Shown: one piece after another, positions 1 to 64,000 of the stretch
Numbering within the stretch: position 1 is the first letter of the stretch
Layout: each line of letters opens with the position of its first letter
Source: Deltaproteobacteria bacterium
GTDB lineage: Bacteria; Desulfobacterota; Binatia; JACPRU01
Direction of reading: 5' to 3'
DNA length: 64,000 nt
Assembly (NCBI GenBank): GCA_016189835.1
Contig: JACPRU010000063.1
Coordinates: forward strand, 1-64,000
Position numbers and translations under genes: made by a program
The notes under the pieces: model-generated
Database searches by the model: none
Told to the model about the DNA's origin: nothing
Seen by the model: the letters and a program-made list of their open reading frames with translations, nothing else

Positions 1-94
1 AGGCTACTGGGACGCGACTTCGCTGTTTTGCACGAAGACATGCGAGGCCCCGGTACGCGGCCACCGTACGGTTGCGGCTGCGCCGCGCTGAACG
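1..94 (+). repeat. Dispersed structured repeat, copy A
   Basis: This is one of four related intergenic sequences in the window (others at 23477, 38122 and 42540). It starts with a CTACT block at 4-8 and ends with GCGGCTGCGCCGC at 74-86, which folds into a 5-bp stem with a 3-base loop. The loop differs from the other copies (TGC instead of TGT) while the stem is kept. A CTTCG...CGAAG stem sits near positions 18-37. The left edge of the window may truncate it. It lies about 95 bases before the histidine kinase start. Confidence 0.8.
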
Positions 95-188
95 GATCCT
101 GGTCCGGCGGCGTCGCTGCCGCGACCTCGCACGCCGTTCCGACCCCTTCTGTACAGACGCGTGCCGACTGTGGCAGCCTGCGCCGCCG

Positions 189-1418
189 ATGATCCGCAGC
201 GAGCAGAACGCGGCGGACTGGGCGCTGGCAGAAGCCCGAGCGCGATCCCGCGAATCCGCCGAGCAGCTGGCCGTCCGGCTCCGCTGGCTCTCGATCGTCG
301 CCATGCCGATCGTCGCCCGCTTGTCGGGCCAGCCGATCCGGAGCCCCTGGTTCGAGGGGCTGCTCGTGCTGGGGATCGCCTACAACCTCTCCATTTCGCG
401 AGCGCTGGGCCGCGGTTGGCGGGCCCCCTCGCTCAGTCTCGCCACCGCGGTCACGGACAGCTTGTTCCTGCTGATGTCCTGCTGGCTGTCGGGTGGGATT
501 CACAGCGCGCTCACCACCTACGACTATCTGGCGATGCTGAGCGTGTGCACGCGCCTGTCGTTCGTTCCCACGCTCGCCCTCGGTGCCCTGTACGCGGCCG
601 AGCTGTCGCTGCTCGCCTGGCTCGACGGCTCGTTGTGGCAGGGCGAGCTGCCGGTGAAGATCTGCTACGTGTTCCTCACGGCGATCTTCGTATTCCCGCT
701 CGCCGAGGAGGCGCGCGACCGCTTCGCCGAGGTGCTCGCCGGCCATCAAGCGCAGCGACGCCTGCTGCATCGCCTGCTGCGCACCGGCGAGGACGAGCGC
801 CGCCTGGTCGCGCGCGAGCTGCACGACCGCGGCGGCGGCGCGTTGTTTTCTCTGCTTCACGGCCTGCGCCGCCTGCGCGAGTTCGTGCACCCGCGCGACG
901 CAGGCGCGGAGGCCGAGGTCGACCGCCTGATCGCCGTCACCGAGGCCACCGTGAACGACCTGCGCGCGCTGCTCGCCGATCTGCGCCCGCGGCTGCTCGA
1001 CGACCTCGGCCTCGCCGAGGCGCTGCGCGAGCTGCTGTCGCGCGAGCGGGCGCTGTCGGGAATCCCGGTGTCGTTCGAGGTCGCCACCGACGTGTTGCCC
1101 GATTCCGAGTCGGCTCTGGCGCTGTACCGCGTGGCGCAGGAGGCGTTCACCAACATCCGGCGGCACGCCCAGGCGAACGAGGCGAACGTCAGGCTGGCGC
1201 GGGACGACGGTGGCTGGACGCTCGCCGTCGAGGACGACGGCAACGGGCTCAACGACGGGCGCGCCGGTCTCGGCCTGCGCACCATGCAGGAGCGGGTCGA
1301 GGCGCTCGGCGGTAGGCTGGAGATTCGTTCTGCGCCGGGGTCGGGGACCAAGATCTGGGCCTGGGTGCCCGAGAACCTTTCAGGAGAAGGGAATGGCGAT
1401 TCGAGTTTTTCACGCTGA
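189..1418 (+). CDS. Membrane sensor histidine kinase, NarL/DesK type
   Basis: Sensor kinase of 409 residues. About five or six hydrophobic segments fill residues 30-190. A HisKA_3 dimerisation helix follows with the phospho-acceptor His near residue 212 (RELHDRGGG), then a HATPase domain with an N box (EAFTNIRRH), G1 (EDDGNGL) and G2 (GLGLRTMQERV). The family usually has a Gln four residues after the Asp of the H box (HDxxxQ); here that place is Gly, so phosphatase activity may be weak (inference). An ATG at 189 gives a sensible N-terminus; reading further upstream would run into the repeat. The downstream response regulator overlaps by 26 bases, so the two form a two-component pair. No extracellular sensor domain is evident, so the signal may be sensed within the membrane. 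Confidence 0.88.
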   Translation: MIRSEQNAADWALAEARARSRESAEQLAVRLRWLSIVAMPIVARLSGQPIRSPWFEGLLVLGIAYNLSISRALGRGWRAPSLSLATAVTDSLFLLMSCWLSGGIHSALTTYDYLAMLSVCTRLSFVPTLALGALYAAELSLLAWLDGSLWQGELPVKICYVFLTAIFVFPLAEEARDRFAEVLAGHQAQRRLLHRLLRTGEDERRLVARELHDRGGGALFSLLHGLRRLREFVHPRDAGAEAEVDRLIAVTEATVNDLRALLADLRPRLLDDLGLAEALRELLSRERALSGIPVSFEVATDVLPDSESALALYRVAQEAFTNIRRHAQANEANVRLARDDGGWTLAVEDDGNGLNDGRAGLGLRTMQERVEALGGRLEIRSAPGSGTKIWAWVPENLSGEGNGDSSFSR

Positions 1419-2067
1419 CGACCATCAGACGTTCCGCGACGGCATGCGGCTCATCCTCGAGCGAGAGCCCGACATCGAGGTCGTCGGCAGCGCCGGGGAT
1501 ACCGCCGAGGCGTTGCGCCTGATCAACAAGCTGAAGCCGGACGTCGCCCTTCTCGACCTGAGCATGCCCGGCGGAGGGGTGCTGGCGATCGTGCGCCGCC
1601 TGCGCACCGAGCTGCCGTCCGTCAAGGTGCTGATCCTCACCATGTTCGACAGCCCGGCGTACGTTCACGAGGCCGTGACCGCCGGCGCGCTCGGCTATCT
1701 ATTGAAGGAGGCGCCGGGGGAGGAGGTGGTGCGCGCCGTGCGCAACGTCGCCGCCGGACAGGGCTACCTGATGGCCGCCGTCACGCTGCCGGTGCTGCGC
1801 AAGCTCGCCGACGACGCGCGGCTGGAGGGCAGGCGGCATCTGCTGTCGGACCGCGAGATCGAGATCCTCGAGCTGATCGCCGCCGGAGCGGCCAACAAGG
1901 AGATCGCCGAGCGCCTGGGCATCACCGAGGTGACGGTGAAGGCTCACCTGCGCAACATCTACGCCAAGATCGGCGCGCAGAACCGCGCTCACGCGGTCAC
2001 CATCGCCCTGCAGCAGAAGCTGATCGAGTCGGGAATGCCGGTGCTCGATCCCGTACTGAAGTCCTGA
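1393..2067 (+). CDS. Response regulator, NarL/LuxR family
   Basis: Transcription regulator of 224 residues and partner of the kinase just upstream. The receiver domain (about residues 1-120) shows the acidic pair (HADDHQ), the phospho-acceptor Asp (LLDLSMPGG), the Thr (LTMFDS) and the Lys (YLLKEA). A LuxR-type helix-turn-helix fills about residues 145-210 (LSDREIEILELIAAG, then NKEIAERLGITEVTVKAHL). The ATG at 1393 is preceded by a clear AGGAGAAGG ribosome site inside the end of the kinase gene, which suggests translational coupling. Targets are not visible. Confidence 0.93.
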   Translation: MAIRVFHADDHQTFRDGMRLILEREPDIEVVGSAGDTAEALRLINKLKPDVALLDLSMPGGGVLAIVRRLRTELPSVKVLILTMFDSPAYVHEAVTAGALGYLLKEAPGEEVVRAVRNVAAGQGYLMAAVTLPVLRKLADDARLEGRRHLLSDREIEILELIAAGAANKEIAERLGITEVTVKAHLRNIYAKIGAQNRAHAVTIALQQKLIESGMPVLDPVLKS

Positions 2068-2557
2068 AGATTCCGAGACGCTCCCGCAGCCGAAAGATTG
2101 ATGGGCTTACTCCGAACGAGGGCTTGTTGGGTCGCGGCGCGATCGGGGACAAATCCGCCGCTGCCAGGCTCCTCCCGTTCGATCAGATCAAATCTTCCGG
2201 AGGCGCGCCTTCTTCGTCGTTCGGCAGGGAAGGGGGGGGGCGCGGCGAATCGTGCGAGCGGGGTGCGCTTCCGGCGGGCAGCGCGGCGAACGGGCGATCG
2301 AATGGCGAGAAGATCGACGAGGGAGGCGGCAGGCCGGTGCGGCGCGTGGCGCGCGGGGCCGGAAACGACGGTTGGCGCCTTGACAGCGACGGTCCCGGAC
2401 GTGGTAGTGGCTCGCCGTGAGTTGAAAGAGCGGATCCGCCGCTGGATCGCTGCGCCTGACCGGGACCGGGCAGGCAGCCGCGCGGCAATACGATAAAGAG
2501 GCTGCCCGCCACCGAGGGGCCGCCGGGGACCCGAACATCGCAAGGAGGACACCTCGA
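2068..2557. other. Intergenic region, 490 bases, no gene recognised
   Basis: No reading frame here resembles a protein; the open frames are arginine- and alanine-rich high-GC noise and conflict with one another. A 7-bp stem (2467-2473 with 2502-2508) lies about 50 bases before the next gene, with the AT-richer AATACGATAAAG in its loop. A perfect TTGACA occurs at 2380 but lacks a convincing -10 box at the right distance. The region probably holds the terminator of the two-component pair and the promoter and leader of the next operon. Confidence 0.5.
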
Positions 2558-3625
2558 ATGATGTGGCACCACAAACTAGCCTCTCGCCGGAGATCACTGG
2601 CGATCACCGCCGCTCTGGCGATGGCGATCGCCGGCGTGGCCGCCTGTCACGGCGTCGCCCCGGCGCCGCCGCCGCGCGAAGGGTTCGCGATCACCGACAA
2701 GTTCTTCGACGTCAAGTCGCTCGGCAACGACTCCTTCCTGCTGCTCGGCTATCGCAGCCTGCTCGCCCGGTCCGACGACGGCGGAGCGACCTGGAAGCGG
2801 CTCGCGGCACCCACCCACCGCAACATGACCCGGCTCGCCTTCGTCGACGGCAAGCTGGGGTGGGGCGTCGGCCACGAGGGCATCATCTTCAAGACCGAGA
2901 GCGGCGGCGACGGCTGGAAGGAGCAGCAGAGCGGCACCAAGAACGCTCTGTTCGACCTGAGCGTCACCAGCCCGACGAGCGTCTGGGCTGCCGGCGACCT
3001 GTCCTCCGTCCTGCACACGACCGACGGCGGCGCCACGTGGTCGCTGCAGAAGGTGGAGATCTCCTCGATCGGCGTCCGCGAAGACATGACGCTGGCGGTC
3101 GGCGACCCGATCTTCTACTCGATCTCGTGCAGCGACGACAACAACTGCACCGTGGTCGGGGAATTCGGGCAGGTGCGCATGACCGCCGACGGCGGCAAGA
3201 CCTGGGGCGCCGGCCACGGGGGTCTGCTCGGCGTCAAGTATCGTGACGTGATGAGCATGCCGACGCTGCTCTGCGTGAGAGTTCGCGACGCGCAGCACGC
3301 GGTGGCCGTCGGCACCTACGGAGCGATCGCCTCGACCGAGGACGGCGTCAACTGGCGCTGGAACGACTCGCCGGTCGGCGCTCCGCTCTACGACATCCGC
3401 GCGCTGCCGGACGGCGACTACCTCGCCGTCGGCGCCAGCGGCGTGGTGCTGCGCGGCAACCCGACGAGCGGCTGGAAGGTGGTGGAGATGCCCCCGGGGG
3501 TATTCACCTGGATCGGGGCGTCCGATTTCGACGCGGCCGGGCACGGAGTGGCCGGGGGAGGACACGGCCTGGTCCTCACGACCAACGATTTCGGCAAGAA
3601 ATGGGAGTGGAAGGCCAATGGCTGA
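2558..3625 (+). CDS. YCF48/BNR-repeat lipoprotein
   Basis: Secreted lipoprotein of 355 residues with a beta-propeller fold of the YCF48/HCF136 type. The N-terminus has arginines, a hydrophobic core and a lipobox (GVAAC, Cys near residue 30). Repeated Asp-box-like motifs follow (DDGGATWKR, TDGGATWSL, ADGGKTWGA, EDGVNWRW). The ATG at 2558 has AGGAGG seven bases upstream. The gene overlaps the next one (RND permease) by 8 bases. YCF48-like proteins are known neighbours of this RND/MMPL permease type, where they are presumed periplasmic accessories; the substrate is unknown. It is not evidence of photosynthesis. Confidence 0.85.
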   Translation: MMWHHKLASRRRSLAITAALAMAIAGVAACHGVAPAPPPREGFAITDKFFDVKSLGNDSFLLLGYRSLLARSDDGGATWKRLAAPTHRNMTRLAFVDGKLGWGVGHEGIIFKTESGGDGWKEQQSGTKNALFDLSVTSPTSVWAAGDLSSVLHTTDGGATWSLQKVEISSIGVREDMTLAVGDPIFYSISCSDDNNCTVVGEFGQVRMTADGGKTWGAGHGGLLGVKYRDVMSMPTLLCVRVRDAQHAVAVGTYGAIASTEDGVNWRWNDSPVGAPLYDIRALPDGDYLAVGASGVVLRGNPTSGWKVVEMPPGVFTWIGASDFDAAGHGVAGGGHGLVLTTNDFGKKWEWKANG

Positions 3626-6032
3626 GACCAACGATAATCTCATCGTCCATCAGGAGAAGGCGGCGCTCTACCGCCTCGGCCAGTGGCTGATCGACCACCG
3701 CAAGATGGTGGCCGGCCTGACTTACGGCTTCACGGCGCTGATGCTCTTCTACACCGTGAAAATCGAGATGTTCACCGAGTTCGGCGACCTGCTGCCCTAC
3801 CGCCATCCGTTCGTGCAGGTGCACACCAAGTTCGCCAACCAGTTCGGCGGCGCGAACAACATCACGATCATGGTCGAGGTGAAGAACGGCACGATCTTCA
3901 ACGTCGACACCTTGAGCAAGATCTACAAGATGACGCAGGTCATCGACGTCCTGCCCGGCATCAACCACGACCAGATCGACTCGATCGGCCACCGCTCGAC
4001 GCGCTACCTGACGATGCAGGGCGGCTCGATCGCCACGCCGCCGGTCATGCGCCGCCCGCCGTCCTCCGACAGGGACGTGAACGAGATCCGCAACATCGTC
4101 CACTACTCGGAGAACATTCACGGCATCCTGGTCTCGCTCGACGACAAGGCCGCGCTGATCCGCGCGAACTTCTTCGAGGGGCGGGTCAACTACCGCCAGC
4201 TCTTCTACGACGTCAACGACAAGATCATCAAACCGTTCCAGGACGACAACACGGTCCTCTGGGTGGCCGGCGAGCCGCGCCTCTACGGGTGGATTTACCA
4301 CTACACGGGCGAGGTCTGGTACATCTTCGGCGGCTGCACGGCGTTCATGTGGATCCTGCTCTACCTGTACTTCCACGACTGGCGCGGCTCGCTGCGGCCG
4401 ACGCTGACCGGCATGATCTCGGCGATCTGGGGCCTCGGCGTGGTCCATATGATCGGCTTCCCGATGGACCCGCTGTCGCTGGTGATCCCGTTCTTCGTCA
4501 CCGCGCGGGCGGTCAGCCACTCGGTGCAGATGCACGAGCGCTACTACGAGGAGTACCACCGCCACAACTGGAACAAGGTGCAGGCGATCGTCGCGGCGTT
4601 CGCCGAGCTGTTCGAGCCGACGCTCTCGGGCATCGTCACCGACGCGCTCGGCATGCTGGTGATCGTGCTCGTCCCGGTGGTGATCCTGCAGCGCATCGCC
4701 ATCTCCGCCTCGATCTGGGTGGCGGCGATCGTGCTCTCCGAGCTGATCCTCAACCCGATCATCTACTACTACCTGAAGGCTCCGGAGAAGGAGAACGTGC
4801 TGGGCCGTGAGGAAGGGCCCTTCCAGCGCCTCATCACCTGGTGGAGCCACGTCGTGGTCGGCCCCAGGGCGCGCTGGGTCGCGCTCGGCTTCTGGGTGGG
4901 GGCGTTCCTGCTCGCCGCCACCCAGGTGCAGCACATCACCATCGGCGACGCGACGACCTCCACGCCGCTCCTCCAGCCCGACTCGCCGTACAACAACGCG
5001 CACATGCGCATCCAGAAGTTCTTCGGCGGCGTCGAGCCGCTGATCATCGTCATCGAGGGCAAGGAGAAGGGCGCTCTCAAGGATCCGCAGTCGATCGAGG
5101 CGATGGAGGCGTTCCAGCGCTACGTCGACAGCGATCCCGAGGTCGGCTACAGCTTCTCGCTCGCCGACATCGTGAAATCGATCAACATGGTGTTCTACGA
5201 CACCCAGCCGCGCTGGGGCGTGATCCCCGAGGAGATCGGCCGCATCGCCAACCTGTTCTTCTTCTACTTCGCCGGCTCGCCGCCGTCGGAGACCTCGAAG
5301 TACCTCGACCCCTCGTACACCAACGCCCACGTCACGTTCTTCTGCCGCAACCACCAGGGCGACACCGTGGCGCGAATCATCGAGCGCTGCCGCGAGTACG
5401 TGGCGAAGTTCCCGGCCGCCAAGATCGACTTCCGCCTCGCCGGCGGTCTGATCGGCGTCACCGCGGCCGCCAACGAGGAGATCCTCAAGAACGACATCTT
5501 GATGAACGTGCTCGGCTTCGGGACGATCTGGTTCGTCCTGCTGTTCACCTACCGGTCGTTCGTGGCCGGCATCATGATGCTGATCCCGCTGTTCCTCGCC
5601 AACGGCGTGATCAACGCCTACATCGGCTTCAACCACCTCGGCATCAACCTGCAGTCGCTCCCCGTGGTGACCGTGGGTGTCGGCTTCGGCATCGACTACG
5701 GCCTGTACATCGTCAGCCGCGCGATCGAGGAGTACCGCGACCACCTCGACTTCGAGAAGGCGGTGCAGCGCGGCATGCAGACCGCCGGCAAGGCGGTGAC
5801 CTTCACCGCGGTGTCGCTGTCGGTCGCCACGCTGGCCTGGGCGTTCTCCGACATCCGCTTCAATTCGGACATGGGACTGCTGCTGTTCCTGTGGATGATG
5901 ATCAGCTTCATGTCGACGATGTCGTTGCTGCCAGCGCTGATGGTGATCATGAGGCCGAAGTTCATGACCCTGCTCGTCAAGCCCGCACAGGCGGCGAAGG
6001 CCGAGCAGGCCGTGGCCACCGGAACATCTTGA
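3618..6032 (+). CDS. RND/MMPL-family permease, copy 1
   Basis: Inner-membrane transporter of 804 residues. The layout is typical of the half-size RND/MMPL class: one membrane helix near residues 30-50, a periplasmic domain (about 50-230), a block of about five helices (230-385), one helix (about 415-440), a second periplasmic domain (445-615), and a final helix block (620-790). The family signature GVGFGIDYGLYIVSR is near the last block. It is clearly paralogous to the permease at 10995: both share FGGAN, AGEPRLYGW, FRLAGGLIGV(T/L)AAANEE and AGKAVTFTA(V/L). It overlaps the YCF48 gene, so the two form one unit. The cargo is probably a lipid or other hydrophobic molecule (inference from the family). 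Confidence 0.9.
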   Translation: MAETNDNLIVHQEKAALYRLGQWLIDHRKMVAGLTYGFTALMLFYTVKIEMFTEFGDLLPYRHPFVQVHTKFANQFGGANNITIMVEVKNGTIFNVDTLSKIYKMTQVIDVLPGINHDQIDSIGHRSTRYLTMQGGSIATPPVMRRPPSSDRDVNEIRNIVHYSENIHGILVSLDDKAALIRANFFEGRVNYRQLFYDVNDKIIKPFQDDNTVLWVAGEPRLYGWIYHYTGEVWYIFGGCTAFMWILLYLYFHDWRGSLRPTLTGMISAIWGLGVVHMIGFPMDPLSLVIPFFVTARAVSHSVQMHERYYEEYHRHNWNKVQAIVAAFAELFEPTLSGIVTDALGMLVIVLVPVVILQRIAISASIWVAAIVLSELILNPIIYYYLKAPEKENVLGREEGPFQRLITWWSHVVVGPRARWVALGFWVGAFLLAATQVQHITIGDATTSTPLLQPDSPYNNAHMRIQKFFGGVEPLIIVIEGKEKGALKDPQSIEAMEAFQRYVDSDPEVGYSFSLADIVKSINMVFYDTQPRWGVIPEEIGRIANLFFFYFAGSPPSETSKYLDPSYTNAHVTFFCRNHQGDTVARIIERCREYVAKFPAAKIDFRLAGGLIGVTAAANEEILKNDILMNVLGFGTIWFVLLFTYRSFVAGIMMLIPLFLANGVINAYIGFNHLGINLQSLPVVTVGVGFGIDYGLYIVSRAIEEYRDHLDFEKAVQRGMQTAGKAVTFTAVSLSVATLAWAFSDIRFNSDMGLLLFLWMMISFMSTMSLLPALMVIMRPKFMTLLVKPAQAAKAEQAVATGTS

Positions 6033-6853
6033 TCCGCGCGGGGGGACGTTCTTCTGCTTGGAGACAAAGGAGAAGAACGTCCCCCCTCTATTTTTGTCTT
6101 GTCGTACTCTCGTGCACCGCGGCGACGAGCGGGCGCCACCCGGCGCCGATCGCCGCCGACGCGCGGATTCCCGTCGAGTCCTATTTTCCGCTCACCGAGC
6201 GCAGCCAGTGGAGTTATCGGGTCCAGGACTTCGTCAAGCAACTGACCTACCAGGCGAGGGTCAGGGTTTACGGCGAGCAGTACGTCGAGGCGCTGAACCG
6301 CTACGGCATCGCCGTCGAGGAGCGCTATTCGAGCTTCGGTCCCGCCGGCCCGTACGTTCTCGAGGAGCAGGAGCCGATCCTATACTTCCGGGAGAACGGC
6401 TATCTGAACCGCGTGCTGCTCACCTACCAGGCGGGAAGGGTGATCGCCGCCAGCGGCTCGGGCGACACGCAGTTCCTGCCGGAGATCCTGCGCGAGGGAG
6501 CCTCCTGGGACAGCAACACGCAGGCGTTCCGCGTCGGCGATCTCGGCTTCCAGGTGAGCTTCCGCCATACCGCGTCGATCGAGCGCGAGACCATCCGGGT
6601 GCCGGCCGGCGCGTTCGACAACTGCGTGCGCGTCGACACCCACTCCACCGAGGGGCCGAACTCGGGTTACGGGCCCGGCGAGGAGCTGGTGTTCTACTAC
6701 TCCGACTGGTACGCGCCGGAAGTCGGGCTGGTGCTCACGAGGCAGTGGGACGACGCGCAGCGCCAGCGCGAGCGGACGCGGATCGAGCTGATCGGCTACG
6801 CAGTCACCCCGGCCGCTCCGGCCGGGGCCGATTCGGGAACCGCCAGGGATTGA
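6029..6853 (+). CDS. Putative lipoprotein; start region overlaps a palindrome
   Basis: Unrecognised secreted protein, about 274 residues. The only usable in-frame start before the conserved body is a TTG at 6029 that overlaps the permease stop as TTGA. Read this way, the N-terminus is arginine-rich (AWRQRRRTSP), then hydrophobic with a lipobox-like VVLSC. The body from about residue 45 is acidic and beta-rich (PLTERSQWSYRV, VPAGAFDNCVRVDTH, YYSDWYAPEVGLV), a style seen in outer-membrane or periplasmic accessory lipoproteins. The stretch encoding the signal peptide coincides with the 6041-6096 palindrome and its T-rich tail, so the true start is uncertain and may have been remodelled. It is probably co-transcribed with the RND permease unless the palindrome terminates transcription. 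Confidence 0.65.
   Translation: MIRAGGRSSAWRQRRRTSPLYFCLVVLSCTAATSGRHPAPIAADARIPVESYFPLTERSQWSYRVQDFVKQLTYQARVRVYGEQYVEALNRYGIAVEERYSSFGPAGPYVLEEQEPILYFRENGYLNRVLLTYQAGRVIAASGSGDTQFLPEILREGASWDSNTQAFRVGDLGFQVSFRHTASIERETIRVPAGAFDNCVRVDTHSTEGPNSGYGPGEELVFYYSDWYAPEVGLVLTRQWDDAQRQRERTRIELIGYAVTPAAPAGADSGTARD
6041..6096 (+). repeat. Perfect 15-bp inverted repeat with T-tail (REP-like or terminator)
   Basis: Arms 6041-6055 and 6071-6085 (GGGGGACGTTCTTCT and its complement) match perfectly around a 15-base loop and are followed by a TATTTTTG tail. As RNA it has the form of a Rho-independent terminator after the RND permease. The GGGG foot and long palindrome also resemble REP units moved by Y1 transposases (inference). 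It overlaps the presumed signal-peptide coding region of the next gene. Confidence 0.8.
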
Positions 6854-6881
6854 GCCGCGGCGCCGTGGTGCGCCACCCTTC

Positions 6882-7193
6882 TCAATGCGCGCCCGCGCTC
6901 CCGGGTGCGGCCGCGGCGGCCGCCTGGGTCGCGGCCTCGAGCCTGCGCTGACAGCGGGCGAGCTCTTCCTGGGCCATCGTTCGCTGCGTCAGCGCGTTCT
7001 CCTTCTCGCCCGTTGCGTTCTGGATCTTCTGCCGCAGCTCGGCGGCCTCCACGCGCAGCAGCAGCGCGTCGCCCCAGAAGATGTAACCGAGAGCGATGCC
7101 GGCGCTCAGCGTCAGGGCGAGCAGCACGAACCAGCCGCCGTACGTCCACACCGCCTCCTTGATCTGGCCCTCGGCACTCTTGGTTTCGCTCAT
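6882..7193 (-). CDS. Small membrane-anchored coiled-coil protein
   Basis: Protein of 103 residues on the minus strand between two plus-strand lipoprotein genes. It has one membrane helix at about residues 20-42 (WFVLLALTLSAGIALGYIFW) followed by a heptad-like helix (VEAAELRQKIQNATGEKE) and an alanine-rich tail. The ATG at 7193 is preceded by AGGAGG five bases away, a strong ribosome site that supports a real gene. No domain was recognised. The coiled coil probably faces the periplasm or cytoplasm and may mediate oligomerisation; function is unknown. Confidence 0.75.
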   Translation of the reverse strand: MSETKSAEGQIKEAVWTYGGWFVLLALTLSAGIALGYIFWGDALLLRVEAAELRQKIQNATGEKENALTQRTMAQEELARCQRRLEAATQAAAAAAPGSAGAH

Positions 7194-7324
7194 GTCGGTC
7201 CTCCTGGCGGATCTGGAAAGCGCAGCACCATACGAGACGAAGCGAGATTGTCAACAATCCCGCAGGGCGCGCCCGTCTCTTGCCAAACGAAACGCATCTG
7301 TTTTATCCGGGGTCGGCGCCGATC

Positions 7325-8131
7325 ATGCGGACCCCCCACCACCAGCGGAGCGTCGAGGCGTTCTGCGCCGCCGCCGGCCTGGCGGTGACGCTGCTCTCGG
7401 GCGGATGCCTGAGCGGATCGCTGGCGGGCGGCAACGCCGCGCGACCGAACCTCGAGAGCAAGGTCTTTGCGATCGGCTGCGACGACGCGCGCCGCTATGC
7501 GGCGAAGACCCTGAAGGCGCGCAGCTACCGGATCACCGACGTCACCCGCAGCGGATCGCAGACGACGGTGACCGGGCGGAACGAGGCGGACAAGGTCACC
7601 TCGAGCCTCACCGTGACCTGCCAGGGCGACGGCGTGACGGTGCAGCCGCAGGGCCACAGCCAGTGGGTGCGGGACGGCCTGCGCTTCGGCTTCTACCAGA
7701 TCACCGAGACGGCTGACCGAGTGTGGCCGCCGCCGACCGGGCCGGTGGTGACGATGGATCTGTTCCAGGGGCCCGAAGCGAAGATCGAGTTCCCCGCCGA
7801 GCTCGAGCCGCTCGGCGTGGTCGCGGTGCGCGTCAAGGTGCTGAACGCCGGCGAGCGCACGCTGCGCGTCGATCCGCTCCGCGTACAGGCGGTGAGCGAG
7901 AGCGGCTCGAAGGCGGCGCCGCTGTCGGGCGCGGACGCCGCGCGCAGGCTCGCCGAATCCGATCCCGGCATCGACTCCAAGCTGCTGCGGCCGACCAGGC
8001 TCCATCGGGGGGAGAGCGTCGTCGGCTTCGTCTTCTTTCCGGCCGGCGCCTACAGCGGCGGGTCGCTGGCATTGATCGACGACCAGACGGGCGAAGCGGA
8101 CGATTACGACGTCGCCTTCGCGATCTCGTAG
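7325..8131 (+). CDS. Putative lipoprotein of unknown function
   Basis: About 268 residues from the ATG at 7325, which gives a compact signal peptide ending in a lipobox (LLSGGC, Cys near residue 28). An earlier ATG at 7280 would add 15 residues with no ribosome site. The first half (about 40-130) carries DARRYAAKTLKARSYRITDV and a short beta-rich segment; the second half looks like an immunoglobulin-like beta domain (VVAVRVKVLNAGERTLRVDP). The gene ends 5 bases before the next, so it is probably the first gene of an operon with the spermidine-synthase-like protein and the second RND permease. Confidence 0.75.
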   Translation: MRTPHHQRSVEAFCAAAGLAVTLLSGGCLSGSLAGGNAARPNLESKVFAIGCDDARRYAAKTLKARSYRITDVTRSGSQTTVTGRNEADKVTSSLTVTCQGDGVTVQPQGHSQWVRDGLRFGFYQITETADRVWPPPTGPVVTMDLFQGPEAKIEFPAELEPLGVVAVRVKVLNAGERTLRVDPLRVQAVSESGSKAAPLSGADAARRLAESDPGIDSKLLRPTRLHRGESVVGFVFFPAGAYSGGSLALIDDQTGEADDYDVAFAIS

Positions 8132-8136
8132 GCGCG

Positions 8137-10998
8137 GTGGCGGCCTTGCGAGCGCGACCCGGAGCACTGCTCGTCTCGGCGTTGTTCGTCGGCTCGGGCG
8201 CGAGTGCGCTCGCCTACGAGGTGCTGTGGGAGCGGAGCCTGCGGCTCTCGTTCGGCATCTCGACCTACTCCGTGGCCGTCGTCACCGGTGCGTTCATGGC
8301 CGGGCTTTCGGCCGGCTATGCGATCGGCCGCGCGCCCCGGCTGCGCGCGTTTCACCCGCTGCGCGTGTATGCGGCCGCCGAGGCGGCGATCGCCCTGTAC
8401 GCGCTGGCCTTCCCGGCGCTGCACGCGGCCGCCGACGCCGTCTACGCGCATTCCGGGGGGTCGCTCGCGGTTCGCACGGTGCTGGCCGTCGCGCTGCTGC
8501 TGGTGCCGACGGGCCTGATGGGCATCACGCTGCCGGTGGTGTCGAGCTGGCTCGCCGAGACCATGCAGGTCGGGCGCGCGGCGGCGATTCTGCTCGCCGC
8601 CAACACGCTCGGGGGCGTAGTCGGCACGCTCGGCACCGGATGGTACCTGGTGCGCGTCCATGGGGCGGCGGCGGCGAGCGAGCTGGCGACGATCCTCAAC
8701 CTCGGCGTGGCGCTCGCCGGGCTCGCATTGTCGATGACGATGCCGCCCGCGGCGCGGCGTCGCGAAGAGCCGTTGCTCGTCCCCGAAGCGCGCACGGCGG
8801 GTGACGGCGTGCTCAGCGCCGCCGCGTTCCTGGCCGGCTTTCAGGCCATGGCGCTGCAAGTCGTGTGGAACCGGACGCTGGTCTGCGTGGTCGAGAACAA
8901 CACCACGTCGTTCTCGCTGATCCTCGCCTCCGTGCTGCTCGGCTCGGGCATCGGCGCCGTCCTCTACGTGCCGTTCGCGCGCCGCGCCGAGGGGCGGGAG
9001 CGGAGCCTGCGGCTGTTCCTGGGCGTCGAGCTGGTCCTCTGTCTGCTGGTCGTCGGCTCGCTGCCGCTGCTCAATCGGCTCTACGACGTCGGATCGGCGG
9101 TCAGCGCCTGGCGGCCCGTGCGCAGCATCCTCGACCTGTGGATCGACCGCTGGCTGCTGGCGATGTTGCCGGTGCTCCCCCCGTCGGCGGCCGCCGCGTT
9201 CCTGCTGCCGGTGCTGATCGCCGCCCGCGCGCCGCGCGGCCGGGCCGCCGGAGCCGCGGCGGTCTCGAGCGTGCTGGCGGCCGACGCGCTGGGCAGCCTG
9301 ACGGGCTCGCTGGCCGCCGGATTCGGCATGATCCCCCGGCTCGGCTTGCGCGGCAGCCTGCTCGGCGTCGCCGGCCTGGCGGTGGGTACGGGACTGCTGG
9401 CGTGGAGCCGCATCGGCGCGGCGCACCGCCGCCCGCTGTGGACGCTGCCGGCGGCCGCCGCGGCGTTGCTGCCGATCGCGCTGGTCGGCCCGCTCACGCT
9501 CACGCGATGGTACGACGGCCACCAGGGCGTGCGCGGCGAGCTGCTCTACTACCACGAGGGGGTCTCGGGAACGATCTCCGTGTTCTCGGTCGACCAGCGC
9601 AAGGAGCTGTTGATCAACTGCATCGAGGAAGTGCCGAACCACCGCGACGCGATGCTGTTCTTCAAGCTGCTCGGCCACGGCCCGTTGCTGCTGCACCCCG
9701 GCCCCCAGCGCGTGCTGATCAACGCGCTCGGCGGCGGCATCACGCTCGGGGCGGTGCTGCAGCATCCCGTGCGCGTCGAGGCGGTCGAGCTGGTGGCGGA
9801 GGTCCGTGACGCGATGCGGCTGTTCGCCGAGGAGAACAACGACGCCGCGAACCGCAGCGACTGGCGGCTGATCGCCGACGACGGACGAAACTACCTGCGG
9901 CTGGCGCGCGACGCCTACGACGTGATCGCCGCCGACGCCACGCATCCGGCGGCGGGCGAGAGCTGGCCGCTGTACACGCGGGAGTACTACCAGATCGTGC
10001 GGGCGCACTTGCGGCCGAACGGAATCTTCGCGCAGTGGCTGCCGCTGCACAACATGATCGAGGCCGACTTCCTGGCGGTGATGAAGACGTTTCGCGCGGC
10101 GTTTCCCGAGATGCTCGTGCTGTTCGCCAACCGCTACTGCGTGCTGCTGGGCAGCGCGAGCGCCTTCGCGCTGGACGCGGCGGCGCTCTCTGCGCGCATC
10201 GCCGGCGATCCCCGGGTGGCCGAGGACCTGCGGCCCTACGGCATCGAGACCGGCGAGGATCTCCTCAAGTACCTGGTGCTCGACGGCGCGGCGGTCGACC
10301 GCCTGGCGGCGTCGGCCGACGTGCTCACCGACGATCGCGCGTCCGTCGAGTTCGCCGAGCTGCGCCGCCTCGGCGTCGCCGAGACCTTCCCGCTCGACCT
10401 CGCCCTGCTCGTGAGCGGCCTCGACCCCGCCGCGCTGGCGCGCCGTACGGGTCTGCCGCCGGCCGTGTTCGAGGGGCGAAAGCAGCTGCTCGAGGCGCAG
10501 CTCGCGCGGCGCCGGCCGACGCTGGAGTCGACGTTCGACGCGCTGGTGAAGCTCGAGGGGGCGAGCGCTCTCTCGCCGCGCGACCAGGACGTCCGGGTGG
10601 CGATCGATACGCTGCAGGGGCAGCTGCTCCGCCAGGTCAGCCAGGAGTACCGCGAGATCCTCGAGCGCGACGATCTCGACCGGCTGATCGAGCCGCTGTA
10701 CTACGCGCAGCAGCTCCATCCCGACGACTCGTTCCTGAACCAATTGCTCGGCGCCGCGTTCCTGCGACTGCGGCGCTGGGGCGATGCGGTGCCGTACCTC
10801 GAGAAGGCGGTCGGCGCCAAGCCCGAGGAACCCACCTACCAGGCGAACCTCGTCTTCGCCTACGAACGGAGCGGCCGTCACTCCGACGCGCTCCAGGCAC
10901 TCGCCCGCCTGCGGGCGCTCGCCCCGCGGATGTCGGGACTCGACGAGGTCCAGGACCGGATCGAGCGCGAGATGGCCGGGAAGGGGAATAGACCATGA
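8137..10998 (+). CDS. Membrane spermidine-synthase-like protein with TPR tail
   Basis: A 953-residue fusion starting at a GTG. Residues 1-480 hold around a dozen hydrophobic segments in two blocks. A spermidine-synthase-like Rossmann domain follows at about 500-720, with LINALGGGITLGAVLQHP as the nucleotide loop, a VEAVELV strand end, and ADATHPAAGESWPLY where SpeE has its catalytic Asp loop. The last 120 residues contain TPR-like helices (AAFLRLRRWGDAVPYLEKAV). Membrane-fused SpeE homologues are common in bacteria, but their substrate is mostly unknown, so aminopropyl transfer is not assured. The last four bases overlap the start of the RND permease (ATGA), which implies coupled expression and perhaps shared function. 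Confidence 0.82.
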   Translation: MAALRARPGALLVSALFVGSGASALAYEVLWERSLRLSFGISTYSVAVVTGAFMAGLSAGYAIGRAPRLRAFHPLRVYAAAEAAIALYALAFPALHAAADAVYAHSGGSLAVRTVLAVALLLVPTGLMGITLPVVSSWLAETMQVGRAAAILLAANTLGGVVGTLGTGWYLVRVHGAAAASELATILNLGVALAGLALSMTMPPAARRREEPLLVPEARTAGDGVLSAAAFLAGFQAMALQVVWNRTLVCVVENNTTSFSLILASVLLGSGIGAVLYVPFARRAEGRERSLRLFLGVELVLCLLVVGSLPLLNRLYDVGSAVSAWRPVRSILDLWIDRWLLAMLPVLPPSAAAAFLLPVLIAARAPRGRAAGAAAVSSVLAADALGSLTGSLAAGFGMIPRLGLRGSLLGVAGLAVGTGLLAWSRIGAAHRRPLWTLPAAAAALLPIALVGPLTLTRWYDGHQGVRGELLYYHEGVSGTISVFSVDQRKELLINCIEEVPNHRDAMLFFKLLGHGPLLLHPGPQRVLINALGGGITLGAVLQHPVRVEAVELVAEVRDAMRLFAEENNDAANRSDWRLIADDGRNYLRLARDAYDVIAADATHPAAGESWPLYTREYYQIVRAHLRPNGIFAQWLPLHNMIEADFLAVMKTFRAAFPEMLVLFANRYCVLLGSASAFALDAAALSARIAGDPRVAEDLRPYGIETGEDLLKYLVLDGAAVDRLAASADVLTDDRASVEFAELRRLGVAETFPLDLALLVSGLDPAALARRTGLPPAVFEGRKQLLEAQLARRRPTLESTFDALVKLEGASALSPRDQDVRVAIDTLQGQLLRQVSQEYREILERDDLDRLIEPLYYAQQLHPDDSFLNQLLGAAFLRLRRWGDAVPYLEKAVGAKPEEPTYQANLVFAYERSGRHSDALQALARLRALAPRMSGLDEVQDRIEREMAGKGNRP

Positions 10999-13343
10999 GC
11001 GAAAATCGATCCGAGGGACGGCTCGTTTCGCTGGGGCGGACGTTGATCCGTCATCGCGTGGCGGCGCTCGCGGTCGTCGGCGTCGTCACCGCGTTCTTCG
11101 GCTACCACGCGCTGCGCCTGCAGCTCCTCAGCCGCTTCGACGAGCTGCTGCCGGCCACCCACCCCTTCGTCGCCGTTCATCGCCAGTTCGCCAAGACCTT
11201 CGGCGGGGCGAACACCGTGCTGCTGATGCTGCGAGTGCGCCAGGGCGAGATCTTCACGGTGAAGACGCTGACCAAGATCTGGGGGATGACGGAGGAGCTC
11301 GACAAGATCTACGGCGTCAACCACTACCAGATCGAGTCGCTCGCGCACCGCACGAACCGCACGCTGCGCGTCTCGGCCGGCGGGCTCATGGAGATGCAGC
11401 CGGTGATGATGTCGGCCCCGAAGCGGGAGGCGGACGTGGACACCGTGCGGCGCATCGTGCACGCCTCGCAGAATCTGTACGGCGTCCTGGTCTCGATCGA
11501 CAACCGCGCCGCGCTCATCCGCGCGAGCTTCATCGAGGGCATCATCGATCACCGCAAGCTGTTCGACGAGATCCAGAACCGCGTCGTCGAGCCCTTTTCC
11601 GACGAGGAAACCGAGATCCTGGTGGCGGGCGAGCCGCGGCTCTACGGCTGGGTCTACCAGTACGCCCATCAGGTGTACTGGATCCTCGCCGCCACCGCGG
11701 CGCTCGCCTGGATCCTGCTCTACCTCTACTTCCGCGACTGGAAGGGGGCGCTGCGGCCGACGATCTCGGGAGTGATCGCCGCGGTCTGGGGGCTCGGCTT
11801 CATCCACGTGATCGGTTTCTCGCTCGACCCGCTGACGCTGGTGATCCCCTTCTTCATCACCGCGCGCGCGGTCAGTCACTCGGCGCAGATGCACGAGCGC
11901 TACTACGAGGAATACCGCCTGTGCGGCTGGCGGCAGGAGGAGGCCATCATCCGCTCGTTCGCGGCGCTGTTCGTGCCGACGCTGTCCGGCATCCTCACCG
12001 ACGCGCTCGGCATCCTGGCGATCCTGGTGGTGCCGATCGTGCTGCTGCAGAAGCTCGCGCTCACCGCGTCGTTCTGGATCGCCGCGATCGTCGTCAGCGA
12101 GCTGTTCTTGAATCCGGTCGTCTACTCGTACCTGAGCCCCCCCGAGCGCGGGATGGTCGAGGCGCGCGAGCGCGGCGCGTTCCAGCGCTGGATCAACGCC
12201 GCGGCGGCGGCCGTGGTGTCGCCGACCGGGCGGCGCCTGAGCTTCGCCGTCTGGGGGCTGGTCATGATCGCGAGCCCGATCTTCTGGACCCGGCTGGTGG
12301 TCGGCGACTCCGAGGCCGTGACGCCGCTGCTGCGCCGCGACTCCGCCTACAACTTCGCGCACAAGGAGATCCAGGAGGAGTTCGGCGGCATCGAGCCGCT
12401 CATCATCGTCGTCGAGGCGCTGAAGCCCGGGTCGATGCGCACCCCCCACAACGTCAAGACGTTCGAGAAATTCCAGCGCTTCCTCGAGCGCGACCCCGAC
12501 GTCGGCGCGAGCTTCTCGTTCGTCGACGTGATCACCACGATGGGCTCCTTCGTCCACGAGGGGGATCCCAAATGGGCGGTGGTGCCGACCGAGGCGACTT
12601 CGGTGAGCTTCCTGTTCGGCGCCTTCTTTCAGGGCACCTCCTACGCCGAGACCGCGCGCTTCATGGACCCGAACTTCAGCAACACCGCGCTCTTCTTCTA
12701 CTGCAAGAACCACCGCGGGCCGACCATCCGCCGCATCATCGCCCGCGCGCAGCAGTTCATCGCCGAGAATCCCCTCGAGGACGCTCAGTTCCGCCTCGCC
12801 GGCGGCTTGATCGGCGTGCTCGCCGCGGCCAACGAGGAGATGGTGCGCAACGACGTCACGCTGAACGTCGTGGGTTACGTGACGATCTTCGTCGTCGTCT
12901 GTCTGACCTACGGGTCGTTCGTCGCGGGCCTGGTCATGATCGTCCCGCTGCTCGTCGCCAACGAGGTCGTGAACGCCTACATGGGGCTGCGCGGCATCGG
13001 CATCAACGTTCAGACGCTGCCGGTGATCACGGTCGGAGTCGGGTTCGGCATCGACTTCGCGTTCTACGTGGTGAGCCGCGTGCGCGAGAGTCTCGGGACG
13101 GTCGGCTCCGTGGCGGCGGCGACGGAGCATGCGCTGCGCACGGCGGGAAAGGCGGTGACGTTCACCGCGCTGACGATGATCGCCGGCATCCTGTTCTGGA
13201 ATTTCTCCGACATCCGCTTCAACGCGGAGATGGGGCTGCTGCTGGCGTTGTGGATGGCGGTGAGCTTTCTGGCGAGCATGACGCTGCTGCCGGCATTCCT
13301 GGTGGCGCTGTCGCCGAAGTTTCTCGGCCGCGGTCGCTCGTAA
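10995..13343 (+). CDS. RND/MMPL-family permease, copy 2
   Basis: Inner-membrane transporter of 782 residues with the same helix and domain layout as the permease at 3618. It keeps FGGANTVLLML, AGEPRLYGWVYQY, HSAQMHERYYEEYR and GVGFGIDFAFYVVSR. By eye roughly half the residues match the first copy, so the two are old paralogues rather than a recent duplication. It overlaps the upstream fusion gene by ATGA. Copy 1 has a YCF48 partner; this copy has the spermidine-synthase/TPR protein instead, which suggests different cargo or partner specificity (inference). Confidence 0.9.
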   Translation: MSENRSEGRLVSLGRTLIRHRVAALAVVGVVTAFFGYHALRLQLLSRFDELLPATHPFVAVHRQFAKTFGGANTVLLMLRVRQGEIFTVKTLTKIWGMTEELDKIYGVNHYQIESLAHRTNRTLRVSAGGLMEMQPVMMSAPKREADVDTVRRIVHASQNLYGVLVSIDNRAALIRASFIEGIIDHRKLFDEIQNRVVEPFSDEETEILVAGEPRLYGWVYQYAHQVYWILAATAALAWILLYLYFRDWKGALRPTISGVIAAVWGLGFIHVIGFSLDPLTLVIPFFITARAVSHSAQMHERYYEEYRLCGWRQEEAIIRSFAALFVPTLSGILTDALGILAILVVPIVLLQKLALTASFWIAAIVVSELFLNPVVYSYLSPPERGMVEARERGAFQRWINAAAAAVVSPTGRRLSFAVWGLVMIASPIFWTRLVVGDSEAVTPLLRRDSAYNFAHKEIQEEFGGIEPLIIVVEALKPGSMRTPHNVKTFEKFQRFLERDPDVGASFSFVDVITTMGSFVHEGDPKWAVVPTEATSVSFLFGAFFQGTSYAETARFMDPNFSNTALFFYCKNHRGPTIRRIIARAQQFIAENPLEDAQFRLAGGLIGVLAAANEEMVRNDVTLNVVGYVTIFVVVCLTYGSFVAGLVMIVPLLVANEVVNAYMGLRGIGINVQTLPVITVGVGFGIDFAFYVVSRVRESLGTVGSVAAATEHALRTAGKAVTFTALTMIAGILFWNFSDIRFNAEMGLLLALWMAVSFLASMTLLPAFLVALSPKFLGRGRS

Positions 13344-13427
13344 GCGGCGGAGAGTCGCCACCGATCGCCGGCCAGAGCCGGGGCGCCGCCGGGGGCGGCG
13401 GGCCCCGCGGCGGCCCGCTCCGCCGAA

Positions 13428-13456
13428 TTGCCGCCGGGGAGGCCCGCGCCTATACT
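13428..13456 (+). promoter_or_regulatory. Sigma-70-like promoter, possibly leaderless transcript
   Basis: TTGCCG at 13428-13433 and TATACT at 13451-13456 are separated by exactly 17 bases. Transcription would start about seven bases later, at or next to the GTG start codon at 13465, leaving almost no leader. No good ribosome site is present before that GTG. The preceding 80 bases (from 13344) are GC-rich, with GC hairpins that could end the RND operon. Confidence 0.5.
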
Positions 13457-13464
13457 CGCGGGAA

Positions 13465-15417
13465 GTGCGCAGGGTTCGTCTCCAGGCGAAGATCCTCGGC
13501 TACTTCGGGCCTCTCGTCGCCGCGGTGGTGCTCGGGGCGTTCTGGCTCGTCGACGTGCACACGAGCAACCGGGTGCAGGCGGCAGCCCGCGAGCAGCTCG
13601 AGACCTCGCGGCGGGTGTTCGAGGAGCTCCTGGCGACGCGCGCCGAGGGCCTGATCAACGCGGCGTCGCTGGTGGCCGAGCTCGGCGTGTTCTACCAGCC
13701 GCTGGAGATGACCGATTCCACGCGCCTGGAGTTCGCCTGCCAGCGCATCAACCAACTGGTCGGCTCGGAAGTGGTGATCGTGACCGATCGCATGGGCGTG
13801 ATCCTGGCGCGCACCGACCGGCGCTGGGAGGTCGGCGAGACGTTCCGCGAGACGACGGCGGTGGCGCGGGCGCTGCACGGCGAGCGTGCGAGCACGATGT
13901 GGGCGCAGGAGGGGCGCCTCTATGCCATGGTCTCGGTGCCGGTGCGGCTCGAGACCGGCCTGGCGGGAACGCTCTCGGTCGGCTATCGCGTGGACGGCAA
14001 CTTCGCGCTCCAGCTCGCTCTCCTGTCGGGGCACGACGTCGCCTTCCTGACCGGGCGGCGCGTGGTCGCGGCCTCGCGGCAGCTCGAGCAACGCGAGGAG
14101 CGCGCGATCGAGCGGCTCGCCGGCCAGATCCAGGGAGACCGCGCGGTCTACGGTCCCGTCGATCTCGCCAGCGGCCTGCCGGCGATGGTGGTCAGCCCGT
14201 TCTACGGTCTGCAAGGCGCTCCCATCGGCTCGTACGCGATCCTGCGCGGGCTGCACGGCGAGGCCGCCGAGCTTCGCGCCCTCGAGCAGCAGACGGCGCT
14301 GATCGTGGCGTGCGCGCTCGGCGCGGCGCTCGGCATCGGCTTCCTGGTCAGCCGATCCATCGCCCGGCCGCTGACCGATCTGGCCTCCGCCGCGCACGAG
14401 CTCGGCAGCGGAAACTACGACTTCCGGCTCCCGCCGCCGGCCGGATCGAAGGAGGTCGAGGATCTCACGCGCTCCTTCGAGGCGATGCGGCAATCGCTCA
14501 AGTCGCGGATCGACGAGCTGCGCCGCCTGACCTCGCGCCTCGAGCAGATCGTCGGCGAGCGCACCGCGGCCCTCGAGAGCGCGCTGGCCGAGAACCGCTC
14601 CCTGGTCGAGACGCTGCGCGAGTGGAACGACGTGCTCGAGCGGCGGGTCGAGGAGCGCACTCGGGACCTCGCCGAGGCGCAGAATCTGCTGACGCGTCAG
14701 GACCGGATAGCGGCGATCGGCCGGCTCGCCGCCGGGATCGCGCACGAGATCAACAATCCGCTCGGCATCCTGTCGGGGTTCGCCGAGGGGCTGCTCGACC
14801 GCAGCCGGGATCCGGCGCTGGCGCGCCAGCCCGCGTTTCGCGACTTTCCCGAGTATCTCAAGCTGATCGGCCAGGAGGTAGAACGTCTGAAGTCGATCGT
14901 GCAGCGGTTCCTGCGCTTCGCTCGCAGCCGCAGTCCCGAGAAGCAGCTCATCGACATGAACGGGATCGCCCGCCAGGTGCTCGAGCTGCTCGGCAGCCAC
15001 GCGCGGCGCGAGGGAAAGGATCTCGCCGGCACGCTGAGCCCGGTGGCATCGCTGGTGGAAGCCGATCCCGAGCAGCTGAAGCAGGTCGTGCTGAACCTCG
15101 CGCTCAACGGCCTCGACGCCGTCGAGCGCGGGGGGTGGGTGCGGATCGTCACCGAGATCCGCGACGGCACCGTCGAGGTCTGCGTGCGCGACAACGGCGA
15201 AGGCGTTCCCGAGGCGCTGCGCGGGCGGGTCTTCGAGCCGTTCTTCTCCACCAAGCCGCCCGAGAAGGGCACGGGGCTCGGCCTTGCGCTGTGCCACGAT
15301 CTGGTGAGAGAGAACGGCGGAGAGATCGAGCTCAAGGAGACGGCGGGGGGAGCGGGAACCGAGTTCGTCATCCGGCTGCCGCTGGCGCGACCGGGCGAGC
15401 TGCGCGCACATGGCTGA
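13465..15417 (+). CDS. Sensor histidine kinase, NtrB-like with periplasmic sensor
   Basis: Kinase of 650 residues from a GTG start. A helix at about 10-30 and another at about 275-295 flank a large extracytoplasmic region that resembles a dCACHE-type sensor (inference). HAMP (about 295-350) and a long coiled coil (350-415) lead to the HisKA domain with GIAHEINNPLGILSG (His near residue 427), then a HATPase domain with an N box (VVLNLALNGLDAVE), G1 (VRDNGEGVPE) and G2 (GTGLGLALCHDLV). It overlaps the sigma-54 activator by 8 bases, so the two are a pair. The ligand is unknown. Confidence 0.9.
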   Translation: MRRVRLQAKILGYFGPLVAAVVLGAFWLVDVHTSNRVQAAAREQLETSRRVFEELLATRAEGLINAASLVAELGVFYQPLEMTDSTRLEFACQRINQLVGSEVVIVTDRMGVILARTDRRWEVGETFRETTAVARALHGERASTMWAQEGRLYAMVSVPVRLETGLAGTLSVGYRVDGNFALQLALLSGHDVAFLTGRRVVAASRQLEQREERAIERLAGQIQGDRAVYGPVDLASGLPAMVVSPFYGLQGAPIGSYAILRGLHGEAAELRALEQQTALIVACALGAALGIGFLVSRSIARPLTDLASAAHELGSGNYDFRLPPPAGSKEVEDLTRSFEAMRQSLKSRIDELRRLTSRLEQIVGERTAALESALAENRSLVETLREWNDVLERRVEERTRDLAEAQNLLTRQDRIAAIGRLAAGIAHEINNPLGILSGFAEGLLDRSRDPALARQPAFRDFPEYLKLIGQEVERLKSIVQRFLRFARSRSPEKQLIDMNGIARQVLELLGSHARREGKDLAGTLSPVASLVEADPEQLKQVVLNLALNGLDAVERGGWVRIVTEIRDGTVEVCVRDNGEGVPEALRGRVFEPFFSTKPPEKGTGLGLALCHDLVRENGGEIELKETAGGAGTEFVIRLPLARPGELRAHG

Positions 15418-16879
15418 ATCGAACCCAGTCGAGGAGCAGCGTCCGCCGGCGGCTCCCGGCGAGCGGCCCCACGTCCTCGTCGTCGACGACGCGGAGATGA
15501 TGCGCGCCATGCTGGCGCGCGAGCTCCCGCGCCGCGGGTGCCGCGTCTCGACGGCGGGCTCGGGGGAAGAGGGCGTGCGCCTGGCGCAGTCCGAGGATTT
15601 CGCGGTGGCGATCGTCGACATCCTCATGCCCGGGCTCGACGGCATGGAGACGCTCAAGCGCCTGCGCCAGGAAAGTCCCGCGACGGAGGTCGTGCTGCTC
15701 ACCGGCCACGGCACGATCGAGGGAGCGGTGGCCGGCATGCGCAGCGGCGCCTACGACTACCTGACCAAGCCGTGCAGGCTCTCCGAGCTGTCGGCCGTGC
15801 TGCGCCGCGCCGTGGAGCACCGCGCGCTGCGGCGCGAGAACGCCGCGCTGAAGCGCCTGGTGAGCAGCGGCGCCGGCGGCACGTCGATGGTCGCCGCCAG
15901 CGGCGTGATGCGCGACTTGATGGCGCGGCTCGAGCGCGTCGCTCCGACCGACTCGCCGGTGCTGATCCAGGGCGAGAGCGGCACGGGCAAGGAGCTGGTG
16001 GCTCGGCTGCTGCACCGCCAGTCGGGCCGCCGCGACAAGCCGTTCGTGGTCATCAATTGCACCGCCATCCCCGACAGCCTGTTCGAGAGCGAGCTGTTCG
16101 GGCACCAGCGCGGGGCGTTCACCGGGGCGGTCGAGCGACGCCTCGGGCTGGTCGAGGCGGCCGACGGCGGGACGCTGTTCCTCGACGAAGTCGGCGAGAT
16201 GAATCCGGCGGCGCAGGCCAAGCTGCTGCGCACGCTCGAGTCCGGGGAGATCCGCCGCGTCGGCGAGAACCGGACGAGCCGGGTCGACGTGCGCGTGGTC
16301 GCGGCGACCAACAAGCGGCTCGCGAACGAGGTCGCGGCGGGCCGGTTTCGCGAGGATCTCTACTACCGTCTGAACGGCGTGCCGCTGCACATCCCGCCGC
16401 TGCGCGACCGCGGCGAGGACGTCGAGGCGCTGGTGCAGCACTTCCTGATGGAGGCGGGCAAGCATCCCCGAGTCACGGGCATCTCGGCCGAGGCGCTGGC
16501 GGAGCTGCGCGCCTATGCCTGGCCCGGGAACGTGCGCGAGCTCAAGAACTGCGTGCAGGCGCTGCGCATCCTGGCGATCGGCTCGGAGATCACGCTCGAC
16601 GACCTGCCGCCCCACATCCGGACCGCGCGGCCCAAGGACGGGAACCCCTGGGATCGGCGCCCGATCCTCGAGCTCGCGCAGGTGACCGAAGACTACATCC
16701 TCTACGCGCTCGAGCGCTGCGGCGGGAACAAGAGCCAGGCGGCGCGCCTGCTGGGAATCGATCCGAAGACGCTCTACAAGCGGCTGCGCAGGCAATCCGG
16801 GGACGCTCCCTTGTCTTCGTTCTCCGTGGGGAAGGAAGAGCAGGGGGCGTCGCCGCTGCCCGGCCGGAAGTGCAAGTAG
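15410..16879 (+). CDS. Sigma-54-dependent response regulator, NtrC family
   Basis: Regulator of 489 residues. The receiver domain (20-135) has VVDDAEMM, the phospho-acceptor in [10 protein letters not shown] and the Lys in YLTKPC. The AAA+ domain (about 160-400) has Walker A GESGTGKE, the sigma-54 contact loop GAFTGA, Walker [10 protein letters not shown] and the R-finger region. A Fis-type helix-turn-helix follows ([20 protein letters not shown]). Full motifs suggest an active enhancer-binding activator of sigma-54 promoters. The last 35 residues read through a large hairpin and overlap the tail of the opposing gene by 106 bases; they are unlikely to be functionally important (inference). 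Confidence 0.94.
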
Positions 16880-17823
16880 GCGAGGGCGGCGAGGCCGAGC
16901 AGCGCCGAGGCGAGCTCCGACAGGCGGAGCACGAACGAGACGACGATGCCGTCGGTGACGGAGTAGCCGAGCCGGGTGAAGATCAGCGCGTTGCCGCCCT
17001 CGAAGACGCCGAGCCGGGCGGGGATGAGAAACATCGTCGCCTCCATGAACACCAGGCCGGCGGCGGTGGTGAAGCACGCCGCCGCGGTGGGGTGGAGGTC
17101 GAGCGCCGACATCACGGCGTAGTACTGGGGCACGCGCACGAACTGCGCGAGCGTGTGCAGCAGCACCGACGCGGCCAGCTCCCGGCGGTGGCCGGCGAGG
17201 AACGTCGCCACCCTGGCGTCGAACTCCGCGGCGTGGCCCGGCAGGCGCTCGAGCATGGCCGAGGCGCCGAAGATGGCGCGCACGAAGCCGACACCGACCC
17301 GGAAGATCCCCGCGCGCTGCAGTGCGAAGAAGGCGACGACCGCCGCGGTCCACAGCCCGAGGGCCGCGAGCGCGAGCGTCCGCTCCTCGGCGTTGAGGGA
17401 GAGCCCGGTCAGGACGGCGGCCATCCCGCAGCAGAGGAAGATCGCCTGGCCGATGGCGAACGTCAGCTTGTCGACCATGACCGAGGCGAACCCGTCGGCC
17501 AGCGGCACCCAGCGGCGGAGCAGCATCCCCTTGACGACCTCTCCGCCGACCGTCGCGGTCGGCGTCAGCACGTTGACCGCGACCCCGGCCGTGCGGGCGA
17601 GCAGCGTGTCGAACCGCGACACCGCGTGGCCGTGCCCGGGCAGGCACCACCGCCACGCTTCGCTGTGCAGCGCGTCGATCAGCAGCTCGAGGGCGAAGAT
17701 CGTCAGAAAGGACCATCCGACCGAATACAGGCCGAGCATCACGCGCCCGACGCCCGCCTTGCGGACCACGAAGCCGAACAGCGCGATGCCGAACAGGAGC
17801 AGAAGCAGTTGCAGTCGGCGCAT
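16774..17823 (-). CDS. Lysylphosphatidylglycerol-synthase-TM/flippase-like membrane protein
   Basis: Integral membrane protein of 349 residues of the LPG_synthase_TM (UPF0104, AglD-like) family, with about seven or eight helices and no cytosolic transferase domain. Family features are GGEVVKGMLLRRWVP and PARLGVFEGGNALIF. Such proteins are thought to flip or move lipids, sometimes beside glycosyltransferases; none is adjacent here. The ATG at 17823 starts a clean hydrophobic helix (LQLLLLLFGIALFGFVV); longer frames upstream are arginine-rich noise. The C-terminus, which overlaps the response regulator gene, mirrors that protein's tail because both read the same hairpin. Confidence 0.82.
   Translation of the reverse strand: MRRLQLLLLLFGIALFGFVVRKAGVGRVMLGLYSVGWSFLTIFALELLIDALHSEAWRWCLPGHGHAVSRFDTLLARTAGVAVNVLTPTATVGGEVVKGMLLRRWVPLADGFASVMVDKLTFAIGQAIFLCCGMAAVLTGLSLNAEERTLALAALGLWTAAVVAFFALQRAGIFRVGVGFVRAIFGASAMLERLPGHAAEFDARVATFLAGHRRELAASVLLHTLAQFVRVPQYYAVMSALDLHPTAAACFTTAAGLVFMEATMFLIPARLGVFEGGNALIFTRLGYSVTDGIVVSFVLRLSELASALLGLAALAYLHFRPGSGDAPCSSFPTENEDKGASPDCLRSRL
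16802..16851. repeat. Long near-perfect hairpin in overlapping gene tails
   Basis: Arms 16802-16825 and 16828-16851 pair at 21 of 24 positions, counting two G-T pairs, with a 2-base loop. It lies inside the coding tails of both convergent genes, so it may act as a bidirectional terminator or processing site. The GGGGACG foot (16799-16805) resembles the palindrome at 6041. Confidence 0.8.
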
Positions 17824-18073
17824 GCGGTACGCTCGGCTCGACTCGGATGCGCGGTTTGGCGGCGCAGCGCGTCTCGGCTCGGCGCGGGACCGCTTAGCAG
17901 ATTCGCCGCGCGCGCGGAAGTCGCGCGCGACATCGCACGCGACTCGCCCGGCGGCCCGGGGCGGCTGGCGCAGGCGGTGGCGTTTTCTCTTGAATTCGCA
18001 GGCGCCGGCGGTCGTCTGTCCCGGGTGAGCACGATTTGACCACCTCCGGGCGAAGCCATATGACGAGCCGCGC

Positions 18074-19021
18074 ATGATCGAGGTACGGAACCTGCGCAAG
18101 CAGTTCGGCTCCACGGTGGCGGTGAACGACGTCTCGTTCCGCGTCCAGACGGGCGAGATCATCGGTCTGCTCGGCCCCAACGGCTCCGGCAAGACCACGA
18201 TCATGCGGATCCTGACGGGCTTCTTTCCGCCCACCGCGGGTACCGCCTGGGTCGGCGGGTTGAGCGTCGAGGCCGACTCGATCGCCGTTCGCCGGCTGAT
18301 CGGCTACCTGCCGGAGAGCGTCGTCCTGTACCCGGACATCCCGGTGGCCCGCTACCTGCGCTTCTGCGGCGAGGTGAAGGACCTGACCGGGAACAAGCTC
18401 CGCGAGCGGATCGAGGCGGTGATCGAGGCCGTCGGGCTCGGCGAGGTCCGCCACCGCGAGATCGGCAAGCTCTCCAAGGGCTACCGGCAGCGCGTCGGCT
18501 TGGCGCAGGCGTTGATCGCCGAGCCGGCGCTGCTGATCCTCGACGAGCCGACGGTCGGGCTCGATCCCAGCCAGGTGATCGAGATCCGCAACCTGATCCG
18601 CAACCTGCGCGGCCAGAGCACGATCCTGCTGTCGACGCACATCCTGCACGAGGTGAGCCTCGCGTGCGACCGGGTCATCATCATCCACCGCGGCGACATC
18701 ATCGCCGAGGACACCGCCGAGGGCTTGAACCGCCGGGTGCAGGGAGTGTTCCAGACGCTGGTGCGGGTGGATGGGCCGCTGCCCGAGGTGGTCGGCGCGC
18801 TCCGCTCACTGCCCGGCGTCGACGAGGTGATCGAGGATGCCGTGCCGAGCGATGCCGCGACGCGCCTGCGGATCGTGTCGCGAGAGGGCGAGCCGGTGCG
18901 CAAGGCCATCGCCCGGGCGATCGTCGACCGCGGCTGGAGCCTGATCGAGGTCAGCCCGATCCAGCTCACCCTCGAGGACTTGTTCGTGCGCCTGGTGCGC
19001 CAGCAGCCGAGCGGACACTGA
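18074..19021 (+). CDS. gldA: ABC transporter ATP-binding protein, GldA-like
   Basis: ATPase of 315 residues. Walker A (GPNGSGKTT) is near residue 40, the ABC signature is SKGYRQRVGLAQAL (the usual LSGG replaced by LSKG, as is common in the Gld/CcmA branch), Walker B is ALLILDEPTVGLDP, and the H-loop is STHILHEV. The C-terminal 80 residues are the DUF4162-like extension. It is followed directly by a permease and a GldG-type protein, the layout of gliding-associated or Nos/Gld-type ABC systems. In bacteria without gliding these handle unknown envelope functions, so the gld name marks homology only. Confidence 0.87.
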   Translation: MIEVRNLRKQFGSTVAVNDVSFRVQTGEIIGLLGPNGSGKTTIMRILTGFFPPTAGTAWVGGLSVEADSIAVRRLIGYLPESVVLYPDIPVARYLRFCGEVKDLTGNKLRERIEAVIEAVGLGEVRHREIGKLSKGYRQRVGLAQALIAEPALLILDEPTVGLDPSQVIEIRNLIRNLRGQSTILLSTHILHEVSLACDRVIIIHRGDIIAEDTAEGLNRRVQGVFQTLVRVDGPLPEVVGALRSLPGVDEVIEDAVPSDAATRLRIVSREGEPVRKAIARAIVDRGWSLIEVSPIQLTLEDLFVRLVRQQPSGH

Positions 19022-19022
19022 C

Positions 19023-19769
19023 GTGAATCGCACCTGGGCGCTCTACAAGAAGGAAGTCCGCTCCTACTTCGTCTCGCCGCTGTTCTACGTCGTGGCCGCG
19101 GTATTCCTCTCGCTGTGCGGCTTCTTCTTCTATTCCGATCTCAACTTCTTCCTGCAGTTCGGCTTCGGAATGGACATCATCGGCAATTTCTTCCAGCTGC
19201 TGTTCGCCGACATGAGCCGGGCGATGCTGATCACCGTGCCGCTGCTGACCATGCGGCTGTTCGCGGAGGAGCGTAAGCTCGGCACGATCGAGCTGCTGTT
19301 CACCTATCCGCTGCGCGAGCGGGAGGTCTACGCCGGCAAGTTCTGCGCCGCGGCCACCGTATTCCTGGTGATGCTCGGCGCCACGCTGCTCTATCCGATC
19401 CATCTCTACACCGTCCAACCCTATGCGTTCACGGTGGTCGCCGCCGGCTACTGCGGTCTGCTGTTGCTCGGCCTGATGTTCATCGGCGTCGGCCTCTTCG
19501 TCTCGTCGCTCACCGACAGCCAGGTGGTGGCCGGCGTGGGCTCGGTCGGCCTGCTGTTCCTGCTGTGGTCGGCCTCCTGGAACGAGGCGTCGGGCAGCGA
19601 CCGGGTGATGGGCGTGGTCAAGGCGTTCTCCACGTTCGAGCATTTCTCGAACTTCTCGAAGGGATTGATCGACTCGACGGACGTGCTCTACTTCGTGTTC
19701 GTCGTCGTCTTCTTCACGAACCTCACGCTGCGCTCGCTCGAGTCCCGGCGGTGGCGAGGGCGGCGATGA
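19023..19769 (+). CDS. gldF: ABC transporter permease, GldF-like
   Basis: Membrane protein of 248 residues of the ABC-2 type, with six predicted helices (for example FYVVAAVFLSLCGFFFYSDL near residue 20 and LLLLGLMFIGVGLFVSSL near 150). The loop EERKLGTIELLFTYPLRERE is the typical ABC-2 coupling element. It starts at a GTG one base after the ATPase stop codon and overlaps the next gene by four bases (ATGA). It forms the membrane channel with the ATPase and the GldG-like protein. Confidence 0.87.
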   Translation: MNRTWALYKKEVRSYFVSPLFYVVAAVFLSLCGFFFYSDLNFFLQFGFGMDIIGNFFQLLFADMSRAMLITVPLLTMRLFAEERKLGTIELLFTYPLREREVYAGKFCAAATVFLVMLGATLLYPIHLYTVQPYAFTVVAAGYCGLLLLGLMFIGVGLFVSSLTDSQVVAGVGSVGLLFLLWSASWNEASGSDRVMGVVKAFSTFEHFSNFSKGLIDSTDVLYFVFVVVFFTNLTLRSLESRRWRGRR

Positions 19770-21154
19770 CCGCGCTCAGGAACTACGGTTTGCTGCTGCT
19801 GAACGCGCTCGGTCTGCTCGGCTGCGTCTCCTTCGCGCTGGCGATCAGCTACAACCACAACCTGCGGGCCGACCTGACCCCGGGGCAGACCTACACGCTG
19901 TCGCCGCACTCCCTGAAGATCCTCGACGGAATCCGGCAGGACGTGCAGATCCTCGCGTTCGTGCGCAAGGAGGACCCGCGCAACGGCTATCTCCAGGACC
20001 TGTTCTGGCGGATCGGCCTGCGCCAGCCGAAGATCCGCTCGCGGGTCATCGACATCAACCGCAATCCCGCCCTGGCGCGCGCCTACCGCGCCGACGCCTA
20101 CGGATCGGTGATCGTCGAGTCCGGGGCGCGGCGCAAGAACTTCTCCGACGTTCGCGAAGAATATCTGATGGCGGCGATCCTGCAGGTCACGCGCGACTAC
20201 GAGAAGACGGTCTACGTGCTGACCGGCCACGGCGAGCACGACGTCACCGACGCCGATCGCAACCGGGGATACAGCACGTTCGGCAACGTGCTCGAGCAGG
20301 AGTTCTACCACGTGAAGCCCCTGTCGCTGTTGGGCGGACAGGCGGTGCCGAGCGACGCGGCGGCGATCCTGATCCCCGGGCCGCGGAGCGCCCTGCTGCC
20401 GGAAGAGGCGCTGAAGCTCGACGGATACCTGCACTCCGGGGGGTCGCTGCTGGTGCTGCTCGATCCCGGCGAGGATCCGTCGATGGAGGCGTTCCTCCAC
20501 CGCTACCGGCTGGCTCTGCCGGCGCAGGCGATCGGCGACGGCGATTACCGGCTGGCGGGCAGCGAACCGTTGTCGGCGCGGGTTCCGCAGAAGTCGCGAG
20601 AGTCGACCGTCACCTCCACGCTCGACTCCGACCCGGTGTTCTCGCAGTTCGGACCGATCGACGTCCAGCCCGGCGACAACGAGCAGTTCGACATCCTGCC
20701 GTTGCTCAGCACCTCGCCGAACAGCTGGGCGATCTCGCTGCGCGGGCCGATGCTGCCGGACAATCTCGAGTTCGACCAGACGCGGGGAGATCGCCGCGGA
20801 CCGTTCCCGGTGGGCGTGTCGGTCGCCGTGCGGATCGCGGAACCGCAGGCCGTGGAGGAGGACCAGGCGGTCCGCCGGGCGGGGCGGATGATCGTGTACG
20901 GCGACTCCGACTTCGCCAGCAATCAATTCATCGATCTGCTCGGCAACCGCGATCTGGTCGTCAACAGCGTCAACTGGCTGGCACTCGAGGACACGCTGAT
21001 GGGCGTGCGCCCGGCGCGCAAGGTCGCCGGCAAGGAGCAGTTCTTCGTTTCCAGCCGGCAGAACTACGCCGTGTTCCTGCTCGGCGTGGTGATCGAGCCG
21101 GTGGTGTTTCTGATGCTCGGTCTGGCGGTGTTCGTGCGGCGGAGGATGAGTTGA
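19766..21154 (+). CDS. gldG: GldG-like ABC auxiliary substrate-binding protein
   Basis: Protein of 462 residues, with one N-terminal helix (about 10-30), a large extracytoplasmic body and one C-terminal helix just before the end (VVIEPVVFLMLGLAVFVRRR). The body starts with the family signature LTPGQTYTLSPHSLKIL and holds VYVLTGHGEHDV and GGSLLVLLDPGED, typical of the ABC-type GldG/IFT52-like domain. The ATG overlaps the permease stop. It is thought to work as the extracytoplasmic part of the GldAF transporter. Confidence 0.87.
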   Translation: MTALRNYGLLLLNALGLLGCVSFALAISYNHNLRADLTPGQTYTLSPHSLKILDGIRQDVQILAFVRKEDPRNGYLQDLFWRIGLRQPKIRSRVIDINRNPALARAYRADAYGSVIVESGARRKNFSDVREEYLMAAILQVTRDYEKTVYVLTGHGEHDVTDADRNRGYSTFGNVLEQEFYHVKPLSLLGGQAVPSDAAAILIPGPRSALLPEEALKLDGYLHSGGSLLVLLDPGEDPSMEAFLHRYRLALPAQAIGDGDYRLAGSEPLSARVPQKSRESTVTSTLDSDPVFSQFGPIDVQPGDNEQFDILPLLSTSPNSWAISLRGPMLPDNLEFDQTRGDRRGPFPVGVSVAVRIAEPQAVEEDQAVRRAGRMIVYGDSDFASNQFIDLLGNRDLVVNSVNWLALEDTLMGVRPARKVAGKEQFFVSSRQNYAVFLLGVVIEPVVFLMLGLAVFVRRRMS

Positions 21155-21708
21155 CCTGGCGGACCACGCTCGTCTACTGGGTCTTGCTCGGGCTGCTGGC
21201 CGGCTACTACGCCGCCGTCGAGAGCAAGGCCCGCCCGGTCTCCGAAATCGTGGTGGCGCGCGAGAAGGTGCTCGGCGTGTACGCCGACGAGGTGATGGCG
21301 ATCACGCTGCGCCGCGACGGCCAGGACGTCCGTTGCGAGCGCCGGGACAAGCGCTGGACGATGGTCCAGCCGCGGGACGCGAAGGTGCCCGCCGACCTGA
21401 TCTCGGTGCTGGTCGACAACCTGACCGAGAAGCAGGAGGCCGAGGAGATCTCCGCCGCGCCGCCGCCCGAGGAGCTGAGGGCGTTCGGCCTCGCCGACGC
21501 CTCGACCGTGCTCGAGGTCGAGCTGGCCGGAGGCAAGACGGCGAGCGTGAAGCTCGGCGCGCGCAACCCTCCGCAGACGGCGGTCTACGCCCAGACGAGC
21601 CTCTCGCCGCGGGTGCTGCTGGTCGGCCTCAACGTTCAATACTACGCGGACCTGCTCCACGAAGCCGGCCGCGTGGCGGCGGCGAGCTCCGCGAGCGGCA
21701 AAAATTGA
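21151..21708 (+). CDS. DUF4340-type membrane-anchored protein
   Basis: Protein of 185 residues starting at a TTG that overlaps the GldG stop as TTGA; GGAGG lies five bases before it. One N-terminal helix (YWVLLGLLAGYYAAV) anchors a periplasmic domain resembling DUF4340 (ITLRRDGQDVRCERRDKRW, then LRAFGLADASTVLEVEL and the closing SPRVLLVGLNVQYYADLL). DUF4340 proteins are the usual last gene of GldAFG-like ABC operons. It appears shorter than many family members, with one domain repeat. Confidence 0.8.
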   Translation: MTWRTTLVYWVLLGLLAGYYAAVESKARPVSEIVVAREKVLGVYADEVMAITLRRDGQDVRCERRDKRWTMVQPRDAKVPADLISVLVDNLTEKQEAEEISAAPPPEELRAFGLADASTVLEVELAGGKTASVKLGARNPPQTAVYAQTSLSPRVLLVGLNVQYYADLLHEAGRVAAASSASGKN

Positions 21709-21847
21709 CACGCCTCGCGGGGGCGTGGTAGCCAACCTCGTTCCCGCATGGCTCGTCCGCCGCACAACCCCGAGTTCCGCGAGCGCGAGCCGTCGTAGAG
21801 GGCGCGCCCGGCCGTTTCCGGAGCCGCCGCCCGGCACGCAGACGTCG

Positions 21848-22984
21848 ATGGAGTTCGGCTTCAACGAAGAGCAGGAGATGCTCCGCAAAGCGGCGGGGGA
21901 CTTCCTCGCCCGGGAGTGCCCGATGAGCTACGTGCGCCGCATGATGGCGGACGAGCTGGGATACTCCGCGGAGGTCTGGCGGAAGATGGCCGCGCTGGGC
22001 TGGATGGGCCTGATCTTTCCGCAGGAGGTGGGGGGCGCGGGGCTCGATTTGGTGGATCTGGCGGTGGTCCTGGAGGAGATGGGGCGCGCGGTGCTGCCCG
22101 GGCCCTTCTTCTCGACGGTGCTGCTCGGCGGCGGAGCGCTGCTCGACGGAGGCAGCGCGGCGCAGCGGCAAAAGTACCTCGAGCCGATCGCCGCCGGCGA
22201 GCTGAAGGCGACGCTCGCCGTGCTCGAGCCGAGCGGCCGCTGGGGCGCCGACGGCGTCGAGGCGACCGCCGTGGCCGACTCGGGCGGCTACCGCCTGAGC
22301 GGCGTCAAGCTGTTCGTTCCCGACGCGCACGTCGCCGACCTGGTGATCGTCGCGGCGAGAACCAGCCCGGGCTGCGCCGCCGAGGGCATCTCGCTGTTCG
22401 CGCTGGAGCTGCCGAAACAAGGCGTGGCCATCACGCCGCTCAAGACCCTGGACGCGACGCGCCGGCTCTGCGAGCTGAAGCTCGAGCAGGTGCGCGTCGG
22501 CCCCGAGGCGATCGTCGGCGACGCCGGCGACGGCTGGCGGATCTTGCGGCGGGTCACCGACCGCGCCAAGGTGGCGCTCTGCGCCGAGATGTGCGGCGGG
22601 GCGGAGCGGGTGCTCGAGATGAGCGTGGAGTACGCCAAGGTGCGCGTGCAGTTCGACCGTCCGATCGGCAGCTTCCAGGCGATCCAGCACAAGTGCGCCA
22701 ACCTGCTGCTGCTCGTCGAGAGCGCCAAGTCGGCGACCTACTACGGCGCCTGGGCGGTGGCCAACGGGGTCCCCGAGGCGCCGCTCGCCGCGGCGATGGC
22801 CAAGTCGTACACCAGCGACGCCTGCCGCACTGTCGCCGGCGAGGCCATCCAGATCCACGGCGGAATCGGCTTCACCTGGGAGCACGACCTGCACATCTAC
22901 TTCAAGCGCGCCAAGGCGTCGGAGCTCACGTTCGGCGACGCCGCCTACAACCGCGAGCGAGTCGCGGAGCTGATCGACCCGTAA
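21848..22984 (+). CDS. Acyl-CoA dehydrogenase
   Basis: FAD-dependent acyl-CoA dehydrogenase of 378 residues. The N-terminal helical domain begins MEFGFNEEQEMLRKAAGDFL; the beta domain is around 120-215 (KATLAVLEPSGRWG); the C-terminal helices contain RVQFDRPIGSFQAIQHK and end with EAIQIHGGIGFTWEHDL and HIYFKRAK. The start at 21848 matches the family N-terminus; there is no strong ribosome site. It oxidises an acyl-CoA or a ring-bearing CoA ester to the enoyl form. The two following dehydratases suggest a lipid, sterol or aromatic breakdown unit (inference). Substrate is unknown. Confidence 0.9.
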   Translation: MEFGFNEEQEMLRKAAGDFLARECPMSYVRRMMADELGYSAEVWRKMAALGWMGLIFPQEVGGAGLDLVDLAVVLEEMGRAVLPGPFFSTVLLGGGALLDGGSAAQRQKYLEPIAAGELKATLAVLEPSGRWGADGVEATAVADSGGYRLSGVKLFVPDAHVADLVIVAARTSPGCAAEGISLFALELPKQGVAITPLKTLDATRRLCELKLEQVRVGPEAIVGDAGDGWRILRRVTDRAKVALCAEMCGGAERVLEMSVEYAKVRVQFDRPIGSFQAIQHKCANLLLLVESAKSATYYGAWAVANGVPEAPLAAAMAKSYTSDACRTVAGEAIQIHGGIGFTWEHDLHIYFKRAKASELTFGDAAYNRERVAELIDP

Positions 22985-23010
22985 CCTCGAGAAGAGATAG
23001 GAGCGAGAGC

Positions 23011-23475
23011 ATGGCAGAAAAGGACCCGAGAATCGGCCGCACCACCCAGCCGGTCACGATGCGCGTCGAGTTCGGCAAGATCCGCGAGTTCGCCGCCGCC
23101 ATCAAGGACGACAACCCGATCTACTTCGACGAGGACTACGCGCGGCGGGAGGCGGGCGGAGTCATGCCGCCGCCGACGTTCACGATGACGCAGGCGTTCT
23201 GGGATTCGCACTCTAACCGGATCGAGCTCGGCATGGACCTGCGCCGGGTGCTGCACGGCGGTCAGGAGTTCGAGTACGTGCAGCCGGTGCACGCGGGCGA
23301 CACGCTGACCGCCCGCAGCTCGATCACCGACGTCTTCAAGAAGCCGGGCAAGCGCGGCGGCGAGATGACGTTCGCCGTGCTCGAGACCCAGTTCAGCAAC
23401 CAGCGCGGCGAGATCGTGCTCTACTCGCGCTCGACGATCATCGAGACCGCCAAGCCGGTCGAGAAGAAGGACTGA
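23011..23475 (+). CDS. FAS1-like/MaoC N-terminal dehydratase subunit
   Basis: Protein of 154 residues with the MaoC_dehydrat_N fold: VEFGKIREFAAAIKDDNP near residue 20, GGVMPPPTFTMTQ near 50, and LRRVLHGGQEFEYVQPVHAG near 80. It lacks the catalytic D-x4-H pair of active hydratases, as such subunits often do, and probably pairs with the MaoC protein 82 bases downstream into a heteromeric enoyl-CoA hydratase (as in HadAB or ChsH1-H2). It follows the acyl-CoA dehydrogenase by 26 bases, with a GATAGGAGCGAG ribosome site. Confidence 0.87.
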   Translation: MAEKDPRIGRTTQPVTMRVEFGKIREFAAAIKDDNPIYFDEDYARREAGGVMPPPTFTMTQAFWDSHSNRIELGMDLRRVLHGGQEFEYVQPVHAGDTLTARSSITDVFKKPGKRGGEMTFAVLETQFSNQRGEIVLYSRSTIIETAKPVEKKD

Positions 23476-23476
23476 G

Positions 23477-23543
23477 CTACTAGGACAATGAGATACGAGG
23501 CCTCAGTACGCGACCACCGTTTGGTTGCGGCTGTGCCGCGCTA
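23477..23543 (+). repeat. Dispersed structured repeat, copy B (5' hairpin deleted)
   Basis: Same element as at 38122 but lacking about 25 bases that form the first hairpin. It keeps CTACTAGGAC, ATGAGATACGAGGCCTCAGTA, the GCGACCA...TGGTTGC stem and GCGGCTGTGCCGC. It sits between the two subunit genes of the dehydratase operon, and AAGGAGG follows it directly as the ribosome site of the next gene. Confidence 0.85.
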
Positions 23544-23556
23544 AGGAGGAACGCGC

Positions 23557-23985
23557 ATGGCGGAACGAAGGAAGCTCGACTACGCGGCAGTGCGGGAGGG
23601 CGACGAGCTGCCGAAGTTCGAGGTCAAGAACCTGACCCGCACCGACATCGTTCGATACGCGGGCGCGTCGGGAGACTTCAACCCGATCCACCACGATCAG
23701 ACGTTCGCGAGCGGCGCCGGCTACCCGACCGTGTTCGCGCACGGCATGCTGAACGCCGGCTTCGTGAGCAAGTGCCTGACCGACTACGTCGGCCGGCCGA
23801 ACCTGCGGAAGTTCTCGGTGAACTTCCGCACCCAGGTCTGGCCGGGCGACACGATCACCTGCGGCGGCAAGGTGACCCGCAAGTTCGAGGAGCGCGGCGA
23901 GCAGTGCATCGAGGGCGAGCTGTTCGCGGTCAATCAGAGGGGCGAGGTGGCGATCACCGGCTCGTTCGTGGCCGCGCTGTCCTGA
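23557..23985 (+). CDS. MaoC-family enoyl-CoA hydratase subunit
   Basis: Hot-dog-fold protein of 142 residues. It has the hydratase signature YAGASGDFNPIHHD with the catalytic Asp and His (D-x4-H) near residues 41-46, and GYPTVFAHGMLNAGFVSKCL near 60. It is the presumed catalytic partner of the FAS1-like subunit upstream and would hydrate the enoyl-CoA made by the acyl-CoA dehydrogenase. A strong AAGGAGG ribosome site just outside repeat copy B precedes the ATG. Confidence 0.9.
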   Translation: MAERRKLDYAAVREGDELPKFEVKNLTRTDIVRYAGASGDFNPIHHDQTFASGAGYPTVFAHGMLNAGFVSKCLTDYVGRPNLRKFSVNFRTQVWPGDTITCGGKVTRKFEERGEQCIEGELFAVNQRGEVAITGSFVAALS

Positions 23986-24006
23986 CGCGGGGGGGAGGGG
24001 GGCGCC

Positions 24007-24465
24007 TTGTCGAGCCTCACGGCGGAAGCATTGCTCGAAGCCATCGACGGACCGACTCCGGCCGGCACGCTCGAAGGCAAGTCGATGCCGATCCTCACCC
24101 GCTTGCCGGGCGGGGCGCTCGGCTTTCGCATCATGGGCAAGTTCGCCCGATCGGGCGCGCCCGTGCGCGTGGTGCGGGTGACGCTCGAGAGCGGGCAGGC
24201 GGTGCGCGTCGGCGAGGATCAGATCTTCTTCAAGAAGGGCATGGTCGAGGCTCCGGCCTCGGCCATCCGGCCGGGTGACGCGCTCGAGCCCGCGTGGGAC
24301 TATCGGGACGGTTATGTGCCGCCCGACCTCGACGGGCGCCGGCCGGCGGACGGTACGCTGCGCGTCGCCGCGGTCGCGCCGGACGGCGAGGCGGAGACGT
24401 TCTCCGCACCGATCCGCGAGACCGGACGCTTCTTTCTCACCTGCGGGGCGCTGCTCAAGGCTTGA
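24007..24465 (+). CDS. Small unknown protein, possibly Hint-like
   Basis: About 152 residues from a TTG with a GGGGGAGGGGGG stretch upstream. No confident family. The middle (VRVTLESGQAVRVGEDQIFF, then APASAIRPGDALEP) recalls the beta-layout of Hint/intein-type or barrel-sandwich domains, with a substrate loop before an RPGD turn; catalytic Cys and splice-site Asn are not evident. The stop overlaps the next gene as TTGA, so it is co-translated with the uracil-DNA glycosylase. It may equally belong with the dehydratase operon. Function unknown. Confidence 0.6.
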   Translation: MSSLTAEALLEAIDGPTPAGTLEGKSMPILTRLPGGALGFRIMGKFARSGAPVRVVRVTLESGQAVRVGEDQIFFKKGMVEAPASAIRPGDALEPAWDYRDGYVPPDLDGRRPADGTLRVAAVAPDGEAETFSAPIRETGRFFLTCGALLKA

Positions 24466-25172
24466 GGCGGCGCGGCGCAGAGCCGGCGCTCGAGCGGCTG
24501 CGCGAGCGCATCGTCGACTGCCGCCGCTGCCCGCGCCTGGTGCGCTACCGCGAGGCGGTGGCGCGCCGGAAGATCCGGCGCTTCGCGCAGTGGAGCTACT
24601 GGGGCCGGCCGCTGCCCGGCTTCGGCGATCCGCGCGCGAGGTTGTGGGTCGTCGGACTGGCGCCGGCGGCGCACGGCGGCAACCGCACCGGGCGCATCTT
24701 CACCGGCGACCGCAGCGGCGACTGGCTGTACGCGGCGCTGCACCGCGCGGGATTCGCCAATCAGCCGACCTCGGTGTCGCGCGACGACGGCCTGCGGCTG
24801 CGCGGCGCCTGGGTCTCGGCGGTCGTGCGCTGCGTCCCGCCGGCCAACCGGCCGACGACCGAGGAGCGCGACCGCTGCCTGCCGTACCTCCGCGAGGAGC
24901 TCGCGCTGCTCGACCGCCTGCGCGTCCTCGTCGCGCTCGGCGGCTTCGCCTTCGAGAACCTGGTGCGCGCGCTGCGCGACGGCGGGGATGCGCCTGCGGT
25001 TCGCGCGCGCTTCGCTCACGGCGCGATCGTTCCTCTCGCCAGCGGCCGCACGCTGATCGGCTGCTACCACCCGAGCCAGCAGAACACGTTCACCGGGCGG
25101 CTGACCGAGGCGATGCTCGACGACGTCTTTCGGGAGGCGCGGCGGCGGGCCGGCGGGGCGAGGAGACGCTGA
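24462..25172 (+). CDS. Uracil-DNA glycosylase, family 5 (UdgB-like)
   Basis: DNA-repair glycosylase of about 236 residues. Fe-S cluster Cys pairs are visible: CRRC near residue 20 and RC...RC (C-x14-C) near 125-140. The active-site motif GLAPAAHGGNRTGRIFTGD fits family 5 (with Ala where families 1 and 4 have the catalytic polar residue), and the C-terminal motif is GCYHPSQQNTF. It would remove uracil and other deaminated bases. The TTG at 24462 overlaps the previous stop; no ATG lies nearby. Confidence 0.88.
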   Translation: MRRRGAEPALERLRERIVDCRRCPRLVRYREAVARRKIRRFAQWSYWGRPLPGFGDPRARLWVVGLAPAAHGGNRTGRIFTGDRSGDWLYAALHRAGFANQPTSVSRDDGLRLRGAWVSAVVRCVPPANRPTTEERDRCLPYLREELALLDRLRVLVALGGFAFENLVRALRDGGDAPAVRARFAHGAIVPLASGRTLIGCYHPSQQNTFTGRLTEAMLDDVFREARRRAGGARRR

Positions 25173-25212
25173 ATCGGCTGCCTCGCGCGCGGGGCGCGAG
25201 GCGGCGATTCAG
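25169..25212. terminator. Bidirectional hairpin containing both stop codons
   Basis: Outer arms 25169-25176 and 25205-25212 (CTGAATCG/CGATTCAG) and inner arms 25180-25188 and 25194-25202 (GCCTCGCGC/GCGCGAGGC) pair perfectly around a 5-base loop. The TGA of the glycosylase (25170-25172) and the TGA of the minus-strand remnant (25211-25209) both lie in the outer stem. It has no T-tract but is a plausible shared terminator. Confidence 0.65.
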
Positions 25213-25447
25213 CCCTCCGCCCAGGCCGCCGGGCTCTCCAGCAGCTCGCGAATCCGCCCGGTGAGACGGGCGGCGGCCGCGCCATCGGCGACGCGGTGAT
25301 CGTAGGCGATCGACAGCGCCAGCGTCGGCCGCGCCACGATCGCTCCGTTGCGCACGACCGGGCCATCGACAGCTGGCGAACCCGCTCCTCGAGCCGCCGC
25401 GACAGCAGCGCCTTGCGGAAGATCTCGAGCCGGACCGCGTCGTCCAT
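25209..25447 (-). pseudogene. Remnant joining pyruvate-dehydrogenase E1-alpha start to E2 end
   Basis: The minus strand begins at 25447 with MDDAVRLEIFRKALLSRRLE, matching the start of thiamine-diphosphate-dependent E1-alpha subunits. After about 29 codons the match ends near 25361-25375. In another frame the strand continues as PVVRNGAIVARPTLALSIAY and then DHRVADGAA...ELLESPAAW to a stop at 25209, matching the last 50 residues of a lipoate acyltransferase (E2), including the catalytic DHR motif. The middle of an E1-alpha/E1-beta/E2 operon seems to be deleted, leaving its first and last codons. It lies directly downstream of the mla operon. Confidence 0.85.
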
Positions 25448-25500
25448 CACGGCGCTCTGCAACGGCCGTGCGCAGCGCGCAACCCTCGGGAATCGTATCG

Positions 25501-26469
25501 TCAGAACAGCGTGCCGATCAGCGTGCCGAGCACCGAGATCGGCGCCTGGTCCTCGATTCCCTGGGCGGCGCGGCTCACCCCGCGCAGCGCGCCTTCGGCC
25601 TGGTCGTAGAGCGCATCGTCGGCGACCAGGCGGCCGAGCGTGCCCTCGCCGCGCTTCACCCGATCGGAGAGCTCGGCGAAGTTCTGTGCGGTGACGTTCA
25701 ACCCGGCCACCGTCTCGCGCAGCTCGGCGTACATGCCGTCGTCGATCAACAGCTTGCCGAGCGTGCCCTCGCCGCCCGCGAGGCGGCCGGTCACCTTGCG
25801 GATGTCGCCGAACGATTCGCGCAGCGCGCTCAGAGTCGCCGTCGCCTCGTCGTAGAGCGTGGAATCGGCGAGCAGCTTGCCGAGCGTGCCCTGGCCGCTG
25901 TTCAGCTTGTCGGTGATGCCGCTCAGATTCTTCACCGTCTGCTGGAATCCCTGGCGGTTCTCGTCGAGCATCTCGCTCACCGTCTTCAGCAGGCGGTCCT
26001 GGTTCTCGTTCAGGGAGTCGGCCAGGCCGCGCAGGCTCCGCCCGACCTGGTCGAGCTCGTCGACCATCTGCGAGATGCCCGCCGCCGACTCGCCGCGGAT
26101 GGTCGCTTCGGGCGCCACCCGCGGGCGCGACGGCGATCCGCGATCGATGGCGACGAAGCGCGCGGCCGACAGCGCCTGGAAGTCGAGCCGGGCGACCGCG
26201 TCGTCGTGAAGCTCGACGCCGCGGCGGAGCTGCAAGGCGACGCGCACCTTGTCGGCCTCGAGGCGGACCTCGCGCACGCTGCCGGCCTTGACGCCAGCGA
26301 CGCGCACCTGGGCGCCGACGCTCAGCCCCTGGACGTCGCCGAACTCCGCCCACACGCGGTAGCCGCGGGCCAATAGCCCGCTGCCGACCGTCGTCTCGAT
26401 GAAGCCGACGAACAGCAGAATGCCCCCGAGGAAGAACAGACCGACCCGCTGCTCTCTGGAAAACGCCAT
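25501..26469 (-). CDS. mlaD: MCE-domain protein, MlaD-like
   Basis: Lipid-binding protein of 322 residues. A signal-anchor helix (VGLFFLGGILLFVGFIETTV) is near residue 10 and the MCE domain follows at about 36-115 (YRVWAEFGDVQGLSVGAQVR). The rest is helical and carries three spaced repeats of GTLGKLLADSTLYDEA type (also GTLGKLLIDDGMYAEL and GTLGRLVADDALYDQA), which probably form the tail of the hexameric tunnel. It is the substrate-binding part of the MlaEF ABC system encoded just upstream on the same strand, 18 bases away. Confidence 0.9.
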   Translation of the reverse strand: MAFSREQRVGLFFLGGILLFVGFIETTVGSGLLARGYRVWAEFGDVQGLSVGAQVRVAGVKAGSVREVRLEADKVRVALQLRRGVELHDDAVARLDFQALSAARFVAIDRGSPSRPRVAPEATIRGESAAGISQMVDELDQVGRSLRGLADSLNENQDRLLKTVSEMLDENRQGFQQTVKNLSGITDKLNSGQGTLGKLLADSTLYDEATATLSALRESFGDIRKVTGRLAGGEGTLGKLLIDDGMYAELRETVAGLNVTAQNFAELSDRVKRGEGTLGRLVADDALYDQAEGALRGVSRAAQGIEDQAPISVLGTLIGTLF

Positions 26470-26487
26470 GGGAGTCTCCTGTGCCGA

Positions 26488-27252
26488 TCACACCACCCGC
26501 GCCGCGCGCAGGAAGTTGCGCGTATGCGGATGCTCGCTGTGGAAGAAGTCGTCGCCGGTGCGGTAGTCGACGATCTCGCCGTGACGGAGCACCGCGACGT
26601 GGTCGGCGATCTCGCGGGCGAGCGGCAGGTTGTGGGTGACCACGACCTGGGTGGGGCGGCGGCGGTCCTGGATCCTGCGAATCAGCGCGCCCACTTCCTC
26701 GGTGAGCAGCGGATCGAGCTCGGCGGTCGGCTCGTCGTAGAGGATGAGGTCGGAGCGCACCGCGAGAGCGCGGGCGATCGCCACCCGCTTGCGCATGCCG
26801 CCGGACAGCTCGGCGGGCATCTTGTCCTCCGTGCCGGCCAGGTCGACTTGCTCGAGGCACTCGCGGACGATGCCGCGAATCTCCTCGCGCGTCGCGCTGC
26901 GGTGCTCGCGCAGCGCGAGGCTCACGTTCTCGGCGACGGTCAACGAGTTGAGCAGCGCCGAGGTCTGGAAGACCATGGACGCGCGAAACGGCTTCTCTTC
27001 CATCGGCAGCCGACGGTATTCCGCGACCGTCGAGTCGTTCAAGCGGATCTCGCCGTGATCCGGGGTCTCCAGGCCGATGATCTGGCGGATCAGCACGGAC
27101 TTGCCCTCGCCGCTGCCGCCGATGATCACCAGCGTCTCGCCCGCCAGGACCTCGAGCCGCACGCCGCGCAGCACGGGCTGGCCGTCGTACGACTTCCACA
27201 CGTCGCGAACGGCGATCGTCACGGGCTTGGCGAGCTGCGGGGGTTCGCTCAT
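26488..27252 (-). CDS. mlaF: ABC ATP-binding protein, MlaF-like
   Basis: ATPase of 254 residues with Walker A (GGSGEGKS, with Glu in place of Gly/Ser at position 5 of the P-loop, as in Mla/Ttg2A proteins), Q-loop MVFQTSALLNSL, signature LSGGMRKRVAIARAL, Walker B LILYDEPTAELDP and H-loop VTHNL. It starts at 27252 and overlaps the MlaE stop by four bases (ATGA). It powers lipid movement by the MlaE permease and MlaD. Confidence 0.92.
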   Translation of the reverse strand: MSEPPQLAKPVTIAVRDVWKSYDGQPVLRGVRLEVLAGETLVIIGGSGEGKSVLIRQIIGLETPDHGEIRLNDSTVAEYRRLPMEEKPFRASMVFQTSALLNSLTVAENVSLALREHRSATREEIRGIVRECLEQVDLAGTEDKMPAELSGGMRKRVAIARALAVRSDLILYDEPTAELDPLLTEEVGALIRRIQDRRRPTQVVVTHNLPLAREIADHVAVLRHGEIVDYRTGDDFFHSEHPHTRNFLRAARVV

Positions 27253-28088
27253 TTCGGGGTGGCCGGGAAGAACAGGAAGGCGACGCGTACGATCACGAAG
27301 TCGGCGATGATGATCGCCACGAAGCTCCACACCACCGCCGACGTGGTCGCCCGGGCCACGCCCTCCGCGCCGCCGCTGGTGCGGAAGCCGAACGTGCAGG
27401 CGACGATCGACACCAGCATGCCGAACACCAGACCCTTCACCAGGCCGACGAGGACGTCGGTCAGATTCAGCCACTCGGTCAGGTTGTCGAGAAACTGCGA
27501 GACGCTGATCGAGATCGTCGGGTCGAGCGCGACCACCAGCGTCCCGCCGAGGATGCCGATCACGTCGGAGTAGAGCACGAGCATCGGCAGCGCGAGCGTC
27601 ATTGCCAGGAAGCGCGGCATCGACAGGAACGGCACCGGATCGATGTCCATCGTGCGCAGCGCCGAGATCTCCTCGTAGACCTTCATCGACCCGATCTCGG
27701 CGGCGACGGCCGATCCCGACTTGCCGGCGACGATGAAGCCCATGATGACCGGGCCGAGCTCCTTGGTCATCGCCAGGCCGACCAGCGAGCCGAGCACCTC
27801 CTGCGTGTAGTTGGCGAGTTGGTCGGCGGCCTGCACGACCATGACCATGCCGACGAACAGCGATACCAGCGCGGCGATACCCAGCGTCTCGGAGCCGACC
27901 AGCAGGAGCTGGGTGACGATCTTCGGCAGATGGCGTCCCGCCGAGCGGCAGTGCCAGACGGTGGCGGCGAGCAACGAGACGCACTCGCCGACGATCTGCA
28001 GGACGTCGAGCGTGCCGCGCCCCAGCGCGGCCACGACGCCGGGCGGGGCCCGGAGGGAGGAGCGAGCGCTGTCGGTGGCTTGGGCCAT
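27249..28088 (-). CDS. mlaE: ABC permease, MlaE-like
   Basis: Inner-membrane permease of 279 residues of the MlaE/YrbE family, about six helices. Family motifs are VGMVMVVQAADQLANYT, LGPVIMGFIVAGKSGSAVAA and EIGSMKVYEEISALRTMDID. The ATG at 28088 is chosen because the preceding 19 codons overlap the upstream gene and are polar. It forms the membrane core with MlaF and MlaD. MlaA, MlaB and MlaC homologues are not in this window, so the outer-membrane partner is open; the upstream 443-residue repeat protein is a candidate (inference). Confidence 0.92.
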   Translation of the reverse strand: MAQATDSARSSLRAPPGVVAALGRGTLDVLQIVGECVSLLAATVWHCRSAGRHLPKIVTQLLLVGSETLGIAALVSLFVGMVMVVQAADQLANYTQEVLGSLVGLAMTKELGPVIMGFIVAGKSGSAVAAEIGSMKVYEEISALRTMDIDPVPFLSMPRFLAMTLALPMLVLYSDVIGILGGTLVVALDPTISISVSQFLDNLTEWLNLTDVLVGLVKGLVFGMLVSIVACTFGFRTSGGAEGVARATTSAVVWSFVAIIIADFVIVRVAFLFFPATPK

Positions 28089-28104
28089 GCCGGCTCCGTC
28101 GGCC

Positions 28105-29436
28105 TCAGTCGAACGAGAGATACCACGGCGGGACGAGCTTGCCATCGCCCCAGGACCACATCCGCCACAGCACGTCGCGGTGCGTGGCGGCGCCGTGATG
28201 CTCGGCTCCGTAGAGCCGGTAGAGCGGCGCCCAGGTTAGGCGCAGCCCCGGGTTCTTCGGGAACAGGCCGTCGAGCAGGGTCGGCGCCTGGGCGTCGCCG
28301 GCCCGCGGGGAGTCGCGATCGATCCACAACGGCACGAGCGCGCGCGTGTGCAGCCGCATGTCGCCCTCGCCCTCGTGCTGGTCGCGGTAGAAGAGGAACA
28401 GCACGTCGGCGCGCCGGTACGCGGCGTCGTCGCCGAGGCCCTCGTGGCGGCGGTAGAACGGCCAGAAGTAGAAGACCGAGTGCATCGTCGCGGTGCGGCG
28501 GTCCTGGTAGAGCGGCGTCAGCCGCAGCGACCGCCGCCGCCCGCTGGAGAGCTCCCGCTCGATCGTCCAGAACGGCCACGGAAAGCCCTCGATCTCCGTG
28601 TCGCTCGCGCGGTCGATGGTGTGGGTGTAGAGCGGCAGCACGAGCAGGAACGCGTACGAGCGGCTCTCGATGCGCGGTCCGTCGAGCGCCGAGAAGAGCG
28701 GCCAGGAGATGCGGGTCGCCACCGCGCCCGCGCGGCCGGGATGGGCGACCGCGCGGACGTACAGCGGCCAGGCGACGTAGGACGACTCGTACTCCGCGCC
28801 GAGCACCGTGTGCCCCCAGATCGGCCACAGGCGCACGCCTTCGCCGGCCGTGCCGCCGACCCGCGAGAAGAACGGGAACGGCAGCCAGGTGCGCCGCCAC
28901 AGCGGCTCCTCGAGGCGCAGGTACAGGGGGAAGAGCAGCATGCGGATCCGCTGGTAGCCGAGCAACCCCTCGACGTCGGCGTAGAACGGCAGCACGGAGA
29001 GCGAGCGCCCGGAGTCCGGCGCGTCGCGGTAGAAGACGAAGGGATAGATCGTCAGCTCGCTGCGGTAGGGACGCTCCGGCGGCGGCGTGCGGCGGCGGAC
29101 GTAGGAGCCGAGGCCGAGGAAGCGGAACGAGAGCTCCTCGCGCGATCGCGTCCAGGAGGCCAGGGGGTAGAGCAGGAAGCCCCGGGAGCTTCCGTCGCCG
29201 GCGGAGCGCGACGAGTAGAACAAGGGCCGCAGCGCCAGGGCCGAACCTTCCGCGTCGCGCTGCCATTCGATCAACGGGCCGAGCAGCCGGCCGTGGGTGG
29301 CGCCGTGGCGCGTCTCGATCTCGAGCAGCGGCCAGGCTCGCAGCTCGAGCGCGCGAGCCGAGCCGGCGCCGAGAACCAGGCCGAGCACGGCGAGCCCGAG
29401 CCCCCGCGCTCGGCGCCTATTCGCTGCGCAACTCAA
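28105..29436 (-). CDS. Secreted aromatic-proline repeat protein, putative outer-membrane barrel
   Basis: Protein of 443 residues, unrecognised. A signal peptide (RRRARGLGLAVLGL, then VLGAGSARALE) is followed by about 17 copies of a motif of the form hydrophobic/aromatic-P-(L/F)-aromatic, for example RPLFYS (70), YPFVFY (131), FPLYLR (169), WPIWGH (204), WPLYVR (223), WPLFSA (245), LPLYTH (267), WPFWTI (287), TPLYQD (307), WPFYRR (325), VPLWID (368) and APLYRL (403). Spacing is 15-25 residues, as in beta-hairpin strands of a barrel. The start is a TTG that overlaps the preceding gene by 20 bases. It is the second gene of the mla operon, 16 bases before mlaE. Function unknown. Confidence 0.75.
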   Translation of the reverse strand: MSCAANRRRARGLGLAVLGLVLGAGSARALELRAWPLLEIETRHGATHGRLLGPLIEWQRDAEGSALALRPLFYSSRSAGDGSSRGFLLYPLASWTRSREELSFRFLGLGSYVRRRTPPPERPYRSELTIYPFVFYRDAPDSGRSLSVLPFYADVEGLLGYQRIRMLLFPLYLRLEEPLWRRTWLPFPFFSRVGGTAGEGVRLWPIWGHTVLGAEYESSYVAWPLYVRAVAHPGRAGAVATRISWPLFSALDGPRIESRSYAFLLVLPLYTHTIDRASDTEIEGFPWPFWTIERELSSGRRRSLRLTPLYQDRRTATMHSVFYFWPFYRRHEGLGDDAAYRRADVLFLFYRDQHEGEGDMRLHTRALVPLWIDRDSPRAGDAQAPTLLDGLFPKNPGLRLTWAPLYRLYGAEHHGAATHRDVLWRMWSWGDGKLVPPWYLSFD

Positions 29437-29824
29437 GCGACTGCAGATCGCGCGCGCGGATCTGGTAGGCGCCGAGCTCGGTGCGGCCCGAGAACGCGAG
29501 CGAGCTGCGGATCTTCAGCTCGACGCGATCGCCCTTGCGGAGCGTCACGGTGGCGACCAGGCTCTTGGCGGGATCGCCGCCGAACTCCACGGTCTTCACG
29601 TCGTCGAAGGAGACGCGCACGTCGCCGCGGCCGAGCTGCCCGGAGAGCGCGAGCTCACCGCCGCAATGGATCCAGCGGGCCTCGACGCGCGTACCGTCAC
29701 GATCGACGAACGTGCCCGCGTAGTTGCGCTCGGGCACGGCGCTGCCGGAGCCGCCGAGTGCTCCCATGCCGACCAGCGGCAGTGCCAGCAATGCGATCGC
29801 GATCGACCGAAGCCTCCGAGCCAT
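29417..29824 (-). CDS. Small secreted protein of unknown function
   Basis: Protein of 135 residues and first gene of the mla operon. The ATG at 29824 has GGGGGA upstream. A signal peptide (RLRSIAIALLALPLVGMGAL) precedes a small beta domain (VDRDGTRVEARWIHCGG, RVSFDDVKTVEFGG, YQIRARDLQSLEL). One Cys is present in the mature part. No family recognised. The stop overlaps the start of the repeat protein by 20 bases, which implies coupled expression. It might be a periplasmic partner of the Mla system (inference). Confidence 0.7.
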   Translation of the reverse strand: MARRLRSIAIALLALPLVGMGALGGSGSAVPERNYAGTFVDRDGTRVEARWIHCGGELALSGQLGRGDVRVSFDDVKTVEFGGDPAKSLVATVTLRKGDRVELKIRSSLAFSGRTELGAYQIRARDLQSLELRSE

Positions 29825-29996
29825 GGGTCCCCCTTCGCCGCCGAACCGCCGTGACGCGCTCCTACCACAGGACCCCAGCGCCGCAAAGCAACGCGTCGGA
29901 GAGCGGGACGGTCGATTTCCCGCCGTCGAGCATGATAGAAGACCCGGGCTGCAGGCGAGGCCGGGCGCACCACCGGCCCCGGCCGCAGGGGGTCTC

Positions 29997-30677
29997 TTGG
30001 GCGGCAAGAACGGCGAGGCCAAGCATCCGTTTCAATTCATGGCGTGCTGGGAGCTGCGCGAGATGCTCGGGCGGCGCGCGGCCGACGTGCCCGAGCTGCT
30101 CGAGGGGCTCGAGGAGGTCCCGCTCGACAGCATCTACTTCCACACCCACAGCTATTTCCTGCGTCATCCGTACATCGCCGGCCCCTATCCCAACGACTTC
30201 GCCAACTGGGCCGCGATCCAGCTCCGCGACCGGGTGCTCGGCGAACGCTTGGCGGTGATCGATCCGTTCGAGGCCGGGGACCTCGAGGCCCTGCGCAACG
30301 AATTGGTGACGATCCTCGACGATCACCTGTCGCACGTCGGGTCGGTCCCGCGGGTGGTGTTCGGCGAGTTCTTCTTCTTCATGCAGTCGCGCATCCTCGC
30401 CGTGCCGGCGGGCATCAAGGTGCGCACGCTCGCGGAGCTGCGCGAGGGGCTCGAGCGCGTCGACGCCAGCGCGATCTACTTCCACGTCTTCGACGCCCTG
30501 GCCCGCAAGGGCCGGCGGCGCAGCGATTTCGCGGTGTGGATCGAGGATGGCCTGGGCCGTAAGGAGCTGGCGGCGAAGTTCAGCGCGGTGAATCCCTACG
30601 CGACCACGCTCGAACGCGTGCGCCGCCGCTTGATCGCGCTCTGCGACGAAGCGGAGCGGGCGGGGAGCGCCTCGTGA
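29997..30677 (+). CDS. DUF5752-family protein with internal duplication
   Basis: About 226 residues from a TTG with AGGGGG just upstream; it is divergent from the mla operon. Two similar halves are visible: FQFMACWELREMLGRR...DSIYFHTHSYFLRH (about 15-110) and FGEFFFFMQSRILAVP...SAIYFHVFDALARK (about 120-215), each with a (D/S)xIYFH core and an LR/VRRRLIxL end. DUF5752 proteins are often encoded beside trehalose synthase TreT or other sugar genes, as here; the stop overlaps treT by four bases (GTGA). Their biochemical role is not known to me. Confidence 0.8.
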   Translation: MGGKNGEAKHPFQFMACWELREMLGRRAADVPELLEGLEEVPLDSIYFHTHSYFLRHPYIAGPYPNDFANWAAIQLRDRVLGERLAVIDPFEAGDLEALRNELVTILDDHLSHVGSVPRVVFGEFFFFMQSRILAVPAGIKVRTLAELREGLERVDASAIYFHVFDALARKGRRRSDFAVWIEDGLGRKELAAKFSAVNPYATTLERVRRRLIALCDEAERAGSAS

Positions 30678-31870
30678 AGGTCTCGCTCGACGACTACCGA
30701 GCCGTCTCGCCGCCGGGGTCGATCGACATCCTGCGGCGCATGGCCGAGAAGCTGCGCTCCCGCAAGGTGCTGCGCATCAGCGCCCACCGCAAGGGGACGG
30801 GCGTGGCGGAGATGCTCGAGCGGCACACGCCGCTCCTCCAGGAGCTCGGCGTCGACGCGCGCTGGGAGGTGATCCAGGGCGGCGAGGGCTTCCAGGCCGC
30901 CTGCCAGGCGCTCTACAACCTGCTCCAGGGCGAGGAGGACCGCTTCACCGAGGAGATGTTCCAGCAGTACGTGCAGACCAACCGCGAGAACGCCCGCGGG
31001 CTCCCCCTCGAGACCGACGTGGTGGTGATTCACGACCACCAGGCGGCGCCGCTCGTCGACGCCCGGCCGCAGGAAGGCCGCTGGGTCTGGCGTTGCCACC
31101 TCGACGTCGCCCGGCCGCAGCGCAAGGCCTGGGCGATGCTGCGGCAGTTCGTGGTCAAGTACGACGCGGCGGTGTTCTCGCTGCCGAAATTCGCGCAGCG
31201 GCTGCCGATCCCGCAGTTCCTGATCTATCCGTCGATCGATCCGCTGTCGGAGAAGAATCGCGAGCTGTCGACCGGCGAGATCCGCTCGACGCTCGACCGG
31301 CTCGGCATCCCCGCCGACAAGCCGATCCTCCTACAGGTCTCCCGCTTCCATCGCTTTAAGGATCCGGTCGGCGTCATCGAGGCCTACCGCATCGCCAAGA
31401 AGCAGAACGACTGCCGCCTCGTGCTCGCCGGCTCGCCGGCGGAGGGCGAGGCGGGTCGGCGCATCCTCGCCGAGATGGAGTTGGCGGCCGGCGGCGATCC
31501 CGACGTCCACATCGTGCAGTTGCCCGAGAGCGCGGAGATCGAGATCAACGCGTTGCAGCGCGCCGCGGCGATCGTCATCCAGAAATCCACCCGCGAAGGC
31601 TTCGGACTGATGGTGGCCGAGGCGATGTGGAAGGGCAAGCCGGTGATCGGCGGGTTCGCCGGCGGCATCACCGCGCAGCTCATCTACGAGGTCACCGGCT
31701 ACACGGTGAACTCGGTGGAGGGGTGCGCCTACCGCATCCGCACGCTGCTCAACAATCCCGACCTGGCGGCGAAGATGGGCGAGGACGCGCGCGAGTTCGC
31801 CCGCCACCACTTCTTGATCACCCGCAACCTCGGGGACTATCTCGCGCTGCTGACCACGCTCCTGCGCTGA
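30674..31870 (+). CDS. treT: Trehalose synthase, TreT-like GT4 glycosyltransferase
   Basis: Glycosyltransferase of 398 residues that would join glucose from a nucleotide sugar to glucose to make trehalose. The N-terminal Rossmann domain has [18 protein letters not shown] and [12 protein letters not shown]; the C-terminal GT-B domain has [40 protein letters not shown] and the donor-binding E...E pair in [10 protein letters not shown]. The GTG start overlaps DUF5752 by four bases. Trehalose points to osmotic or stress tolerance. The family also includes trehalose-cleaving directions, so direction is not certain. Confidence 0.88.
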
Positions 31871-31896
31871 AGGGGCAAACGGAGGACGATCCGACG

Positions 31897-32226
<330 letters not shown>

Positions 32227-32291
32227 GCCGCCGAGCACGCGGCGCCGCCTCTCGCTCGCTGCATCTTGCGCCCGCAGCTCATCCGGTCGGG

Positions 32292-32324
32292 GGCGGATGG
32301 AGCCGGTTCGACGGCTCCTCCGCC
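32292..32324 (-). terminator. Hairpin after larE
   Basis: Arms GGCGGA-T-GGAGCCG (32292-32305) and CGGCTCC-TCCGCC (32312-32324) pair with one bulge around a 6-base loop, 29 bases beyond the larE stop and beyond the acs remnant. No T-tract was seen, so termination is inferred from position and stability only. The surrounding 32227-32352 holds no recognisable gene. Confidence 0.45.
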
Positions 32325-32352
32325 CTACGCACGGCGGTGCGCGCCGGTGGCG

Positions 32353-33180
32353 TCAGTACGAAGAGCTCGTGACCCGCAGCGCCTCGTTCAAGCGGCCGCT
32401 GCGAAATCCCCTGGGGTCGACCTCGACCTCCGCGAAGCCGATGGTCCCCAGGGCCGCCGCCAGCTCGCCGCGCAGCGGCTCGGCGTTGAGCCGGGCGATG
32501 TCCGCGGGCGGCACCTCGATCCGCGCGCGCTCGCCGAAGTAGCGAACGCGGCATTCGCGGAAGCCGCGGGCGCGCAGCCACCGCTCGGCGCGGGCGACGC
32601 GCTCGAGGCCTTCGATCGTGATCGCGGTGCCGTAGGGGAAGCGCGAAGAGAGGCACGGGCTCGCCGGCCGATCGAAGGTGCGCAGGCCGAGCCGGCGGCT
32701 GATCTCACGGATCTCGCGCTTGGTGAGCCTCGCCGCGGCGAGCGGGTGACGGATCGCGCGCTCGGCGGCGGCCTGCAGGCCGGGGCGGTAGTCGCCGAGA
32801 TCGTCGAGGTTGATGCCGTCGACGATCCACGGGATCGCGCGCCGCTTCGCCTGCTCGGCGGCGATCTCGTAGAGCGTCGACTTGCAGAAGTAGCAGCGGT
32901 TGGCGGGATTCTCGCGATAGTTCGGGATGTCGAGCTCGTTGTGGCGGACGACCGCGTGATCGAGGCCGAGCTCGCGGGCGAGGGCGATCGCCTCCGCCGT
33001 GTCCTCCTCGGGGTTCGTCGGCGATACCGTGGTGAGCGCGACCACCCGGTCGCCGAGCACGTCGCGTGCGACGCGGACGAGAAAGCTCGAATCGACCCCC
33101 CCGGAGAAGCAGACGAGCACGCGGCCGAGCTCGTCGAGCGAGCGGCGCAGGTCCTCGTGCTTCGCGTCCAGGGCATTCAT
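32353..33180 (-). CDS. larE: LarE-type pyridinium thiocarboxylate synthase (sulfur transferase)
   Basis: PP-loop ATPase of 275 residues, with [15 protein letters not shown] near residue 25. LarE adenylates and sulfurates the pyridinium dicarboxylate precursor of the nickel-pincer cofactor. Three Cys stand out: [11 protein letters not shown] (CxxC, about residue 95) and [12 protein letters not shown] (about residue 175). In single-Cys LarE proteins the last of these gives up its sulfur; members with the three Cys are proposed to bind a 4Fe-4S cluster (family knowledge; type here is inference). No larB, larC or larA is nearby. It shares strand with cysK upstream. Confidence 0.88.
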
Positions 33181-33246
33181 CGTCGATCCGCCCGCCGCGC
33201 TAGGCGCCGCCGGTCCATGACGGCGGTTGGGACGCGCTCACCTCCC

Positions 33247-34185
33247 TCAAATGCCCTCGGCCTGGAAGAGCTCCGTGGTGAGATAGCGCTCGCCGGTGTC
33301 GCAGAACACGGTGAGCACGACCTTTCCGGGGCCGAGGCGCCGCGCGACCTCGAGCGCGGCGAAGCAGTTGGCGCCCGAGGAGATGCCGAGCAGCATGCCT
33401 TCCTCGCGCGCCAGGCGTCGCGTGAGCTGCGCGGCGTCCTGATCGCTCACGGTGACGACCTCGTCGAGAATCTTGAGATTCAGGTTCTCGGGGATGAACC
33501 CGGCGCCGATTCCCTGGATCTTGTGATAGCCGGGCTTGCCGCCGGAGATCACCGGCGAGGCGGAGGGCTCGACGGCGACGACCCGCGTGCCGGGGCGCTC
33601 TCGCTTCAGCACCTCGCCGACGCCCGTGATCGTGCCGCCGGTGCCGACGCCGCTGACGAACGCGTCGACGCGCGGCATCTGCTCGAGGATCTCCCGCGCG
33701 GTGGTGCGGCGATGTATCTCGGGATTGGCCGGATTGTTGAACTGCTGCGGCATGAAGTATTCGGGGTGCTCGAGCAGGATCTCCTCGGCCTTGCGAATCG
33801 CGCCGTGCATGCCGCGCGTGTCCGGGGTGAGGATCAGGGTCGCGCCGTAGGCCGCGAGCAGGCTGCGGCGCTCCTCGCTCATCGTATCGGGCATCGTCAG
33901 GATCAGCCGGTACCCCTTGACGGCGCATACCAGCGCCAGGCCGATGCCGGTGTTGCCGCTGGTCGGCTCGATGATCGTGTCGCCCGGCTTCAGGCGCCCT
34001 TCGTGCTCCGCCGCCTCGATCATGTTGAGGCAGATGCGGTCCTTGACGGAGCCGCCCGGGTTCATCGCCTCGACCTTGGCCCACACTTCGGCATGCGCCG
34101 GACCGGGAAGCCGGCGCAGACGAATCACCGGAGTCGATCCGACGAGCTCGAGCGGCGTGCGGGCGACCTGGGACGGAGTGGGCAT
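33247..34185 (-). CDS. cysK: Cysteine synthase A
   Basis: PLP enzyme of 312 residues making L-cysteine from O-acetylserine and sulfide. The PLP lysine is in NPGGSVKDR (about residue 47), the substrate loop is PTSGNTGIGLA, the phosphate loop is GVGTGGTITGVGEVLK, and SSGANCFAAL lies near residue 270. The length matches the family. The ATG at 34185 is preceded by a strong promoter at 34216-34244, leaving a leader of about 24 bases with little ribosome site. Confidence 0.94.
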   Translation of the reverse strand: MPTPSQVARTPLELVGSTPVIRLRRLPGPAHAEVWAKVEAMNPGGSVKDRICLNMIEAAEHEGRLKPGDTIIEPTSGNTGIGLALVCAVKGYRLILTMPDTMSEERRSLLAAYGATLILTPDTRGMHGAIRKAEEILLEHPEYFMPQQFNNPANPEIHRRTTAREILEQMPRVDAFVSGVGTGGTITGVGEVLKRERPGTRVVAVEPSASPVISGGKPGYHKIQGIGAGFIPENLNLKILDEVVTVSDQDAAQLTRRLAREEGMLLGISSGANCFAALEVARRLGPGKVVLTVFCDTGERYLTTELFQAEGI

Positions 34186-34215
34186 CAGCAGGGGGGGTGA
34201 TCGACGATGCGCGCG

Positions 34216-34244
34216 ATGATATCGGCGTGATTTCAGGGTGTCAA
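34216..34244 (-). promoter_or_regulatory. Sigma-70 promoter of cysK
   Basis: On the minus strand TTGACA (34244-34239) and TATCAT (34221-34216) are separated by 17 bases, close to the ideal promoter. Transcription would start near 34209. The -35 box overlaps the proposed GTG start of the divergent glycosyltransferase at 34238. Confidence 0.75.
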
Positions 34245-35191
34245 ACCAGGTTCCGCCACCGTCGCTCGGCCGCGCCGGCGCGCTCGTCGTCTTCCCGGGC
34301 GCGCTCGGCGACCTGCTGTGCGCGATGCCGGCGATGCGCGAGATCTACCGCCGCCACGGCGGGCGGGTGACGGTGCTCTGCAAGGGCGATCTCGTGCCGC
34401 TGGTGCGCGCGGCGGAGATCGGCGACGCCGCGCCGATCGAAGGACGAGCAGCGGCGTGGCTGTTCGCCGCCGAGCCGCCGCCCGAGGCCGACGCGTTCTT
34501 CGCCGCATTCGCGGTGGTCGAGTCCTTCAGCGGCTCCGCGGCCCCCGAAGTGGCGCGCAACCTCGGGCGCTGGCTCGGCCACGCGGCGCGGGTTCATCCG
34601 TTCCGCCCGCCCGTGCCGCGCCACCTCGCCGAGCACTTTCTCGGCTGCATCGGCGCGCCGCGCGCCGCCGCGGAGATCGCTACGGTGGAGGTGTCGGCGG
34701 GCGAAGCCGCCGTCGCTGCGGCGCGCGCGCGGATGGCCGCGCTGCCGCGGCCGGTCCTCGCGGTGCATCCCGGCAGCGGCGGCCGGAGCAAGCGATGGTC
34801 GCGCAGCGGGTTCGTCGAAATCGCCGACCGCTGGCGCGCGCGCGGCGGAGGCGTCGTGATCGTGCTCGGGCCCGCCGAGGCGGGAGAATCGTCGCTCTGG
34901 AAAGCCGCCGGTGTGGTGCTCGAGCCGCCGAGCGTGCTCGAGCTCGCCGCGCAGCTCGGCGCTGCGGACGCCTATCTCGGCAACGACTCGGGCGCGAGTC
35001 ACCTCGCCGGGGCGGTCGGCGTGCGCGGCGCCGCGGTATTCGGCCCGACCGATCCGGCGCTGTGGCGGCCGCTGTCCCCGCGCATCGTCGCGTGCCGTCT
35101 CGCGCCGTGGACCGCGTGCGAGGAGGCGGCGCCGCGCGCCGCCGTCGACGCGGTCGATCGCGCGCTCGTGCCCGCCGCGACGTCGCCTTGA
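34238..35191 (+). CDS. Glycosyltransferase family 9 (heptosyltransferase-like)
   Basis: GT-B protein of about 317 residues. N-terminal [19 protein letters not shown] matches the family start; the C-terminal half shows [34 protein letters not shown] and [14 protein letters not shown], the donor-binding signatures of ADP-heptose:LPS transferases. It probably adds a sugar to lipopolysaccharide core or another surface glycan. The GTG at 34238 has a weak ribosome site and overlaps the cysK -35 box; the start may lie slightly downstream. No other LPS genes are adjacent. Confidence 0.83.
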
Positions 35192-35256
35192 CAAGGTCCA
35201 GACCCGCCATTAGCTTCCGCGACAGCAGGCATCGCCAGACGCCTGCGACGGTATCC

Positions 35257-36120
35257 ATGCCTTCGGTGATCAAGACCACCCTGCTCCTGGCCGCGCTCAC
35301 CGGCCTCTTCCTGGTGCTCGGCGACGTGCTCGGCGGCACTCTCGGCATGCAGTACGCCTTCGTGCTCGCGGTCGTGATGAACGCCGCCAGCTACTGGTTC
35401 TCCGACAAGATCGTGCTGGCGAGCTACGGTGCCCGGCCGATCGCCGAGACCGACGCGCCGGAACTCTACCGGATCGTCCGCCGCCTCGCGCAGAAGGCCC
35501 AGGTGCCGACGCCGCGCATCTATCGGATTCCCAGCGACTCGCCGAACGCGTTTGCCACCGGCCGCAACCCCCAGCACGCGGCCGTGGCGGTGACCGACGG
35601 CATCCTTCGCCTGCTCAACCGCGAGGAGCTCGAGGGCGTGCTGGCTCACGAGCTCGGGCACGTCTTCAACCGCGACATCCTGGTGAGCTCGATCGCCGCC
35701 ACGCTCGCGGGCGCGGTGATGATGCTCGCTCGCATGGCGCAGTGGGGCGCGATGTTCGGCGGCCTCGGCGGGCGCAACGATCGCGAGGAGCGGGGCAACG
35801 GCCTGGTGTTGCTGCTCGCCATGGTGCTCGCGCCGCTCGCCGCGACGCTGATCCAGCTCGCCGTTTCACGGGCGCGGGAATACGGCGCCGACGACAGCGG
35901 AGCGAGGCTGTGCGGCAATCCGCACGCGCTCGCCGACGCGCTGGAGAAGCTGGCGATCCAGTCCGGGCGCATCCCGCTCGATGCCAGCCCGCAGACGGCG
36001 CACCTGTTCATCGTCAACCCGCTGTCCGGCCAGTTCCTCGCCAATCTCTTCAGTACGCATCCGCCGATCCAGGAGCGTGTCGCGCGCCTGCGCGGCATGC
36101 ATCTCGGCCTGGCGAGCTGA
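35257..36120 (+). CDS. htpX: Membrane zinc metalloprotease HtpX
   Basis: M48B protease of 287 residues that helps clear damaged membrane proteins. Two N-terminal helices (about 5-45) precede the zinc motif HELGH in [10 protein letters not shown] (about residue 130). Two more helices follow, then the third-ligand region [15 protein letters not shown] (about 205-220) and the C-terminal [13 protein letters not shown]. Length and layout match the family. The next genes (DUF1844 and HtrA) run in the same direction, forming an envelope-stress group. Confidence 0.93.
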
Positions 36121-36137
36121 GCCGGCGGGGCGCGGGC

Positions 36138-36590
36138 ATGGAAGACGGGTCGCCGAAGGGATTTCAGGTTCGCGACCGTCGCCGGTTCACCGAGACCGGC
36201 GAGGCGCGTGAAGACGCCGCCGAGCAGCCCGTGGAGACCACCGACGCGGGCGCTTCCTCGGTCGGCGCGGCGGCCGCTCCCGCCGCCGAAGGGTCGCGCC
36301 CGCCCCGGCGCCCGCCGGAGGCCGAGACGCATCCGGACCGGCCCCTGGAGATCACCCTCAGCACGTTTCTCATGAGCCTCAGCACCCAGGCCCTGATGTG
36401 TCTCGGAGAGATCCCCAATCCCGTGACGGGCGGCAACGAGACCGACCTGGACGCCGTCCGCGAGCTGATCGACATCATCAGCATGTTGCAGGAAAAGACG
36501 CGCGGCAATCTCGATGCTGCCGAGGCCCGCCTGTTCGAGAACGTCCTCTTCGATCTGCGCCTGCGCTTCGTCGAGAAGGCTCGCAAGTAG
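36138..36590 (+). CDS. DUF1844 protein
   Basis: Protein of 150 residues. The first 70 are charged and low-complexity. The C-terminal half is the DUF1844 domain: STFLMSLSTQALMCLGEIPN, then LDAVRELIDIISMLQEKTRG and an AEARLFENVLFDLRLRFVE end. DUF1844 is common in Deltaproteobacteria, Acidobacteria and Planctomycetes; the function is unknown. It follows htpX by 17 bases. Confidence 0.87.
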   Translation: MEDGSPKGFQVRDRRRFTETGEAREDAAEQPVETTDAGASSVGAAAAPAAEGSRPPRRPPEAETHPDRPLEITLSTFLMSLSTQALMCLGEIPNPVTGGNETDLDAVRELIDIISMLQEKTRGNLDAAEARLFENVLFDLRLRFVEKARK

Positions 36591-36619
36591 ACGGCGCGCG
36601 GCGCCGGGAGAACGAGCGA

Positions 36620-38092
36620 GTGCGTAGAAGGCAGTGGGCTGCAACCGCGGCGTGCGCGAGGCTGCTGGTCGCGGGTTGGCTCCTGTCGGATGCGGGAGCG
36701 GCCGGCGCGATCAGCCTGTTCGGCACCGAGGAGGAGAAGCCGGCGGCGGGGTTGATGCTGCCGGACTTCGTGGATCTCGCCCGACGCAGCTTTCCCGCGG
36801 TCGTGAACGTCTCGACCACCACCAACGGGGGCGCCGTGCGCGGCGGCCCTGCCCCAGGCGGCCCCGACGATCCGTTCGGCGAGTTCTGGGAGCCGTTCGA
36901 GCGCTTCTTCGGGCCCGGGCAGATGCCGCGGCGGCCGTTCAAGCAGAAGAGCCTGGGCTCGGGGTTCTTGATCGACAAGCGCGGATCGATTCTCACCAAC
37001 GACCACGTGATCGAGGACGCCGACGAGATCGTCGTCAAGCTCGCCGATGGCACCGAGCACCGCGCCAAGGTGCTCGGCCGCGACAAGAAGACCGACATCG
37101 CGCTGATTCGCATCGACCAGGCGCCGCCGGTGTCGCCGGTCGTGCTCGGCGATTCCGACCGGCTCGAGGTCGGCGAATGGGTGATGGCGATCGGCAATCC
37201 GTTCGGGCTCGAGAACACCGTGACGGCGGGGATCGTGAGCGCGAAGGGACGCCACATCGGGGCCGGGCCGTACGACAACTTCATCCAGACCGACGCGTCC
37301 ATCAACCCCGGCAACTCCGGCGGACCGCTCATCAACCTGCGCGGCGAGGTGGTCGGCATCAACAGCGCGATCTACAGCCGCAGCGGGGGCAACATCGGCA
37401 TCGGCTTCGCGAGCCCGATCAACATCGTCAAGGACCTGCTTCCCGACCTCGAGTCCAAGGGCCGCGTGACGCGCGGCTGGCTCGGCGTGCTGATCCAGAA
37501 GGTGACGCCGGAGATCGCCGAATCGCTCGGCCTGCGCGAAGCCGCCGGCGCGTTGGTCGCCGACGTGATGAAGGACGGGCCGGCCAAGCAGGGCGGGATC
37601 CAGGTCGGCGATGTGATCGTCGAGTTCGACGGCGCCGGGGTGAAGGACTCCACGGACCTGCCGCTGCTGGTGGCGCGCACGCCGGTCGGCAAGGTCGTGA
37701 AGGTGAAGGTGCTGCGCGGCAAGACCGAGAAGATCCTCGACGTCAAGGTACAGGAGCTGAAGGAGGGGGAGGTGCGGCTGGCGGGCGCCGAGAAAGAGAG
37801 CGACGACGTCGGCCTGACGGTGCAGAACCTGACGCCGCAGATCGCCGAGTCGCTCGGGCTCGACGCCGCCACTCGCGGCGTGGTGGTGTCGGCGGTGACG
37901 CCGGGGAGCGCGGCCGACGAGGCGCAGGTTCGCCGCGGCGACGTGATGCTCGAGGTCAACCGCAAGCCCATCAAGGACCCAGCGGCCTTCCGCTCGGCCC
38001 TGCGCGCGACCGAGAAGGGCAAGAGCGTGCTGCTGCTCGTCAAGCGCGGCGACAGCACGATCTTCCTCGCGCTCAAGAGAGAGAAGCCATAG
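36620..38092 (+). CDS. degP: Periplasmic serine protease, HtrA/DegP family
   Basis: Protein of 490 residues starting at a GTG, with a signal peptide (about 1-30). The trypsin-like domain (about 55-265) has the triad in TNDHVIED (His), KKTDIALI (Asp) and NPGNSGGPL (Ser). Two PDZ domains follow (about 275-370 and 390-485; GWLGVLIQKVTPEIAESLGL, then GLTVQNLTPQIAESLGL). The two-PDZ layout is that of DegP/DegQ. It degrades or refolds damaged periplasmic proteins. It is the last gene of the htpX group; repeat copy C follows. Confidence 0.94.
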   Translation: MRRRQWAATAACARLLVAGWLLSDAGAAGAISLFGTEEEKPAAGLMLPDFVDLARRSFPAVVNVSTTTNGGAVRGGPAPGGPDDPFGEFWEPFERFFGPGQMPRRPFKQKSLGSGFLIDKRGSILTNDHVIEDADEIVVKLADGTEHRAKVLGRDKKTDIALIRIDQAPPVSPVVLGDSDRLEVGEWVMAIGNPFGLENTVTAGIVSAKGRHIGAGPYDNFIQTDASINPGNSGGPLINLRGEVVGINSAIYSRSGGNIGIGFASPINIVKDLLPDLESKGRVTRGWLGVLIQKVTPEIAESLGLREAAGALVADVMKDGPAKQGGIQVGDVIVEFDGAGVKDSTDLPLLVARTPVGKVVKVKVLRGKTEKILDVKVQELKEGEVRLAGAEKESDDVGLTVQNLTPQIAESLGLDAATRGVVVSAVTPGSAADEAQVRRGDVMLEVNRKPIKDPAAFRSALRATEKGKSVLLLVKRGDSTIFLALKREKP

Positions 38093-38121
38093 CGCCGGGA
38101 GACGCCGCCCCCTGAGCTAGG

Positions 38122-38217
38122 CTACTAGGACGCGACTTCGCTGTCTTGCACGAAAAGATGAGATACGAGGCCTCAGTAGGCGACCACCGTTTGGTTGCGG
38201 CTGTGCCGCGCTGAGCG
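38122..38217 (+). repeat. Dispersed structured repeat, copy C (most complete)
   Basis: About 96 bases starting at CTACTAGGACGCG. Stems are TTCG...CGAA, the palindromic GAGGCCTC, GCGACCA...TGGTTGC (one G-T pair) and GCGGC-TGT-GCCGC. The last base is the first base of the GTG start codon of the PBP gene, leaving no room for a normal ribosome site. Confidence 0.87.
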
Positions 38218-40511
38218 TGACGCGAATCGCCCGGCGCTGGTCGATCGCGGCGGCGTCGCTCGTGCTCGCCGTCGCCGCCGTCGGCGGCGGCTGGGCGGTG
38301 GGCACGATCCGCGCCCTGGACCATCGGCTGGTGGAACGGTTCTCCGGGCGGCGCTGGGAGATCCCCTCCAAGATCTACTCGGACTCGTTCGTCGTCTACG
38401 TCGGCAGCGAGATCTCGGCGCTGAACCTGGTCGAGCGCCTCGACCGCCTCGACTATCGCCGGATCGACGGCGACGTGGCTCATGCCGGCGAGTACCGCTA
38501 TCAGCCGGGTCGGGGGCGCCTGGAGGTGTTCCTGCGCAGCTTCGACTACCCGAATCGACCGTTCCGGGGCTTTCCGGCGGCGGTCGATCTCGCCGACGGC
38601 CGGGTGAAGTCGATCTCCCGGCTCGACGGGGGAGCGCCGATCGATGCTCTGGAGCTCGATCCCGAGATTCTCGCCGGCATCTACGACCAGGCGGCGGAGG
38701 AACGGCGGATCGTCAAGCTCGCCGAGCTGCCGCGGATCCTCGTGCAGGCGGTGCTCGCCGCCGAGGATCGCCGCTTCTTCGAGCATCACGGCATCGACGT
38801 GCGCGGCGTGCTGCGCGCGATGGCGGCGAATCTGCGCCAGGGCCGGGTGGTGCAGGGGGGGAGCACGCTGACCCAGCAGCTCATCAAGAACTTCTTCCTC
38901 TCCGGCGCGCGGACCGTGAAGCGCAAGATCGTCGAGGCGGTGATGGCCGTGCTCGCCGAGATCCACTACAGCAAGATGGAGATCCTCGAGAGCTACTTGA
39001 ACGAGATCTATCTCGGACAGCGCGGCTCGCGCGGCATCTTCGGCGTCTGGGAAGGGGCGCGATTCTACTTCGGCAAGGAGCCGAAGGACCTGTCGGTCGG
39101 CGAGGCGGCGATGCTCGCCGGGCTGATCCGCTCGCCCGGGCATCTGTCGCCGGCGAAGAATCCCGGACCGGCGAAGCGGCGGCGCGACGAGGTGTTGCGC
39201 TTCCTGCTGCAGAGCGGCGACATCACCCCGTCCGAATACCAGGCGGCGGTGGCCGAGCCGCTGCCGGAGCGGCTCCCCGCTCCCGAGGCGACCGGCGCGC
39301 CCTACTTCGTCGACTACCTGCGCGGCGAGATCGAGGAGGAGTATCCGCTCAATACGCTGACCAGCGAGGGCTTCCGGATCTTCACGACGCTCGACCCGTC
39401 GCTGCAGCGCGACGCCGAGCGGGCGGTGACCCGCGGCCTCGCCGCGCTCGAGAAGCGCCGGGCCGCGCTCGGCCGGAAGGACGAGCCGCTCGAGGCGCTG
39501 CTGCTCGCGGTGCAGCCGCACACCGGCGAGATCAAGGTGATGGTCGGCGGCCGCTCCTACGCGGCCAGCCAGTTCAATCGCGTGACCGCTGCGGAGCGCC
39601 AGCCCGGTTCGATCTTCAAGCCGATCGTGTTCGCGGCGGCGTTCGAGACCGAGGAGCAGAGGGGGGAAGGGCGCTTTCTGCCCACCCGGCGGATCGCCGA
39701 TGCGCCGTTCACCTGGAGCTACGACGGGCGGACCTGGTCGCCGGAGAACTACAAGCGCGAATACCACGGCGAGGTGACCCTGCGGCAAACCCTCGAGATG
39801 TCGCTCAACTCGGCCACCGCACGGCTGGCGCAGGAGGTCGGCCTGGAGCGAATTCACGACGTCGCGACGCGGCTCGGCTTCCGCGAGAGTCTGCCGATGG
39901 TCCCCGCGCTGGTGCTCGGCGGCGCGGAGGTCACCGCCTACGAGGTGGCCGGCGCGTTCGCCGCCATCGCCAACCTGGGATTTCGCACCGAGATGAGCGC
40001 CATCCGCGGCGTGCTCGACGGCGAGGGAGCGCCGATCGTTCGTGACACGCTCGGCGCGTCGCAGGCCGTGTCGCCGCGCGTGGCGTTTCTGGTGACCCGC
40101 CTGATGCAGGGGGTGGTGGAGCACGGCACGGCCTCCGCGGTGCGCTCGGCCGGTCTCGCCTTCCCCATCGCCGGCAAGACCGGCACCACCAACGAGGGGC
40201 GCGACGCGTGGTTCGTCGGCTTCACGCCCGACCTGCTGGCGGTGGTGTGGGTGGGCTTCGACCGCGAGCAGGCGCTCGGCCTTTCTGGAGCCCAGGCGGC
40301 GCTTCCGATATGGATCGAGTTCATGAGGGACGCCTACGCCGGCAAGGAGTCGACGCCGTTCCTGGTGCCGCCCGGGATCGACAGCGCGTGGATCGATCCG
40401 GCCAGCGGCGGCCTGGCTACCGCCCGCTGTCCCGAGCGGTTCGAGGAGTCGTTCCTGGAGGGCGAGGCGCCGACGGCGCCCTGTTCGCTGCACCCCGAGG
40501 CACCGCCGTGA
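38217..40511 (+). CDS. mrcB: Bifunctional penicillin-binding protein 1b-type
   Basis: Class A PBP of 764 residues. One N-terminal helix (about 10-30) and a UB2H-like domain (about 35-135) point to the 1b branch. The GT51 glycosyltransferase domain (about 170-345) has EDRRFFEHHGIDVRG and GGSTLTQQLIKN. The transpeptidase domain has the active serine in QPGSIFKPIVF (SxxK), SLNSATA (SxN) and AGKTGTTNEGRDAWF (KTG). It polymerises and cross-links peptidoglycan. The GTG start abuts repeat copy C with no ribosome site. It overlaps tsaD by four bases (GTGA). Confidence 0.92.
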   Translation: MTRIARRWSIAAASLVLAVAAVGGGWAVGTIRALDHRLVERFSGRRWEIPSKIYSDSFVVYVGSEISALNLVERLDRLDYRRIDGDVAHAGEYRYQPGRGRLEVFLRSFDYPNRPFRGFPAAVDLADGRVKSISRLDGGAPIDALELDPEILAGIYDQAAEERRIVKLAELPRILVQAVLAAEDRRFFEHHGIDVRGVLRAMAANLRQGRVVQGGSTLTQQLIKNFFLSGARTVKRKIVEAVMAVLAEIHYSKMEILESYLNEIYLGQRGSRGIFGVWEGARFYFGKEPKDLSVGEAAMLAGLIRSPGHLSPAKNPGPAKRRRDEVLRFLLQSGDITPSEYQAAVAEPLPERLPAPEATGAPYFVDYLRGEIEEEYPLNTLTSEGFRIFTTLDPSLQRDAERAVTRGLAALEKRRAALGRKDEPLEALLLAVQPHTGEIKVMVGGRSYAASQFNRVTAAERQPGSIFKPIVFAAAFETEEQRGEGRFLPTRRIADAPFTWSYDGRTWSPENYKREYHGEVTLRQTLEMSLNSATARLAQEVGLERIHDVATRLGFRESLPMVPALVLGGAEVTAYEVAGAFAAIANLGFRTEMSAIRGVLDGEGAPIVRDTLGASQAVSPRVAFLVTRLMQGVVEHGTASAVRSAGLAFPIAGKTGTTNEGRDAWFVGFTPDLLAVVWVGFDREQALGLSGAQAALPIWIEFMRDAYAGKESTPFLVPPGIDSAWIDPASGGLATARCPERFEESFLEGEAPTAPCSLHPEAPP

Positions 40512-41527
40512 TCGTGCTCGGCATCGAGACCTCGTGCGACGATACCGCCGCGGCGGTGCTCGACGGCCCCCGGCTGCTGTCGAGCATCGTCTCGTCGCAG
40601 GATGCCGTGCACGGACCGTACGGCGGCATCGTGCCGGAATTGGCCTCGCGCCATCACCTGGTCAACGTTCTCGCCGTCCTGCACGCGGCGCTCGAGCAGG
40701 CGGGGATCGGCATCGACGCCGTCGAGGGCATCGCCGTCACCCGCGGTCCGGGCTTGATCGGATCGTTGCTGGTGGGGCTGTCCACGGCCAAGGGCATCGC
40801 CTTCCGCAGAGGGATTCCGATGGTCGGGGTGAACCACCTCGAGGGCCACCTGCTGGCGATCTTCCTCGAGCGCGAGATCGAGTTCCCGTACGTCGCCCTG
40901 CTCGTCTCCGGGGGCCACACGAGTCTCCACCTCGCCGAGGGACCGGGGCGGTACCGCCGCCTCGGCGCCACCCGCGACGACGCGGCGGGCGAGGCGTTCG
41001 ACAAGGCGGCCAAGATGCTCGGTCTCGGTTTCCCGGGAGGCCGCGTGATCGACCGCCTGGCGCGCGACGGCGACCGGACGGCGATCCGCTTTCCCCGGGC
41101 GGTGGTGCGCGGCGCGAAGTACGACTTCAGTTTCAGCGGACTGAAGACGGCGCTGCGCGAGTTCCTGCGGCGCGAGCACGGCTTCGCGGCGGGCGCGCAG
41201 GCGCCGAGTCTGTCCGCGTCGGCGCTCGGCGACATCGCCGCGAGCTTCCAGGAGGCGGTGGTCGACATGCTCGCGGTGCCGGCGCTGGCGGCGGCCGACG
41301 AGCTCGGCGTGCCGCGGATCGTAGTCTCGGGAGGCGTCTCGGCCAACTCCCGCCTGCGCGGCCGCCTGCATGACGACGCCCGGAGGCTCGGCATGGCGGC
41401 GTACGTTCCCTCGCCGAAGCTGTGCACCGACAACGCGGCGATGATCGCCTACGCCGGCGCGCGCCGTCTCGCGAATCGCGAGCGCGATCCGTTGACCTTG
41501 AACGCGGTGGCGAGCTTGCCGCTGTGA
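40508..41527 (+). CDS. tsaD: tRNA N6-threonylcarbamoyladenosine transferase TsaD
   Basis: Protein of 339 residues that places threonylcarbamoyl on A37 of ANN-reading tRNAs with TsaB and TsaE. It has the start GIETSCDDTAAAVLDG, the metal ligands in NHLEGHLLA, DDAAGEAFDKAAKMLGLGFP and the late SGGVSANSRLR and TDNAAMIAYAG. Length matches the family. GTG start, coupled to the PBP gene. Confidence 0.95.
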   Translation: MIVLGIETSCDDTAAAVLDGPRLLSSIVSSQDAVHGPYGGIVPELASRHHLVNVLAVLHAALEQAGIGIDAVEGIAVTRGPGLIGSLLVGLSTAKGIAFRRGIPMVGVNHLEGHLLAIFLEREIEFPYVALLVSGGHTSLHLAEGPGRYRRLGATRDDAAGEAFDKAAKMLGLGFPGGRVIDRLARDGDRTAIRFPRAVVRGAKYDFSFSGLKTALREFLRREHGFAAGAQAPSLSASALGDIAASFQEAVVDMLAVPALAAADELGVPRIVVSGGVSANSRLRGRLHDDARRLGMAAYVPSPKLCTDNAAMIAYAGARRLANRERDPLTLNAVASLPL

Positions 41528-41607
41528 TCGGCAGAAGCGATGCGATCCGAGACCCCGCTGGGCCCGGGCTTCGTGATGGCGGCCATGCCGCCGCTCTAGC
41601 CGCGTCC

Positions 41608-42444
41608 ATGGCCGCCGCGGAGTCGCTCCACCGCCGCACTCGAGAAGGGCTCGCCGCGCTCGGCGTGCGCCCGCGGCGCCGGCTCGGCCAGAGCTTTCTC
41701 GTCGATCCGCGGGTGGTGGCGCGGATCGTCGCGGAGGCGAACGTCGCCGGGCGCACCGTGGTCGAGATCGGACCGGGCCTGGGGGCGCTGTCGGAGGCAC
41801 TGGCCGAGGGTGCCGCCCGGCTCGACCTCGTGGAGATCGAGACGCGCCTGGCCGAGCGGCTCCGGGAGCAGTTTCGCGGGCGGCCGCAGGTGCGGGTCCT
41901 GGCCGCCGACGCGCTGCGCGTCGACTACGAGGCGCTGGTCGGAGCCGGACCGCGCGCGCTGGTGGTGGCGAATCTGCCGTACAGCGTCGGCAGCCAGATC
42001 CTGCTGCGGCTGATCGAGGCGCGGGCGGGTTTCGAGCGGCTCGTCGTGATGCTGCAGCGCGAGGTCGCCGAGCGCCTGGTCGCCCGTCCCGGCAGCAAGG
42101 CCTACGGGACGATCACGCTGTGGACCGCGCTCTACGGCCGAGCCGAGCTGCTGTTCCGCGTCTCGCCGGCGGCGTTCGTCCCGCGCCCCAAGATCGAGTC
42201 GGCGGTCGTCTCGATCGCGCTCGACGTCGAGCCGCGCGTGGCGCTCGCCGACGAGCAGCACTTTCGTACGGTGGTGCGCGCGGCGTTCGCGCAGCGGCGC
42301 AAGATGCTGCGCGCGGCGCTCGCCCGGCTCGCCACGCCCGGCGAGATCGAAGCGGCGGGCATCGACCCGCGCCGGCGCGGCGAGACGCTCTCGATAGAGG
42401 AGTTCGCGCGGCTGTCGAACGAGCTGCGCCGTGCGCGGCACTGA
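41608..42444 (+). CDS. rsmA: 16S rRNA dimethyladenosine transferase RsmA (KsgA)
   Basis: Methyltransferase of 278 residues that dimethylates A1518 and A1519 of 16S rRNA. Typical start RRRLGQSFLVDPRVVARIV, SAM motif EIGPGLGALSEAL, catalytic NLPYSVGSQILLRLI and the C-terminal FAQRRKMLRAAL. The ATG at 41608 fits the family N-terminus. It follows tsaD by 80 bases and is possibly in the same operon. Confidence 0.94.
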   Translation: MAAAESLHRRTREGLAALGVRPRRRLGQSFLVDPRVVARIVAEANVAGRTVVEIGPGLGALSEALAEGAARLDLVEIETRLAERLREQFRGRPQVRVLAADALRVDYEALVGAGPRALVVANLPYSVGSQILLRLIEARAGFERLVVMLQREVAERLVARPGSKAYGTITLWTALYGRAELLFRVSPAAFVPRPKIESAVVSIALDVEPRVALADEQHFRTVVRAAFAQRRKMLRAALARLATPGEIEAAGIDPRRRGETLSIEEFARLSNELRRARH

Positions 42445-42539
42445 GCCGCCGACGCTGATGTCGAGCCTTCATGCCGATCCGGGAGGCGCCGCGCCGCGGT
42501 CCGCCGAGGTCCCGGCCGGGGCGGCGGCCGCCGGCTGAT

Positions 42540-42635
42540 CTACTACGGCAGAATTTCGTCTCTTGGCACGACGAAATGAGATACGAGACCACAATAGGCG
42601 ACCGCCGTTTGGTTGCGGCTGTGCCGCGCTGAGCG
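42540..42635 (+). repeat. Dispersed structured repeat, copy D
   Basis: Divergent copy: the first hairpin is TTTCGTC...GACGAAA (7 bp, stronger than in copy C and with changed bases on both sides). The middle palindrome has decayed (GAGACCAC), while CCGTTTGGTTGCGG and GCGGCTGTGCCGC are intact. It ends 4 bases before the mutM ATG. The preceding 42445-42539 is a GC-rich spacer after rsmA with a possible CCGGCCG...CGGCCGCCGG hairpin. Confidence 0.85.
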
Positions 42636-42639
42636 CGCG

Positions 42640-43452
42640 ATGCCCGAGCTGCCGGAGGTGGAAACGATCCGTCGCGGGCTCGAGCGCCGCCTGTGCGGCG
42701 CGCGCGTCACCCGCGTCGAGATCCGCGAGCCGCGCCTGCGCCGCCGCGTCGATGAGGCCGCGCTGCGGGCGCTGGTCGGGCGGCGGGTCGAGGCGGTCGG
42801 GCGGCGCGCCAAGTACCTGCTCGCGGACGTCGGCGAGGGGCTGTGCTGGCTGATGCATCTCGGCATGTCGGGGCGGCTCCTGCTGGTGCCGAGCGGCGAG
42901 CCGCCCGGCGAGCACGAGCACGTGCGGGTCGAGTTCGATCGCGCGGGGTCGCTGCGCTATCGGGATCCGCGCCGCTTTGGATGGATGCGGGTGGCGCGCG
43001 TCGAGGAGCTGGACGAGATCGCGGGTCTCGGCCCCGAGGCGCTCGGCGCGGAGATCGGCGGCGCCGCGCTGCGCGCGCTGCTGCGGGGAACGCGGCGCGA
43101 CATCAAGGCGGCACTGCTCGATCAGCGGGTGATCGCCGGCATCGGCAACATCTATGCGAACGAGATCCTGTTCCGCGCCGGCGTGCGACCGACGCGGCGC
43201 TGCCCCCGCCTGAGCGGCGCCGATCTCGACCGGATCGCGCGCGCCACCGCCGCCGTGCTCGGCGAAGCGGTGGCGCGGCGGGGAACCTCGTTCTCGGACT
43301 ACTTCGACAGCGACGGCCTCCCGGGCACGTTTCAGGACGTGCTCGCCGTGTTCGACCGCCGCGGCGAGCCGTGCCGGCGGTGCGCCACGCCGATCAAGCG
43401 CCGGGCCCAGGGAGGGCGCTCGAGCTTCTACTGCCCCTGCTGCCAGAGGTAG
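42640..43452 (+). CDS. mutM: Formamidopyrimidine-DNA glycosylase MutM (Fpg)
   Basis: Base-excision enzyme of 270 residues for 8-oxoguanine. The catalytic N-terminus is PELPEVET directly after Met; the helix-two-turn-helix region is DQRVIAGIGNIYANEILF; a C-terminal zinc finger (CRRC...CPCC) is complete. It starts four bases after repeat copy D with no clear ribosome site. Its last 59 bases overlap the opposing ABC permease gene. Confidence 0.95.
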   Translation: MPELPEVETIRRGLERRLCGARVTRVEIREPRLRRRVDEAALRALVGRRVEAVGRRAKYLLADVGEGLCWLMHLGMSGRLLLVPSGEPPGEHEHVRVEFDRAGSLRYRDPRRFGWMRVARVEELDEIAGLGPEALGAEIGGAALRALLRGTRRDIKAALLDQRVIAGIGNIYANEILFRAGVRPTRRCPRLSGADLDRIARATAAVLGEAVARRGTSFSDYFDSDGLPGTFQDVLAVFDRRGEPCRRCATPIKRRAQGGRSSFYCPCCQR

Positions 43453-44278
43453 CGGGCATCGACCCGTCGGACCCGGCGGCGGGCCGGCGCACGTCGAGCC
43501 AGTCGCGCAAGCCGTCCCCGAGGACGTTGATGCCGAGAACGGTGAGAAACACGGCGAGGCCCGGGAACAGCGCGACGTGCGGCGCGACCAGCAGGAAGCT
43601 CCTGCCCTCGTTGAGCATCGCTCCCCAGGAGGGCGTCGGCGGCTGGGTGCCGAGCCCGAGGAACGACAGGCTCGCCTCGGCGACCACGGCCGCGGAGAAG
43701 CCGAACGTCGCCTGCACGGCGAGCGGGCCGGCGAGCAGCGGCAGGACGTGAAGCGTGACGATGCGCAGCGGCCCGGCGCCGAGCGACACGGCGCTCTCGA
43801 CGTGCGCCCGCTCGCGCAGCGACAGCGTCTCGGCGCGGACCAGCCGCGCGTAGCCCGTCCAGCCGATGACCGACAGGGCGAGGACGACGTTGCCGAGACT
43901 CGGGCCCAGCACCGCGCTCAACGCGATCGCGAGCAGGATCCCGGGAAACGCCAGCAGCACGTCGACGGCGCGCATCACGACCTCGTCGATCCATCCCCCC
44001 GCGAAGCCGGCGAGCAGGCCGATCGCCGTGCCGAGGGCGAGCGAGATCGCCACGGTGGACAGGCCGACGACCAGCGAGACGCGGGCGCCGTGCAGCGTCC
44101 GGCTCAAGATGTCGCGCCCGAGGCGGTCCTGGCCGAAGGGGTGCGCGAGCGAGGGCCCGCGCAGGTTCTCGGCGAGCGCCGGGCGCGAGGGATCGCGGGG
44201 TGCCAGCCGCGGGCCGAGGGCGGCGGCGGCCAGGAAGAGCGCGACGATCGCGGCGCCGAGGCGAGCGGCGGGGCTCAT
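43394..44278 (-). CDS. Dipeptide/oligopeptide-type ABC permease, DppC-like
   Basis: Permease of 294 residues with about six helices. It has the OppC-type N-terminus (PFGQDRLGRDILSRTLHGAR) and the coupling motif EAALSFLGLG-like as EASLSFLGLGTQPPTPSWG. The C-terminal 25 residues (serine-rich) overlap mutM and look like an extension. With the upstream DppB-like permease it forms the channel half of a peptide or nickel importer. No binding protein or ATPases are adjacent, so it is a partial system here. Confidence 0.88.
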   Translation of the reverse strand: MSPAARLGAAIVALFLAAAALGPRLAPRDPSRPALAENLRGPSLAHPFGQDRLGRDILSRTLHGARVSLVVGLSTVAISLALGTAIGLLAGFAGGWIDEVVMRAVDVLLAFPGILLAIALSAVLGPSLGNVVLALSVIGWTGYARLVRAETLSLRERAHVESAVSLGAGPLRIVTLHVLPLLAGPLAVQATFGFSAAVVAEASLSFLGLGTQPPTPSWGAMLNEGRSFLLVAPHVALFPGLAVFLTVLGINVLGDGLRDWLDVRRPAAGSDGSMPATSGSRGSRSSSALPGPGA

Positions 44279-45207
44279 CGCGCCTCCCGCCCGCCGAATC
44301 GCACGCGCGGGTCGAGCCGCTGGTAGGCGAGATCGGTGAGCAGGTTGGCGGCGACGTAGCCGCAGGCGATCACCAGCACGCAGCCCTGGACGAGCGGATA
44401 ATCCCGCCCCTCGATCGCCTGCAACGTGAGCCGCCCGATGCCCGGCCAGGCGAAGATCGTCTCGGTGATGATCGCGCCGCCGAGCAGGCTGCCGAGCTGC
44501 AGGCCGAAGACCGTGGTGACCGGCAGCAGCGCGCCGCGCAGCGCGTGGCGGAAGAACACGCGCGCCTCCGACAGCCCCTTGGCGCGCGCCGTGCGGATGA
44601 AGTCCGCACCCAGGGAGTCGAGAACGGCGGTCCGGGTCAGGCGGGTGAGAATGGCCGACATGCCGAGCCCGAGCGTGGCGGCCGGCAACAGCAGGCCGGC
44701 GGCGGAGTCCGCGCCCGATACCGGCAGCCAGCCCAGGCGAACCGAGAACAGCAGCACCAGCAGCGGACCGAGGACGAAGTTCGGCAGCGCGGCGCCGAGC
44801 AAGGCGAACGCGGTGGCCGCGGCGTCGAGCCATCGCCCGCGATGCCGCGCCGACAGCACGCCCAGAGGAATCGCCAGCGCCACCGCCAGCGCCCCCGCGG
44901 CGCCGGCCAGCGCCAGCGTGGCCGGCAGCCGGGCGCGAATCAGCCCGGCGACCGGGGCGCCGTCGCGGAGCGAGCGGCCGAGGTCGCCTCGCGCGGTGCG
45001 GGCGAGGAATCCCAGGTACTGCGACCACAGCGGCCGGTCGAGACCGAGCGCCGCGCGCATCCGCTCGCGGTCGACCACGGCCGCACTCTCGCCGAGCATC
45101 ATCTCCACCGGGTCGCCGGGAACGAGGTGGACGAAGAAGAAGACCAGCGTGACGACGCCGAGCAGCGTGGGCAGAGCGAGCGCGAGACGCCGCAGCAGCG
45201 CGCTCAC
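44275..45207 (-). CDS. Dipeptide/oligopeptide-type ABC permease, DppB-like
   Basis: Permease of 310 residues, from a GTG. N-terminal FFFVHLVPGDPVEMMLGE is the DppB signature; RTARAKGLSEARVFFRHALR is the coupling loop facing the ATPases. The stop overlaps the DppC start by four bases. It is divergent from mltD across a 149-base gap. The substrate cannot be told from sequence. Confidence 0.88.
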   Translation of the reverse strand: MSALLRRLALALPTLLGVVTLVFFFVHLVPGDPVEMMLGESAAVVDRERMRAALGLDRPLWSQYLGFLARTARGDLGRSLRDGAPVAGLIRARLPATLALAGAAGALAVALAIPLGVLSARHRGRWLDAAATAFALLGAALPNFVLGPLLVLLFSVRLGWLPVSGADSAAGLLLPAATLGLGMSAILTRLTRTAVLDSLGADFIRTARAKGLSEARVFFRHALRGALLPVTTVFGLQLGSLLGGAIITETIFAWPGIGRLTLQAIEGRDYPLVQGCVLVIACGYVAANLLTDLAYQRLDPRVRFGGREAR

Positions 45208-45294
45208 CCCGCAGATCCCCGGGCGGATGCGGCGCGCGAGATTGCCGCGCGGCGACGGTTCCTCGCCCCGCGCCGCGCGGGCCGGCGTTTCGCG

Positions 45295-45323
45295 TTGCGT
45301 CTCGGACGCGCGCTTGTTACAAG
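45295..45323 (+). promoter_or_regulatory. Weak sigma-70-like promoter before mltD
   Basis: TTGCGT (45295-45300) and TACAAG (45318-45323) are 17 bases apart in the gap between divergent dppB and mltD. It agrees at about four of six bases in each box. It would give a leader of about 25-30 bases. Confidence 0.35.
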
Positions 45324-45356
45324 AATCCAGGGGCGGGGTTGCGAGGGGAGCCGTCG

Positions 45357-46730
45357 TTGGGGAGCAGCGAAGAGAGTTCTTGCCGACCCGCGCGATTCGC
45401 CATCGGCTGGGTGGCGGCGTGGTGGGTCCTGCTGCCGCTGCTCGCGTTCGCCGCTCCCGAGGACTTCCCGAAGCCCGCCGGACTCGTGCCGCAGGTCGAG
45501 TTCTGGAAGAAGGTCTTCGCCGAGTACTCCGAGAATCAGGTTGCGATCCACGACAACCTCTACCTAGACAAAATTTACGCGGTGATCGACCTCCGGCCGC
45601 TCGCCGAGAGTGGAGCCGGCGAGGAGACGCTGCGGCGCGAGCGTCGCCGCCGCCAGCAGGCGGAGCTGAACGCGGTGGACCGCGCGCTCGCCCGTCTGGC
45701 GCGCGGCGGCTTCGCCGCCGACGATCTCGACGAGCGGGAGCGCGCGATCCGGAGCCTCTTCCAGGACGTTCCGGGAGCGCGCAAGTTCAGCGCGGCGCGA
45801 GGCCGCGTGCGGGCGCAGCAGGGCCTGCGCGAGCGCTTCCGGCGCGGGTTGGAGATCTCGCGGCGCTACCTGCCGCGAATGGAGGAGATCTTCCGGCGCG
45901 AGGCGCTGCCGGTGGAGCTCACCCGGCTGCCGTTCGTCGAGTCGAGCTTCAACGTCAACGCCTACTCCAAGGTCGGCGCGGCCGGCATCTGGCAGTTCAT
46001 CCCGTCCTCGGCACGGATCTATTTGCAGCTCAACTCCGTGGAGGACTCGCGCCGCGATCCGATCTACGCGACGATGGGCGCCGCGCGTCACTTGCGCGAC
46101 GACTACGAGGTGCTGGGCAACTGGCCGCTCGCCGTCACCGCCTACAACCACGGCCGCGCGGGCATGGCGCGCGCGGTCCGCAAGCTCGGTACCAAGGACC
46201 TGATGACGATCATCCGCGGCTACGACGGCCGGTCGTTCGGCTTCGCGTCGCGAAACTTCTACGCCGAGTTCCTGGCCGCGGTCGAGGTCGAGCGCGATCA
46301 CGAGAAATACTTCGGCGAGGTCCAGTTCGAGCCGAGGATCGAGTACCAGGAGGTGCAGATTCAGGACTATCTCCGCTTCGCGACGCTGGCGAAGATGGCC
46401 CGCTGCAGCGTCGAGGAGCTGCGGGTGCTGAATCCGGGGTTCAGCAACGAGGTCGTCGAGGGCAAGCTGTTCGTGCCCAGGAACTACACCCTGCGGATTC
46501 CCGCCGGGAGGCTCGACGAGTTTCGCGCGGCGTACGCGAGCCTGCCGGCCGCCGATCGCTTCGGCCGCCAGCAGCGTACCTATCTCGTGCATCGCGTGAC
46601 GCGCGGCCAGACGGTCGGAGCGATCGCCAAGCGCTACCGCACCACGGTGGCCGCGATCCAGGCCGCCAACGGGCTGCGCGACCTCAGGCGCGTGCGCGTG
46701 GGCCAGGTGCTGAAGATTCCGACCGGCTGA
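45357..46730 (+). CDS. mltD: Membrane-bound lytic murein transglycosylase D-like, LysM
   Basis: About 457 residues, from a TTG at 45357 with GAGGGGAG upstream (a TTG at 45339 is also possible). A signal peptide (FAIGWVAAWWVLLPLLAFAA) is followed by a helical region, then the SLT domain with catalytic Glu in LPFVESSFNVNAYS and GAAGIWQFIPSSAR and VTAYNHGRAGMARAV. An MltD linker follows, then one LysM domain at the end (YLVHRVTRGQTVGAIAKRYR). It cuts peptidoglycan glycan strands. It lacks an obvious lipobox. Confidence 0.9.
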   Translation: MGSSEESSCRPARFAIGWVAAWWVLLPLLAFAAPEDFPKPAGLVPQVEFWKKVFAEYSENQVAIHDNLYLDKIYAVIDLRPLAESGAGEETLRRERRRRQQAELNAVDRALARLARGGFAADDLDERERAIRSLFQDVPGARKFSAARGRVRAQQGLRERFRRGLEISRRYLPRMEEIFRREALPVELTRLPFVESSFNVNAYSKVGAAGIWQFIPSSARIYLQLNSVEDSRRDPIYATMGAARHLRDDYEVLGNWPLAVTAYNHGRAGMARAVRKLGTKDLMTIIRGYDGRSFGFASRNFYAEFLAAVEVERDHEKYFGEVQFEPRIEYQEVQIQDYLRFATLAKMARCSVEELRVLNPGFSNEVVEGKLFVPRNYTLRIPAGRLDEFRAAYASLPAADRFGRQQRTYLVHRVTRGQTVGAIAKRYRTTVAAIQAANGLRDLRRVRVGQVLKIPTG

Positions 46731-46799
46731 GCGGCGCCCGCCGGCACCGGCGCCGCGCGGCCGCTCGATCGCTCGCGCGGCGCGGGCCGAGGCCGGCGG

Positions 46800-48020
<1,221 letters not shown>

Positions 48021-48060
48021 TGTTCATTCCTCCCAAGCCCGGTGCTACGATATCATTCCC

Positions 48061-48729
48061 GTGCCGTATTATGCGATTTTCCTGGATCTCGGTGAGCGCC
48101 CCTGCCTGGTCGTCGGCGGCGGAGCGGTGGCGCTCGGAAAGGTGCGCGGCCTGCTGCGCGCCGGAGCGCGGGTGACCGTCGTCGCCGAGCGGGCGATCGG
48201 GCGCCTGCGCGCGCTCGCCGCCGGCGGCGAGATCGCGCTCGCCGAGCGCGCCTACCGCCGCGCCGACATGCGCGGCATCCATCTGGCGGTGGCGGCCACC
48301 GGCGACCCGGAGGTGAACCGCCGGGTGGCCGCCGACGGCGAACGCCGCGGCGTTCTGGTCAACGTGGTCGATGTGCCGGCGCTGTCGAGCTTCATCTCGC
48401 CGGCGACGCTCGAGCGCGGTGCGCTGCAGGTCGCGGTATCGACCTCGGGCACCTCGCCGTCCTTCGCCGCCTATCTCCGCGACCGGCTGGGCGAGGAGAT
48501 CGGCCCCGAGTACGCCGCGGCGCTCGCCGTGCTGGGCGGCGTGCGAGAGCGGCTGCGCTCGCAGGACCGGCCGTCCGAGGAACGCCGGCGCGTCTTGCGG
48601 GCGCTCGCCGAGCGCGGGCTGGTGGGGCTGGTGAAAGCCCGGGACCGCGCCGGCGTCGACGAGCTGCTCGGCGAGGTGGCCGGTGTCGACGTGACGCTCG
48701 ATGCGCTCGGGGTGCGTCTCGGAGAGTAG
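48061..48729 (+). CDS. Precorrin-2 dehydrogenase/sirohydrochlorin ferrochelatase (CysG N-terminal type)
   Basis: Protein of 222 residues that oxidises precorrin-2 to sirohydrochlorin and may insert iron to make siroheme. NAD loop LVVGGGAVALGKVRGLL near residue 15, catalytic Asp region VNVVDVPALSSFISPATLER near 105 and STSGTSPSFAAYLRD near 125. The GTG has no ribosome site; TACGAT lies nine bases upstream, so a leaderless start is possible. It is the first gene of the tetrapyrrole operon. It lacks the methyltransferase half of CysG, which is fused to HemD downstream. Confidence 0.9.
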   Translation: MPYYAIFLDLGERPCLVVGGGAVALGKVRGLLRAGARVTVVAERAIGRLRALAAGGEIALAERAYRRADMRGIHLAVAATGDPEVNRRVAADGERRGVLVNVVDVPALSSFISPATLERGALQVAVSTSGTSPSFAAYLRDRLGEEIGPEYAAALAVLGGVRERLRSQDRPSEERRRVLRALAERGLVGLVKARDRAGVDELLGEVAGVDVTLDALGVRLGE

Positions 48730-48736
48730 TGAACTA

Positions 48737-49558
48737 GTGGACGCCCTGTTGCTCGGCATCGTGCTCGTGCTGTACCTGACGTCGGCGGCGAGCTTCGTCG
48801 CCTACCTCGGCGCGGGTCGCGAGCCGAGGCGCTCGCTGGGACCAATGTTGCTGGCCGCGGGGGCCGCGCTGCACGGGCTGGAGATCGCCGAGCGCTCGTT
48901 CATGGTCGGCCACATCGCCGTGGCGAGCTTCGACGAGGGTCTGTCGTTCCTCGCGTTCAGCCTGGTGATCCTCTACCTGCTGATCGACCGCCGCCACGTG
49001 CTCACCGTGCTCGGCGCGGTGATTGTGCCGCTGGCAGCGTTGCTCGTCGCGATCTCCGCGCTGGTGTCCTCGGGGACCACCGCGCTGCCGCCGGCGCTGC
49101 GCAGCGCCTGGCTTCCGGTCCACGTCACGCTGGCGTTTCTCGGTAACGCGGTGTTCGCGCTGGCCTTCGCCACCAGCCTCGTCTACCTGTTCGAGGACGG
49201 GCGTTTGAAGAGCAAGCGGCCTGCGCTGCGGCGCCGTCTCTTCCCCTCGCTCGAGAAGCTCGACGACCTGAACCACAGGCTGCTCGCCTGGGGCTTCCCG
49301 CTGCTCACGCTCGGCATCGTCACCGGCGCGATCTGGGCGCATCTCGCCTGGGGAGAATTCTGGTCGTGGGAGGCGCGCCAGACCTGGTCGCTGGTCACCT
49401 GGAGCCTCTATGCGCTGCTGCTCCATGGCCGCAGCGTCGGCTGGCGGGGGCGGCGGGCGGCGACGCTGACGATCGTCGGCTTCGCCGTGCTGGTGATGTC
49501 GTTCGTGAGCGTGAATCTGTTCTTCCCGGGGCGGCACGCCGGGAGCTTCGGGTCGTGA
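48737..49558 (+). CDS. ccsA: Cytochrome c assembly protein, CcsA/HemX-like
   Basis: Integral membrane protein of 273 residues with about eight helices. The tryptophan-rich heme-handling motif WGEFWSWEARQTWSLVTW is near residue 215, and VHVTLAFLGNAVFALAFA gives a conserved His near residue 130. Such proteins next to hemA are called HemX and are thought to influence HemA level or move heme. GTG start 7 bases after the previous stop; the next start (GTG) overlaps by four bases. Confidence 0.88.
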   Translation: MDALLLGIVLVLYLTSAASFVAYLGAGREPRRSLGPMLLAAGAALHGLEIAERSFMVGHIAVASFDEGLSFLAFSLVILYLLIDRRHVLTVLGAVIVPLAALLVAISALVSSGTTALPPALRSAWLPVHVTLAFLGNAVFALAFATSLVYLFEDGRLKSKRPALRRRLFPSLEKLDDLNHRLLAWGFPLLTLGIVTGAIWAHLAWGEFWSWEARQTWSLVTWSLYALLLHGRSVGWRGRRAATLTIVGFAVLVMSFVSVNLFFPGRHAGSFGS

Positions 49559-50832
49559 CCGTACGGCGCAAGCTCTGGCTGATCGGCGTGTCGCACCATT
49601 CGGCCCCGGTCGAGCTGCGCGAGCGCCTGGCGTTCGAGGACGAGGCGGCGGGCGCCGCCTCGCGCAAGTTGCTCGCGCTGCCGGGCCTGGAGGAGTGCGC
49701 GCTGGTTTCGACCTGCAACCGCGTCGAGCTGGTGGCCTGCGCGGACCCGGCGAAGATCGACGCGCGGGCCGTCGGGGATCTGCTCGCCGGCGAGCGCGGC
49801 GTGCCGGCGGCGGAGCTTCGCTCGTACCTCTACGTCCACGAGGATTGCTCGGCGGTGCAGCATCTGTTTCGCGTGGCCTCGAGCCTCGACTCGATGGTGG
49901 TCGGCGAGCCGCAGATCCTCGGTCAACTGAAGAGCTCGTACGACGCCGCGGTCGAGGCGGGAACCGCGGGGACGATCCTGCACCGCATGTTCCACAAGTC
50001 GTTCTCGGTCGCCAAACGCGTGCGCAGCGAGACCGGCATCGGCGGACGCAACGTGTCGGTGAGCTCGGTCGCGGTCGATCTCGCCGCGCAGATCTTTGAA
50101 TCGCTCGGCGAGAAGACCGCGCTGGTGATCGGCGCCGGCAAGATGGCGGAGCTGACCGCGCGCCACTTCCGTTCGCGGGGCATCGGCGGCTTGATCTTCG
50201 CCAACCGCACGTTCGATCGCGCGGTGGAGCTGGCCCGCGAGCTGCACGGCACGACCGTGCCGTTCGACGACCTGGCCCGCTACCTGCCGCTCGCCGACGT
50301 GGTGATCGGCTCGACGGCGGCGAACGAGGTGCTGCTGACGGCCGACGCGGTCGGCGAGGCGCTGCGCGAGCGCAGCTACCGGCCGACGTTCCTCATCGAC
50401 CTCGGCGTGCCGCGCAACTTCGACCCGCGCATCAACGACCTGCGGAACGTCTACCTGTACGACATCGACGATCTGCGGGGCGTGATCGGCGAGAACCGCG
50501 GCGAGCGGCAGCGCGAGGCGCTGCGGGCCGAAGAGATCGTGCGCTCCGAGGTCGATTCGTTCTGGCGCTGGTTCCAGAACCTCGACGTCATACCGACCAT
50601 CGTCGGCCTGCGCGGCAAGGCGGACGGCATCTGCCGGCGAGAACTCGAGCGCACGCTCGGATCGCTGCGCCAGCTCGGCGACGAGGAGCGGAAGTCGATC
50701 GAGGCCATGGCGCAGGCGATCGTCAACAAGATCCTCCACGAGCCGATCTCGCGCTTGAAGCGCATCGACGACGCCCGGGCGCAGGACGTGCAGGTCGCAC
50801 GGCGGCTGTTCGGCCTCGACGACGATGAGTGA
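49555..50832 (+). CDS. hemA: Glutamyl-tRNA reductase HemA
   Basis: Protein of 425 residues making glutamate-1-semialdehyde from glutamyl-tRNA, the first committed step of the C5 pathway. Start KLWLIGVSHHSAPVELRERL, catalytic Cys in VSTCNRVELVA (about residue 52), and SLDSMVVGEPQILGQLK. NADP domain VIGAGKMAELTARHF; C-terminal dimerisation helices. GTG start coupled to HemX. hemL (the next step) is not in the window. Confidence 0.95.
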   Translation: MTVRRKLWLIGVSHHSAPVELRERLAFEDEAAGAASRKLLALPGLEECALVSTCNRVELVACADPAKIDARAVGDLLAGERGVPAAELRSYLYVHEDCSAVQHLFRVASSLDSMVVGEPQILGQLKSSYDAAVEAGTAGTILHRMFHKSFSVAKRVRSETGIGGRNVSVSSVAVDLAAQIFESLGEKTALVIGAGKMAELTARHFRSRGIGGLIFANRTFDRAVELARELHGTTVPFDDLARYLPLADVVIGSTAANEVLLTADAVGEALRERSYRPTFLIDLGVPRNFDPRINDLRNVYLYDIDDLRGVIGENRGERQREALRAEEIVRSEVDSFWRWFQNLDVIPTIVGLRGKADGICRRELERTLGSLRQLGDEERKSIEAMAQAIVNKILHEPISRLKRIDDARAQDVQVARRLFGLDDDE

Positions 50833-51754
50833 GGGCGGCGGCACCCTGCGCGTTGGCACGCGCGGCAGCGCGCTCGCCGTCCGCCAGGCGCAGTGGGTGG
50901 CCGCCGCGATCCGCGCTCGGGGGCCCGCGGCGAGCGTCGAGATCGTGCGCATTCGCACCAGCGGCGACCGCGTTCACGACCGTCCGCTGGTGGAGATCGG
51001 CGGCAAGGGGCTGTTCGTCAAGGAGATCGAGGAGGCGCTGCTCGAGGGGCGCGTGGACGTCGCCGTGCACTCGATGAAGGATCTGCCGGCGGCACTCGCG
51101 TCCGGACTGGCGATCGTCGCCGTGCCGCCCCGCGAGGACCCCGGCGACGCGCTGATCACGGCTTCGCGCGGCGGCCTCTCCGGCCTCGCCCCGGGCGCGC
51201 GGGTCGGCACGGGCAGCCTGCGGCGGCGGGTGTTTCTGCGGCACGCCCGCCCGGACCTCGAGATCGTGCCGATGCGCGGCAACGTCGATACCCGCCTCGC
51301 CAAGTGGCGGGCGGGCGAGGTCGACGCGCTGATCCTCGCCCGCGCCGGCCTGCGCCGGCTCGGCATCGAGATCGCCGAGGCGCAGCCGCTCTCCCCTGAC
51401 GAGATGCTGCCGGCCATCGGGCAAGGTGCGCTCGCCATCGAAGCCCGGCCGGGCAGCCCGTGGTGGAGCGTGCTGGCGGCGCTCGACGACCCGCCGAGCG
51501 CCGCAGCGGTCGGCGCCGAGCGCGCGTTCCTGCGGGGCATGGGCGGCGACTGCACGACGCCGATCGCGGCCCACGCGGTGATCGAGAACGGGGAGCTGCG
51601 TCTGGCGGCGGCGATCGGCGATCCCGAGGGCAGGGCGCTGGTGCGCGGCGAGAGCAGGGGCTCGCCGAGCGAGGGCGAGGCGATGGGTGGCGCGCTGGCC
51701 GCGGAGATGCTCTCGCGGGGCGGACGCGAGATCTTGCAGGGACTCGGCCGATGA
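50825..51754 (+). CDS. hemC: Porphobilinogen deaminase HemC
   Basis: Enzyme of 309 residues joining four porphobilinogens into hydroxymethylbilane. Start LRVGTRGSALAVRQAQWVAA, catalytic Asp loop VAVHSMKDLPA, arginine patch GTGSLRRRVFLRHARPDLE and the dipyrromethane Cys in MGGDCTTPIAAHA (about residue 240). It overlaps hemA by 8 bases and the next gene by four. Confidence 0.96.
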   Translation: MSEGGGTLRVGTRGSALAVRQAQWVAAAIRARGPAASVEIVRIRTSGDRVHDRPLVEIGGKGLFVKEIEEALLEGRVDVAVHSMKDLPAALASGLAIVAVPPREDPGDALITASRGGLSGLAPGARVGTGSLRRRVFLRHARPDLEIVPMRGNVDTRLAKWRAGEVDALILARAGLRRLGIEIAEAQPLSPDEMLPAIGQGALAIEARPGSPWWSVLAALDDPPSAAAVGAERAFLRGMGGDCTTPIAAHAVIENGELRLAAAIGDPEGRALVRGESRGSPSEGEAMGGALAAEMLSRGGREILQGLGR

Positions 51755-53271
51755 GCGTCGGCGTCGTCTATCTCGTCGGCGCCGGTCCGGGGGATCCGGG
51801 CCTGCTCACGCTGCGCGGGCGCGAATGCATCGCCCAGGCCGACGTGCTCGTCCACGATTACCTGGTGGACGGACGGCTGCTGCGCTTCGCCCGTCCCGGC
51901 GCGACGATCGTCGCCTCGGGGAAGAGCGGCGACGCGGCGCGGCGGGACGATCAGCAGCGCGAGATCAACCGGCGGATGGTCGCCGAGGCGCTCGCCGGCA
52001 AGACCGTGGTCCGCCTGAAGGGCGGCGATCCGTTCGTGTTCGGGCGCGGCGGCGAGGAGGCGCAGGCCCTGGTCGACGCGGGTGTGCCCTTCGAGGTCGT
52101 CCCCGGCGTCAGCTCCGCGACCGCGGTCCCGGCCTACGCCGGCATTCCGCTCACCGAACGGGGGCTGAATTCGTCGTTCACGGTGGTGACCGGACACGAG
52201 GCCCCGGTGGCCCGCCAGCCGCTCGACTGGACGGCGCTCGCCCGCCTGGAGTGCATCGTGGTGCTGATGGGGCTCAGGGAGCTCGGCGCGATCACCGCGC
52301 GCCTCGAGCGCGCGGGGAAGCCCCCGAACACGCCGGCGGCCTGCATCCGCGGCGGCACCCGGCCCGACCAGCGGACCGTGGTGGGCACGCTTCGCGATCT
52401 GCCGGCCCGGGTGGAGCAGGCGGGCCTCGAGCCGCCGGCGGTGATCGTCATCGGCGAGGTGGTTCGCCGCCGGCAGGCCCTCGGCTGGTTCGAGCGCCGG
52501 CCGCTGCTCGGCCGGCGGATCCTCGTCACGCGGGCGGCGGAGCAGGCGACGGAGTTCGCCGACCGGCTCGAGCGGCTCGGCGCCGAGGCGATCCCGGCGC
52601 CGGTGATCGAGCTGGTCGCGCCCGAGAGCTTCGCGGCGCTCGACCGGGCGCTGGCGGAGATCGCCAGCTACGACTGGGTGGTGTTCAGCAGCGCGCACGG
52701 CGTCGACGTGTTCTTCGCGCGCTTGTTCGACACCGGCGGCGACGTGCGGCAGCTGTGGAGGGCCGAGCTGGCCGCCGTCGGTCCGGCGACGGCGCAGGCG
52801 ATCACCCGGCGCGGGATCCGCGTCGCCGTCGTGCCGCGGTCCTTTCGCGCCGAGGGCCTGGCGGAGAGCCTGGCCCCGCGCGTGGGCGGGAAACGCGTGT
52901 TGCTGCCGCGCGCCGAGGGCGCGCGCGACGTGCTGCCCATCGCGCTGCGCGCGGCCGGCGCCGAGGTCTCGGACGTCGGCACCTACCGGGCGGGGGCGGT
53001 CGGCCGGCTGCCCCGCCGCGCGGAGACGCTGCTCGCTGCCGGCCAGGTCGACGCGGTCACCTTCACCAGCTCGAGCACGGTGCGGCACTTCTGCGAGCTG
53101 CTCGGCGCCGACCCGGCGCGCAGGCTCGGCGCCGCCCGCGTCGCGTGCATCGGCCCGATCACCGCGGCGACGGCGCGGGAGTTCGGGCTGCGCGTCGACG
53201 TCGCGGCGCGCGAGTACACCATCGACGACCTGACGCAGGCGTTGATTGACTATTTCGCGGGCCGCAGCTAG
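51751..53271 (+). CDS. cobA-hemD: CobA-HemD fusion: uroporphyrinogen-III methyltransferase/synthase
   Basis: Fusion of 506 residues. The first 240 are the SAM-dependent methyltransferase CobA (SumT): [36 protein letters not shown] and [20 protein letters not shown]. The last 250 are Hem[38 protein letters not shown] and [17 protein letters not shown]. HemD closes hydroxymethylbilane to uroporphyrinogen III and CobA methylates it to precorrin-2, so the fused enzyme sits at the branch to siroheme and B12. The fusion is known in Firmicutes and Deltaproteobacteria. It is coupled to hemC by ATGA. Confidence 0.95.
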
Positions 53272-53293
53272 TCGCCGGAAGAGCGAGGCCGCC

Positions 53294-54280
53294 ATGGGCT
53301 TTCCGACACAGCGCCCCCGCCGCGTTCGCGGCAACGCGATGCTGCGGACCCTCGTGCGCGAGACGTCGCTCGAGGCCGGCGATCTCGTCTACCCGATGTT
53401 CGTCGTTCCCGGCCGGGGAGTGGAGCGGCCGATCGCGTCGATGCCGGGAATCTCGCAGCTGTCGATCGACCGCGCCGTGGCCGAGGCCCGCGAGGTGCTG
53501 AGCCTCGGCATTGCGGGCGTCATCCTGTTCGGCATCCCGTCGCGCAAGGACGCGCTCGGCAGCGAGGCCTACGATCCCTCCGGCGTGATCCCCCGCGCGG
53601 TGCAGGCGATCCGCGAGTCCGTGCCGGGCCTGCTGGTGATCACCGACGTCTGCCTGTGCGAGTACACCGATCACGGCCACTGCGGCGTCGTCGAGGGCGG
53701 CGAGGTCGACAACGACCGCACGCTCGAGCTGCTCGCGCGCGAGGCGGTCTGCCACGCGCGCGCGGGGGCGCACGTGGTCGCTCCCTCGGACATGATGGAT
53801 GGACGAGTGAAGGCGATCCGGCAGGCGCTCGACGCCGAAGGCTTCGCCACGCTGCCGATCCTCGCCTACGCCGCCAAGTATGCTTCGGGCTTCTACGGGC
53901 CGTTCCGCGAGGCCGCCGAGTCGGCGCCTCGGTTCGGCGACCGCCGCGGCTACCAGATGGACCCAGGCAACGGCGAGGAGGCGCTGCGCGAGGTAGCGCT
54001 CGACCTCGAGGAAGGCGCCGACATCGTCATGGTGAAGCCGGCGATGCCGTATCTCGACGTGCTGCGCCGCGTGCGGGAGCGCTTTCCCGGTGTGCCGCTG
54101 GCGGCGTACAACGTGAGCGGCGAGTACGCCATGCTCAAGGCGGCGGCCGAGCGCGGGTGGATCGACGGCGAGCGGGTGACGCTCGAGATCCTCACCTCGA
54201 TTCGACGCGCCGGAGCCGACTTCATCCTCACCTACTCCGCCAAGGACGCCGCGCGGCTGCTCGGGGCCGCACGCGCTTGA
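53294..54280 (+). CDS. hemB: Porphobilinogen synthase HemB
   Basis: Enzyme of 328 residues joining two 5-aminolevulinates. Zinc-type site [16 protein letters not shown] (Cys-x-Cys...Cys), active lysines in [14 protein letters not shown] and [17 protein letters not shown]. The ATG at 53294 fits the family start ([18 protein letters not shown]). The zinc ligands mean a Zn-dependent rather than Mg-only form. It is followed by a TTGA overlap with the next gene. Confidence 0.96.
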
Positions 54281-55638
54281 GACGGCTGGTCGCGGCCGCC
54301 GTCGGCCTCGGGCTGCTGCTCGGTGGCTACGCCCGCGGGTATCCGATCGCCGAGGAGCGCAAGCTCGGCGAGCGCTTCTCGATCGAGGCGGCGGGCGAGC
54401 TGCCGCTGCTGCGCGAGCCGGCGGTGGTCGACTACGTGAACCGCCTCGGGCAGCGGATCGTCTCCCACCTCGAAGCGCCGCAGCCCTTCCCGTATCGCTT
54501 CAGCATCGTGCTCGATGCTCGGCTCAACGCGTTCGCCGTCCCCGGCGGCTTCGTCTACGTGCATTCCGGGCTCTTGCTGCGGGTCGGCAACGAGGCGGAG
54601 CTCGCCGGCGTGCTCGGGCACGAAATCGGGCACACCCACGCGCACCACATCGTGCGCCAGCAGGAGAAGAGCCGGCTGCTCAACTACGCGGCGATCGCCG
54701 GCCTGCTGCTGTCGGTGGTGCAGCCGGCGATCGGGGCGGCGGCGATGGGCGCGAACGCCACGGCGCAGCTCAAGTATCGGCGCGAGTTCGAGCAGGAGGC
54801 CGACTATCTCGGCGTTCGCTACATGCGCGAGGCGGGTTTCGATCCACACGGGATGCTGACGTTCCTGAAGCGCATGTGGGACGAGCAGCGCACCGCGCCG
54901 AGCGACCAGGTGCCGCCCTACATGCTCTCCCACCCGATGACCGACGAGCGCATCAACCACCTCGAGGCAGCGACCAAGAGCCTGCCCGCGCGGCCCGGCT
55001 GGGACGAGCCCAGCTTCGCGCTGGAGCGCGTCCAGGCGATCGTCCGCGCGCTGACCGGCGACCGCGCCGCGGTGCGAGAGTCCTACGCGAGGCGCGGGGC
55101 GGCGGGAGGGCCGGGGCTCGCCCTGCACGGCATCTCGCTGCTCTACCAGGGAGACGCGCGGTCGGCGCTGGCGGTGCTCGACCGCGCGCGGCGACAGGGG
55201 GTGACGGACCTCGAGGACGACGTCGGCCTGGCGAGCCTTCGCACGGGGGATCTCGACCGGGCGGCGCGCGTTCTGAGCGAGCGCGTCGAGAGCGCTCCGG
55301 ACGACGCCGTCGCGCATGCCACGCTCGGTCGGGTGCGGCTCGCCCAGGGCGACTATGCGGCGGCGCGGCGCGAGCTCGAGCGCGCCGCCGCGCTGGCGCC
55401 CGCGCTCGACGACGTGGAGTACGACTTGGGGCAGGCCTGTGGCCGCGGCGGCGACGCCGGCCTCGGGTTGTACCATCTCGCCCGCGCTCTCGAGATGCGC
55501 GGCAGCGTCGAGCAGGCCCGGGCGCAGTACGACAAGGCGAGCCGGCTGCTGGAGGCCGGCTCCGCCGAGGCGAGCGACGCGAAGGAGCGGGCGGACGCGC
55601 TCGAGGAGATCTCCAGCGCGCGGGTGATCGGGCGATGA
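54277..55638 (+). CDS. M48 metalloprotease with TPR tail, BepA-like
   Basis: Periplasmic protease of about 453 residues from a TTG. A signal peptide (about 1-20), an M48 domain with the zinc site [10 protein letters not shown] (about residue 115; ligand Glu in [15 protein letters not shown] near 170) and TPR-like repeats from about 280 ([20 protein letters not shown]). This is the layout of BepA/YfgC, which clears misassembled outer-membrane proteins such as LptD (family knowledge). It sits between hemB and hisC in one operon, an unusual mix. Confidence 0.9.
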
Positions 55639-56693
55639 GGGGACCGGGCCGGTCGCCGTTTCGCCAGCGGGTGCGGGTGATGCAGGGCTACGTCCCGGGG
55701 GAGCAGCCGCGCGACCGTCGCTACGTCAAGCTGAACACCAACGAGAACCCCTATCCGCCGTCGCCGCGGGTGATCGAAGCGCTGCGCGATGCGGTCGGCG
55801 AGAGCCTGAGGCTCTATCCGCGGCCGTTGGCCGACGAGCTGCGCGAGCGCGCCGCGCGCTCGTATCACCTGGCGCCCGAGAACGTGCTGGTCGGCAACGG
55901 CTCGGACGAGCTGCTGTCGATCGTGATGCGCGCGGTCGTCGAGCCGGGCGAGCCGGTCGCCTATCCGGTGCCCACCTACGTGCTCTACGACACGCTGGTC
56001 GAGCTGCACGACGGCGAGCCGGTGCGGATTCCGTTCGCGCCGGACTTCTCGCTCCCGCCCGAGCTGGTCGAGGCGCCCGCGCGGCTGGTCATCGTCTGCA
56101 ATCCGAACTCCCCCTCGGGGACGATGATCCCGCCTCGAGCGCTGCGCCCGCTCTGCGCGGCGCGGGAGCGCCTGGTGGTGATCGACGAGGCCTACGTGGA
56201 CTTCGCCGACGCGAACTGCCTCGATCTGCTCGGGGAGTTTTCCAACGTCCTCGTCCTGCGCACGCTTTCCAAGTCGTACTCGCTCGCCGGCATGCGCATC
56301 GGCCTAGCGCTCGGCGCCGCGGCGGCGATCGCCGAGCTCGCCAAGGTGAAGGACTCCTACAACGTGAACCGCCTGAGCATCGCGGCTGGCGCGGCGGCAT
56401 TGCGCGACGGCCGCTGGATGGAGGCCAACGTGCGCCGCATTCGGCGCACGCGCGAGAGCCTGAGCCAGGGCCTCGTCGCTCTCGGCTTCAGCGTGCCGCC
56501 GTCACAAGCGAACTTCGTGCTGGCGAGACGCCCCGGGGAGAACCTCGCCCCGCTGTACGAGGGGCTGAAGCGCCGAGGCGTGCTGGTGCGTTACTTTCCG
56601 ACGCCCGATCTCTACGATGCGCTGCGCATCACCGTGGGCACGGACGAGGAGGTGGCGGTGATGCTGCGCGTGCTCGCTCAGCTGCTCGGCTGA
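55635..56693 (+). CDS. hisC: Histidinol-phosphate aminotransferase HisC
   Basis: PLP aminotransferase of 352 residues converting imidazole-acetol phosphate to histidinol phosphate. Substrate loop KLNTNENPYPPSP near residue 35, PLP lysine in RTLSKSYSLAGMRIG (about residue 215), VIDEAYVDFAD and the end YDALRITVGTDEE. It overlaps the protease by four bases (ATGA). Other his genes are not in the window; the family can also act on aromatic amino acids. Confidence 0.93.
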   Translation: MRGPGRSPFRQRVRVMQGYVPGEQPRDRRYVKLNTNENPYPPSPRVIEALRDAVGESLRLYPRPLADELRERAARSYHLAPENVLVGNGSDELLSIVMRAVVEPGEPVAYPVPTYVLYDTLVELHDGEPVRIPFAPDFSLPPELVEAPARLVIVCNPNSPSGTMIPPRALRPLCAARERLVVIDEAYVDFADANCLDLLGEFSNVLVLRTLSKSYSLAGMRIGLALGAAAAIAELAKVKDSYNVNRLSIAAGAAALRDGRWMEANVRRIRRTRESLSQGLVALGFSVPPSQANFVLARRPGENLAPLYEGLKRRGVLVRYFPTPDLYDALRITVGTDEEVAVMLRVLAQLLG

Positions 56694-56710
56694 CTCCGCC
56701 CGCCCGGCGA

Positions 56711-56788
56711 AAAAGGGGTCGGGAGTCTTTTTCTCTTCTTGCGAAGCACCCTTCCGGCCGTTCCGGAAAAAGACTCCCGACCCCTTTT
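56711..56788. repeat. Perfect 23-bp palindrome with structured loop (REP/BIME-like)
   Basis: Arms 56711-56733 and 56766-56788 (AAAAGGGGTCGGGAGTCTTT and onwards) match perfectly. The 32-base loop contains two small hairpins, CTTC-TTGC-GAAG and TTCCGG-CCGTT-CCGGAA, so it could form a cruciform. It lies between convergent hisC and rpsT and may end both transcripts. The GGGG foot and long palindrome suggest a REP-type mobile unit (inference). Confidence 0.85.
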
Positions 56789-56799
56789 CGGCGGGCCGG

Positions 56800-57072
56800 T
56801 CAGGACGCGGGGCGCAGGCGATTCAACTGCGCGGCGAGGCGGGAGAGGCGCCGCGAGGCGTTGTTGCGGTGCAGAACGCCCTTCGAGACCGCCTTGTCGA
56901 GCTCGCGCGCGGCGACCCGCAGCTCGGTCTCCGCCACGGTCGCGTCCTTGCCCTCGAGCGCGCTGCGCACCCGCTTCACCAGCGTTCGCAGGCGCGCCCT
57001 CGAGGCGTGGTTGCGGGCACGGCGCTTCTCGCTCTGACGGTGACGCTTCTCCGCGGATTTGTGAGTGGCCAA
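56800..57072 (-). CDS. rpsT: 30S ribosomal protein S20
   Basis: Ribosomal protein of 90 residues. After the TTG start it reads ATHKSAEKRHRQSEKRRARN, the classic S20 N-terminus, and contains SKGVLHRNNASRRLSRL. The start has GGGGGGAG nine bases upstream. The TTG start for S20 is notable but is known elsewhere as autoregulation-linked (family knowledge). It is convergent with hisC. Confidence 0.93.
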   Translation of the reverse strand: MATHKSAEKRHRQSEKRRARNHASRARLRTLVKRVRSALEGKDATVAETELRVAARELDKAVSKGVLHRNNASRRLSRLAAQLNRLRPAS

Positions 57073-57106
57073 GAGCTTCGCTCCCCCCGTTCTCAGGTAT
57101 CCGACC

Positions 57107-57135
57107 CTGCTAACATTCCGCGCCGCCGCGGTCAA
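57107..57135 (-). promoter_or_regulatory. Likely rpsT promoter overlapping mazG stop
   Basis: On the minus strand TTGACC (57135-57130) and TAGCAG (57112-57107) are 17 bases apart, with a good -35 but a weak -10. It lies at the end of mazG, so rpsT may have its own strong start within the mazG-rpsT string. Confidence 0.4.
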
Positions 57136-57923
57136 CGCCGCTTGGCTTCCTGCCAAAGCGCCTCCATTTCCTCGAGCGAGGCCGCGTCGGGCGAGCGGCC
57201 GCGTCGTGCGAGCTCGGCCTCGACGCGCCGAAAGCGCGCGACGAAGCGCTCGAGCGCGCGCGTCAGGGCGAGCTCGGCGCTCACTCCCGCCTTGCGGCCG
57301 AGGCTCGCCAGTGCGAACAGGCAATCGCCGAGCTCGGCGTCGATCTCCTGCGCCGTGCCGCCATCGAGCGCCGCCGCGAGCTCGGCCAGCTCCTCGCGCA
57401 CCTTGTCGAGCACGGCGCGGGCCTCGCTCCAGTCGAAGCCGACCCGGCCGGCCTTCTCGCCGAGGCGCTCGGCGCGCAGCAAGGCGGGGAGGGCACTCGG
57501 CACGCCGGCGAGCGCGGAGACGTCCTGGTTCCGCGTGCGCCGCTCCTCGGCCTTGATTCGCGACCAGTTGGCGAGCACCTCCCCCGTGCCGCCGACCGCG
57601 AGATCCCCGAACACGTGGGGATGGCGGCGCACCATCTTGTCGCGCACCGCCTCGATCACGTCGCAGACGTCGAACGCGCCGCTCTCCGACGCCATCTCGG
57701 AATGCAGCAAGATCTGTAGCAGGAGATCGCCGAGCTCGCCGCAAATCTCCGTCGCTTCCCCCGATTCGAGCGCTTCGAGCACCTCGTAGGCTTCCTCGAT
57801 GAGAAATGGCATGATCGACCTCGGCGTCTGCTCGCGATCCCAGGGGCAGTCGCGACGCAATCGTGCAACCGTCTCCACCAAGCTCGAGAACGCCGCCGCG
57901 GTGCGGGAAGGATCGCGGGCCAT
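57132..57923 (-). CDS. mazG: Nucleoside triphosphate pyrophosphohydrolase MazG
   Basis: Protein of 263 residues that splits non-canonical NTPs. Two MazG repeats are visible: DCPWDREQTPRSIMPFLIEE then ELGDLLLQILLHSE (with the EExxE...ExxD metal motif) and a second repeat from about 165 (REELAELAAALDGG, then ELGDCLFALASLGRKAG). HPHVFGDLAV is the family's VFGD motif. Length matches. It is divergent from glutaredoxin by 46 bases. Confidence 0.93.
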   Translation of the reverse strand: MARDPSRTAAAFSSLVETVARLRRDCPWDREQTPRSIMPFLIEEAYEVLEALESGEATEICGELGDLLLQILLHSEMASESGAFDVCDVIEAVRDKMVRRHPHVFGDLAVGGTGEVLANWSRIKAEERRTRNQDVSALAGVPSALPALLRAERLGEKAGRVGFDWSEARAVLDKVREELAELAAALDGGTAQEIDAELGDCLFALASLGRKAGVSAELALTRALERFVARFRRVEAELARRGRSPDAASLEEMEALWQEAKRR

Positions 57924-57969
57924 CGCCGCGTCCCTCTTAACCGTGCTTCACCAGCCGGTCAATTCGGCC

Positions 57970-58227
57970 ATGCCGGAGCCGGTTCGCCTCTACACGACGG
58001 CCTACTGCGCGTTTTGCCGCCGCGCCAAGGAGCTGCTCCGCCGGCGCGGCATCCCGTTCGAGGAGATCGACGTCGGCGAGGATGCCGCGCTGCGCGAGTG
58101 GCTGGTGGAGGCGACCGGACGCCGCACCGTGCCGCAGATCTTCGTCGGCGAGCAGGCCATCGGCGGCTACGACGATCGGCATGCCCTGGACGAAGCGGGT
58201 GATCTGGAGGCGCTGCTCGGCGAGTGA
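57970..58227 (+). CDS. Glutaredoxin, class I
   Basis: Small redox protein of 85 residues. Active site CAFC near residue 12 (the family norm is CPYC), TVPQIFVGEQAIGGYDDR (cis-Pro and GG loop) near 54-70. It reduces disulfides using glutathione or another thiol. It immediately precedes an ECF sigma factor and its zinc anti-sigma, which suggests a thiol-stress unit. Confidence 0.92.
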   Translation: MPEPVRLYTTAYCAFCRRAKELLRRRGIPFEEIDVGEDAALREWLVEATGRRTVPQIFVGEQAIGGYDDRHALDEAGDLEALLGE

Positions 58228-58241
58228 GTGCCGTGGCGTCG

Positions 58242-58267
58242 GGAACTTCCCGCGCTGCGGCATCGTT
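58242..58267 (+). promoter_or_regulatory. ECF-type promoter (GGAAC-N17-CGTT)
   Basis: GGAAC at 58242-58246 and CGTT at 58264-58267 are separated by 17 bases, the standard form for group-IV sigma factors. Transcription would start near 58274, about 50 bases before the sigma factor ATG. It fits autoregulation of the sigma/anti-sigma operon. Confidence 0.65.
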
Positions 58268-58325
58268 TCTTGCCCAGGGAGGATGCGACTCGTGTCGCCA
58301 AATCGGCCATGTTACAAAACCGGCC

Positions 58326-58901
58326 ATGTCGAGGGAGCCGACCGGGCCGGGCCGGCGCGCCGGATTCGAGGCGGAGGCGCTGCCGCATCTCGATCATCTC
58401 TACGGGGCGGCGTTCTATCTCTGCGGCGACCGCGACCGGGCCTCGGATCTGGCGCAGGAGACGGTTCTGCGCGCCTTTCGCTTCTTCCATCAGTTCGAAC
58501 CGGGAACGAACTGCCGGGCCTGGCTGCTCACCATCCTGCACAACACGTTTCGCAATCAGTACCGCGCCGGATTGCGCGAGCGCGCGCAGGTGGACGTCGA
58601 CGACCCGGCGGCGGCCGCCGAGGTGACCGAGGCCGCGGGAGCCGTCGACGACCCCGAGACGCTGGTGCTGTCCGAGACGCTCGACGAGGAAATCGCGCAG
58701 GCGCTCGCCGAGCTGCCCGAGGAGTTCCGCTCCGCGGTCGTGCTCGTCGACCTCCACGAGCTGACCTACGAGGAAGGCGCGCGGGTGCTCGGCTGTCCGG
58801 TGGGCACGGTGCGCTCGCGGTTGTCGCGCGGGCGGCGACTGCTCGGCCAAAAGCTCGCCGCGTACGGCCGGGAGCGCGGCATGCTTCGCGGCAGAGGTTG
58901 A
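58326..58901 (+). CDS. ECF RNA polymerase sigma factor (SigR/RpoE-like)
   Basis: Group-IV sigma factor of 191 residues. Region 2 (about 15-80) has SDLAQETVLRAFRFFHQFEP and NCRAWLLTILHNTFRNQYR; region 4 (about 115-165) has LPEEFRSAVVLVDLHELTYE and VGTVRSRLSRGR. The ATG at 58326 is preferred because the in-frame upstream stretch would overlap the predicted promoter and glutaredoxin. It is followed by a zinc-type anti-sigma gene. Regulon unknown. Confidence 0.9.
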   Translation: MSREPTGPGRRAGFEAEALPHLDHLYGAAFYLCGDRDRASDLAQETVLRAFRFFHQFEPGTNCRAWLLTILHNTFRNQYRAGLRERAQVDVDDPAAAAEVTEAAGAVDDPETLVLSETLDEEIAQALAELPEEFRSAVVLVDLHELTYEEGARVLGCPVGTVRSRLSRGRRLLGQKLAAYGRERGMLRGRG

Positions 58902-59001
58902 TCCACGGCTCGGGCGGGGAGACCTCGCTGACCAGCCAAGCCATGAGATGCCACGCATCGAGGGGCCGACGACGCCTCGACTGCGGCGGCAGCGTTCGGC
59001 G

Positions 59002-59760
59002 ATGAACTGTAGCCGGTATCGCGACTGGGTCGCCGCCGACGTCGACGGCGCGCCCGGCGCGAGGGCGCCGGGCCTGGAGGCGCATCTCGCGCAATGCCCG
59101 GGCTGCCGCACCGAGCGCACGCGCCAGATCGCGGTGCGCGATCTGCTGCGCGCGCGGGCGGTGCTGCCGCAGGCTCCGCCCGGGCTTCGCACCCGGGTGC
59201 GGGCGCTGCTCGAAGCGGAAACAGGGGAAGCCGCAAAGCGGCGGCGGGGATGGCGGAAACCGCTGCTGTGGGCCGGCCTGACGTTCGCGGCGGCGGCCGC
59301 GGCCACGCTCGCCGTCCTCGCGCGCGGCACGGATTTCGATCCGCTGATTCGCGAATACGACCGGGCCGTTCAGGGCGCGCTCGAGATCGACTTCCGCACC
59401 GATGCGCCGGCCGCGCTCGAGGAATTCTACCGCCGGCATGCCGCGGACCGGGTTCCGGCCCATGTCGTCGATCTCTCGGCCGCGGGCTTCCGGCTCGTCG
59501 GCGGTGCGCTGATCGACTTTCCGGGGCGCCGCGCCCGCCTTTCGTTGTACTCCGACGGACGAGATCTGATCGTTTGTGACTACCGCTTCGCCGCGCAGTT
59601 GCCGATGGATCTGCGCTCCGACGGGCGGCCGGTCTTCTTTCGCCGCGGCGGAGCCAGTCTCTCCGTGCACCGGATGGGCGGCGAGGTCTGCGTGCTGGTG
59701 ACGCGAATGTCGATGGATGACTTCCGCCGCCGCCTGGGCGGCGATTCGACCGCGGGATGA
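59002..59760 (+). CDS. Zinc-finger anti-sigma factor
   Basis: Protein of 252 residues. The N-terminal zf-HC2 domain has MNCSRYRDW and HLAQCPGC (Cys, His-x3-Cys-x2-Cys), the ZAS motif that binds an ECF sigma factor and is often redox-sensitive. A membrane helix (LLWAGLTFAAAAAATLAVLA) is near residue 90-108 and a periplasmic domain follows. It is the cognate inhibitor of the sigma factor upstream, 100 bases away. The stop overlaps the next gene (ATGA). Confidence 0.87.
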   Translation: MNCSRYRDWVAADVDGAPGARAPGLEAHLAQCPGCRTERTRQIAVRDLLRARAVLPQAPPGLRTRVRALLEAETGEAAKRRRGWRKPLLWAGLTFAAAAAATLAVLARGTDFDPLIREYDRAVQGALEIDFRTDAPAALEEFYRRHAADRVPAHVVDLSAAGFRLVGGALIDFPGRRARLSLYSDGRDLIVCDYRFAAQLPMDLRSDGRPVFFRRGGASLSVHRMGGEVCVLVTRMSMDDFRRRLGGDSTAG

Positions 59761-60500
59761 CGGCGCTCCTGGCGGCACTGCTGATCGGCCTGAGCGTGGC
59801 GACCGCGGCGGAGCCCGCGGCCGACCCCTGGGCGAGGGTCCTGTCGATCGCCGCCGGTCCCACCGGGGAGGTCGCGTACGGCACGCTCGAGGCCGGCGAA
59901 CGCGAGCGCCTCGAGCGGTATCTCGGCAATCTCGCACGGCAGGACGTCTCGCGCTTCGAGCGCGATCGCGCCGTGGCCTTCTGGCTCAACGCGTACCACG
60001 CGCTGGCGCTGTCCGCGTTGCTGCACGGCGAGGATCCGCGCACGCTGGAAGGACGGGCGAGGATGTACCACTGGTTCACGCGCCCGATCGGCGGGCGGCG
60101 GCGTACGCTGGATGAGATCCGGGCCAAACTCAACGGCTACGCGAGCGCCGATCCGCGGATTCACCTGGCGATCTGGGACGGCACGCGGAGCGGCGCTCGG
60201 CTGGCGGCCGAGCCCTACCAGAGCGGCCGGCTCGACGCGCAGCTGGCGGCGGCGGCGCGACGCTTCGTCAACGATCCCGAGAAGCTCCGCGCGCCGGCAC
60301 CGGGCCGACTCGAGGCCTCGAGCGTGCTGTCGTGGTACCGCAGCGACTTCGAGCGAGAAGCGGGCTCGCTCGTCGAGTTTCTGCGGCCGCTGGTCGCCGA
60401 CCCGGAGCTGCGTCGCCGCCTGGCGACGCCGCCGACGGAGATCGTATTCCTGCCGTACGACTGGAGCATGGCGGCGACGGCCGGAGAGCCGGCGCGTTGA
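59757..60500 (+). CDS. DUF547 secreted protein
   Basis: Protein of 247 residues with a signal peptide (TALLAALLIGLSVATAA). The DUF547 core has AVAFWLNAYHALALSALL, YHWFTRPIGGRRRTLDEIRA and DPRIHLAIWDGTRSGA (where the family often has ...ALNCGA). C-terminal VLSWYRSDFE and IVFLPYDWSMA. DUF547 has a papain/glutaredoxin-like context of unknown activity. It is co-translated with the anti-sigma factor. Confidence 0.87.
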   Translation: MTALLAALLIGLSVATAAEPAADPWARVLSIAAGPTGEVAYGTLEAGERERLERYLGNLARQDVSRFERDRAVAFWLNAYHALALSALLHGEDPRTLEGRARMYHWFTRPIGGRRRTLDEIRAKLNGYASADPRIHLAIWDGTRSGARLAAEPYQSGRLDAQLAAAARRFVNDPEKLRAPAPGRLEASSVLSWYRSDFEREAGSLVEFLRPLVADPELRRRLATPPTEIVFLPYDWSMAATAGEPAR

Positions 60501-61174
60501 GCGGCGAGATCTCGATCGTCGTTCCGACGCACAACGAGGCGGCGGCGATCGCGGCCACGCTCGCCCGCCTGCGCGAGCCCGAGATCCTCGAGGTGATCGT
60601 CGTGGACGGCGGGAGCGACGACGGCACGCCCGATCTCGCCCGCCCGCTGGCCGACCGCGTGCTCGAGACCAGCGCCGGGCGCGCCCGCCAGATGAACGCC
60701 GGGGCCCGGACGGCGCGCGGGTCGATCCTGTTCTTCCTGCACGCGGATACGCGAGTGCCGGAGGGGTTCGGCGCCGACATCGTCGCGGCCTGCGCGCGGG
60801 CGATCGGCGGGCGCTTCGACGTCGAGCTGGACGCTCCGGGAGTGGTCTTCCGGCTGATCGAGAGCGCGATCAATCTGCGCTCCCGCTGGAGCCGCCTCGC
60901 GACCGGCGATCAGGGATTGTTCCTGCGCCGGGAGGTGTTCGAAGCGCTCGGCGGCTATCCCGAAATCGCCTTGCTCGAGGACCTCGCGCTGTGCGCGAAG
61001 ATGAAGCGGCGGGGTCGGCTGGCCGCGCTGCGCTCGCGGGTACGCACCTCGGCGCGGCGCTGGCAACGCCACGGCACTCTGCGCACCGTGCTGCTCATGT
61101 GGTGGATCCGCTCGCTCTATGCTCTCGGCGCGAGCCCGGGGCGGCTCGCGCGCCTGTACCGTCCGGCGCGCTGA
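60497..61174 (+). CDS. Family 2 glycosyltransferase (TIGR04283-like)
   Basis: GT-A protein of 225 residues from a TTG overlapping the previous stop (TTGA). N-terminal EISIVVPTHNEAAAIAATLA, nucleotide loop VVDGGSDDGT, GRARQMNAGA and the DxD-like HADTRVPEG; ATGDQGLFLRREVFEALGGY is the acceptor region. Close relatives are the rSAM/selenodomain-associated or arsenosugar-linked glycosyltransferases. Substrate unknown. Confidence 0.87.
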   Translation: MSGEISIVVPTHNEAAAIAATLARLREPEILEVIVVDGGSDDGTPDLARPLADRVLETSAGRARQMNAGARTARGSILFFLHADTRVPEGFGADIVAACARAIGGRFDVELDAPGVVFRLIESAINLRSRWSRLATGDQGLFLRREVFEALGGYPEIALLEDLALCAKMKRRGRLAALRSRVRTSARRWQRHGTLRTVLLMWWIRSLYALGASPGRLARLYRPAR

Positions 61175-61204
61175 CGCGCTGCACCCGGCGCGCGCTCGCC
61201 GGCT

Positions 61205-61864
61205 TCAGCCGAGCGCCGGATTGACCAGCGCGCGGTCGGCGAGCGGCTCTTCGTCGACGATCCTCACCCGGCGGCCGTCGATCTCGATCTTGCCTTCCGC
61301 GAAGAGATACACCGCCTCGGGGTAGATGCGGTGCTCCTCGGCGAGGATCCGCTCGGTCAGCGACTCGACCGTGTCGTCGCTGTACACCGGCACGGCGGCC
61401 TGGATGACGATCGGTCCATGATCGGTCTGCTCGTCGACGAGGTGCACCGTGCAGCCGGCGATGCGCACGCCGTAGTCGAGCGCCTGGCGCTGGGCATGCA
61501 AGCCGGGAAAGGCGGGGAGCAGGGCGGGGTGGATGTTGAGGATGCGGTCCGGAAAGGCGCGAATGAACGCAGGCGAGAGCAGCCGGTCGAAGCCCGCCAG
61601 ACAGACCAGCTCGACGCCCTTGTCGCGCAGCCGGCCGACCACGTGCTCGTCGAACGCCTCGCGGCTCGCGAACGCCTTGTGGTCGACGACCTCGGCGGCG
61701 ATGCCATGACGCTCGGCGCGCTCGAGCGCGAGCGCCCGCGGCCGGTTGCAGACCACGAGACGGATCTCGGCGGGGACACGCCCCTCCTCGATGGCATCGA
61801 TGATCGCTTGCAGGTTCGTTCCGCTGCCCGAGGCCAGGACTCCGAGCGGCAGGGGATTCGTCAT
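61205..61864 (-). CDS. purN: Phosphoribosylglycinamide formyltransferase PurN
   Basis: Enzyme of 219 residues for the third step of purine synthesis. Start PLGVLASGSGTNLQAIIDAI, catalytic Asn-His-Asp in LNIHPALLPAFPGLHAQRQA and VDEQTDHGPIVIQAAVPV. ATG at 61864 with GGGAGGA upstream. It lies 67 bases downstream of purM on the same strand. Confidence 0.95.
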   Translation of the reverse strand: MTNPLPLGVLASGSGTNLQAIIDAIEEGRVPAEIRLVVCNRPRALALERAERHGIAAEVVDHKAFASREAFDEHVVGRLRDKGVELVCLAGFDRLLSPAFIRAFPDRILNIHPALLPAFPGLHAQRQALDYGVRIAGCTVHLVDEQTDHGPIVIQAAVPVYSDDTVESLTERILAEEHRIYPEAVYLFAEGKIEIDGRRVRIVDEEPLADRALVNPALG

Positions 61865-61931
61865 GGCGGTCCTCCCGTTGCCTGCATACCTCCACCTGCG
61901 GGCGCGCGCCACGGAGCGGCGCTAACTGATA

Positions 61932-62990
61932 CTAATCGACGATGTCCACGCCGGGCGAGCCGCGTACGATCTCGCCGATCGGGAAGGCGCGCTCGCGCCG
62001 CCGGCGCAGGAACTCGAGCGCGGCGTCGGCCGCCCGCGCCGGCACGGCGAGGATCATGCCGAGCCCCTGGTTGAGGGCGCGATCCATCTCGGCGGGTTCG
62101 ACCGGACCCATGCGGGCGAGCCAGCCGAAGACCGCGGGCACCGGCCACGAGCCGCGGCGGATGCGGGCGCGGGAGCCGCGGGGCAGCACGCGTGGCAGAT
62201 TGCCGGCGATGCCGCCGCCGGTGATGTGCGCCAGCGCGTGGACCGGGTGCGCGGCGAGCAGGCCGAGGACCGACTTCACGTAGATTCGCGTCGGACGCAG
62301 CAGCTCCTCCCCGAGCGTGCAGCCGAACTCGGGGATGCGGCGCGAGAGTGGGATGCGCCGCCGCTCGACCACCCGGTGCGCCAGGGAGTAGCCGTTGCTG
62401 TGCAGGCCGGAGGACGCCAGGCCGATCAGCACGTGGCCGGGGCGCACGCGGCTGCCGTCGAGGAGCTTGCGCCGTTCGACGGCGCCGACCACGAATCCGG
62501 CCAGGTCGTACTCGCCGGGGGCGTAGAACGAGGGCATCTCCGCCGTCTCGCCGCCGACCAGCGCGCAGCCCGCCTCGCGACACCCCGCGGCGATGCCCGA
62601 GACCACCGCCGCCGCCCGGCGGACGTCGAGACGTCCGGTCGCGAAGTAGTCGAGGAACACGAGCGGCTCGGCGCCGAGGGCGAGAACGTCGTTGGCGTTC
62701 ATGGCGACGAGGTCGATGCCGACCGTGTCGTGGCGGTCGAGCGCGAAGGCGAAGCGCAGCTTGGTGCCTACCCCGTCGGTGGAGGTGACGAAGACCGGAT
62801 CGCGCATCCCGCGCGGCGCCCGGAAGGCGGCGCCGAAGCCGCCGATCGCCGTCAGCACCTCGGGACGGCGCGTGCGGCGTGCCAGCGGCGCGATGCGATC
62901 GACCAGCCGCTCGCCGGCGGCGATGTCCACTCCGGCGTCGCGATAGGTGAGCGCGCGCTCGGGTCGGCGGGGGCCGCGGCCGGTCTGCAC
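61932..62990 (-). CDS. purM: Phosphoribosylformylglycinamidine cyclo-ligase PurM
   Basis: ATP-dependent enzyme of 352 residues for the fifth step of purine synthesis. It has LTYRDAGVDIAAGERLVDRI, FVTSTDGVGTKLRFAFAL, GIDLVAMNANDVLALGAEPL, ALVGGETAEMPSFYAPGEYD and LIGLASSGLHSNGYSLA, all classic PurM motifs. The GTG at 62990 gives the family N-terminus. Confidence 0.96.
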   Translation of the reverse strand: MQTGRGPRRPERALTYRDAGVDIAAGERLVDRIAPLARRTRRPEVLTAIGGFGAAFRAPRGMRDPVFVTSTDGVGTKLRFAFALDRHDTVGIDLVAMNANDVLALGAEPLVFLDYFATGRLDVRRAAAVVSGIAAGCREAGCALVGGETAEMPSFYAPGEYDLAGFVVGAVERRKLLDGSRVRPGHVLIGLASSGLHSNGYSLAHRVVERRRIPLSRRIPEFGCTLGEELLRPTRIYVKSVLGLLAAHPVHALAHITGGGIAGNLPRVLPRGSRARIRRGSWPVPAVFGWLARMGPVEPAEMDRALNQGLGMILAVPARAADAALEFLRRRRERAFPIGEIVRGSPGVDIVD

Positions 62991-63022
62991 GGCGGCTGTT
63001 TACGCAGGCCGCTCGGGGGAAG

Positions 63023-63589
63023 TCAATTTTGCGGGCGGACGGCGACGATGCCCGCGCGGTAGTGAACCGCGCTTCCCGCCTCGACCGGCCCCTCTCGGTA
63101 GCGAAGCACGCGGTAGCCCGCCAGTCGTTCGAGCAGCTCGTTGCGGCCGAGCAGGAAATCCGGGTTGCGCGGATGCCCGACCTGCCGTTGATCGACGAGG
63201 AACGTGTCGAGCAGCAGCACGCCGCCCGGCCGAAGCCACGCGCGAAACTCGGGGAACAGCCGCCGGTCGAGAAAGTTCACGCATACGATCGCGTCGACCG
63301 ACGCGGGGCGAACGCAGGGGTGGTCGAAGTCGACCTGCACGGTAGCGACGTCGGGGCACCGCCGACGGATCTCGGCGAGCGCGACCCGCGAGGCATCGGC
63401 GGCGACCACGCGGTGGCCGCGTCCGGCGAGAAACCGGGCGTTGCGCCCGGCCCCGGCAGCCAGATCGAGGGTGCGCCCCACCGGAAGCAGGGCGACGTGC
63501 TCGACCAGAAAGGGCGCGGGGGGCGGGGTTTCGCCGCCGGCGGCGCGCGCGTGGGCGGCGTCCCAGCGGCGTCGGTTCTCGCCGGACAT
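63023..63589 (-). CDS. Class I SAM-dependent methyltransferase
   Basis: Protein of 188 residues. SAM motif I TLDLAAGAGRNARFLAGRGH, motif II VVAADASRVALAEIRRR and LRPGGVLLLDTFLVDQ. It resembles TehB/tellurite-resistance-like small methyltransferases, but the substrate is unknown. Its ATG overlaps the comF stop by one base (TGATG), so the two are coupled. Confidence 0.88.
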   Translation of the reverse strand: MSGENRRRWDAAHARAAGGETPPPAPFLVEHVALLPVGRTLDLAAGAGRNARFLAGRGHRVVAADASRVALAEIRRRCPDVATVQVDFDHPCVRPASVDAIVCVNFLDRRLFPEFRAWLRPGGVLLLDTFLVDQRQVGHPRNPDFLLGRNELLERLAGYRVLRYREGPVEAGSAVHYRAGIVAVRPQN

Positions 63590-64000
63590 CAGCGGACCAG
63601 CGTCCGTGCCACGGCCAGCACGTCGACCGAGCGGGCGCCCGCGCCGAGCAGGGCTTGGGCGCAGGCGTCGGCGGTGGCGCCCGAGGTGGCGACGTCGTCG
63701 ACGAGCAGAACGCGCAAGCCCCGCGCTCGCCGGCCCGGACGCACCGCGAAGGCACGGCGCACGTTTCGCCGCCGCTCGCTCTCGCCGAGGCCGACCTGCG
63801 CCGCGGTGTCCCGGCGGCGCACCAGAAGGCCGACGTCGAGCCTCACGCCGAGCCGCCGCGCGGGGCCACGGGCGAGCAGCGCCGCCTGGTTGAAGCCGCG
63901 CGCGCGCAGCCCCCGGACGTGCAGCGGCACCGGGGCGACGAGATCGTGCTCTCCCGGCGAGAACGGCAGTCGTTCGGCGAGCAGATCCGAGAGCGAGGCG
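63589..64000 (-). CDS. comF: ComF-like phosphoribosyltransferase, partial (5' end outside window)
   Basis: The reading frame is open to the window edge, so the N-terminus is missing. Visible motifs are VAPVPLHVRGLRARGFNQAA and the PRPP loop VLLVDDVATSGATADACAQA. ComF proteins have a phosphoribosyltransferase fold and are linked to DNA uptake. The N-terminal zinc finger of ComF would lie beyond position 64000. Confidence 0.9.
   Translation of the reverse strand, partial: ASLSDLLAERLPFSPGEHDLVAPVPLHVRGLRARGFNQAALLARGPARRLGVRLDVGLLVRRRDTAAQVGLGESERRRNVRRAFAVRPGRRARGLRVLLVDDVATSGATADACAQALLGAGARSVDVLAVARTLVR

What the first reader, a model, noticed from the sequence alone, without database searches (positions are those of the whole stretch)
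1..42635. Four-copy family of a structured repeat of about 95 bases, close to gene starts
Copies at 1-94, 23477-23543, 38122-38217 and 42540-42635 share a 3' core ending GCGACCACCGTTTGGTTGCGG and GCGGCTGTGCCGC. The hairpins persist while bases change: the first stem is CTTCG/CGAAG in A, TTCG/CGAA in C and TTTCGTC/GACGAAA in D; the CGACC/GGTTG stem keeps pairing in A through G-T pairs; the last loop is TGC or TGT. Structural conservation suggests function or mobility as RNA or single-stranded DNA. All four lie on the plus strand, three ending within 0-13 bases of a start codon.
Basis: partly seen in the sequence, partly recalled or inferred. Interest (0 to 1): 0.8.

Follow-up and report, generated by a model that had tools for sequence, protein, structure and literature searches.

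The report
Short mobile repeat behind stop codons
This bacterium carries about 50 copies of a roughly 95-letter DNA repeat, almost always pointing the same way and sitting directly behind the TGA stop codon of a gene, which is best explained by a tiny parasitic DNA element that jumps into CTGA sequences; it is not shown to be a conserved RNA.

Summary
They belong to a family of about 45 clear and about 8-10 diverged copies in the window's own 2.6 Mb draft genome. No full-length copy appeared in 147 relatives of the class, 296 genomes of the phylum, or GTDB r220.

The conserved-RNA interpretation is not supported: consensus fold energy is -2 kcal/mol, single folds are near shuffled, and covariation is close to control. 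An open reading frame in many copies is not coding-like either.

The strong signal is position. In 34 of 39 usable first copies the element starts directly behind the in-frame stop of the upstream gene, always TGA (74% in the genome), with C before it in 28 of 34 (40% expected). Left ends read CTGA(G/T)|CTAC, right ends GCGCTGAG. All 8 tandem pairs are heterotypic, so they look like sequential insertions into resident ends. A homologous gene junction in relatives is often short and lacks it.

Best reading: a non-autonomous, strand-specific mobile element targeting CTGA, probably of IS200/IS605/REP type. No cognate transposase was found. Its 3' end occurs exactly in genomes of about ten phyla, attached to other bodies.

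The parts
4..92 (+). Copy 1 (family A, 5-nt internal deletion); left end CTAC at 4, right end CTGAA 88-92; left flank lost at contig end
23472..23476 (+). CTGAG target of copy 2; TGA 23473-23475 is the stop codon of a MaoC-like gene (23011-23475)
23477..23545 (+). Copy 2 (family A, large internal deletion in the left half), right end CTAAG, between two MaoC-like genes; next ATG at 23557
38112..38116 (+). CTGAG to the left of copy 3, 19 bases behind the TAG (38090-38092) that ends the DegP-like gene
38122..38215 (+). Copy 3 (family A, complete), right end CTGAG 38211-38215; GTG start of a penicillin-binding protein gene at 38217
42535..42539 (+). CTGAT target of copy 4; here an intergenic TGA, not a stop codon (rsmA stop at 42442-42444)
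42540..42633 (+). Copy 4 (family B, complete), right end CTGAG 42629-42633; mutM ATG at 42640
42552..42576 (+). Left hairpin of family B: TTTCGTC pairing with GACGAAA within this stretch
   Evidence: sequence
42607..42633 (+). Right end GTTTGGTTGCGGCTGTGCCGCGCTGAG with hairpin GCGGC-TGT-GCCGC; same 27-mer pattern found in about ten phyla

Best explanation
The repeat is a non-autonomous mobile DNA element of about 94 nt (CTAC...GCCGCGCTGAG) that inserts strand-specifically directly 3' of the sequence CTGA(G/T). Because CTGA in short GC-rich intergenic gaps is mostly the end of a gene (xxC TGA), copies sit behind stop codons, run with the upstream gene and leave the next gene's Shine-Dalgarno and start in place. 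The right end itself finishes in CTGAG, so a resident copy offers a new target and tandem rows of different subfamilies build up. The likely mechanism, inferred and not shown, is single-strand transposition by an IS200/IS605 or REP-type (HUH/Y1) transposase acting in trans on the end hairpins: insertion 3' of a fixed short sequence kept in the left flank, a similar sequence at the right end, no terminal inverted repeats. Shown: family, target, polarity, tandem logic, insertion into a junction that is short in several relatives. Inferred: the transposase, the DNA strand intermediate, absence of benefit to the host.
For: About 45 clear plus 8-10 diverged copies in the own genome. In 41 of 43 copies with a confident upstream frame the upstream gene is co-directional; in 34 of 39 first copies its in-frame stop is the TGA at the left end, TGA every time (background 168 of 226 stops, 74%), and C precedes it in 28 of 34 (background 67 of 168, 40%). 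Copies not at a stop codon (38122, 42540, C57:13643, C41:2956) still have TGA at the boundary, so TGA rather than stop function is the target. Ends are uniform: CTGA(G/T)CTAC left, GCGCTGAG right. Eight tandem pairs, all head to tail, are 59-81% identical within the pair, while one member often has a 93-97% match elsewhere: A next to B, B next to A, C next to A, so separate insertions. Family B copies at eight loci are 89-97% identical, pointing to recent activity. The MaoC-MaoC junction is 81 nt here but 2, -4, 9, 9, 9, 7 and similar in many relatives, others 31-147. Hairpins in left and right terminal thirds exceed shuffled ones, the middle does not. Downstream genes (moaA, panE, rplY, sufB, phoU, uvrA, cobT, sucA, sucB, mutM...; names from my reading of the proteins) form no regulon.
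Against: No autonomous copy and no matching transposase was found. The only Y1 transposase in the 75% complete genome (C14:16060) is flanked by another repeat, AAAAGGGGTCGGGAGTC. No Y1 gene checked in 11 other genomes that carry the right end is flanked by it. TnpB, reverse transcriptase and IS110 were not found. CTGA at both ends could also be read as a 4-bp target duplication, which would suit a DDE enzyme. End hairpins are weak in old copies. No close relative exists to show a true empty site base by base.
Confidence: 0.6

Rival explanations
1. MITE of a DDE-type insertion sequence: CTGA is a 4-bp target duplication and the one-way orientation comes from selection, since reverse insertions disturb the operon.
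For: CTGA stands at both ends; no Y1 enzyme with these ends was found.
Against: The two ends are not inverted repeats of each other (CTACTAGG against GCCGCGCTGAG); the target is a fixed non-palindromic CTGA in one orientation; right ends read GCGCTGAG even where flanks differ, and tandem copies share one CTGA between two elements.
Confidence: 0.2
2. A cis-acting RNA element that the host uses between co-transcribed genes, for example for mRNA processing, stability or translational coupling, spread because it is useful.
For: Always co-directional, between stop codon and Shine-Dalgarno, often inside operons (sucA-sucB, MaoC pair); conserved central core CACGAAGA-ATGAGATACGAG.
Against: No covarying structure; unrelated downstream genes; confined to one genome among relatives that keep the operons; many copies carry deletions.
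Confidence: 0.1
3. A coding element: the frame ending in the terminal TGA reads LLGRDFAVLHEDMRYEASVRDHRLVAAVPR in most copies and is conserved as a peptide.
For: Frame open in about 30 copies; families A and B align without gaps as peptides.
Against: Differences fall 23-33% / 34-36% / 33-43% on codon positions 1/2/3, and position 3 of several codons is invariant; indels of 1, 2, 5 and 7 nt occur; no start codon at the left end; no Pfam match; no such protein in the class.
Confidence: 0.04
4. Retro-element (SINE-like) or bridge-RNA (IS110) element sharing a common 3' tail with other repeats.
For: The same 3' end occurs on different bodies in about ten phyla, as SINE tails do.
Against: No reverse transcriptase and no IS110 transposase found in the genome, though 25% of it is missing.
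Confidence: 0.06

Closest known systems
IS200/IS605 family insertion sequences (IS608, ISDra2) and their non-autonomous derivatives such as palindrome-associated transposable elements
   Same: Insertion 3' of a fixed short sequence kept in the left flank (TTAC for IS608, TTGAT for ISDra2; PMC5934647), here CTGA(G/T); a related sequence ends the right end; hairpins near both ends; no inverted terminal repeats; strand-specific.
   Different: No tnpA/tnpB with these ends found; only about 94 nt long; guide pairing could not be tested; target is in effect the stop codon.
REP sequences mobilised by RAYT/TnpA-REP
   Same: High-copy, short, extragenic, mostly downstream of genes (PMC3733652); TnpA-REP cuts at C|T next to the hairpin (PMC8266576), and both ends here contain C|TGA.
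   Different: Lacks a GTAG or CGTC foot 5' of the hairpin; fixed orientation and head-to-tail tandems instead of inverted dimers; the genome's own Y1 gene is flanked by another repeat.
Enterobacterial RU-1/RU-2/RU-3 small mobile sequences and Rickettsia palindromic elements
   Same: About 100-170 bp interspersed elements that can be read as an open frame (PMC2759123).
   Different: [quoted passage not shown] this one stands behind the stop codon and shows no coding pattern.

Membership tests
IS200/IS605-derived non-autonomous element | Insertion 3' of a fixed tetra-/pentanucleotide in one orientation | tested here: met
   CTGA(G/T) at nearly all left ends, C 28/34 and TGA 34/34 at stop-codon sites
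IS200/IS605-derived non-autonomous element | Right end terminates in a cleavage sequence similar to the target | tested here: met
   GCGCTGAG right end
IS200/IS605-derived non-autonomous element | Subterminal hairpins at both ends, no terminal inverted repeats | tested here: inconclusive
   Longest stem 4.60 against 3.73 shuffled (left), 4.67 against 3.80 (right) over all copies; small excess in diverged copies
IS200/IS605-derived non-autonomous element | Cognate HUH Y1 transposase flanked by the same ends | tested here: not met
   Only Y1 gene at C14:16060 flanked by a different repeat; genome 75% complete; no other Y1 loci checked are flanked by the right end. A non-autonomous element may lack it in the genome, so this lowers membership, not the mechanism.
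IS200/IS605-derived non-autonomous element | No target duplication; excision restores the site | not testable with these tools
   No orthologous empty site close enough; relatives' junctions only show a short gap
REP/RAYT | GTAG or CGTC tetranucleotide at the foot of the hairpin | tested here: not met
   Right end GGTTGCGGC-TGT-GCCGCGCTGAG; left end begins CTAC (GTAG only on the complementary strand and 3' of the hairpin)
Structured RNA family (Rfam) | Match to a curated family | tested here: not met
   No gathering-level match in the window; nothing on the element at E<=10
Structured RNA family (Rfam) | Conserved fold with compensatory changes | tested here: not met
DDE MITE | Terminal inverted repeats | tested here: not met
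   Ends differ: CTACTAGGAC / CTACTACGGC against GTGCCGCGCTGAG
Coding sequence | Third-position excess and frame-preserving indels | tested here: not met

The most novel reading that the evidence does not exclude
The shared right end GTTTGGTTGCGGCTNTGCCGCGCTRRG marks an undescribed, cross-phylum superfamily of miniature mobile elements with interchangeable bodies, moved by a still unknown enzyme; in this lineage it has specialised on CTGA and so colonises stop codons in a way that spares both neighbouring genes.
Probability: 0.3. Interest if true: 0.7.

Novelty: new variant of a known kind. Interest (0 to 1): 0.5.

Why it matters
An element whose target is in effect the stop codon shows how a parasite can fill operons without breaking genes or ribosome-binding sites, and it explains polarity and gene proximity that would otherwise suggest an RNA function. 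The identical 27-base right end in about ten phyla, on different bodies, points to a widespread mobiliser that has not been identified and that could now be looked for.

Tried and rejected
Conserved RNA: rejected. Rfam: nothing. Small protein: looked attractive because families A and B align without gaps as peptides, rejected on codon-position pattern and frameshifting indels. Own Y1/RAYT gene as direct mobiliser: its flanks carry a different inverted repeat. Y1 genes in 11 other genomes with the right end: none flanked by it. Recurrent gene next to the right end in other phyla: none resembling a transposase. TnpB, RT, IS110: not found in the draft genome. Viral contigs: one match for the right end, none for the core. 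Literature: searching the sequence words found no description of these repeats; a second search gave related classes only. A hidden mass of decayed copies behind other stop codons was looked for and not found in those stretches. Integron attC sites were considered: the right end lacks GTTRRRY and there is no cassette array.
Full report
Observation. The four copies exist at the stated coordinates and are far beyond chance. A blastn search of the window's own assembly (G000, 2.61 Mb, 87 contigs, 75% complete) with copy 3 gives 44-46 convincing matches; a sequence-only profile built from 36 copies (A1, R1) gives about 45 strong and about 8-10 diverged copies (read). No full-length match was found in 147 other genomes of the class (peptide search), 296 others of the phylum (R1 search; stricter filters that can lose weak matches), or, for the core pattern CACGANGANATGAGATACGAG, in GTDB r220 or viral contigs (near-own records are left out there). 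G000 is the only genome of its family held.

Anatomy. Strand-normalised copies read CTGA(G/T)|CTAC(T)A.GG.c...TTCG...CACGAAGA.ATGAGATACGAG...GCGACC.CCGTTTGGTTGCGGCTGTGCCGCGCTGAG. Subfamilies: A (CTACTAGGACGCGACTTCGCTG..., about 30 copies, copies 1-3 of the window), B (CTACTACGGCAGAATTTCGTC..., 8 copies 89-97% identical, copy 4 of the window), C (GATGAAAATG/GATGAGAATG types at C83:29273, C77:10052, C77:105324) and older ones with GGCAGGA before the left hairpin. Copies with 5-, 7- and roughly 25-nt internal deletions and left-end or right-end fragments exist.

Structure is not what is conserved. RNAalifold yields -2.05 kcal/mol. Six representative copies fold with z from 0 to -1.6. The first stem of family B (TTTCGTC/GACGAAA) uses partners 3 columns away from those of family A (CTTCG/CGAAG) in a gapless alignment; this is replacement of a hairpin, not compensation. 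Terminal regions do hold longer stems than shuffled sequence (4.60 against 3.73, sd 0.13; 4.67 against 3.80, sd 0.13), the middle does not (3.35 against 3.41); rows are related, and among 19 diverged copies the excess is small.

Coding is not what is conserved either. Families A and B read LLGRDFAVLHEDMRYEASVRDHRLVAAVPR* and LLRQNFVSWHDEMRYETTIGDRRLVAAVPR* without gaps. But differences between gapless pairs are spread 0.23-0.33, 0.34-0.36, 0.33-0.43 over codon positions 1, 2, 3, several third positions are invariant, indels are not multiples of three, subfamily C has an in-frame TGA, there is no start codon at the left end and no protein match.

Position is what is conserved. A codon-usage frame test on both sides of each copy gives a confident upstream frame in 43 copies: 41 co-directional, 2 opposite (one of these is a doubtful right-end fragment). 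Leaving out second members of tandem pairs, 34 of 39 have the in-frame stop exactly at the left boundary. All 34 stops are TGA; in 226 other confident stops of the same genome 168 are TGA (74%), 45 TAG, 13 TAA, so 34 of 34 has a chance of about 4e-5. The base before TGA is C in 28 of 34 against 67 of 168. The exceptions are informative: at 38122, at 42540, at C57:13643 and at C41:2956 the boundary has TGA although that TGA is not the stop of the gene. The target is therefore the sequence CTGA, and stop codons are where it is found in short intergenic gaps. These counts were made by me by reading the and tables.

Insertion. Homologues of the MaoC-MaoC junction around copy 2 were fetched from 21 relatives. 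The junction is 81 nt here; in relatives it is 2, -4, 9, 9, 9, -10, -10, -10, -16 and 7 nt, in others 31-147, and one has a gene between (459 nt). The two closest homologues (57-70% identity) have 2 and -4. None carries the repeat. This is a comparison of homologous junctions, not a base-exact empty site. The eight tandem pairs are all head-to-tail with a shared CTGA (or its variants CTAG, CCGAG), and the members are 59-81% identical to each other although one member often has a 93-97% match elsewhere in the genome; tandem duplication would give the opposite. They are what insertion into the CTGAG of a resident right end would produce. Seventeen downstream genes were read; they encode unrelated functions, with starts 0-31 nt behind the element (gene names are my reading of the sequences, not a database search). 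In sucA-sucB a tandem pair sits between the two genes.

Mechanism. Insertion directly 3' of a fixed short sequence that stays in the left flank, in one orientation, with a related sequence closing the right end and no inverted terminal repeats, is the logic of IS608 (TTAC) and ISDra2 (TTGAT) (PMC5934647). TnpA-REP cuts at C|T beside its hairpin (PMC8266576), and both ends here offer C|TGA. That is why a HUH Y1 transposase acting in trans is the favoured mechanism. It is an inference: the single Y1 gene of the draft genome (C14:16060; 236-aa ORF, Pfam Y1_Tnp) is flanked by another inverted repeat, AAAAGGGGTCGGGAGTCTTTT, as described for RAYT genes with long terminal inverted repeats (PMC3733652), and no Y1 locus checked in 11 other genomes carrying the right end is flanked by it. 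A quarter of the genome is missing, so a mobiliser may be unsampled or lost. Confidence that this is a site- and strand-specific mobile DNA repeat is about 0.85; that the enzyme is of the Y1 single-strand type about 0.45; the 0.6 given stands for the whole statement with the mechanism marked as likely.

A wider connection. The right end is not private. The exact pattern GTTTGGTTGCGGCTNTGCCGCGCTRRG lies in 56 contigs of GTDB r220 from Hydrogenedentota, Planctomycetota, Verrucomicrobia, Lentisphaeria, Chloroflexi, Zixibacteria, Rokubacteria, Poribacteria, Sumerlaeota and Desulfobacterota (phylum names from record titles), and shorter matches lie in three genomes of one other family of the same class. 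In several of these genomes the sequence to its left is multi-copy and different from genome to genome, while the sequence to its right diverges at once. A pattern this specific on unrelated bodies suggests a common right-end signal. The Zixibacteria copies also begin CTG(T/A)ACTAC, close to CTGA(G/T)CTAC here, but that similarity is short and was not tested.

Verdict. A real, lineage-specific, strand- and site-specific mobile repeat, new variant of a known kind. The RNA reading is not supported. What lifts it above routine is the near-exclusive use of CTGA at stop codons and the cross-phylum right end.

Noticed in passing
window 56700-56799; also C14:15747-17180, C1:40606, C3:22059, C22:48511, C46:15236: A second repeat family, AAAAGGGGTCGGGAGTCTTTT, mostly as inverted pairs, 16 sites in the stretches read; it flanks the genome's only Y1 (RAYT-like) transposase gene, so this is probably the RAYT's own repeat.
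   Followed up: partly
L112-L167, e.g. L140, L142, L121: The 27-mer GTTTGGTTGCGGCTNTGCCGCGCTRRG is the sharp right end of multi-copy repeats with different bodies in about ten phyla.
   Followed up: partly
L050, L054, L058, L061, L113, L156: In one family of the same class the shared hairpin lies beside CACGAAGGACACGAAG-type microrepeats that form large palindromes; related microrepeats surround it in other phyla.
   Followed up: no
window 4073-5962 and 11432-13321: Two stretches 7359 bases apart with 70-73% identity, a duplicated gene region.
   Followed up: no
window 25600-25898: Three 53-base direct repeats at 123-base spacing, perhaps inside a repeat protein gene.
   Followed up: no
C29:10708 (L037) and C39:5150 (L110): Two contigs share the same upstream gene end (TGCTCGGCCTGCCGCGGTCGTACTGAG), each followed by a different copy or fragment of the element: paralogues or strain variation in the draft genome.
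   Followed up: no
C11:8389-8568 and C11:11353-11449: Copies of the element precede sucA, and a tandem pair lies between sucA and sucB.
   Followed up: partly

Follow-up and report, generated by a model that had tools for sequence, protein, structure and literature searches.

Introduction

Palindromic repeats that bacterial genomes carry in many places have been described in several forms. In the TIRtron/TIRYT system, as outlined in passages of Di Nocera et al. (2013, PMC3733652), a gene for a Y1/RAYT-type transposase lies within long inverted repeats, and paired copies without the gene are scattered elsewhere. REPINs are characterized, in parts of PMC3116915, as two inverted arms with a spacer that are non-autonomous and thought to be moved by RAYTs. 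Rickettsia palindromic elements and NH2-terminal intragenic REPs are portrayed in sections of PMC10969869 and PMC3733652 as palindromes that can be read within host proteins, in some cases at the N-terminus. Small palindromes mostly sit between genes. In a literature survey, none of the listed titles and abstract openings dealt with a REP or MITE palindrome that replaces a start codon or forms a signal peptide, which is no proof of absence.

Here we analyze a palindrome at the junction of a permease gene and a predicted lipoprotein gene, within a 64,000-nt stretch of DNA (the window) from a Deltaproteobacteria bacterium. The palindrome is probably a truncated mobile element whose arrival was accompanied by loss of the original start of the lipoprotein gene.

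Results

The upstream gene (3618-6032, + strand) is an ORF of 804 aa for an MMPL/RND-type permease, identified by its match to Pfam MMPL (4.9e-25) and by its relatives, and its stop codon TGA (6030-6032) lies 7 nt ahead of the palindrome. The sequence-only reading had placed a 15-bp palindrome at this site. We confirmed the inverted repeat and found it to be longer, with a left arm at 6040-6059 and a right arm at 6067-6086 (+ strand), each of 20 nt, which lie 7 nt apart and are complementary at 19/20 positions (95%). Folding of 6026-6112 as RNA gave -37.8 kcal/mol (z -4.3) and as DNA a z of -5.6, and neither value was equalled in 200 shuffles. Within the window the arm tip by itself is ordinary (2 matches with at most one mismatch vs 0.63 expected; 11/100 shuffles reach 2), so that the weight of the palindrome comes from the paired arrangement and from its copies in the genome. 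No additional copy was found in the window with a 17-position pattern at up to 3 mismatches: it occurred at 4 places vs 1.2 expected, two being the palindrome itself and the other two carrying 3 mismatches. The palindrome is open in 6/6 frames, and its readability is thus no proof of selection or of use. With E up to 1, an Rfam search of 5500-7300 gave a single hit, a microRNA family, which was discarded at 22.6 bits vs a gathering score of 97.

Copies of the palindrome were sought in the own genome of the window, a 2.6-Mb draft of 87 contigs that is about 75% complete. GGGACGTTCTT occurs there 19 times vs 0 for the reversed control; a longer shared arm accompanies it at 17/19 sites (at the window left arm only partly) and is absent from 2/19. 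Lone tips on C50 (L016) and C75 (L020), where the match stops after the tip, were dropped as chance. The arm reads GGGGACGT. An arm profile built from 16 arms matched 17 at E<=1.9e-5 across 9 contigs, namely those 16 and a new one at C19:9906-9929. Eight compact inverted pairs were found, the window copy included, the other seven being 69-142 nt long, and unpaired arms lie on C43 and at C19:10705. In the window the right arm matches the family at 6059-6083 (25 positions, 29.1 bits, E 3.0e-6, the arm being one of the 16 rows from which the profile was built), and the left arm only at 6043-6055, a 13-nt stump with E 0.94. The window copy is truncated, with a full right arm and a stump on the left, and up to 3 G/C on either side leave the exact position of its ends ambiguous. 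Judged from these copies, the window palindrome belongs to a dispersed family of predicted mobile type.

Results from other genomes bear on how such a family may move. The 11-nt arm tip forms 13 inverted pairs in G209, 8 in G296 and 22 in G460, with 0 for the control, and in each of these genomes it bounds the one Y1_Tnp gene found, the arms lying ~1 kb apart. Hence in 3/3 other genomes of the phylum that have tip pairs, the tip bounds a Y1/RAYT-type transposase gene. In the own genome, at about 75% completeness, no Y1/RAYT gene bounded by the window-type arm was found; its sole Y1_Tnp match carries a different terminal repeat. The inner sequences of the window-type arms are also unlike those in G209, G296 and G460. 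The arm profile with stricter filters gave no match in the other 147 genomes of the class. The 12-nt tip GGGGACGTTCTT is present at least once in 25/58 genomes, among them the own one. In the other genomes it is weak evidence, since it is sparse (<=7 per genome) and the reversed control, too, finds matches in several genomes. Among plasmid records the 47-nt palindrome had no match, and one IMG/VR stretch with the paired-tip pattern was rejected as, by eye, a chance arrangement in coding-like DNA. The earlier suggestion of a mobile palindrome is borne out by the dispersed copies in the own genome and by the tip that bounds transposase genes in the three others.

We then considered how the lipoprotein gene could start. 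The only ATG, GTG or TTG in frame close before the lipobox is a candidate TTG at 6029-6031 (+ strand), which overlaps the MMPL stop (TTGA). Between this TTG and the lipobox Cys there is no other in-frame ATG, GTG or TTG, and the next in-frame start, GTG 6413, lies deep within the mature protein. By eye, the sequence ahead of TTG 6029 contains no strong Shine-Dalgarno. If translation starts at this TTG, the palindrome-coded part (6041-6085, + strand, 45 nt), GGRSSAWRQRRRTSP, would give an Arg-rich n-region of 15 residues. Behind the right arm, a T-rich stretch of 43% GC (6086-6115, + strand) reads in the lipoprotein frame, as had been noticed from the letters, as LYFCLVVLSC, a hydrophobic core with the lipobox Cys. 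In the PROSITE-type lipoprotein rule the Cys lies at 15-35, a K or R is among the first seven residues and the core is uncharged; counted from TTG 6029, the Cys is residue 29 and two Arg are among the first 7, in agreement with the rule. A second frame, from TTG 6058 (METKEKNVPPLFLSC...), is not that of the lipoprotein.

The rest of the predicted lipoprotein (6116-6853, + strand) has distant homologues in the class and shows a weak DUF3108-like match that stays under the Pfam cut-off (20.9 vs 27 bits). Its homologues are at most 40% identical, and no empty site was found among the 97 relatives returned, all of them labelled only 'same class'. A Cys occupies the lipobox site in 16/32 homologous ORFs examined (13 by a strict rule); it is missing in 15/32 and one case is partial. 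All 13 scored homologues have a start codon 15-24 residues before the Cys, distances that are minimum values as the nearest start was taken. The lipoprotein residues right of the palindrome match the homologues, and the 4 codons left of it are not alignable. Compared with the homologues, the palindrome occupies the place predicted for the lipoprotein start. The hydrophobic core and lipobox look native, because the T-rich LYFCLVVLSC stretch lies outside the repeat. The T-run of 6086-6115 is absent from the other family copies, and the T-rich tail was accordingly rejected as part of the repeat. The proposal that the palindrome supplies the signal peptide has to be narrowed: core and lipobox do not belong to the repeat, and the position of the Cys agrees with that of the Cys in the nearer homologues, which leaves at most the charged n-region to the palindrome.

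The neighbourhood of the permease gene was compared as well. The MMPL protein matched 5 loci in GTDB contigs at 55-64% identity, and tblastn found no lipoprotein homologue at these loci, which reach at most 4 kb beyond the match. Behind the paralogue in the own genome (L111, 66%) lies, by eye, a dehydrogenase-like ORF on the opposite strand rather than the lipoprotein gene. In G028 (L023) a homologue of the lipoprotein gene has an MMPL gene close by. By eye, the MMPL C-terminus beside the palindrome is similar to its counterparts in L023 and in the own-genome paralogue.

It had also been proposed that the same DNA terminates transcription of the permease gene. A terminator scan passed over the + strand hairpin and listed a shorter one on the - strand (6088-6070), whereas a hairpin-and-tail score favours the former (+6.0). 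By this score, in which long spacers lower the value of the longer copies, the window copy has the only positive end among the 16 ends of the 8 compact copies, the other 15/15 being negative. The terminator-like character is that of the window site and not of the family, and it is due to the T-rich DNA behind the palindrome.

A copy of the element was also found at a second gene start. On C22 of the own genome it sits where the start codon of a threonine aldolase belongs. In 11/11 fetched relatives of this enzyme a start codon precedes IDLRSD, either immediately (9) or by three codons (2); on C22 these start positions are element sequence. The A-type arm at this site carries AGGTGA, followed at 5 nt by a GTG in frame, from which the reading is MKNVP-IDLRSD.

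Discussion

The explanation in which we have good confidence is a truncated non-autonomous terminal-inverted-repeat element of Y1/RAYT (IS200-like) type, together with loss of the original start of the lipoprotein. A small TIR element would have inserted at the MMPL/lipoprotein junction and been partly deleted; the original start codon and n-region of the lipoprotein would have been lost, leaving its own core and lipobox directly behind the element. Less certainly, translation could proceed by termination-reinitiation from the TTG 6029 on the MMPL stop and through the palindrome, which might then form the n-region, rich in Arg, of a chimeric signal peptide. Together with the T-rich stretch, the hairpin may also attenuate or partly terminate transcription from one gene to the next. 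That the chimeric signal peptide is functional, taken on its own, we put somewhat below an even chance.

This last step alone is rivalled by a damaged gene start, the element having taken the start away and left the lipoprotein gene silent or as a young pseudogene. We consider damage about as probable as function: the signal peptide has neither a usual start nor an evident SD nearby, the gene is preceded by a T-run behind a stable hairpin, and 6086-6115 has 43% GC vs 71% for the window, but the remaining 245 codons are open up to the stop, the third-position GC of the frame is 86% (MMPL 96%), and TTG 6029 is in frame and agrees with the lipoprotein rule. An in-frame insertion inside an existing signal peptide, in the style of the Rickettsia palindromes, would have changed only its length, TTG-Ile-Arg-Ala and LYFCLVVLSC both being native. 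The 45 nt of the palindrome-coded part are a multiple of 3, and the adjoining MMPL C-terminus is like those of L023 and the own paralogue (by eye). However, if the 15 residues are taken out, the Cys comes to stand at 14, below all 13 scored homologues (15-24, minimum distances), and the ends of the element can be placed only to within 3 G/C per side, which makes such an insertion improbable.

An intrinsic terminator dedicated to the MMPL gene, with an incidental family resemblance, would account for the hairpin of -37.8 kcal/mol, its U-rich tail and the sole positive score (+6.0) among the 16 ends. It is very improbable, given that the 25-nt right arm fits the dispersed family (E 3.0e-6, with the window arm among the 16 profile rows), that similar hairpins elsewhere in the genome lack such a tail and that the tail codes for the lipobox region of a protein having homologues. 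We give equally little credence to an assembly artefact joining contigs at the repeated palindrome: the draft consists of 87 contigs and family copies lie on 9, but an MMPL gene and a lipoprotein homologue are also close together in G028 (L023), so that the join is plausible biology.

The preferred explanation, a truncated element with loss of the start, is supported by the related copies in the own genome, the tip that bounds transposase genes elsewhere, the start positions of the scored homologues and the second case at the threonine aldolase gene. Against it count the own genome, in which no Y1/RAYT gene with this arm was found, the 147 other class genomes without a profile match, and the homologous ORFs that have no lipobox Cys. 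Two copies in one genome that stand in the place of gene starts are cases in which the element has to disable the gene or be incorporated in it, and both outcomes are directly testable. Speculatively, and with a low probability, the element could be a portable gene start that lands on 5' ends and replaces native starts, its outward-reading arm giving translation signals and N-terminal residues; at the lipoprotein the T-type arm would serve as Arg-rich n-region on the native core, and the hairpin would tune read-through from upstream.

Among the known systems, the family resembles TIRtrons/TIRYTs, as far as passages of PMC3733652 describe them, in an arm tip that bounds a Y1/RAYT-type gene (in three other genomes), in gene-less pairs and in copies beside gene ends. 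It differs in that GGGGACGT does not fit the GGGGWSAS motif given there for some TIRtron TIRs, and in that the own genome yielded no transposase with the window-type arm. With REPINs, as sketched in parts of PMC3116915, it shares non-autonomous inverted arm pairs with a spacer, but it has no unpaired GTAG tag and few copies (17 arms). With regard to GTAG/CGTC REPs, by eye no terminal GTAG is common to the copies, and CGTC lies inside the paired stem. Like the Rickettsia palindromic elements of PMC10969869 and PMC3733652, in the sections that deal with them, the window palindrome can be read as N-terminal residues of a host protein; unlike them, the element here stands in the place of the start region, and does so at two genes. 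With Rho-independent terminators the window palindrome shares a strong hairpin and a U-rich tract, and 1/8 compact copies scores as one. Both dispersed copies and inverted pairs, as in the RAYT/TIRYT-associated TIR repeats, are found in the window family. All in all, the palindrome family is probably an additional member of the RAYT-type terminal-inverted-repeat elements, a kind already known.

The palindrome belongs to a repeat family

The inverted repeat between the MMPL-family permease gene (3618..6032, +) and the lipoprotein gene (ending at 6853, +) is centred at ~6063, starts 7 nt past the permease stop codon (6030-6032) and comprises arms at 6040-6059 and 6067-6086, complementary at 19 of 20 positions and separated by a 7-nt spacer. 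Folding of 6026-6112 gave -37.8 kcal/mol as RNA (z -4.3) and z -5.6 as DNA, with 0 of 200 shuffles equal to it in either case. Directly 3′ of the palindrome, 6086-6115 encodes LYFCLVVLSC, the final part of a lipoprotein-type signal peptide. Since all six frames of the palindrome are open (shuffled versions average 3.6), an open frame across it is no proof of use. The window also contains a second MMPL-type gene, at 11007-13328, which shares 48% identity with the first (3618).

The 11-nt arm end GGGACGTTCTT, the tip, occurred 19 times in the draft genome of the same assembly (own genome; 2.61 Mb, 87 contigs, about 75% complete), and its reversed control 0 times. Of these tips, 17 continued as a longer arm of approximate sequence GGGACGTTCTTC[A/T/G]C[T/C]TT[C/T]GTC[A/T/G]CCTT, of which the window left arm shares the first 13 positions only; the tips on contigs C50 and C75 did not extend into the longer arm and were dropped as chance. 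A profile built from 16 arms detected 17 arms on 9 contigs (E<=1.9e-5), 16 of them matching by construction and one, C19:9906-9929, being new. The window right arm was among the 17 (25 positions, E 3.0e-6). The left arm was recovered only as a 13-nt stump (E 0.94), which suggests that much of the left arm and loop has gone from the window copy. Over the first 25 nt, left arms resembled their own right arm more than the mean of other right arms in 8/8 pairs, a comparison in which locus L012 was represented by a lone arm, C19:10705, its true partner having been identified later. Only in three pairs (loci L011, L014 and L018) was the own right arm closer than all the others; the window pair, alike at 19/25, ties with the best other right arm.

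Tips flank Y1 transposase genes in other genomes

When 395 genomes of the phylum were searched for paired tips, four had matches, namely the own genome and G209, G296 and G460, three genomes of one other family with 13, 8 and 22 pairs, respectively; the control matched none. One Y1_Tnp gene (Pfam PF01797) was found in each of these three, lying between inverted tip copies ~1 kb apart. Loci L112 (G460), L113 (G209) and L115 (G296) are ~1-kb elements in which a Y1/RAYT-type transposase gene is flanked by GGGACGTTCTT repeats. In G026, a class relative, a Y1_Tnp gene lies between repeats starting GGGGACGTTGGTTAGTC, so that this element is built alike and has a related tip. The palindrome family thus looks like a transposase-derived element, and the mobile palindrome proposed in the sequence-only reading is supported by the dispersed own-genome copies and by the tips bounding Y1_Tnp genes elsewhere. 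The assignment is not straightforward: the inner arms of the three elements are unlike those of the own genome, the own arm profile was absent from the other 147 class genomes in a profile search with stricter filters, and the sole own-genome Y1_Tnp gene has a different terminal repeat. At 728-1603 of locus L021 (contig C14) this gene is flanked by the inverted repeat AAAAGGGGTCGGGAGTCTTTT, which has more copies nearby and is probably a second repeat family.

The palindrome lies where nearer homologues of the lipoprotein gene start

Of the 98 genomes searched, 32 (the own genome counted) contained homologues of the lipoprotein, none more than 40% identical; 40 matches lay in genomes other than the own, and 32 homologous ORFs from 29 fetched loci were examined. 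A start codon and a strict lipobox were present in 13 of the 32 (12 ATG, 1 GTG), with the Cys at residues 15-24, which are minimum distances counted from the nearest start. Three more had a Cys at the lipobox site but failed the strict lipobox rule, 15 had no lipobox Cys there and one was a partial match. The Cys position places the predicted start of the nearer homologues ~20 residues ahead of it, and in the window this place is occupied by the palindrome. No in-frame ATG, GTG or TTG was present between TTG 6029, which overlaps the permease stop codon, and the Cys. The product predicted from TTG 6029 begins MIRAGGRSSAWRQRRRTSPLYFCLVVLSC, has its lipobox Cys at residue 29 and agrees with a PROSITE-type lipoprotein rule. 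In genome G028, a homologue with an ATG lies downstream of an MMPL gene whose last part is 58% identical, two small ORFs intervening. At the window junction there is no space for ORFs of this kind, which would fit a loss of DNA there, although the two neighbourhoods are distant.

Arms at the ends of other genes

Another copy (1005-1146 of locus L013, C22:41505-41644) ends at a gene matching PF01212 (1.4e-107), which, from its family, we take to encode threonine aldolase, and occupies its start position. Matches to this protein were found in 21/38 genomes, own one included; in the relatives retrieved, from 11 of the remaining 20, the start codon stood directly ahead of a conserved IDLRSD in nine and three codons ahead in two. 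The element fills these positions in the own genome with GTG AAG AAC GTC CCC, after which comes ATC GAC CTG. The arm's GTG could be the start of the gene; an AGGTGA within the arm, 5 nt ahead of it, may be a ribosome-binding site. By eye, a RarA-type AAA ATPase gene and a tetrapyrrole-methylase-family gene also take their last codons and their stop from arms, at L012 1012-1133 and L011 1020-1090, and one copy stops 4 nt before the ATG of an ABC-type gene.

A used or a damaged gene start

The proposal that the palindrome supplies the signal peptide is supported in part. If translation began at TTG 6029, 45 nt of palindrome would encode 15 residues, GGRSSAWRQRRRTSP; the hydrophobic core and lipobox lie outside the repeat and do not derive from it, because the T-run behind the window right arm is missing behind the arms of other copies, two of which have moderately T-rich ends (L019 left, TTCTCCC; L012 left, TTTT further out). 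The terminator-like appearance is confined to the window copy, whose + strand hairpin and tail scored +6.0 by a formula from the literature that divides by element length and so penalises longer copies; among the 8 compact copies, all 15 remaining ends were negative (-11.9 or lower), and the site was missing from the + strand list of a terminator scan. Termination here is plausible as a property of the junction. If efficient, it would oppose expression of the lipoprotein, which translation continuing from the permease gene could offset.

A chimeric signal peptide in actual use may be encoded here, a reading to which we give somewhat less than an even chance. That the element instead left the lipoprotein gene with a damaged start is an equally tentative possibility, and other readings take the rest. 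What the element is, and that the usual start region was lost, stand more firmly than the choice between use and damage.

Comparison with known elements

Both TIR/REP-type elements associated with Y1 transposases and palindromes translated as part of proteins have been described before (PMC3733652, PMC3116915, PMC10969869), and the TIRtrons of Di Nocera et al. 2013 (PMC3733652) share the build of the G209, G296 and G460 elements. According to that paper, a number of REPs lie at NH2-termini, with the caution that many may be extragenic, translation perhaps beginning downstream. The window lipoprotein gene differs from these in having no usual start downstream of the palindrome ahead of the lipobox, and at two genes here the missing part is visible from homologues.

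Follow-up and report, generated by a model that had tools for sequence, protein, structure and literature searches.

What does a secreted protein with regularly spaced Trp-Pro motifs do in an operon for an MCE-type lipid transporter? The question is raised by a locus in the window, that is, in the whole stretch of 64,000 nucleotides analysed here. The preliminary description had proposed that the protein forms an outer-membrane β-barrel and could be a distinct partner in lipid traffic. The gene, its relatives and neighbours, and its predicted fold were analysed.

The repeat gene and its operon

The operon lies on the minus strand, and its genes overlap or nearly touch. The first gene (29417..29824) codes for a small secreted protein of 135 amino acids and overlaps by 20 bases the gene of the WPL-repeat protein (28105..29436), which is followed by the genes of the MlaE permease (27249..28145; PF02405, E 4e-70; the true start is likely to be near 28088), the MlaF ATPase (26488..27252; PF00005 (ABC_tran) and MlaF relatives) and MlaD (25501..26469; 322 amino acids; PF02470, E 2e-17). 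In MlaD the MCE domain (residues 35-111) is followed by approximately 210 residues that are helix-like by composition, with no evident barrel domain. These matches agree with the initial reading of the locus as an operon with MlaD, MlaE and MlaF but no MlaA or MlaC. Compared with the Mla pathway of E. coli (MlaA, MlaC, MlaBDEF), the MlaE, MlaF, MlaD core is shared, but MlaA and MlaC were found neither in the operon nor elsewhere in the source genome, which is itself just 75% complete. Two of the three relatives (family f10) sharing the operon of the window, at 95-96% completeness, were without both MlaA and MlaC.

The small secreted protein belongs to no Pfam family. It is conserved at 10 loci with 37-50% identity and is confined to the class of the window; it may be another part of the system. 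Divergently from the operon, the window encodes on the plus strand a DUF5752 protein and a trehalose-synthase-like glycosyltransferase (29724-31870), followed by acetyl-CoA synthetase-like fragments in different frames (31900-32370), which may be the remains of a gene or reflect an error in the assembly.

The WPL-repeat gene, present in a single copy in the source genome, starts with TTG and codes for 443 amino acids, as supported by its translation, the family profile and a confident AlphaFold2 model. Its N-terminus, RRRARGLGLAVLGLVLGAGSARA, was judged by eye to be a Sec signal peptide (residues 1-29, 29350..29436, minus strand) cleaved after ARA. A hydrophobic N-terminal stretch of the export type was present in 101 of 113 homologues, in agreement with the signal peptide assigned originally. 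Downstream of it, residues 36-404 (28216..29334, minus strand) contain about 20 hairpin repeats with the consensus FxLWP[LF][FY]xY and 17 conserved prolines.

The strict motif [WFYL]P[LFI][YWF] occurs nine times in the window protein, and a relaxed aromatic-Pro motif 11 times, whereas 5000 shuffled sequences contained on average 0.30 (maximum 4) and 0.79 (maximum 5) copies, respectively, ruling out a chance origin. In the core of the protein the motifs are 17-22 residues apart. Thus, the regular aromatic-proline motif reported previously is real and far above chance. The count of about 17 repeats suits the family, in which 17 alignment columns are 75-100% Pro across the 113 homologues (11 of them invariant), better than it suits the window protein taken alone. 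The gene is not a fragment or a product of frameshift, because the homologues are full length and have no internal stops.

Distribution of the family and linkage to MCE genes

With a one-sequence search the WPL-repeat protein was detected in 15 of 148 genomes of the window's class. A profile (A1) detected it in 115 of 395 genomes sampled across the phylum; with a wider profile (A2), applied to one other class, 75 of 146 genomes were positive. Two further records, both distant, were from Planctomycetota. The closer named relatives were Deltaproteobacteria MAGs and one UBP10_UBA1149 genome. GTDB contigs scanned for the exact pattern gave no match.

Single-sequence searches with the window protein gave no Pfam, NCBIfam or PDB match, and a profile search of PDB sequences with the family gave none either. 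When 102 homologues were compared with Pfam, no family was matched except for one chance match; neither of the MlaA and MlaC profiles, PF04333 and PF05494, was hit. In NCBIfam the same homologues gave two glycosyltransferase matches, one homologue each, which were judged to be chance, and weak matches to LA_1737 (NF047486) in 12 cases (best E 4.5e-5). LA_1737 has the same W-P-[LF]-[FY] repeat type, but the matches fell far short of the curated cut-off where it was given (25 against 60 bits), and the window protein did not match. No earlier description was found in the open-licence literature. Taken with the database comparisons, this suggests that the family is undescribed and has no solved structural relative. 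The same repeat type was seen, in 18-22 copies of W-P-[LF]-[FY], in proteins of approximately 700-930 amino acids from a Geobacter-like class (L221, L222, L223, L224), which may point to a wider, undescribed superfamily. Two shortened family members (L023, L024) have only the N-terminal half (approximately 200 residues matched) and lie away from MCE genes.

Neighbourhoods of the repeat gene were searched with MlaE, MlaF and MlaD profiles at 96 loci, one neighbourhood per locus, some of the genomes being close relatives. MlaE or MlaD was encoded within 6 kb on the same strand at 80 of the 96, compared to approximately 1.3% expected for a random gene; MlaD was found within this distance at 78 loci and MlaE at 60. 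Two gene orders were observed. The repeat gene follows MlaE-MlaF-MlaD at 41 loci and precedes them at 17, the latter including all linked Binatia-like loci and both Planctomycetota. Pairwise distances of the repeat protein track those of MlaD (r 0.85) and MlaE (r 0.82), but these values are no higher than expected from shared descent (MlaD-MlaE r 0.81) and indicate co-inheritance only. Linkage was lacking in the greater part of family f44, at two f54 loci and at the loci of f6. These results strongly support that the WPL-repeat protein is linked to MCE lipid traffic as a dedicated partner of MlaEFD. The earlier suggestion of a partner of the MCE system was thereby supported: the gene is kept beside MlaEFD across the phylum and in the two Planctomycetota records, and its homologues are not scattered without connection to MCE genes.

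Several loci had unusual arrangements. At nine f44 loci (L078, L079, L117, L118, L122, L124-L127), in genomes of 1.6-1.8 Mb, the repeat gene lies beside coaD (identified by sequence in L079) and not beside MCE genes; the f44 genomes G174 and G244 have a single-copy MlaE elsewhere and lack MlaA and MlaC. In family f48 a TPR lipoprotein gene (L080:10317-11894) precedes MlaD and the repeat gene, with no MlaE nearby. A second, divergent MlaF-MlaE-MlaD set adjoins the repeat-protein operon in L029, and about 2.2 kb are inserted between mlaE and mlaF in L015 (9621-11848).

MlaE was found in all 69 genomes compared, 41 with and 28 without the repeat protein. Both MlaA and MlaC were absent from 25 of the 41 genomes with the repeat protein and from 1 of the 28 without it (Fisher p 6e-7). 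The corresponding numbers outside the window's class were 21/31 and 1/17, and when counted by family 12/22 and 0/14 (p 0.0007). The repeat protein thus tends to occur where MlaA and MlaC are missing, with phylogeny as a confounder of this contrast since the comparison genomes without it come from few classes. In 16 of the 41 genomes, some of which have several MCE systems, it is accompanied by MlaA or MlaC. MlaE is single-copy in ten of the 41, and in seven of these (G226, G309, G515, G396, G406, G344, G297) the coordinates place this only MlaE inside the repeat-protein operon, with MlaA and MlaC absent.

The predicted fold

AlphaFold2 gave a poor model with 11 sequences (pLDDT 44.9) and a confident one with 113 (alignment A3; pLDDT 93.6, pTM 0.80). 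The latter starts with the signal helix and continues with 42 strands averaging approximately six residues, with three short helices towards the C-terminal end; each WPL sits between two strands. Around the repeat proline, positions -2, +1 and +2 are 90-98% hydrophobic and positions -4 and +4 about half, whereas the opposite turn of each hairpin is charged (113 homologues), indicating that each hairpin is amphipathic. Because single pairwise couplings were too noisy (Neff 70), covariation was summed over the repeats (156 sequences, Neff 94). Antiparallel pairs peaked at the polar turn (4.7 SD) and, less strongly, at the WPL turn (2.0 SD), with minima between them (SD over random centres). Such peaks around both turns suggest that the chain folds back at either end, like the hairpins of MORN arrays, and does not form long membrane strands.

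The fold is thus predicted to be a meander of about 40 six-residue strands, which pair into approximately 20 hairpins; each is about 20 residues long and has a hydrophobic turn at Trp-Pro-Leu, flanked by alternating hydrophobic positions. Foldseek found no global match (TM at most 0.25); MORN-repeat proteins were among the best local matches in its viral library, at low global TM. MORN1, with nine repeats of two six-residue strands each, forms an elongated, twisted sheet of approximately 80 Å with an aromatic-lined groove (PMC7725318). The model of the repeat protein conforms to the definition given there, which is an antiparallel array of hairpins, each 20-23 residues or so in length and built from a pair of six-residue strands. 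Unlike MORN proteins, the repeat protein is exported, its repeat is the Pro-based FxLWPLYxY with no GxG, and it has no MORN Pfam match. By analogy, the hairpins would form an elongated MORN-like ribbon with one greasy, aromatic-lined face. At the rise per repeat of MORN1, about 21 hairpins would extend over roughly 185 Å, close to the width of the periplasm.

Other shapes were also considered. The transmembrane barrel suggested in the preliminary description would have approximately 20 strands of 15 residues, with Pro in mid-strand. Such a barrel would suit the signal peptide, the repeat of about 20 residues, the alternate hydrophobic positions and the aromatic-rich strand, such as LKLFYLPW, in which many homologues end. 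However, in the confident model each of these strands is interrupted at WPL and becomes two strands of six residues, shorter than the nine or more residues or so that a membrane-spanning barrel strand takes. Couplings across the WPL turn, about eight residues apart, are those of a hairpin, whereas a single straight strand would not explain them, and no outer-membrane barrel was among the best 50 of 838 Foldseek matches in the PDB. The structure prediction therefore went against the proposed transmembrane barrel, and we regard it as improbable. It is very improbable that the protein serves the transporter as a periplasmic substrate-binding or regulatory component closed into a propeller-like or toroidal form: the PDB matches listed are partial and mostly propellers, but their TM is only 0.09-0.18, and the widely varying repeat number of the related 700-930-residue proteins suits an open array. 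A β-solenoid was also rejected, since no parallel β-helix was among the Foldseek matches listed and the couplings were antiparallel around both turns.

A possible role between MlaD and the outer membrane

The repeat gene stands beside the pump, often where the lipid shuttle is missing, and its product may therefore be a new bridge for lipids. We see about an even chance that MCE lipid transporters of a distinct type have their envelope partner in this protein, an elongated ribbon bridging lipid traffic between MlaD and the outer membrane. As to its position, its contact with lipid and the direction of transport, all of which we infer, the ribbon would be attached at or near the outer membrane, in some lineages by a lipid anchor, and would extend from there in the direction of the inner membrane and its MlaD assembly. 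Phospholipids could move along its hydrophobic face, or along MlaD docked on it, and the ribbon would take over the tasks of the MlaC shuttle and the MlaA receptor. What stands of the original proposal of a distinct outer-membrane partner is thus the MCE linkage and the frequent absence of MlaA and MlaC, but not the transmembrane barrel form.

An anchor is suggested by a lipobox-like Cys in 26 of the 113 homologues; the residue after it was mostly Ala and never Asp (27 found). In E. coli, lipoproteins without Asp after the Cys go to the outer membrane. By this rule the lipobox-bearing homologues would do the same; the window protein, unlike them, has an ordinary signal peptide. The lipobox would also suit a rigid rod or scaffold that is not a conduit. 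Such a strut would hold or cap the MlaD needle at the outer membrane or the peptidoglycan, and lipids would pass through the interior of MlaD, a route proposed for PqiB with PqiC or for the long Veillonella MlaD. The MlaD of the window is indeed long after its MCE domain, and the grooves of MORN proteins are high-affinity binding sites for protein partners (PMC7725318). A docking strut alone, however, leaves the conserved hydrophobic face along the whole array unexplained, and we consider it somewhat unlikely. A place between MlaD and the outer membrane, with the task of MlaC and MlaA, seems to us the most likely for the repeat protein, and for its role there we prefer a lipid slide to a strut.

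Known systems offer partial parallels to a lipid-carrying ribbon. In Veillonella parvula a ten-strand barrel is fused to MlaD, and this MlaD was proposed to connect the two membranes in a system that has neither MlaA nor MlaC (PMC10665443). The two systems share the absence of MlaA and MlaC, a long MlaD and a proposed trans-envelope bridge. Here, however, the short hairpins are on a separate exported protein, and the helix-like tail of the window MlaD, judged by composition, has no evident barrel domain. According to the same study, most long MlaD proteins are without a barrel, and additional proteins, as yet unidentified, may be required (PMC10665443). In the PVC group, where no MlaD barrel was reported (PMC10665443), we found two separate repeat-protein genes (L036, L037). 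The role proposed here, a hydrophobic β slide across the periplasm, is that of the AsmA-like proteins TamB, YhdP and YdbH, but the repeat protein has a different repeat, no inner-membrane helix and no Pfam match of the AsmA, TamB or DUF3971 type. Caution about lipid contact comes from the crystal structures of eukaryotic MORN arrays, which were accompanied by a re-evaluation questioning lipid binding (PMC7725318).

Most diderm bacteria are without MlaA and MlaC, which raises the question of how their MlaEFD pumps connect with the outer membrane (PMC10665443). For the missing link between the two, the repeat protein is a concrete, widespread and undescribed candidate; its predicted fold is confident, and in seven of the genomes compared its operon holds the only MlaE. 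We tentatively suggest a further architecture of periplasmic lipid traffic, in which a free-standing, outer-membrane-attached ribbon of Trp-Pro hairpins, approximately 185 Å long if its rise per repeat is that of MORN, would carry lipids to or from MlaEFD. If this is true, the ribbon would join the MlaC shuttle, the MlaD/MCE needle and the AsmA/Lpt β slides as an architecture of lipid traffic, one that occurs widely in a single phylum and also in Planctomycetota.
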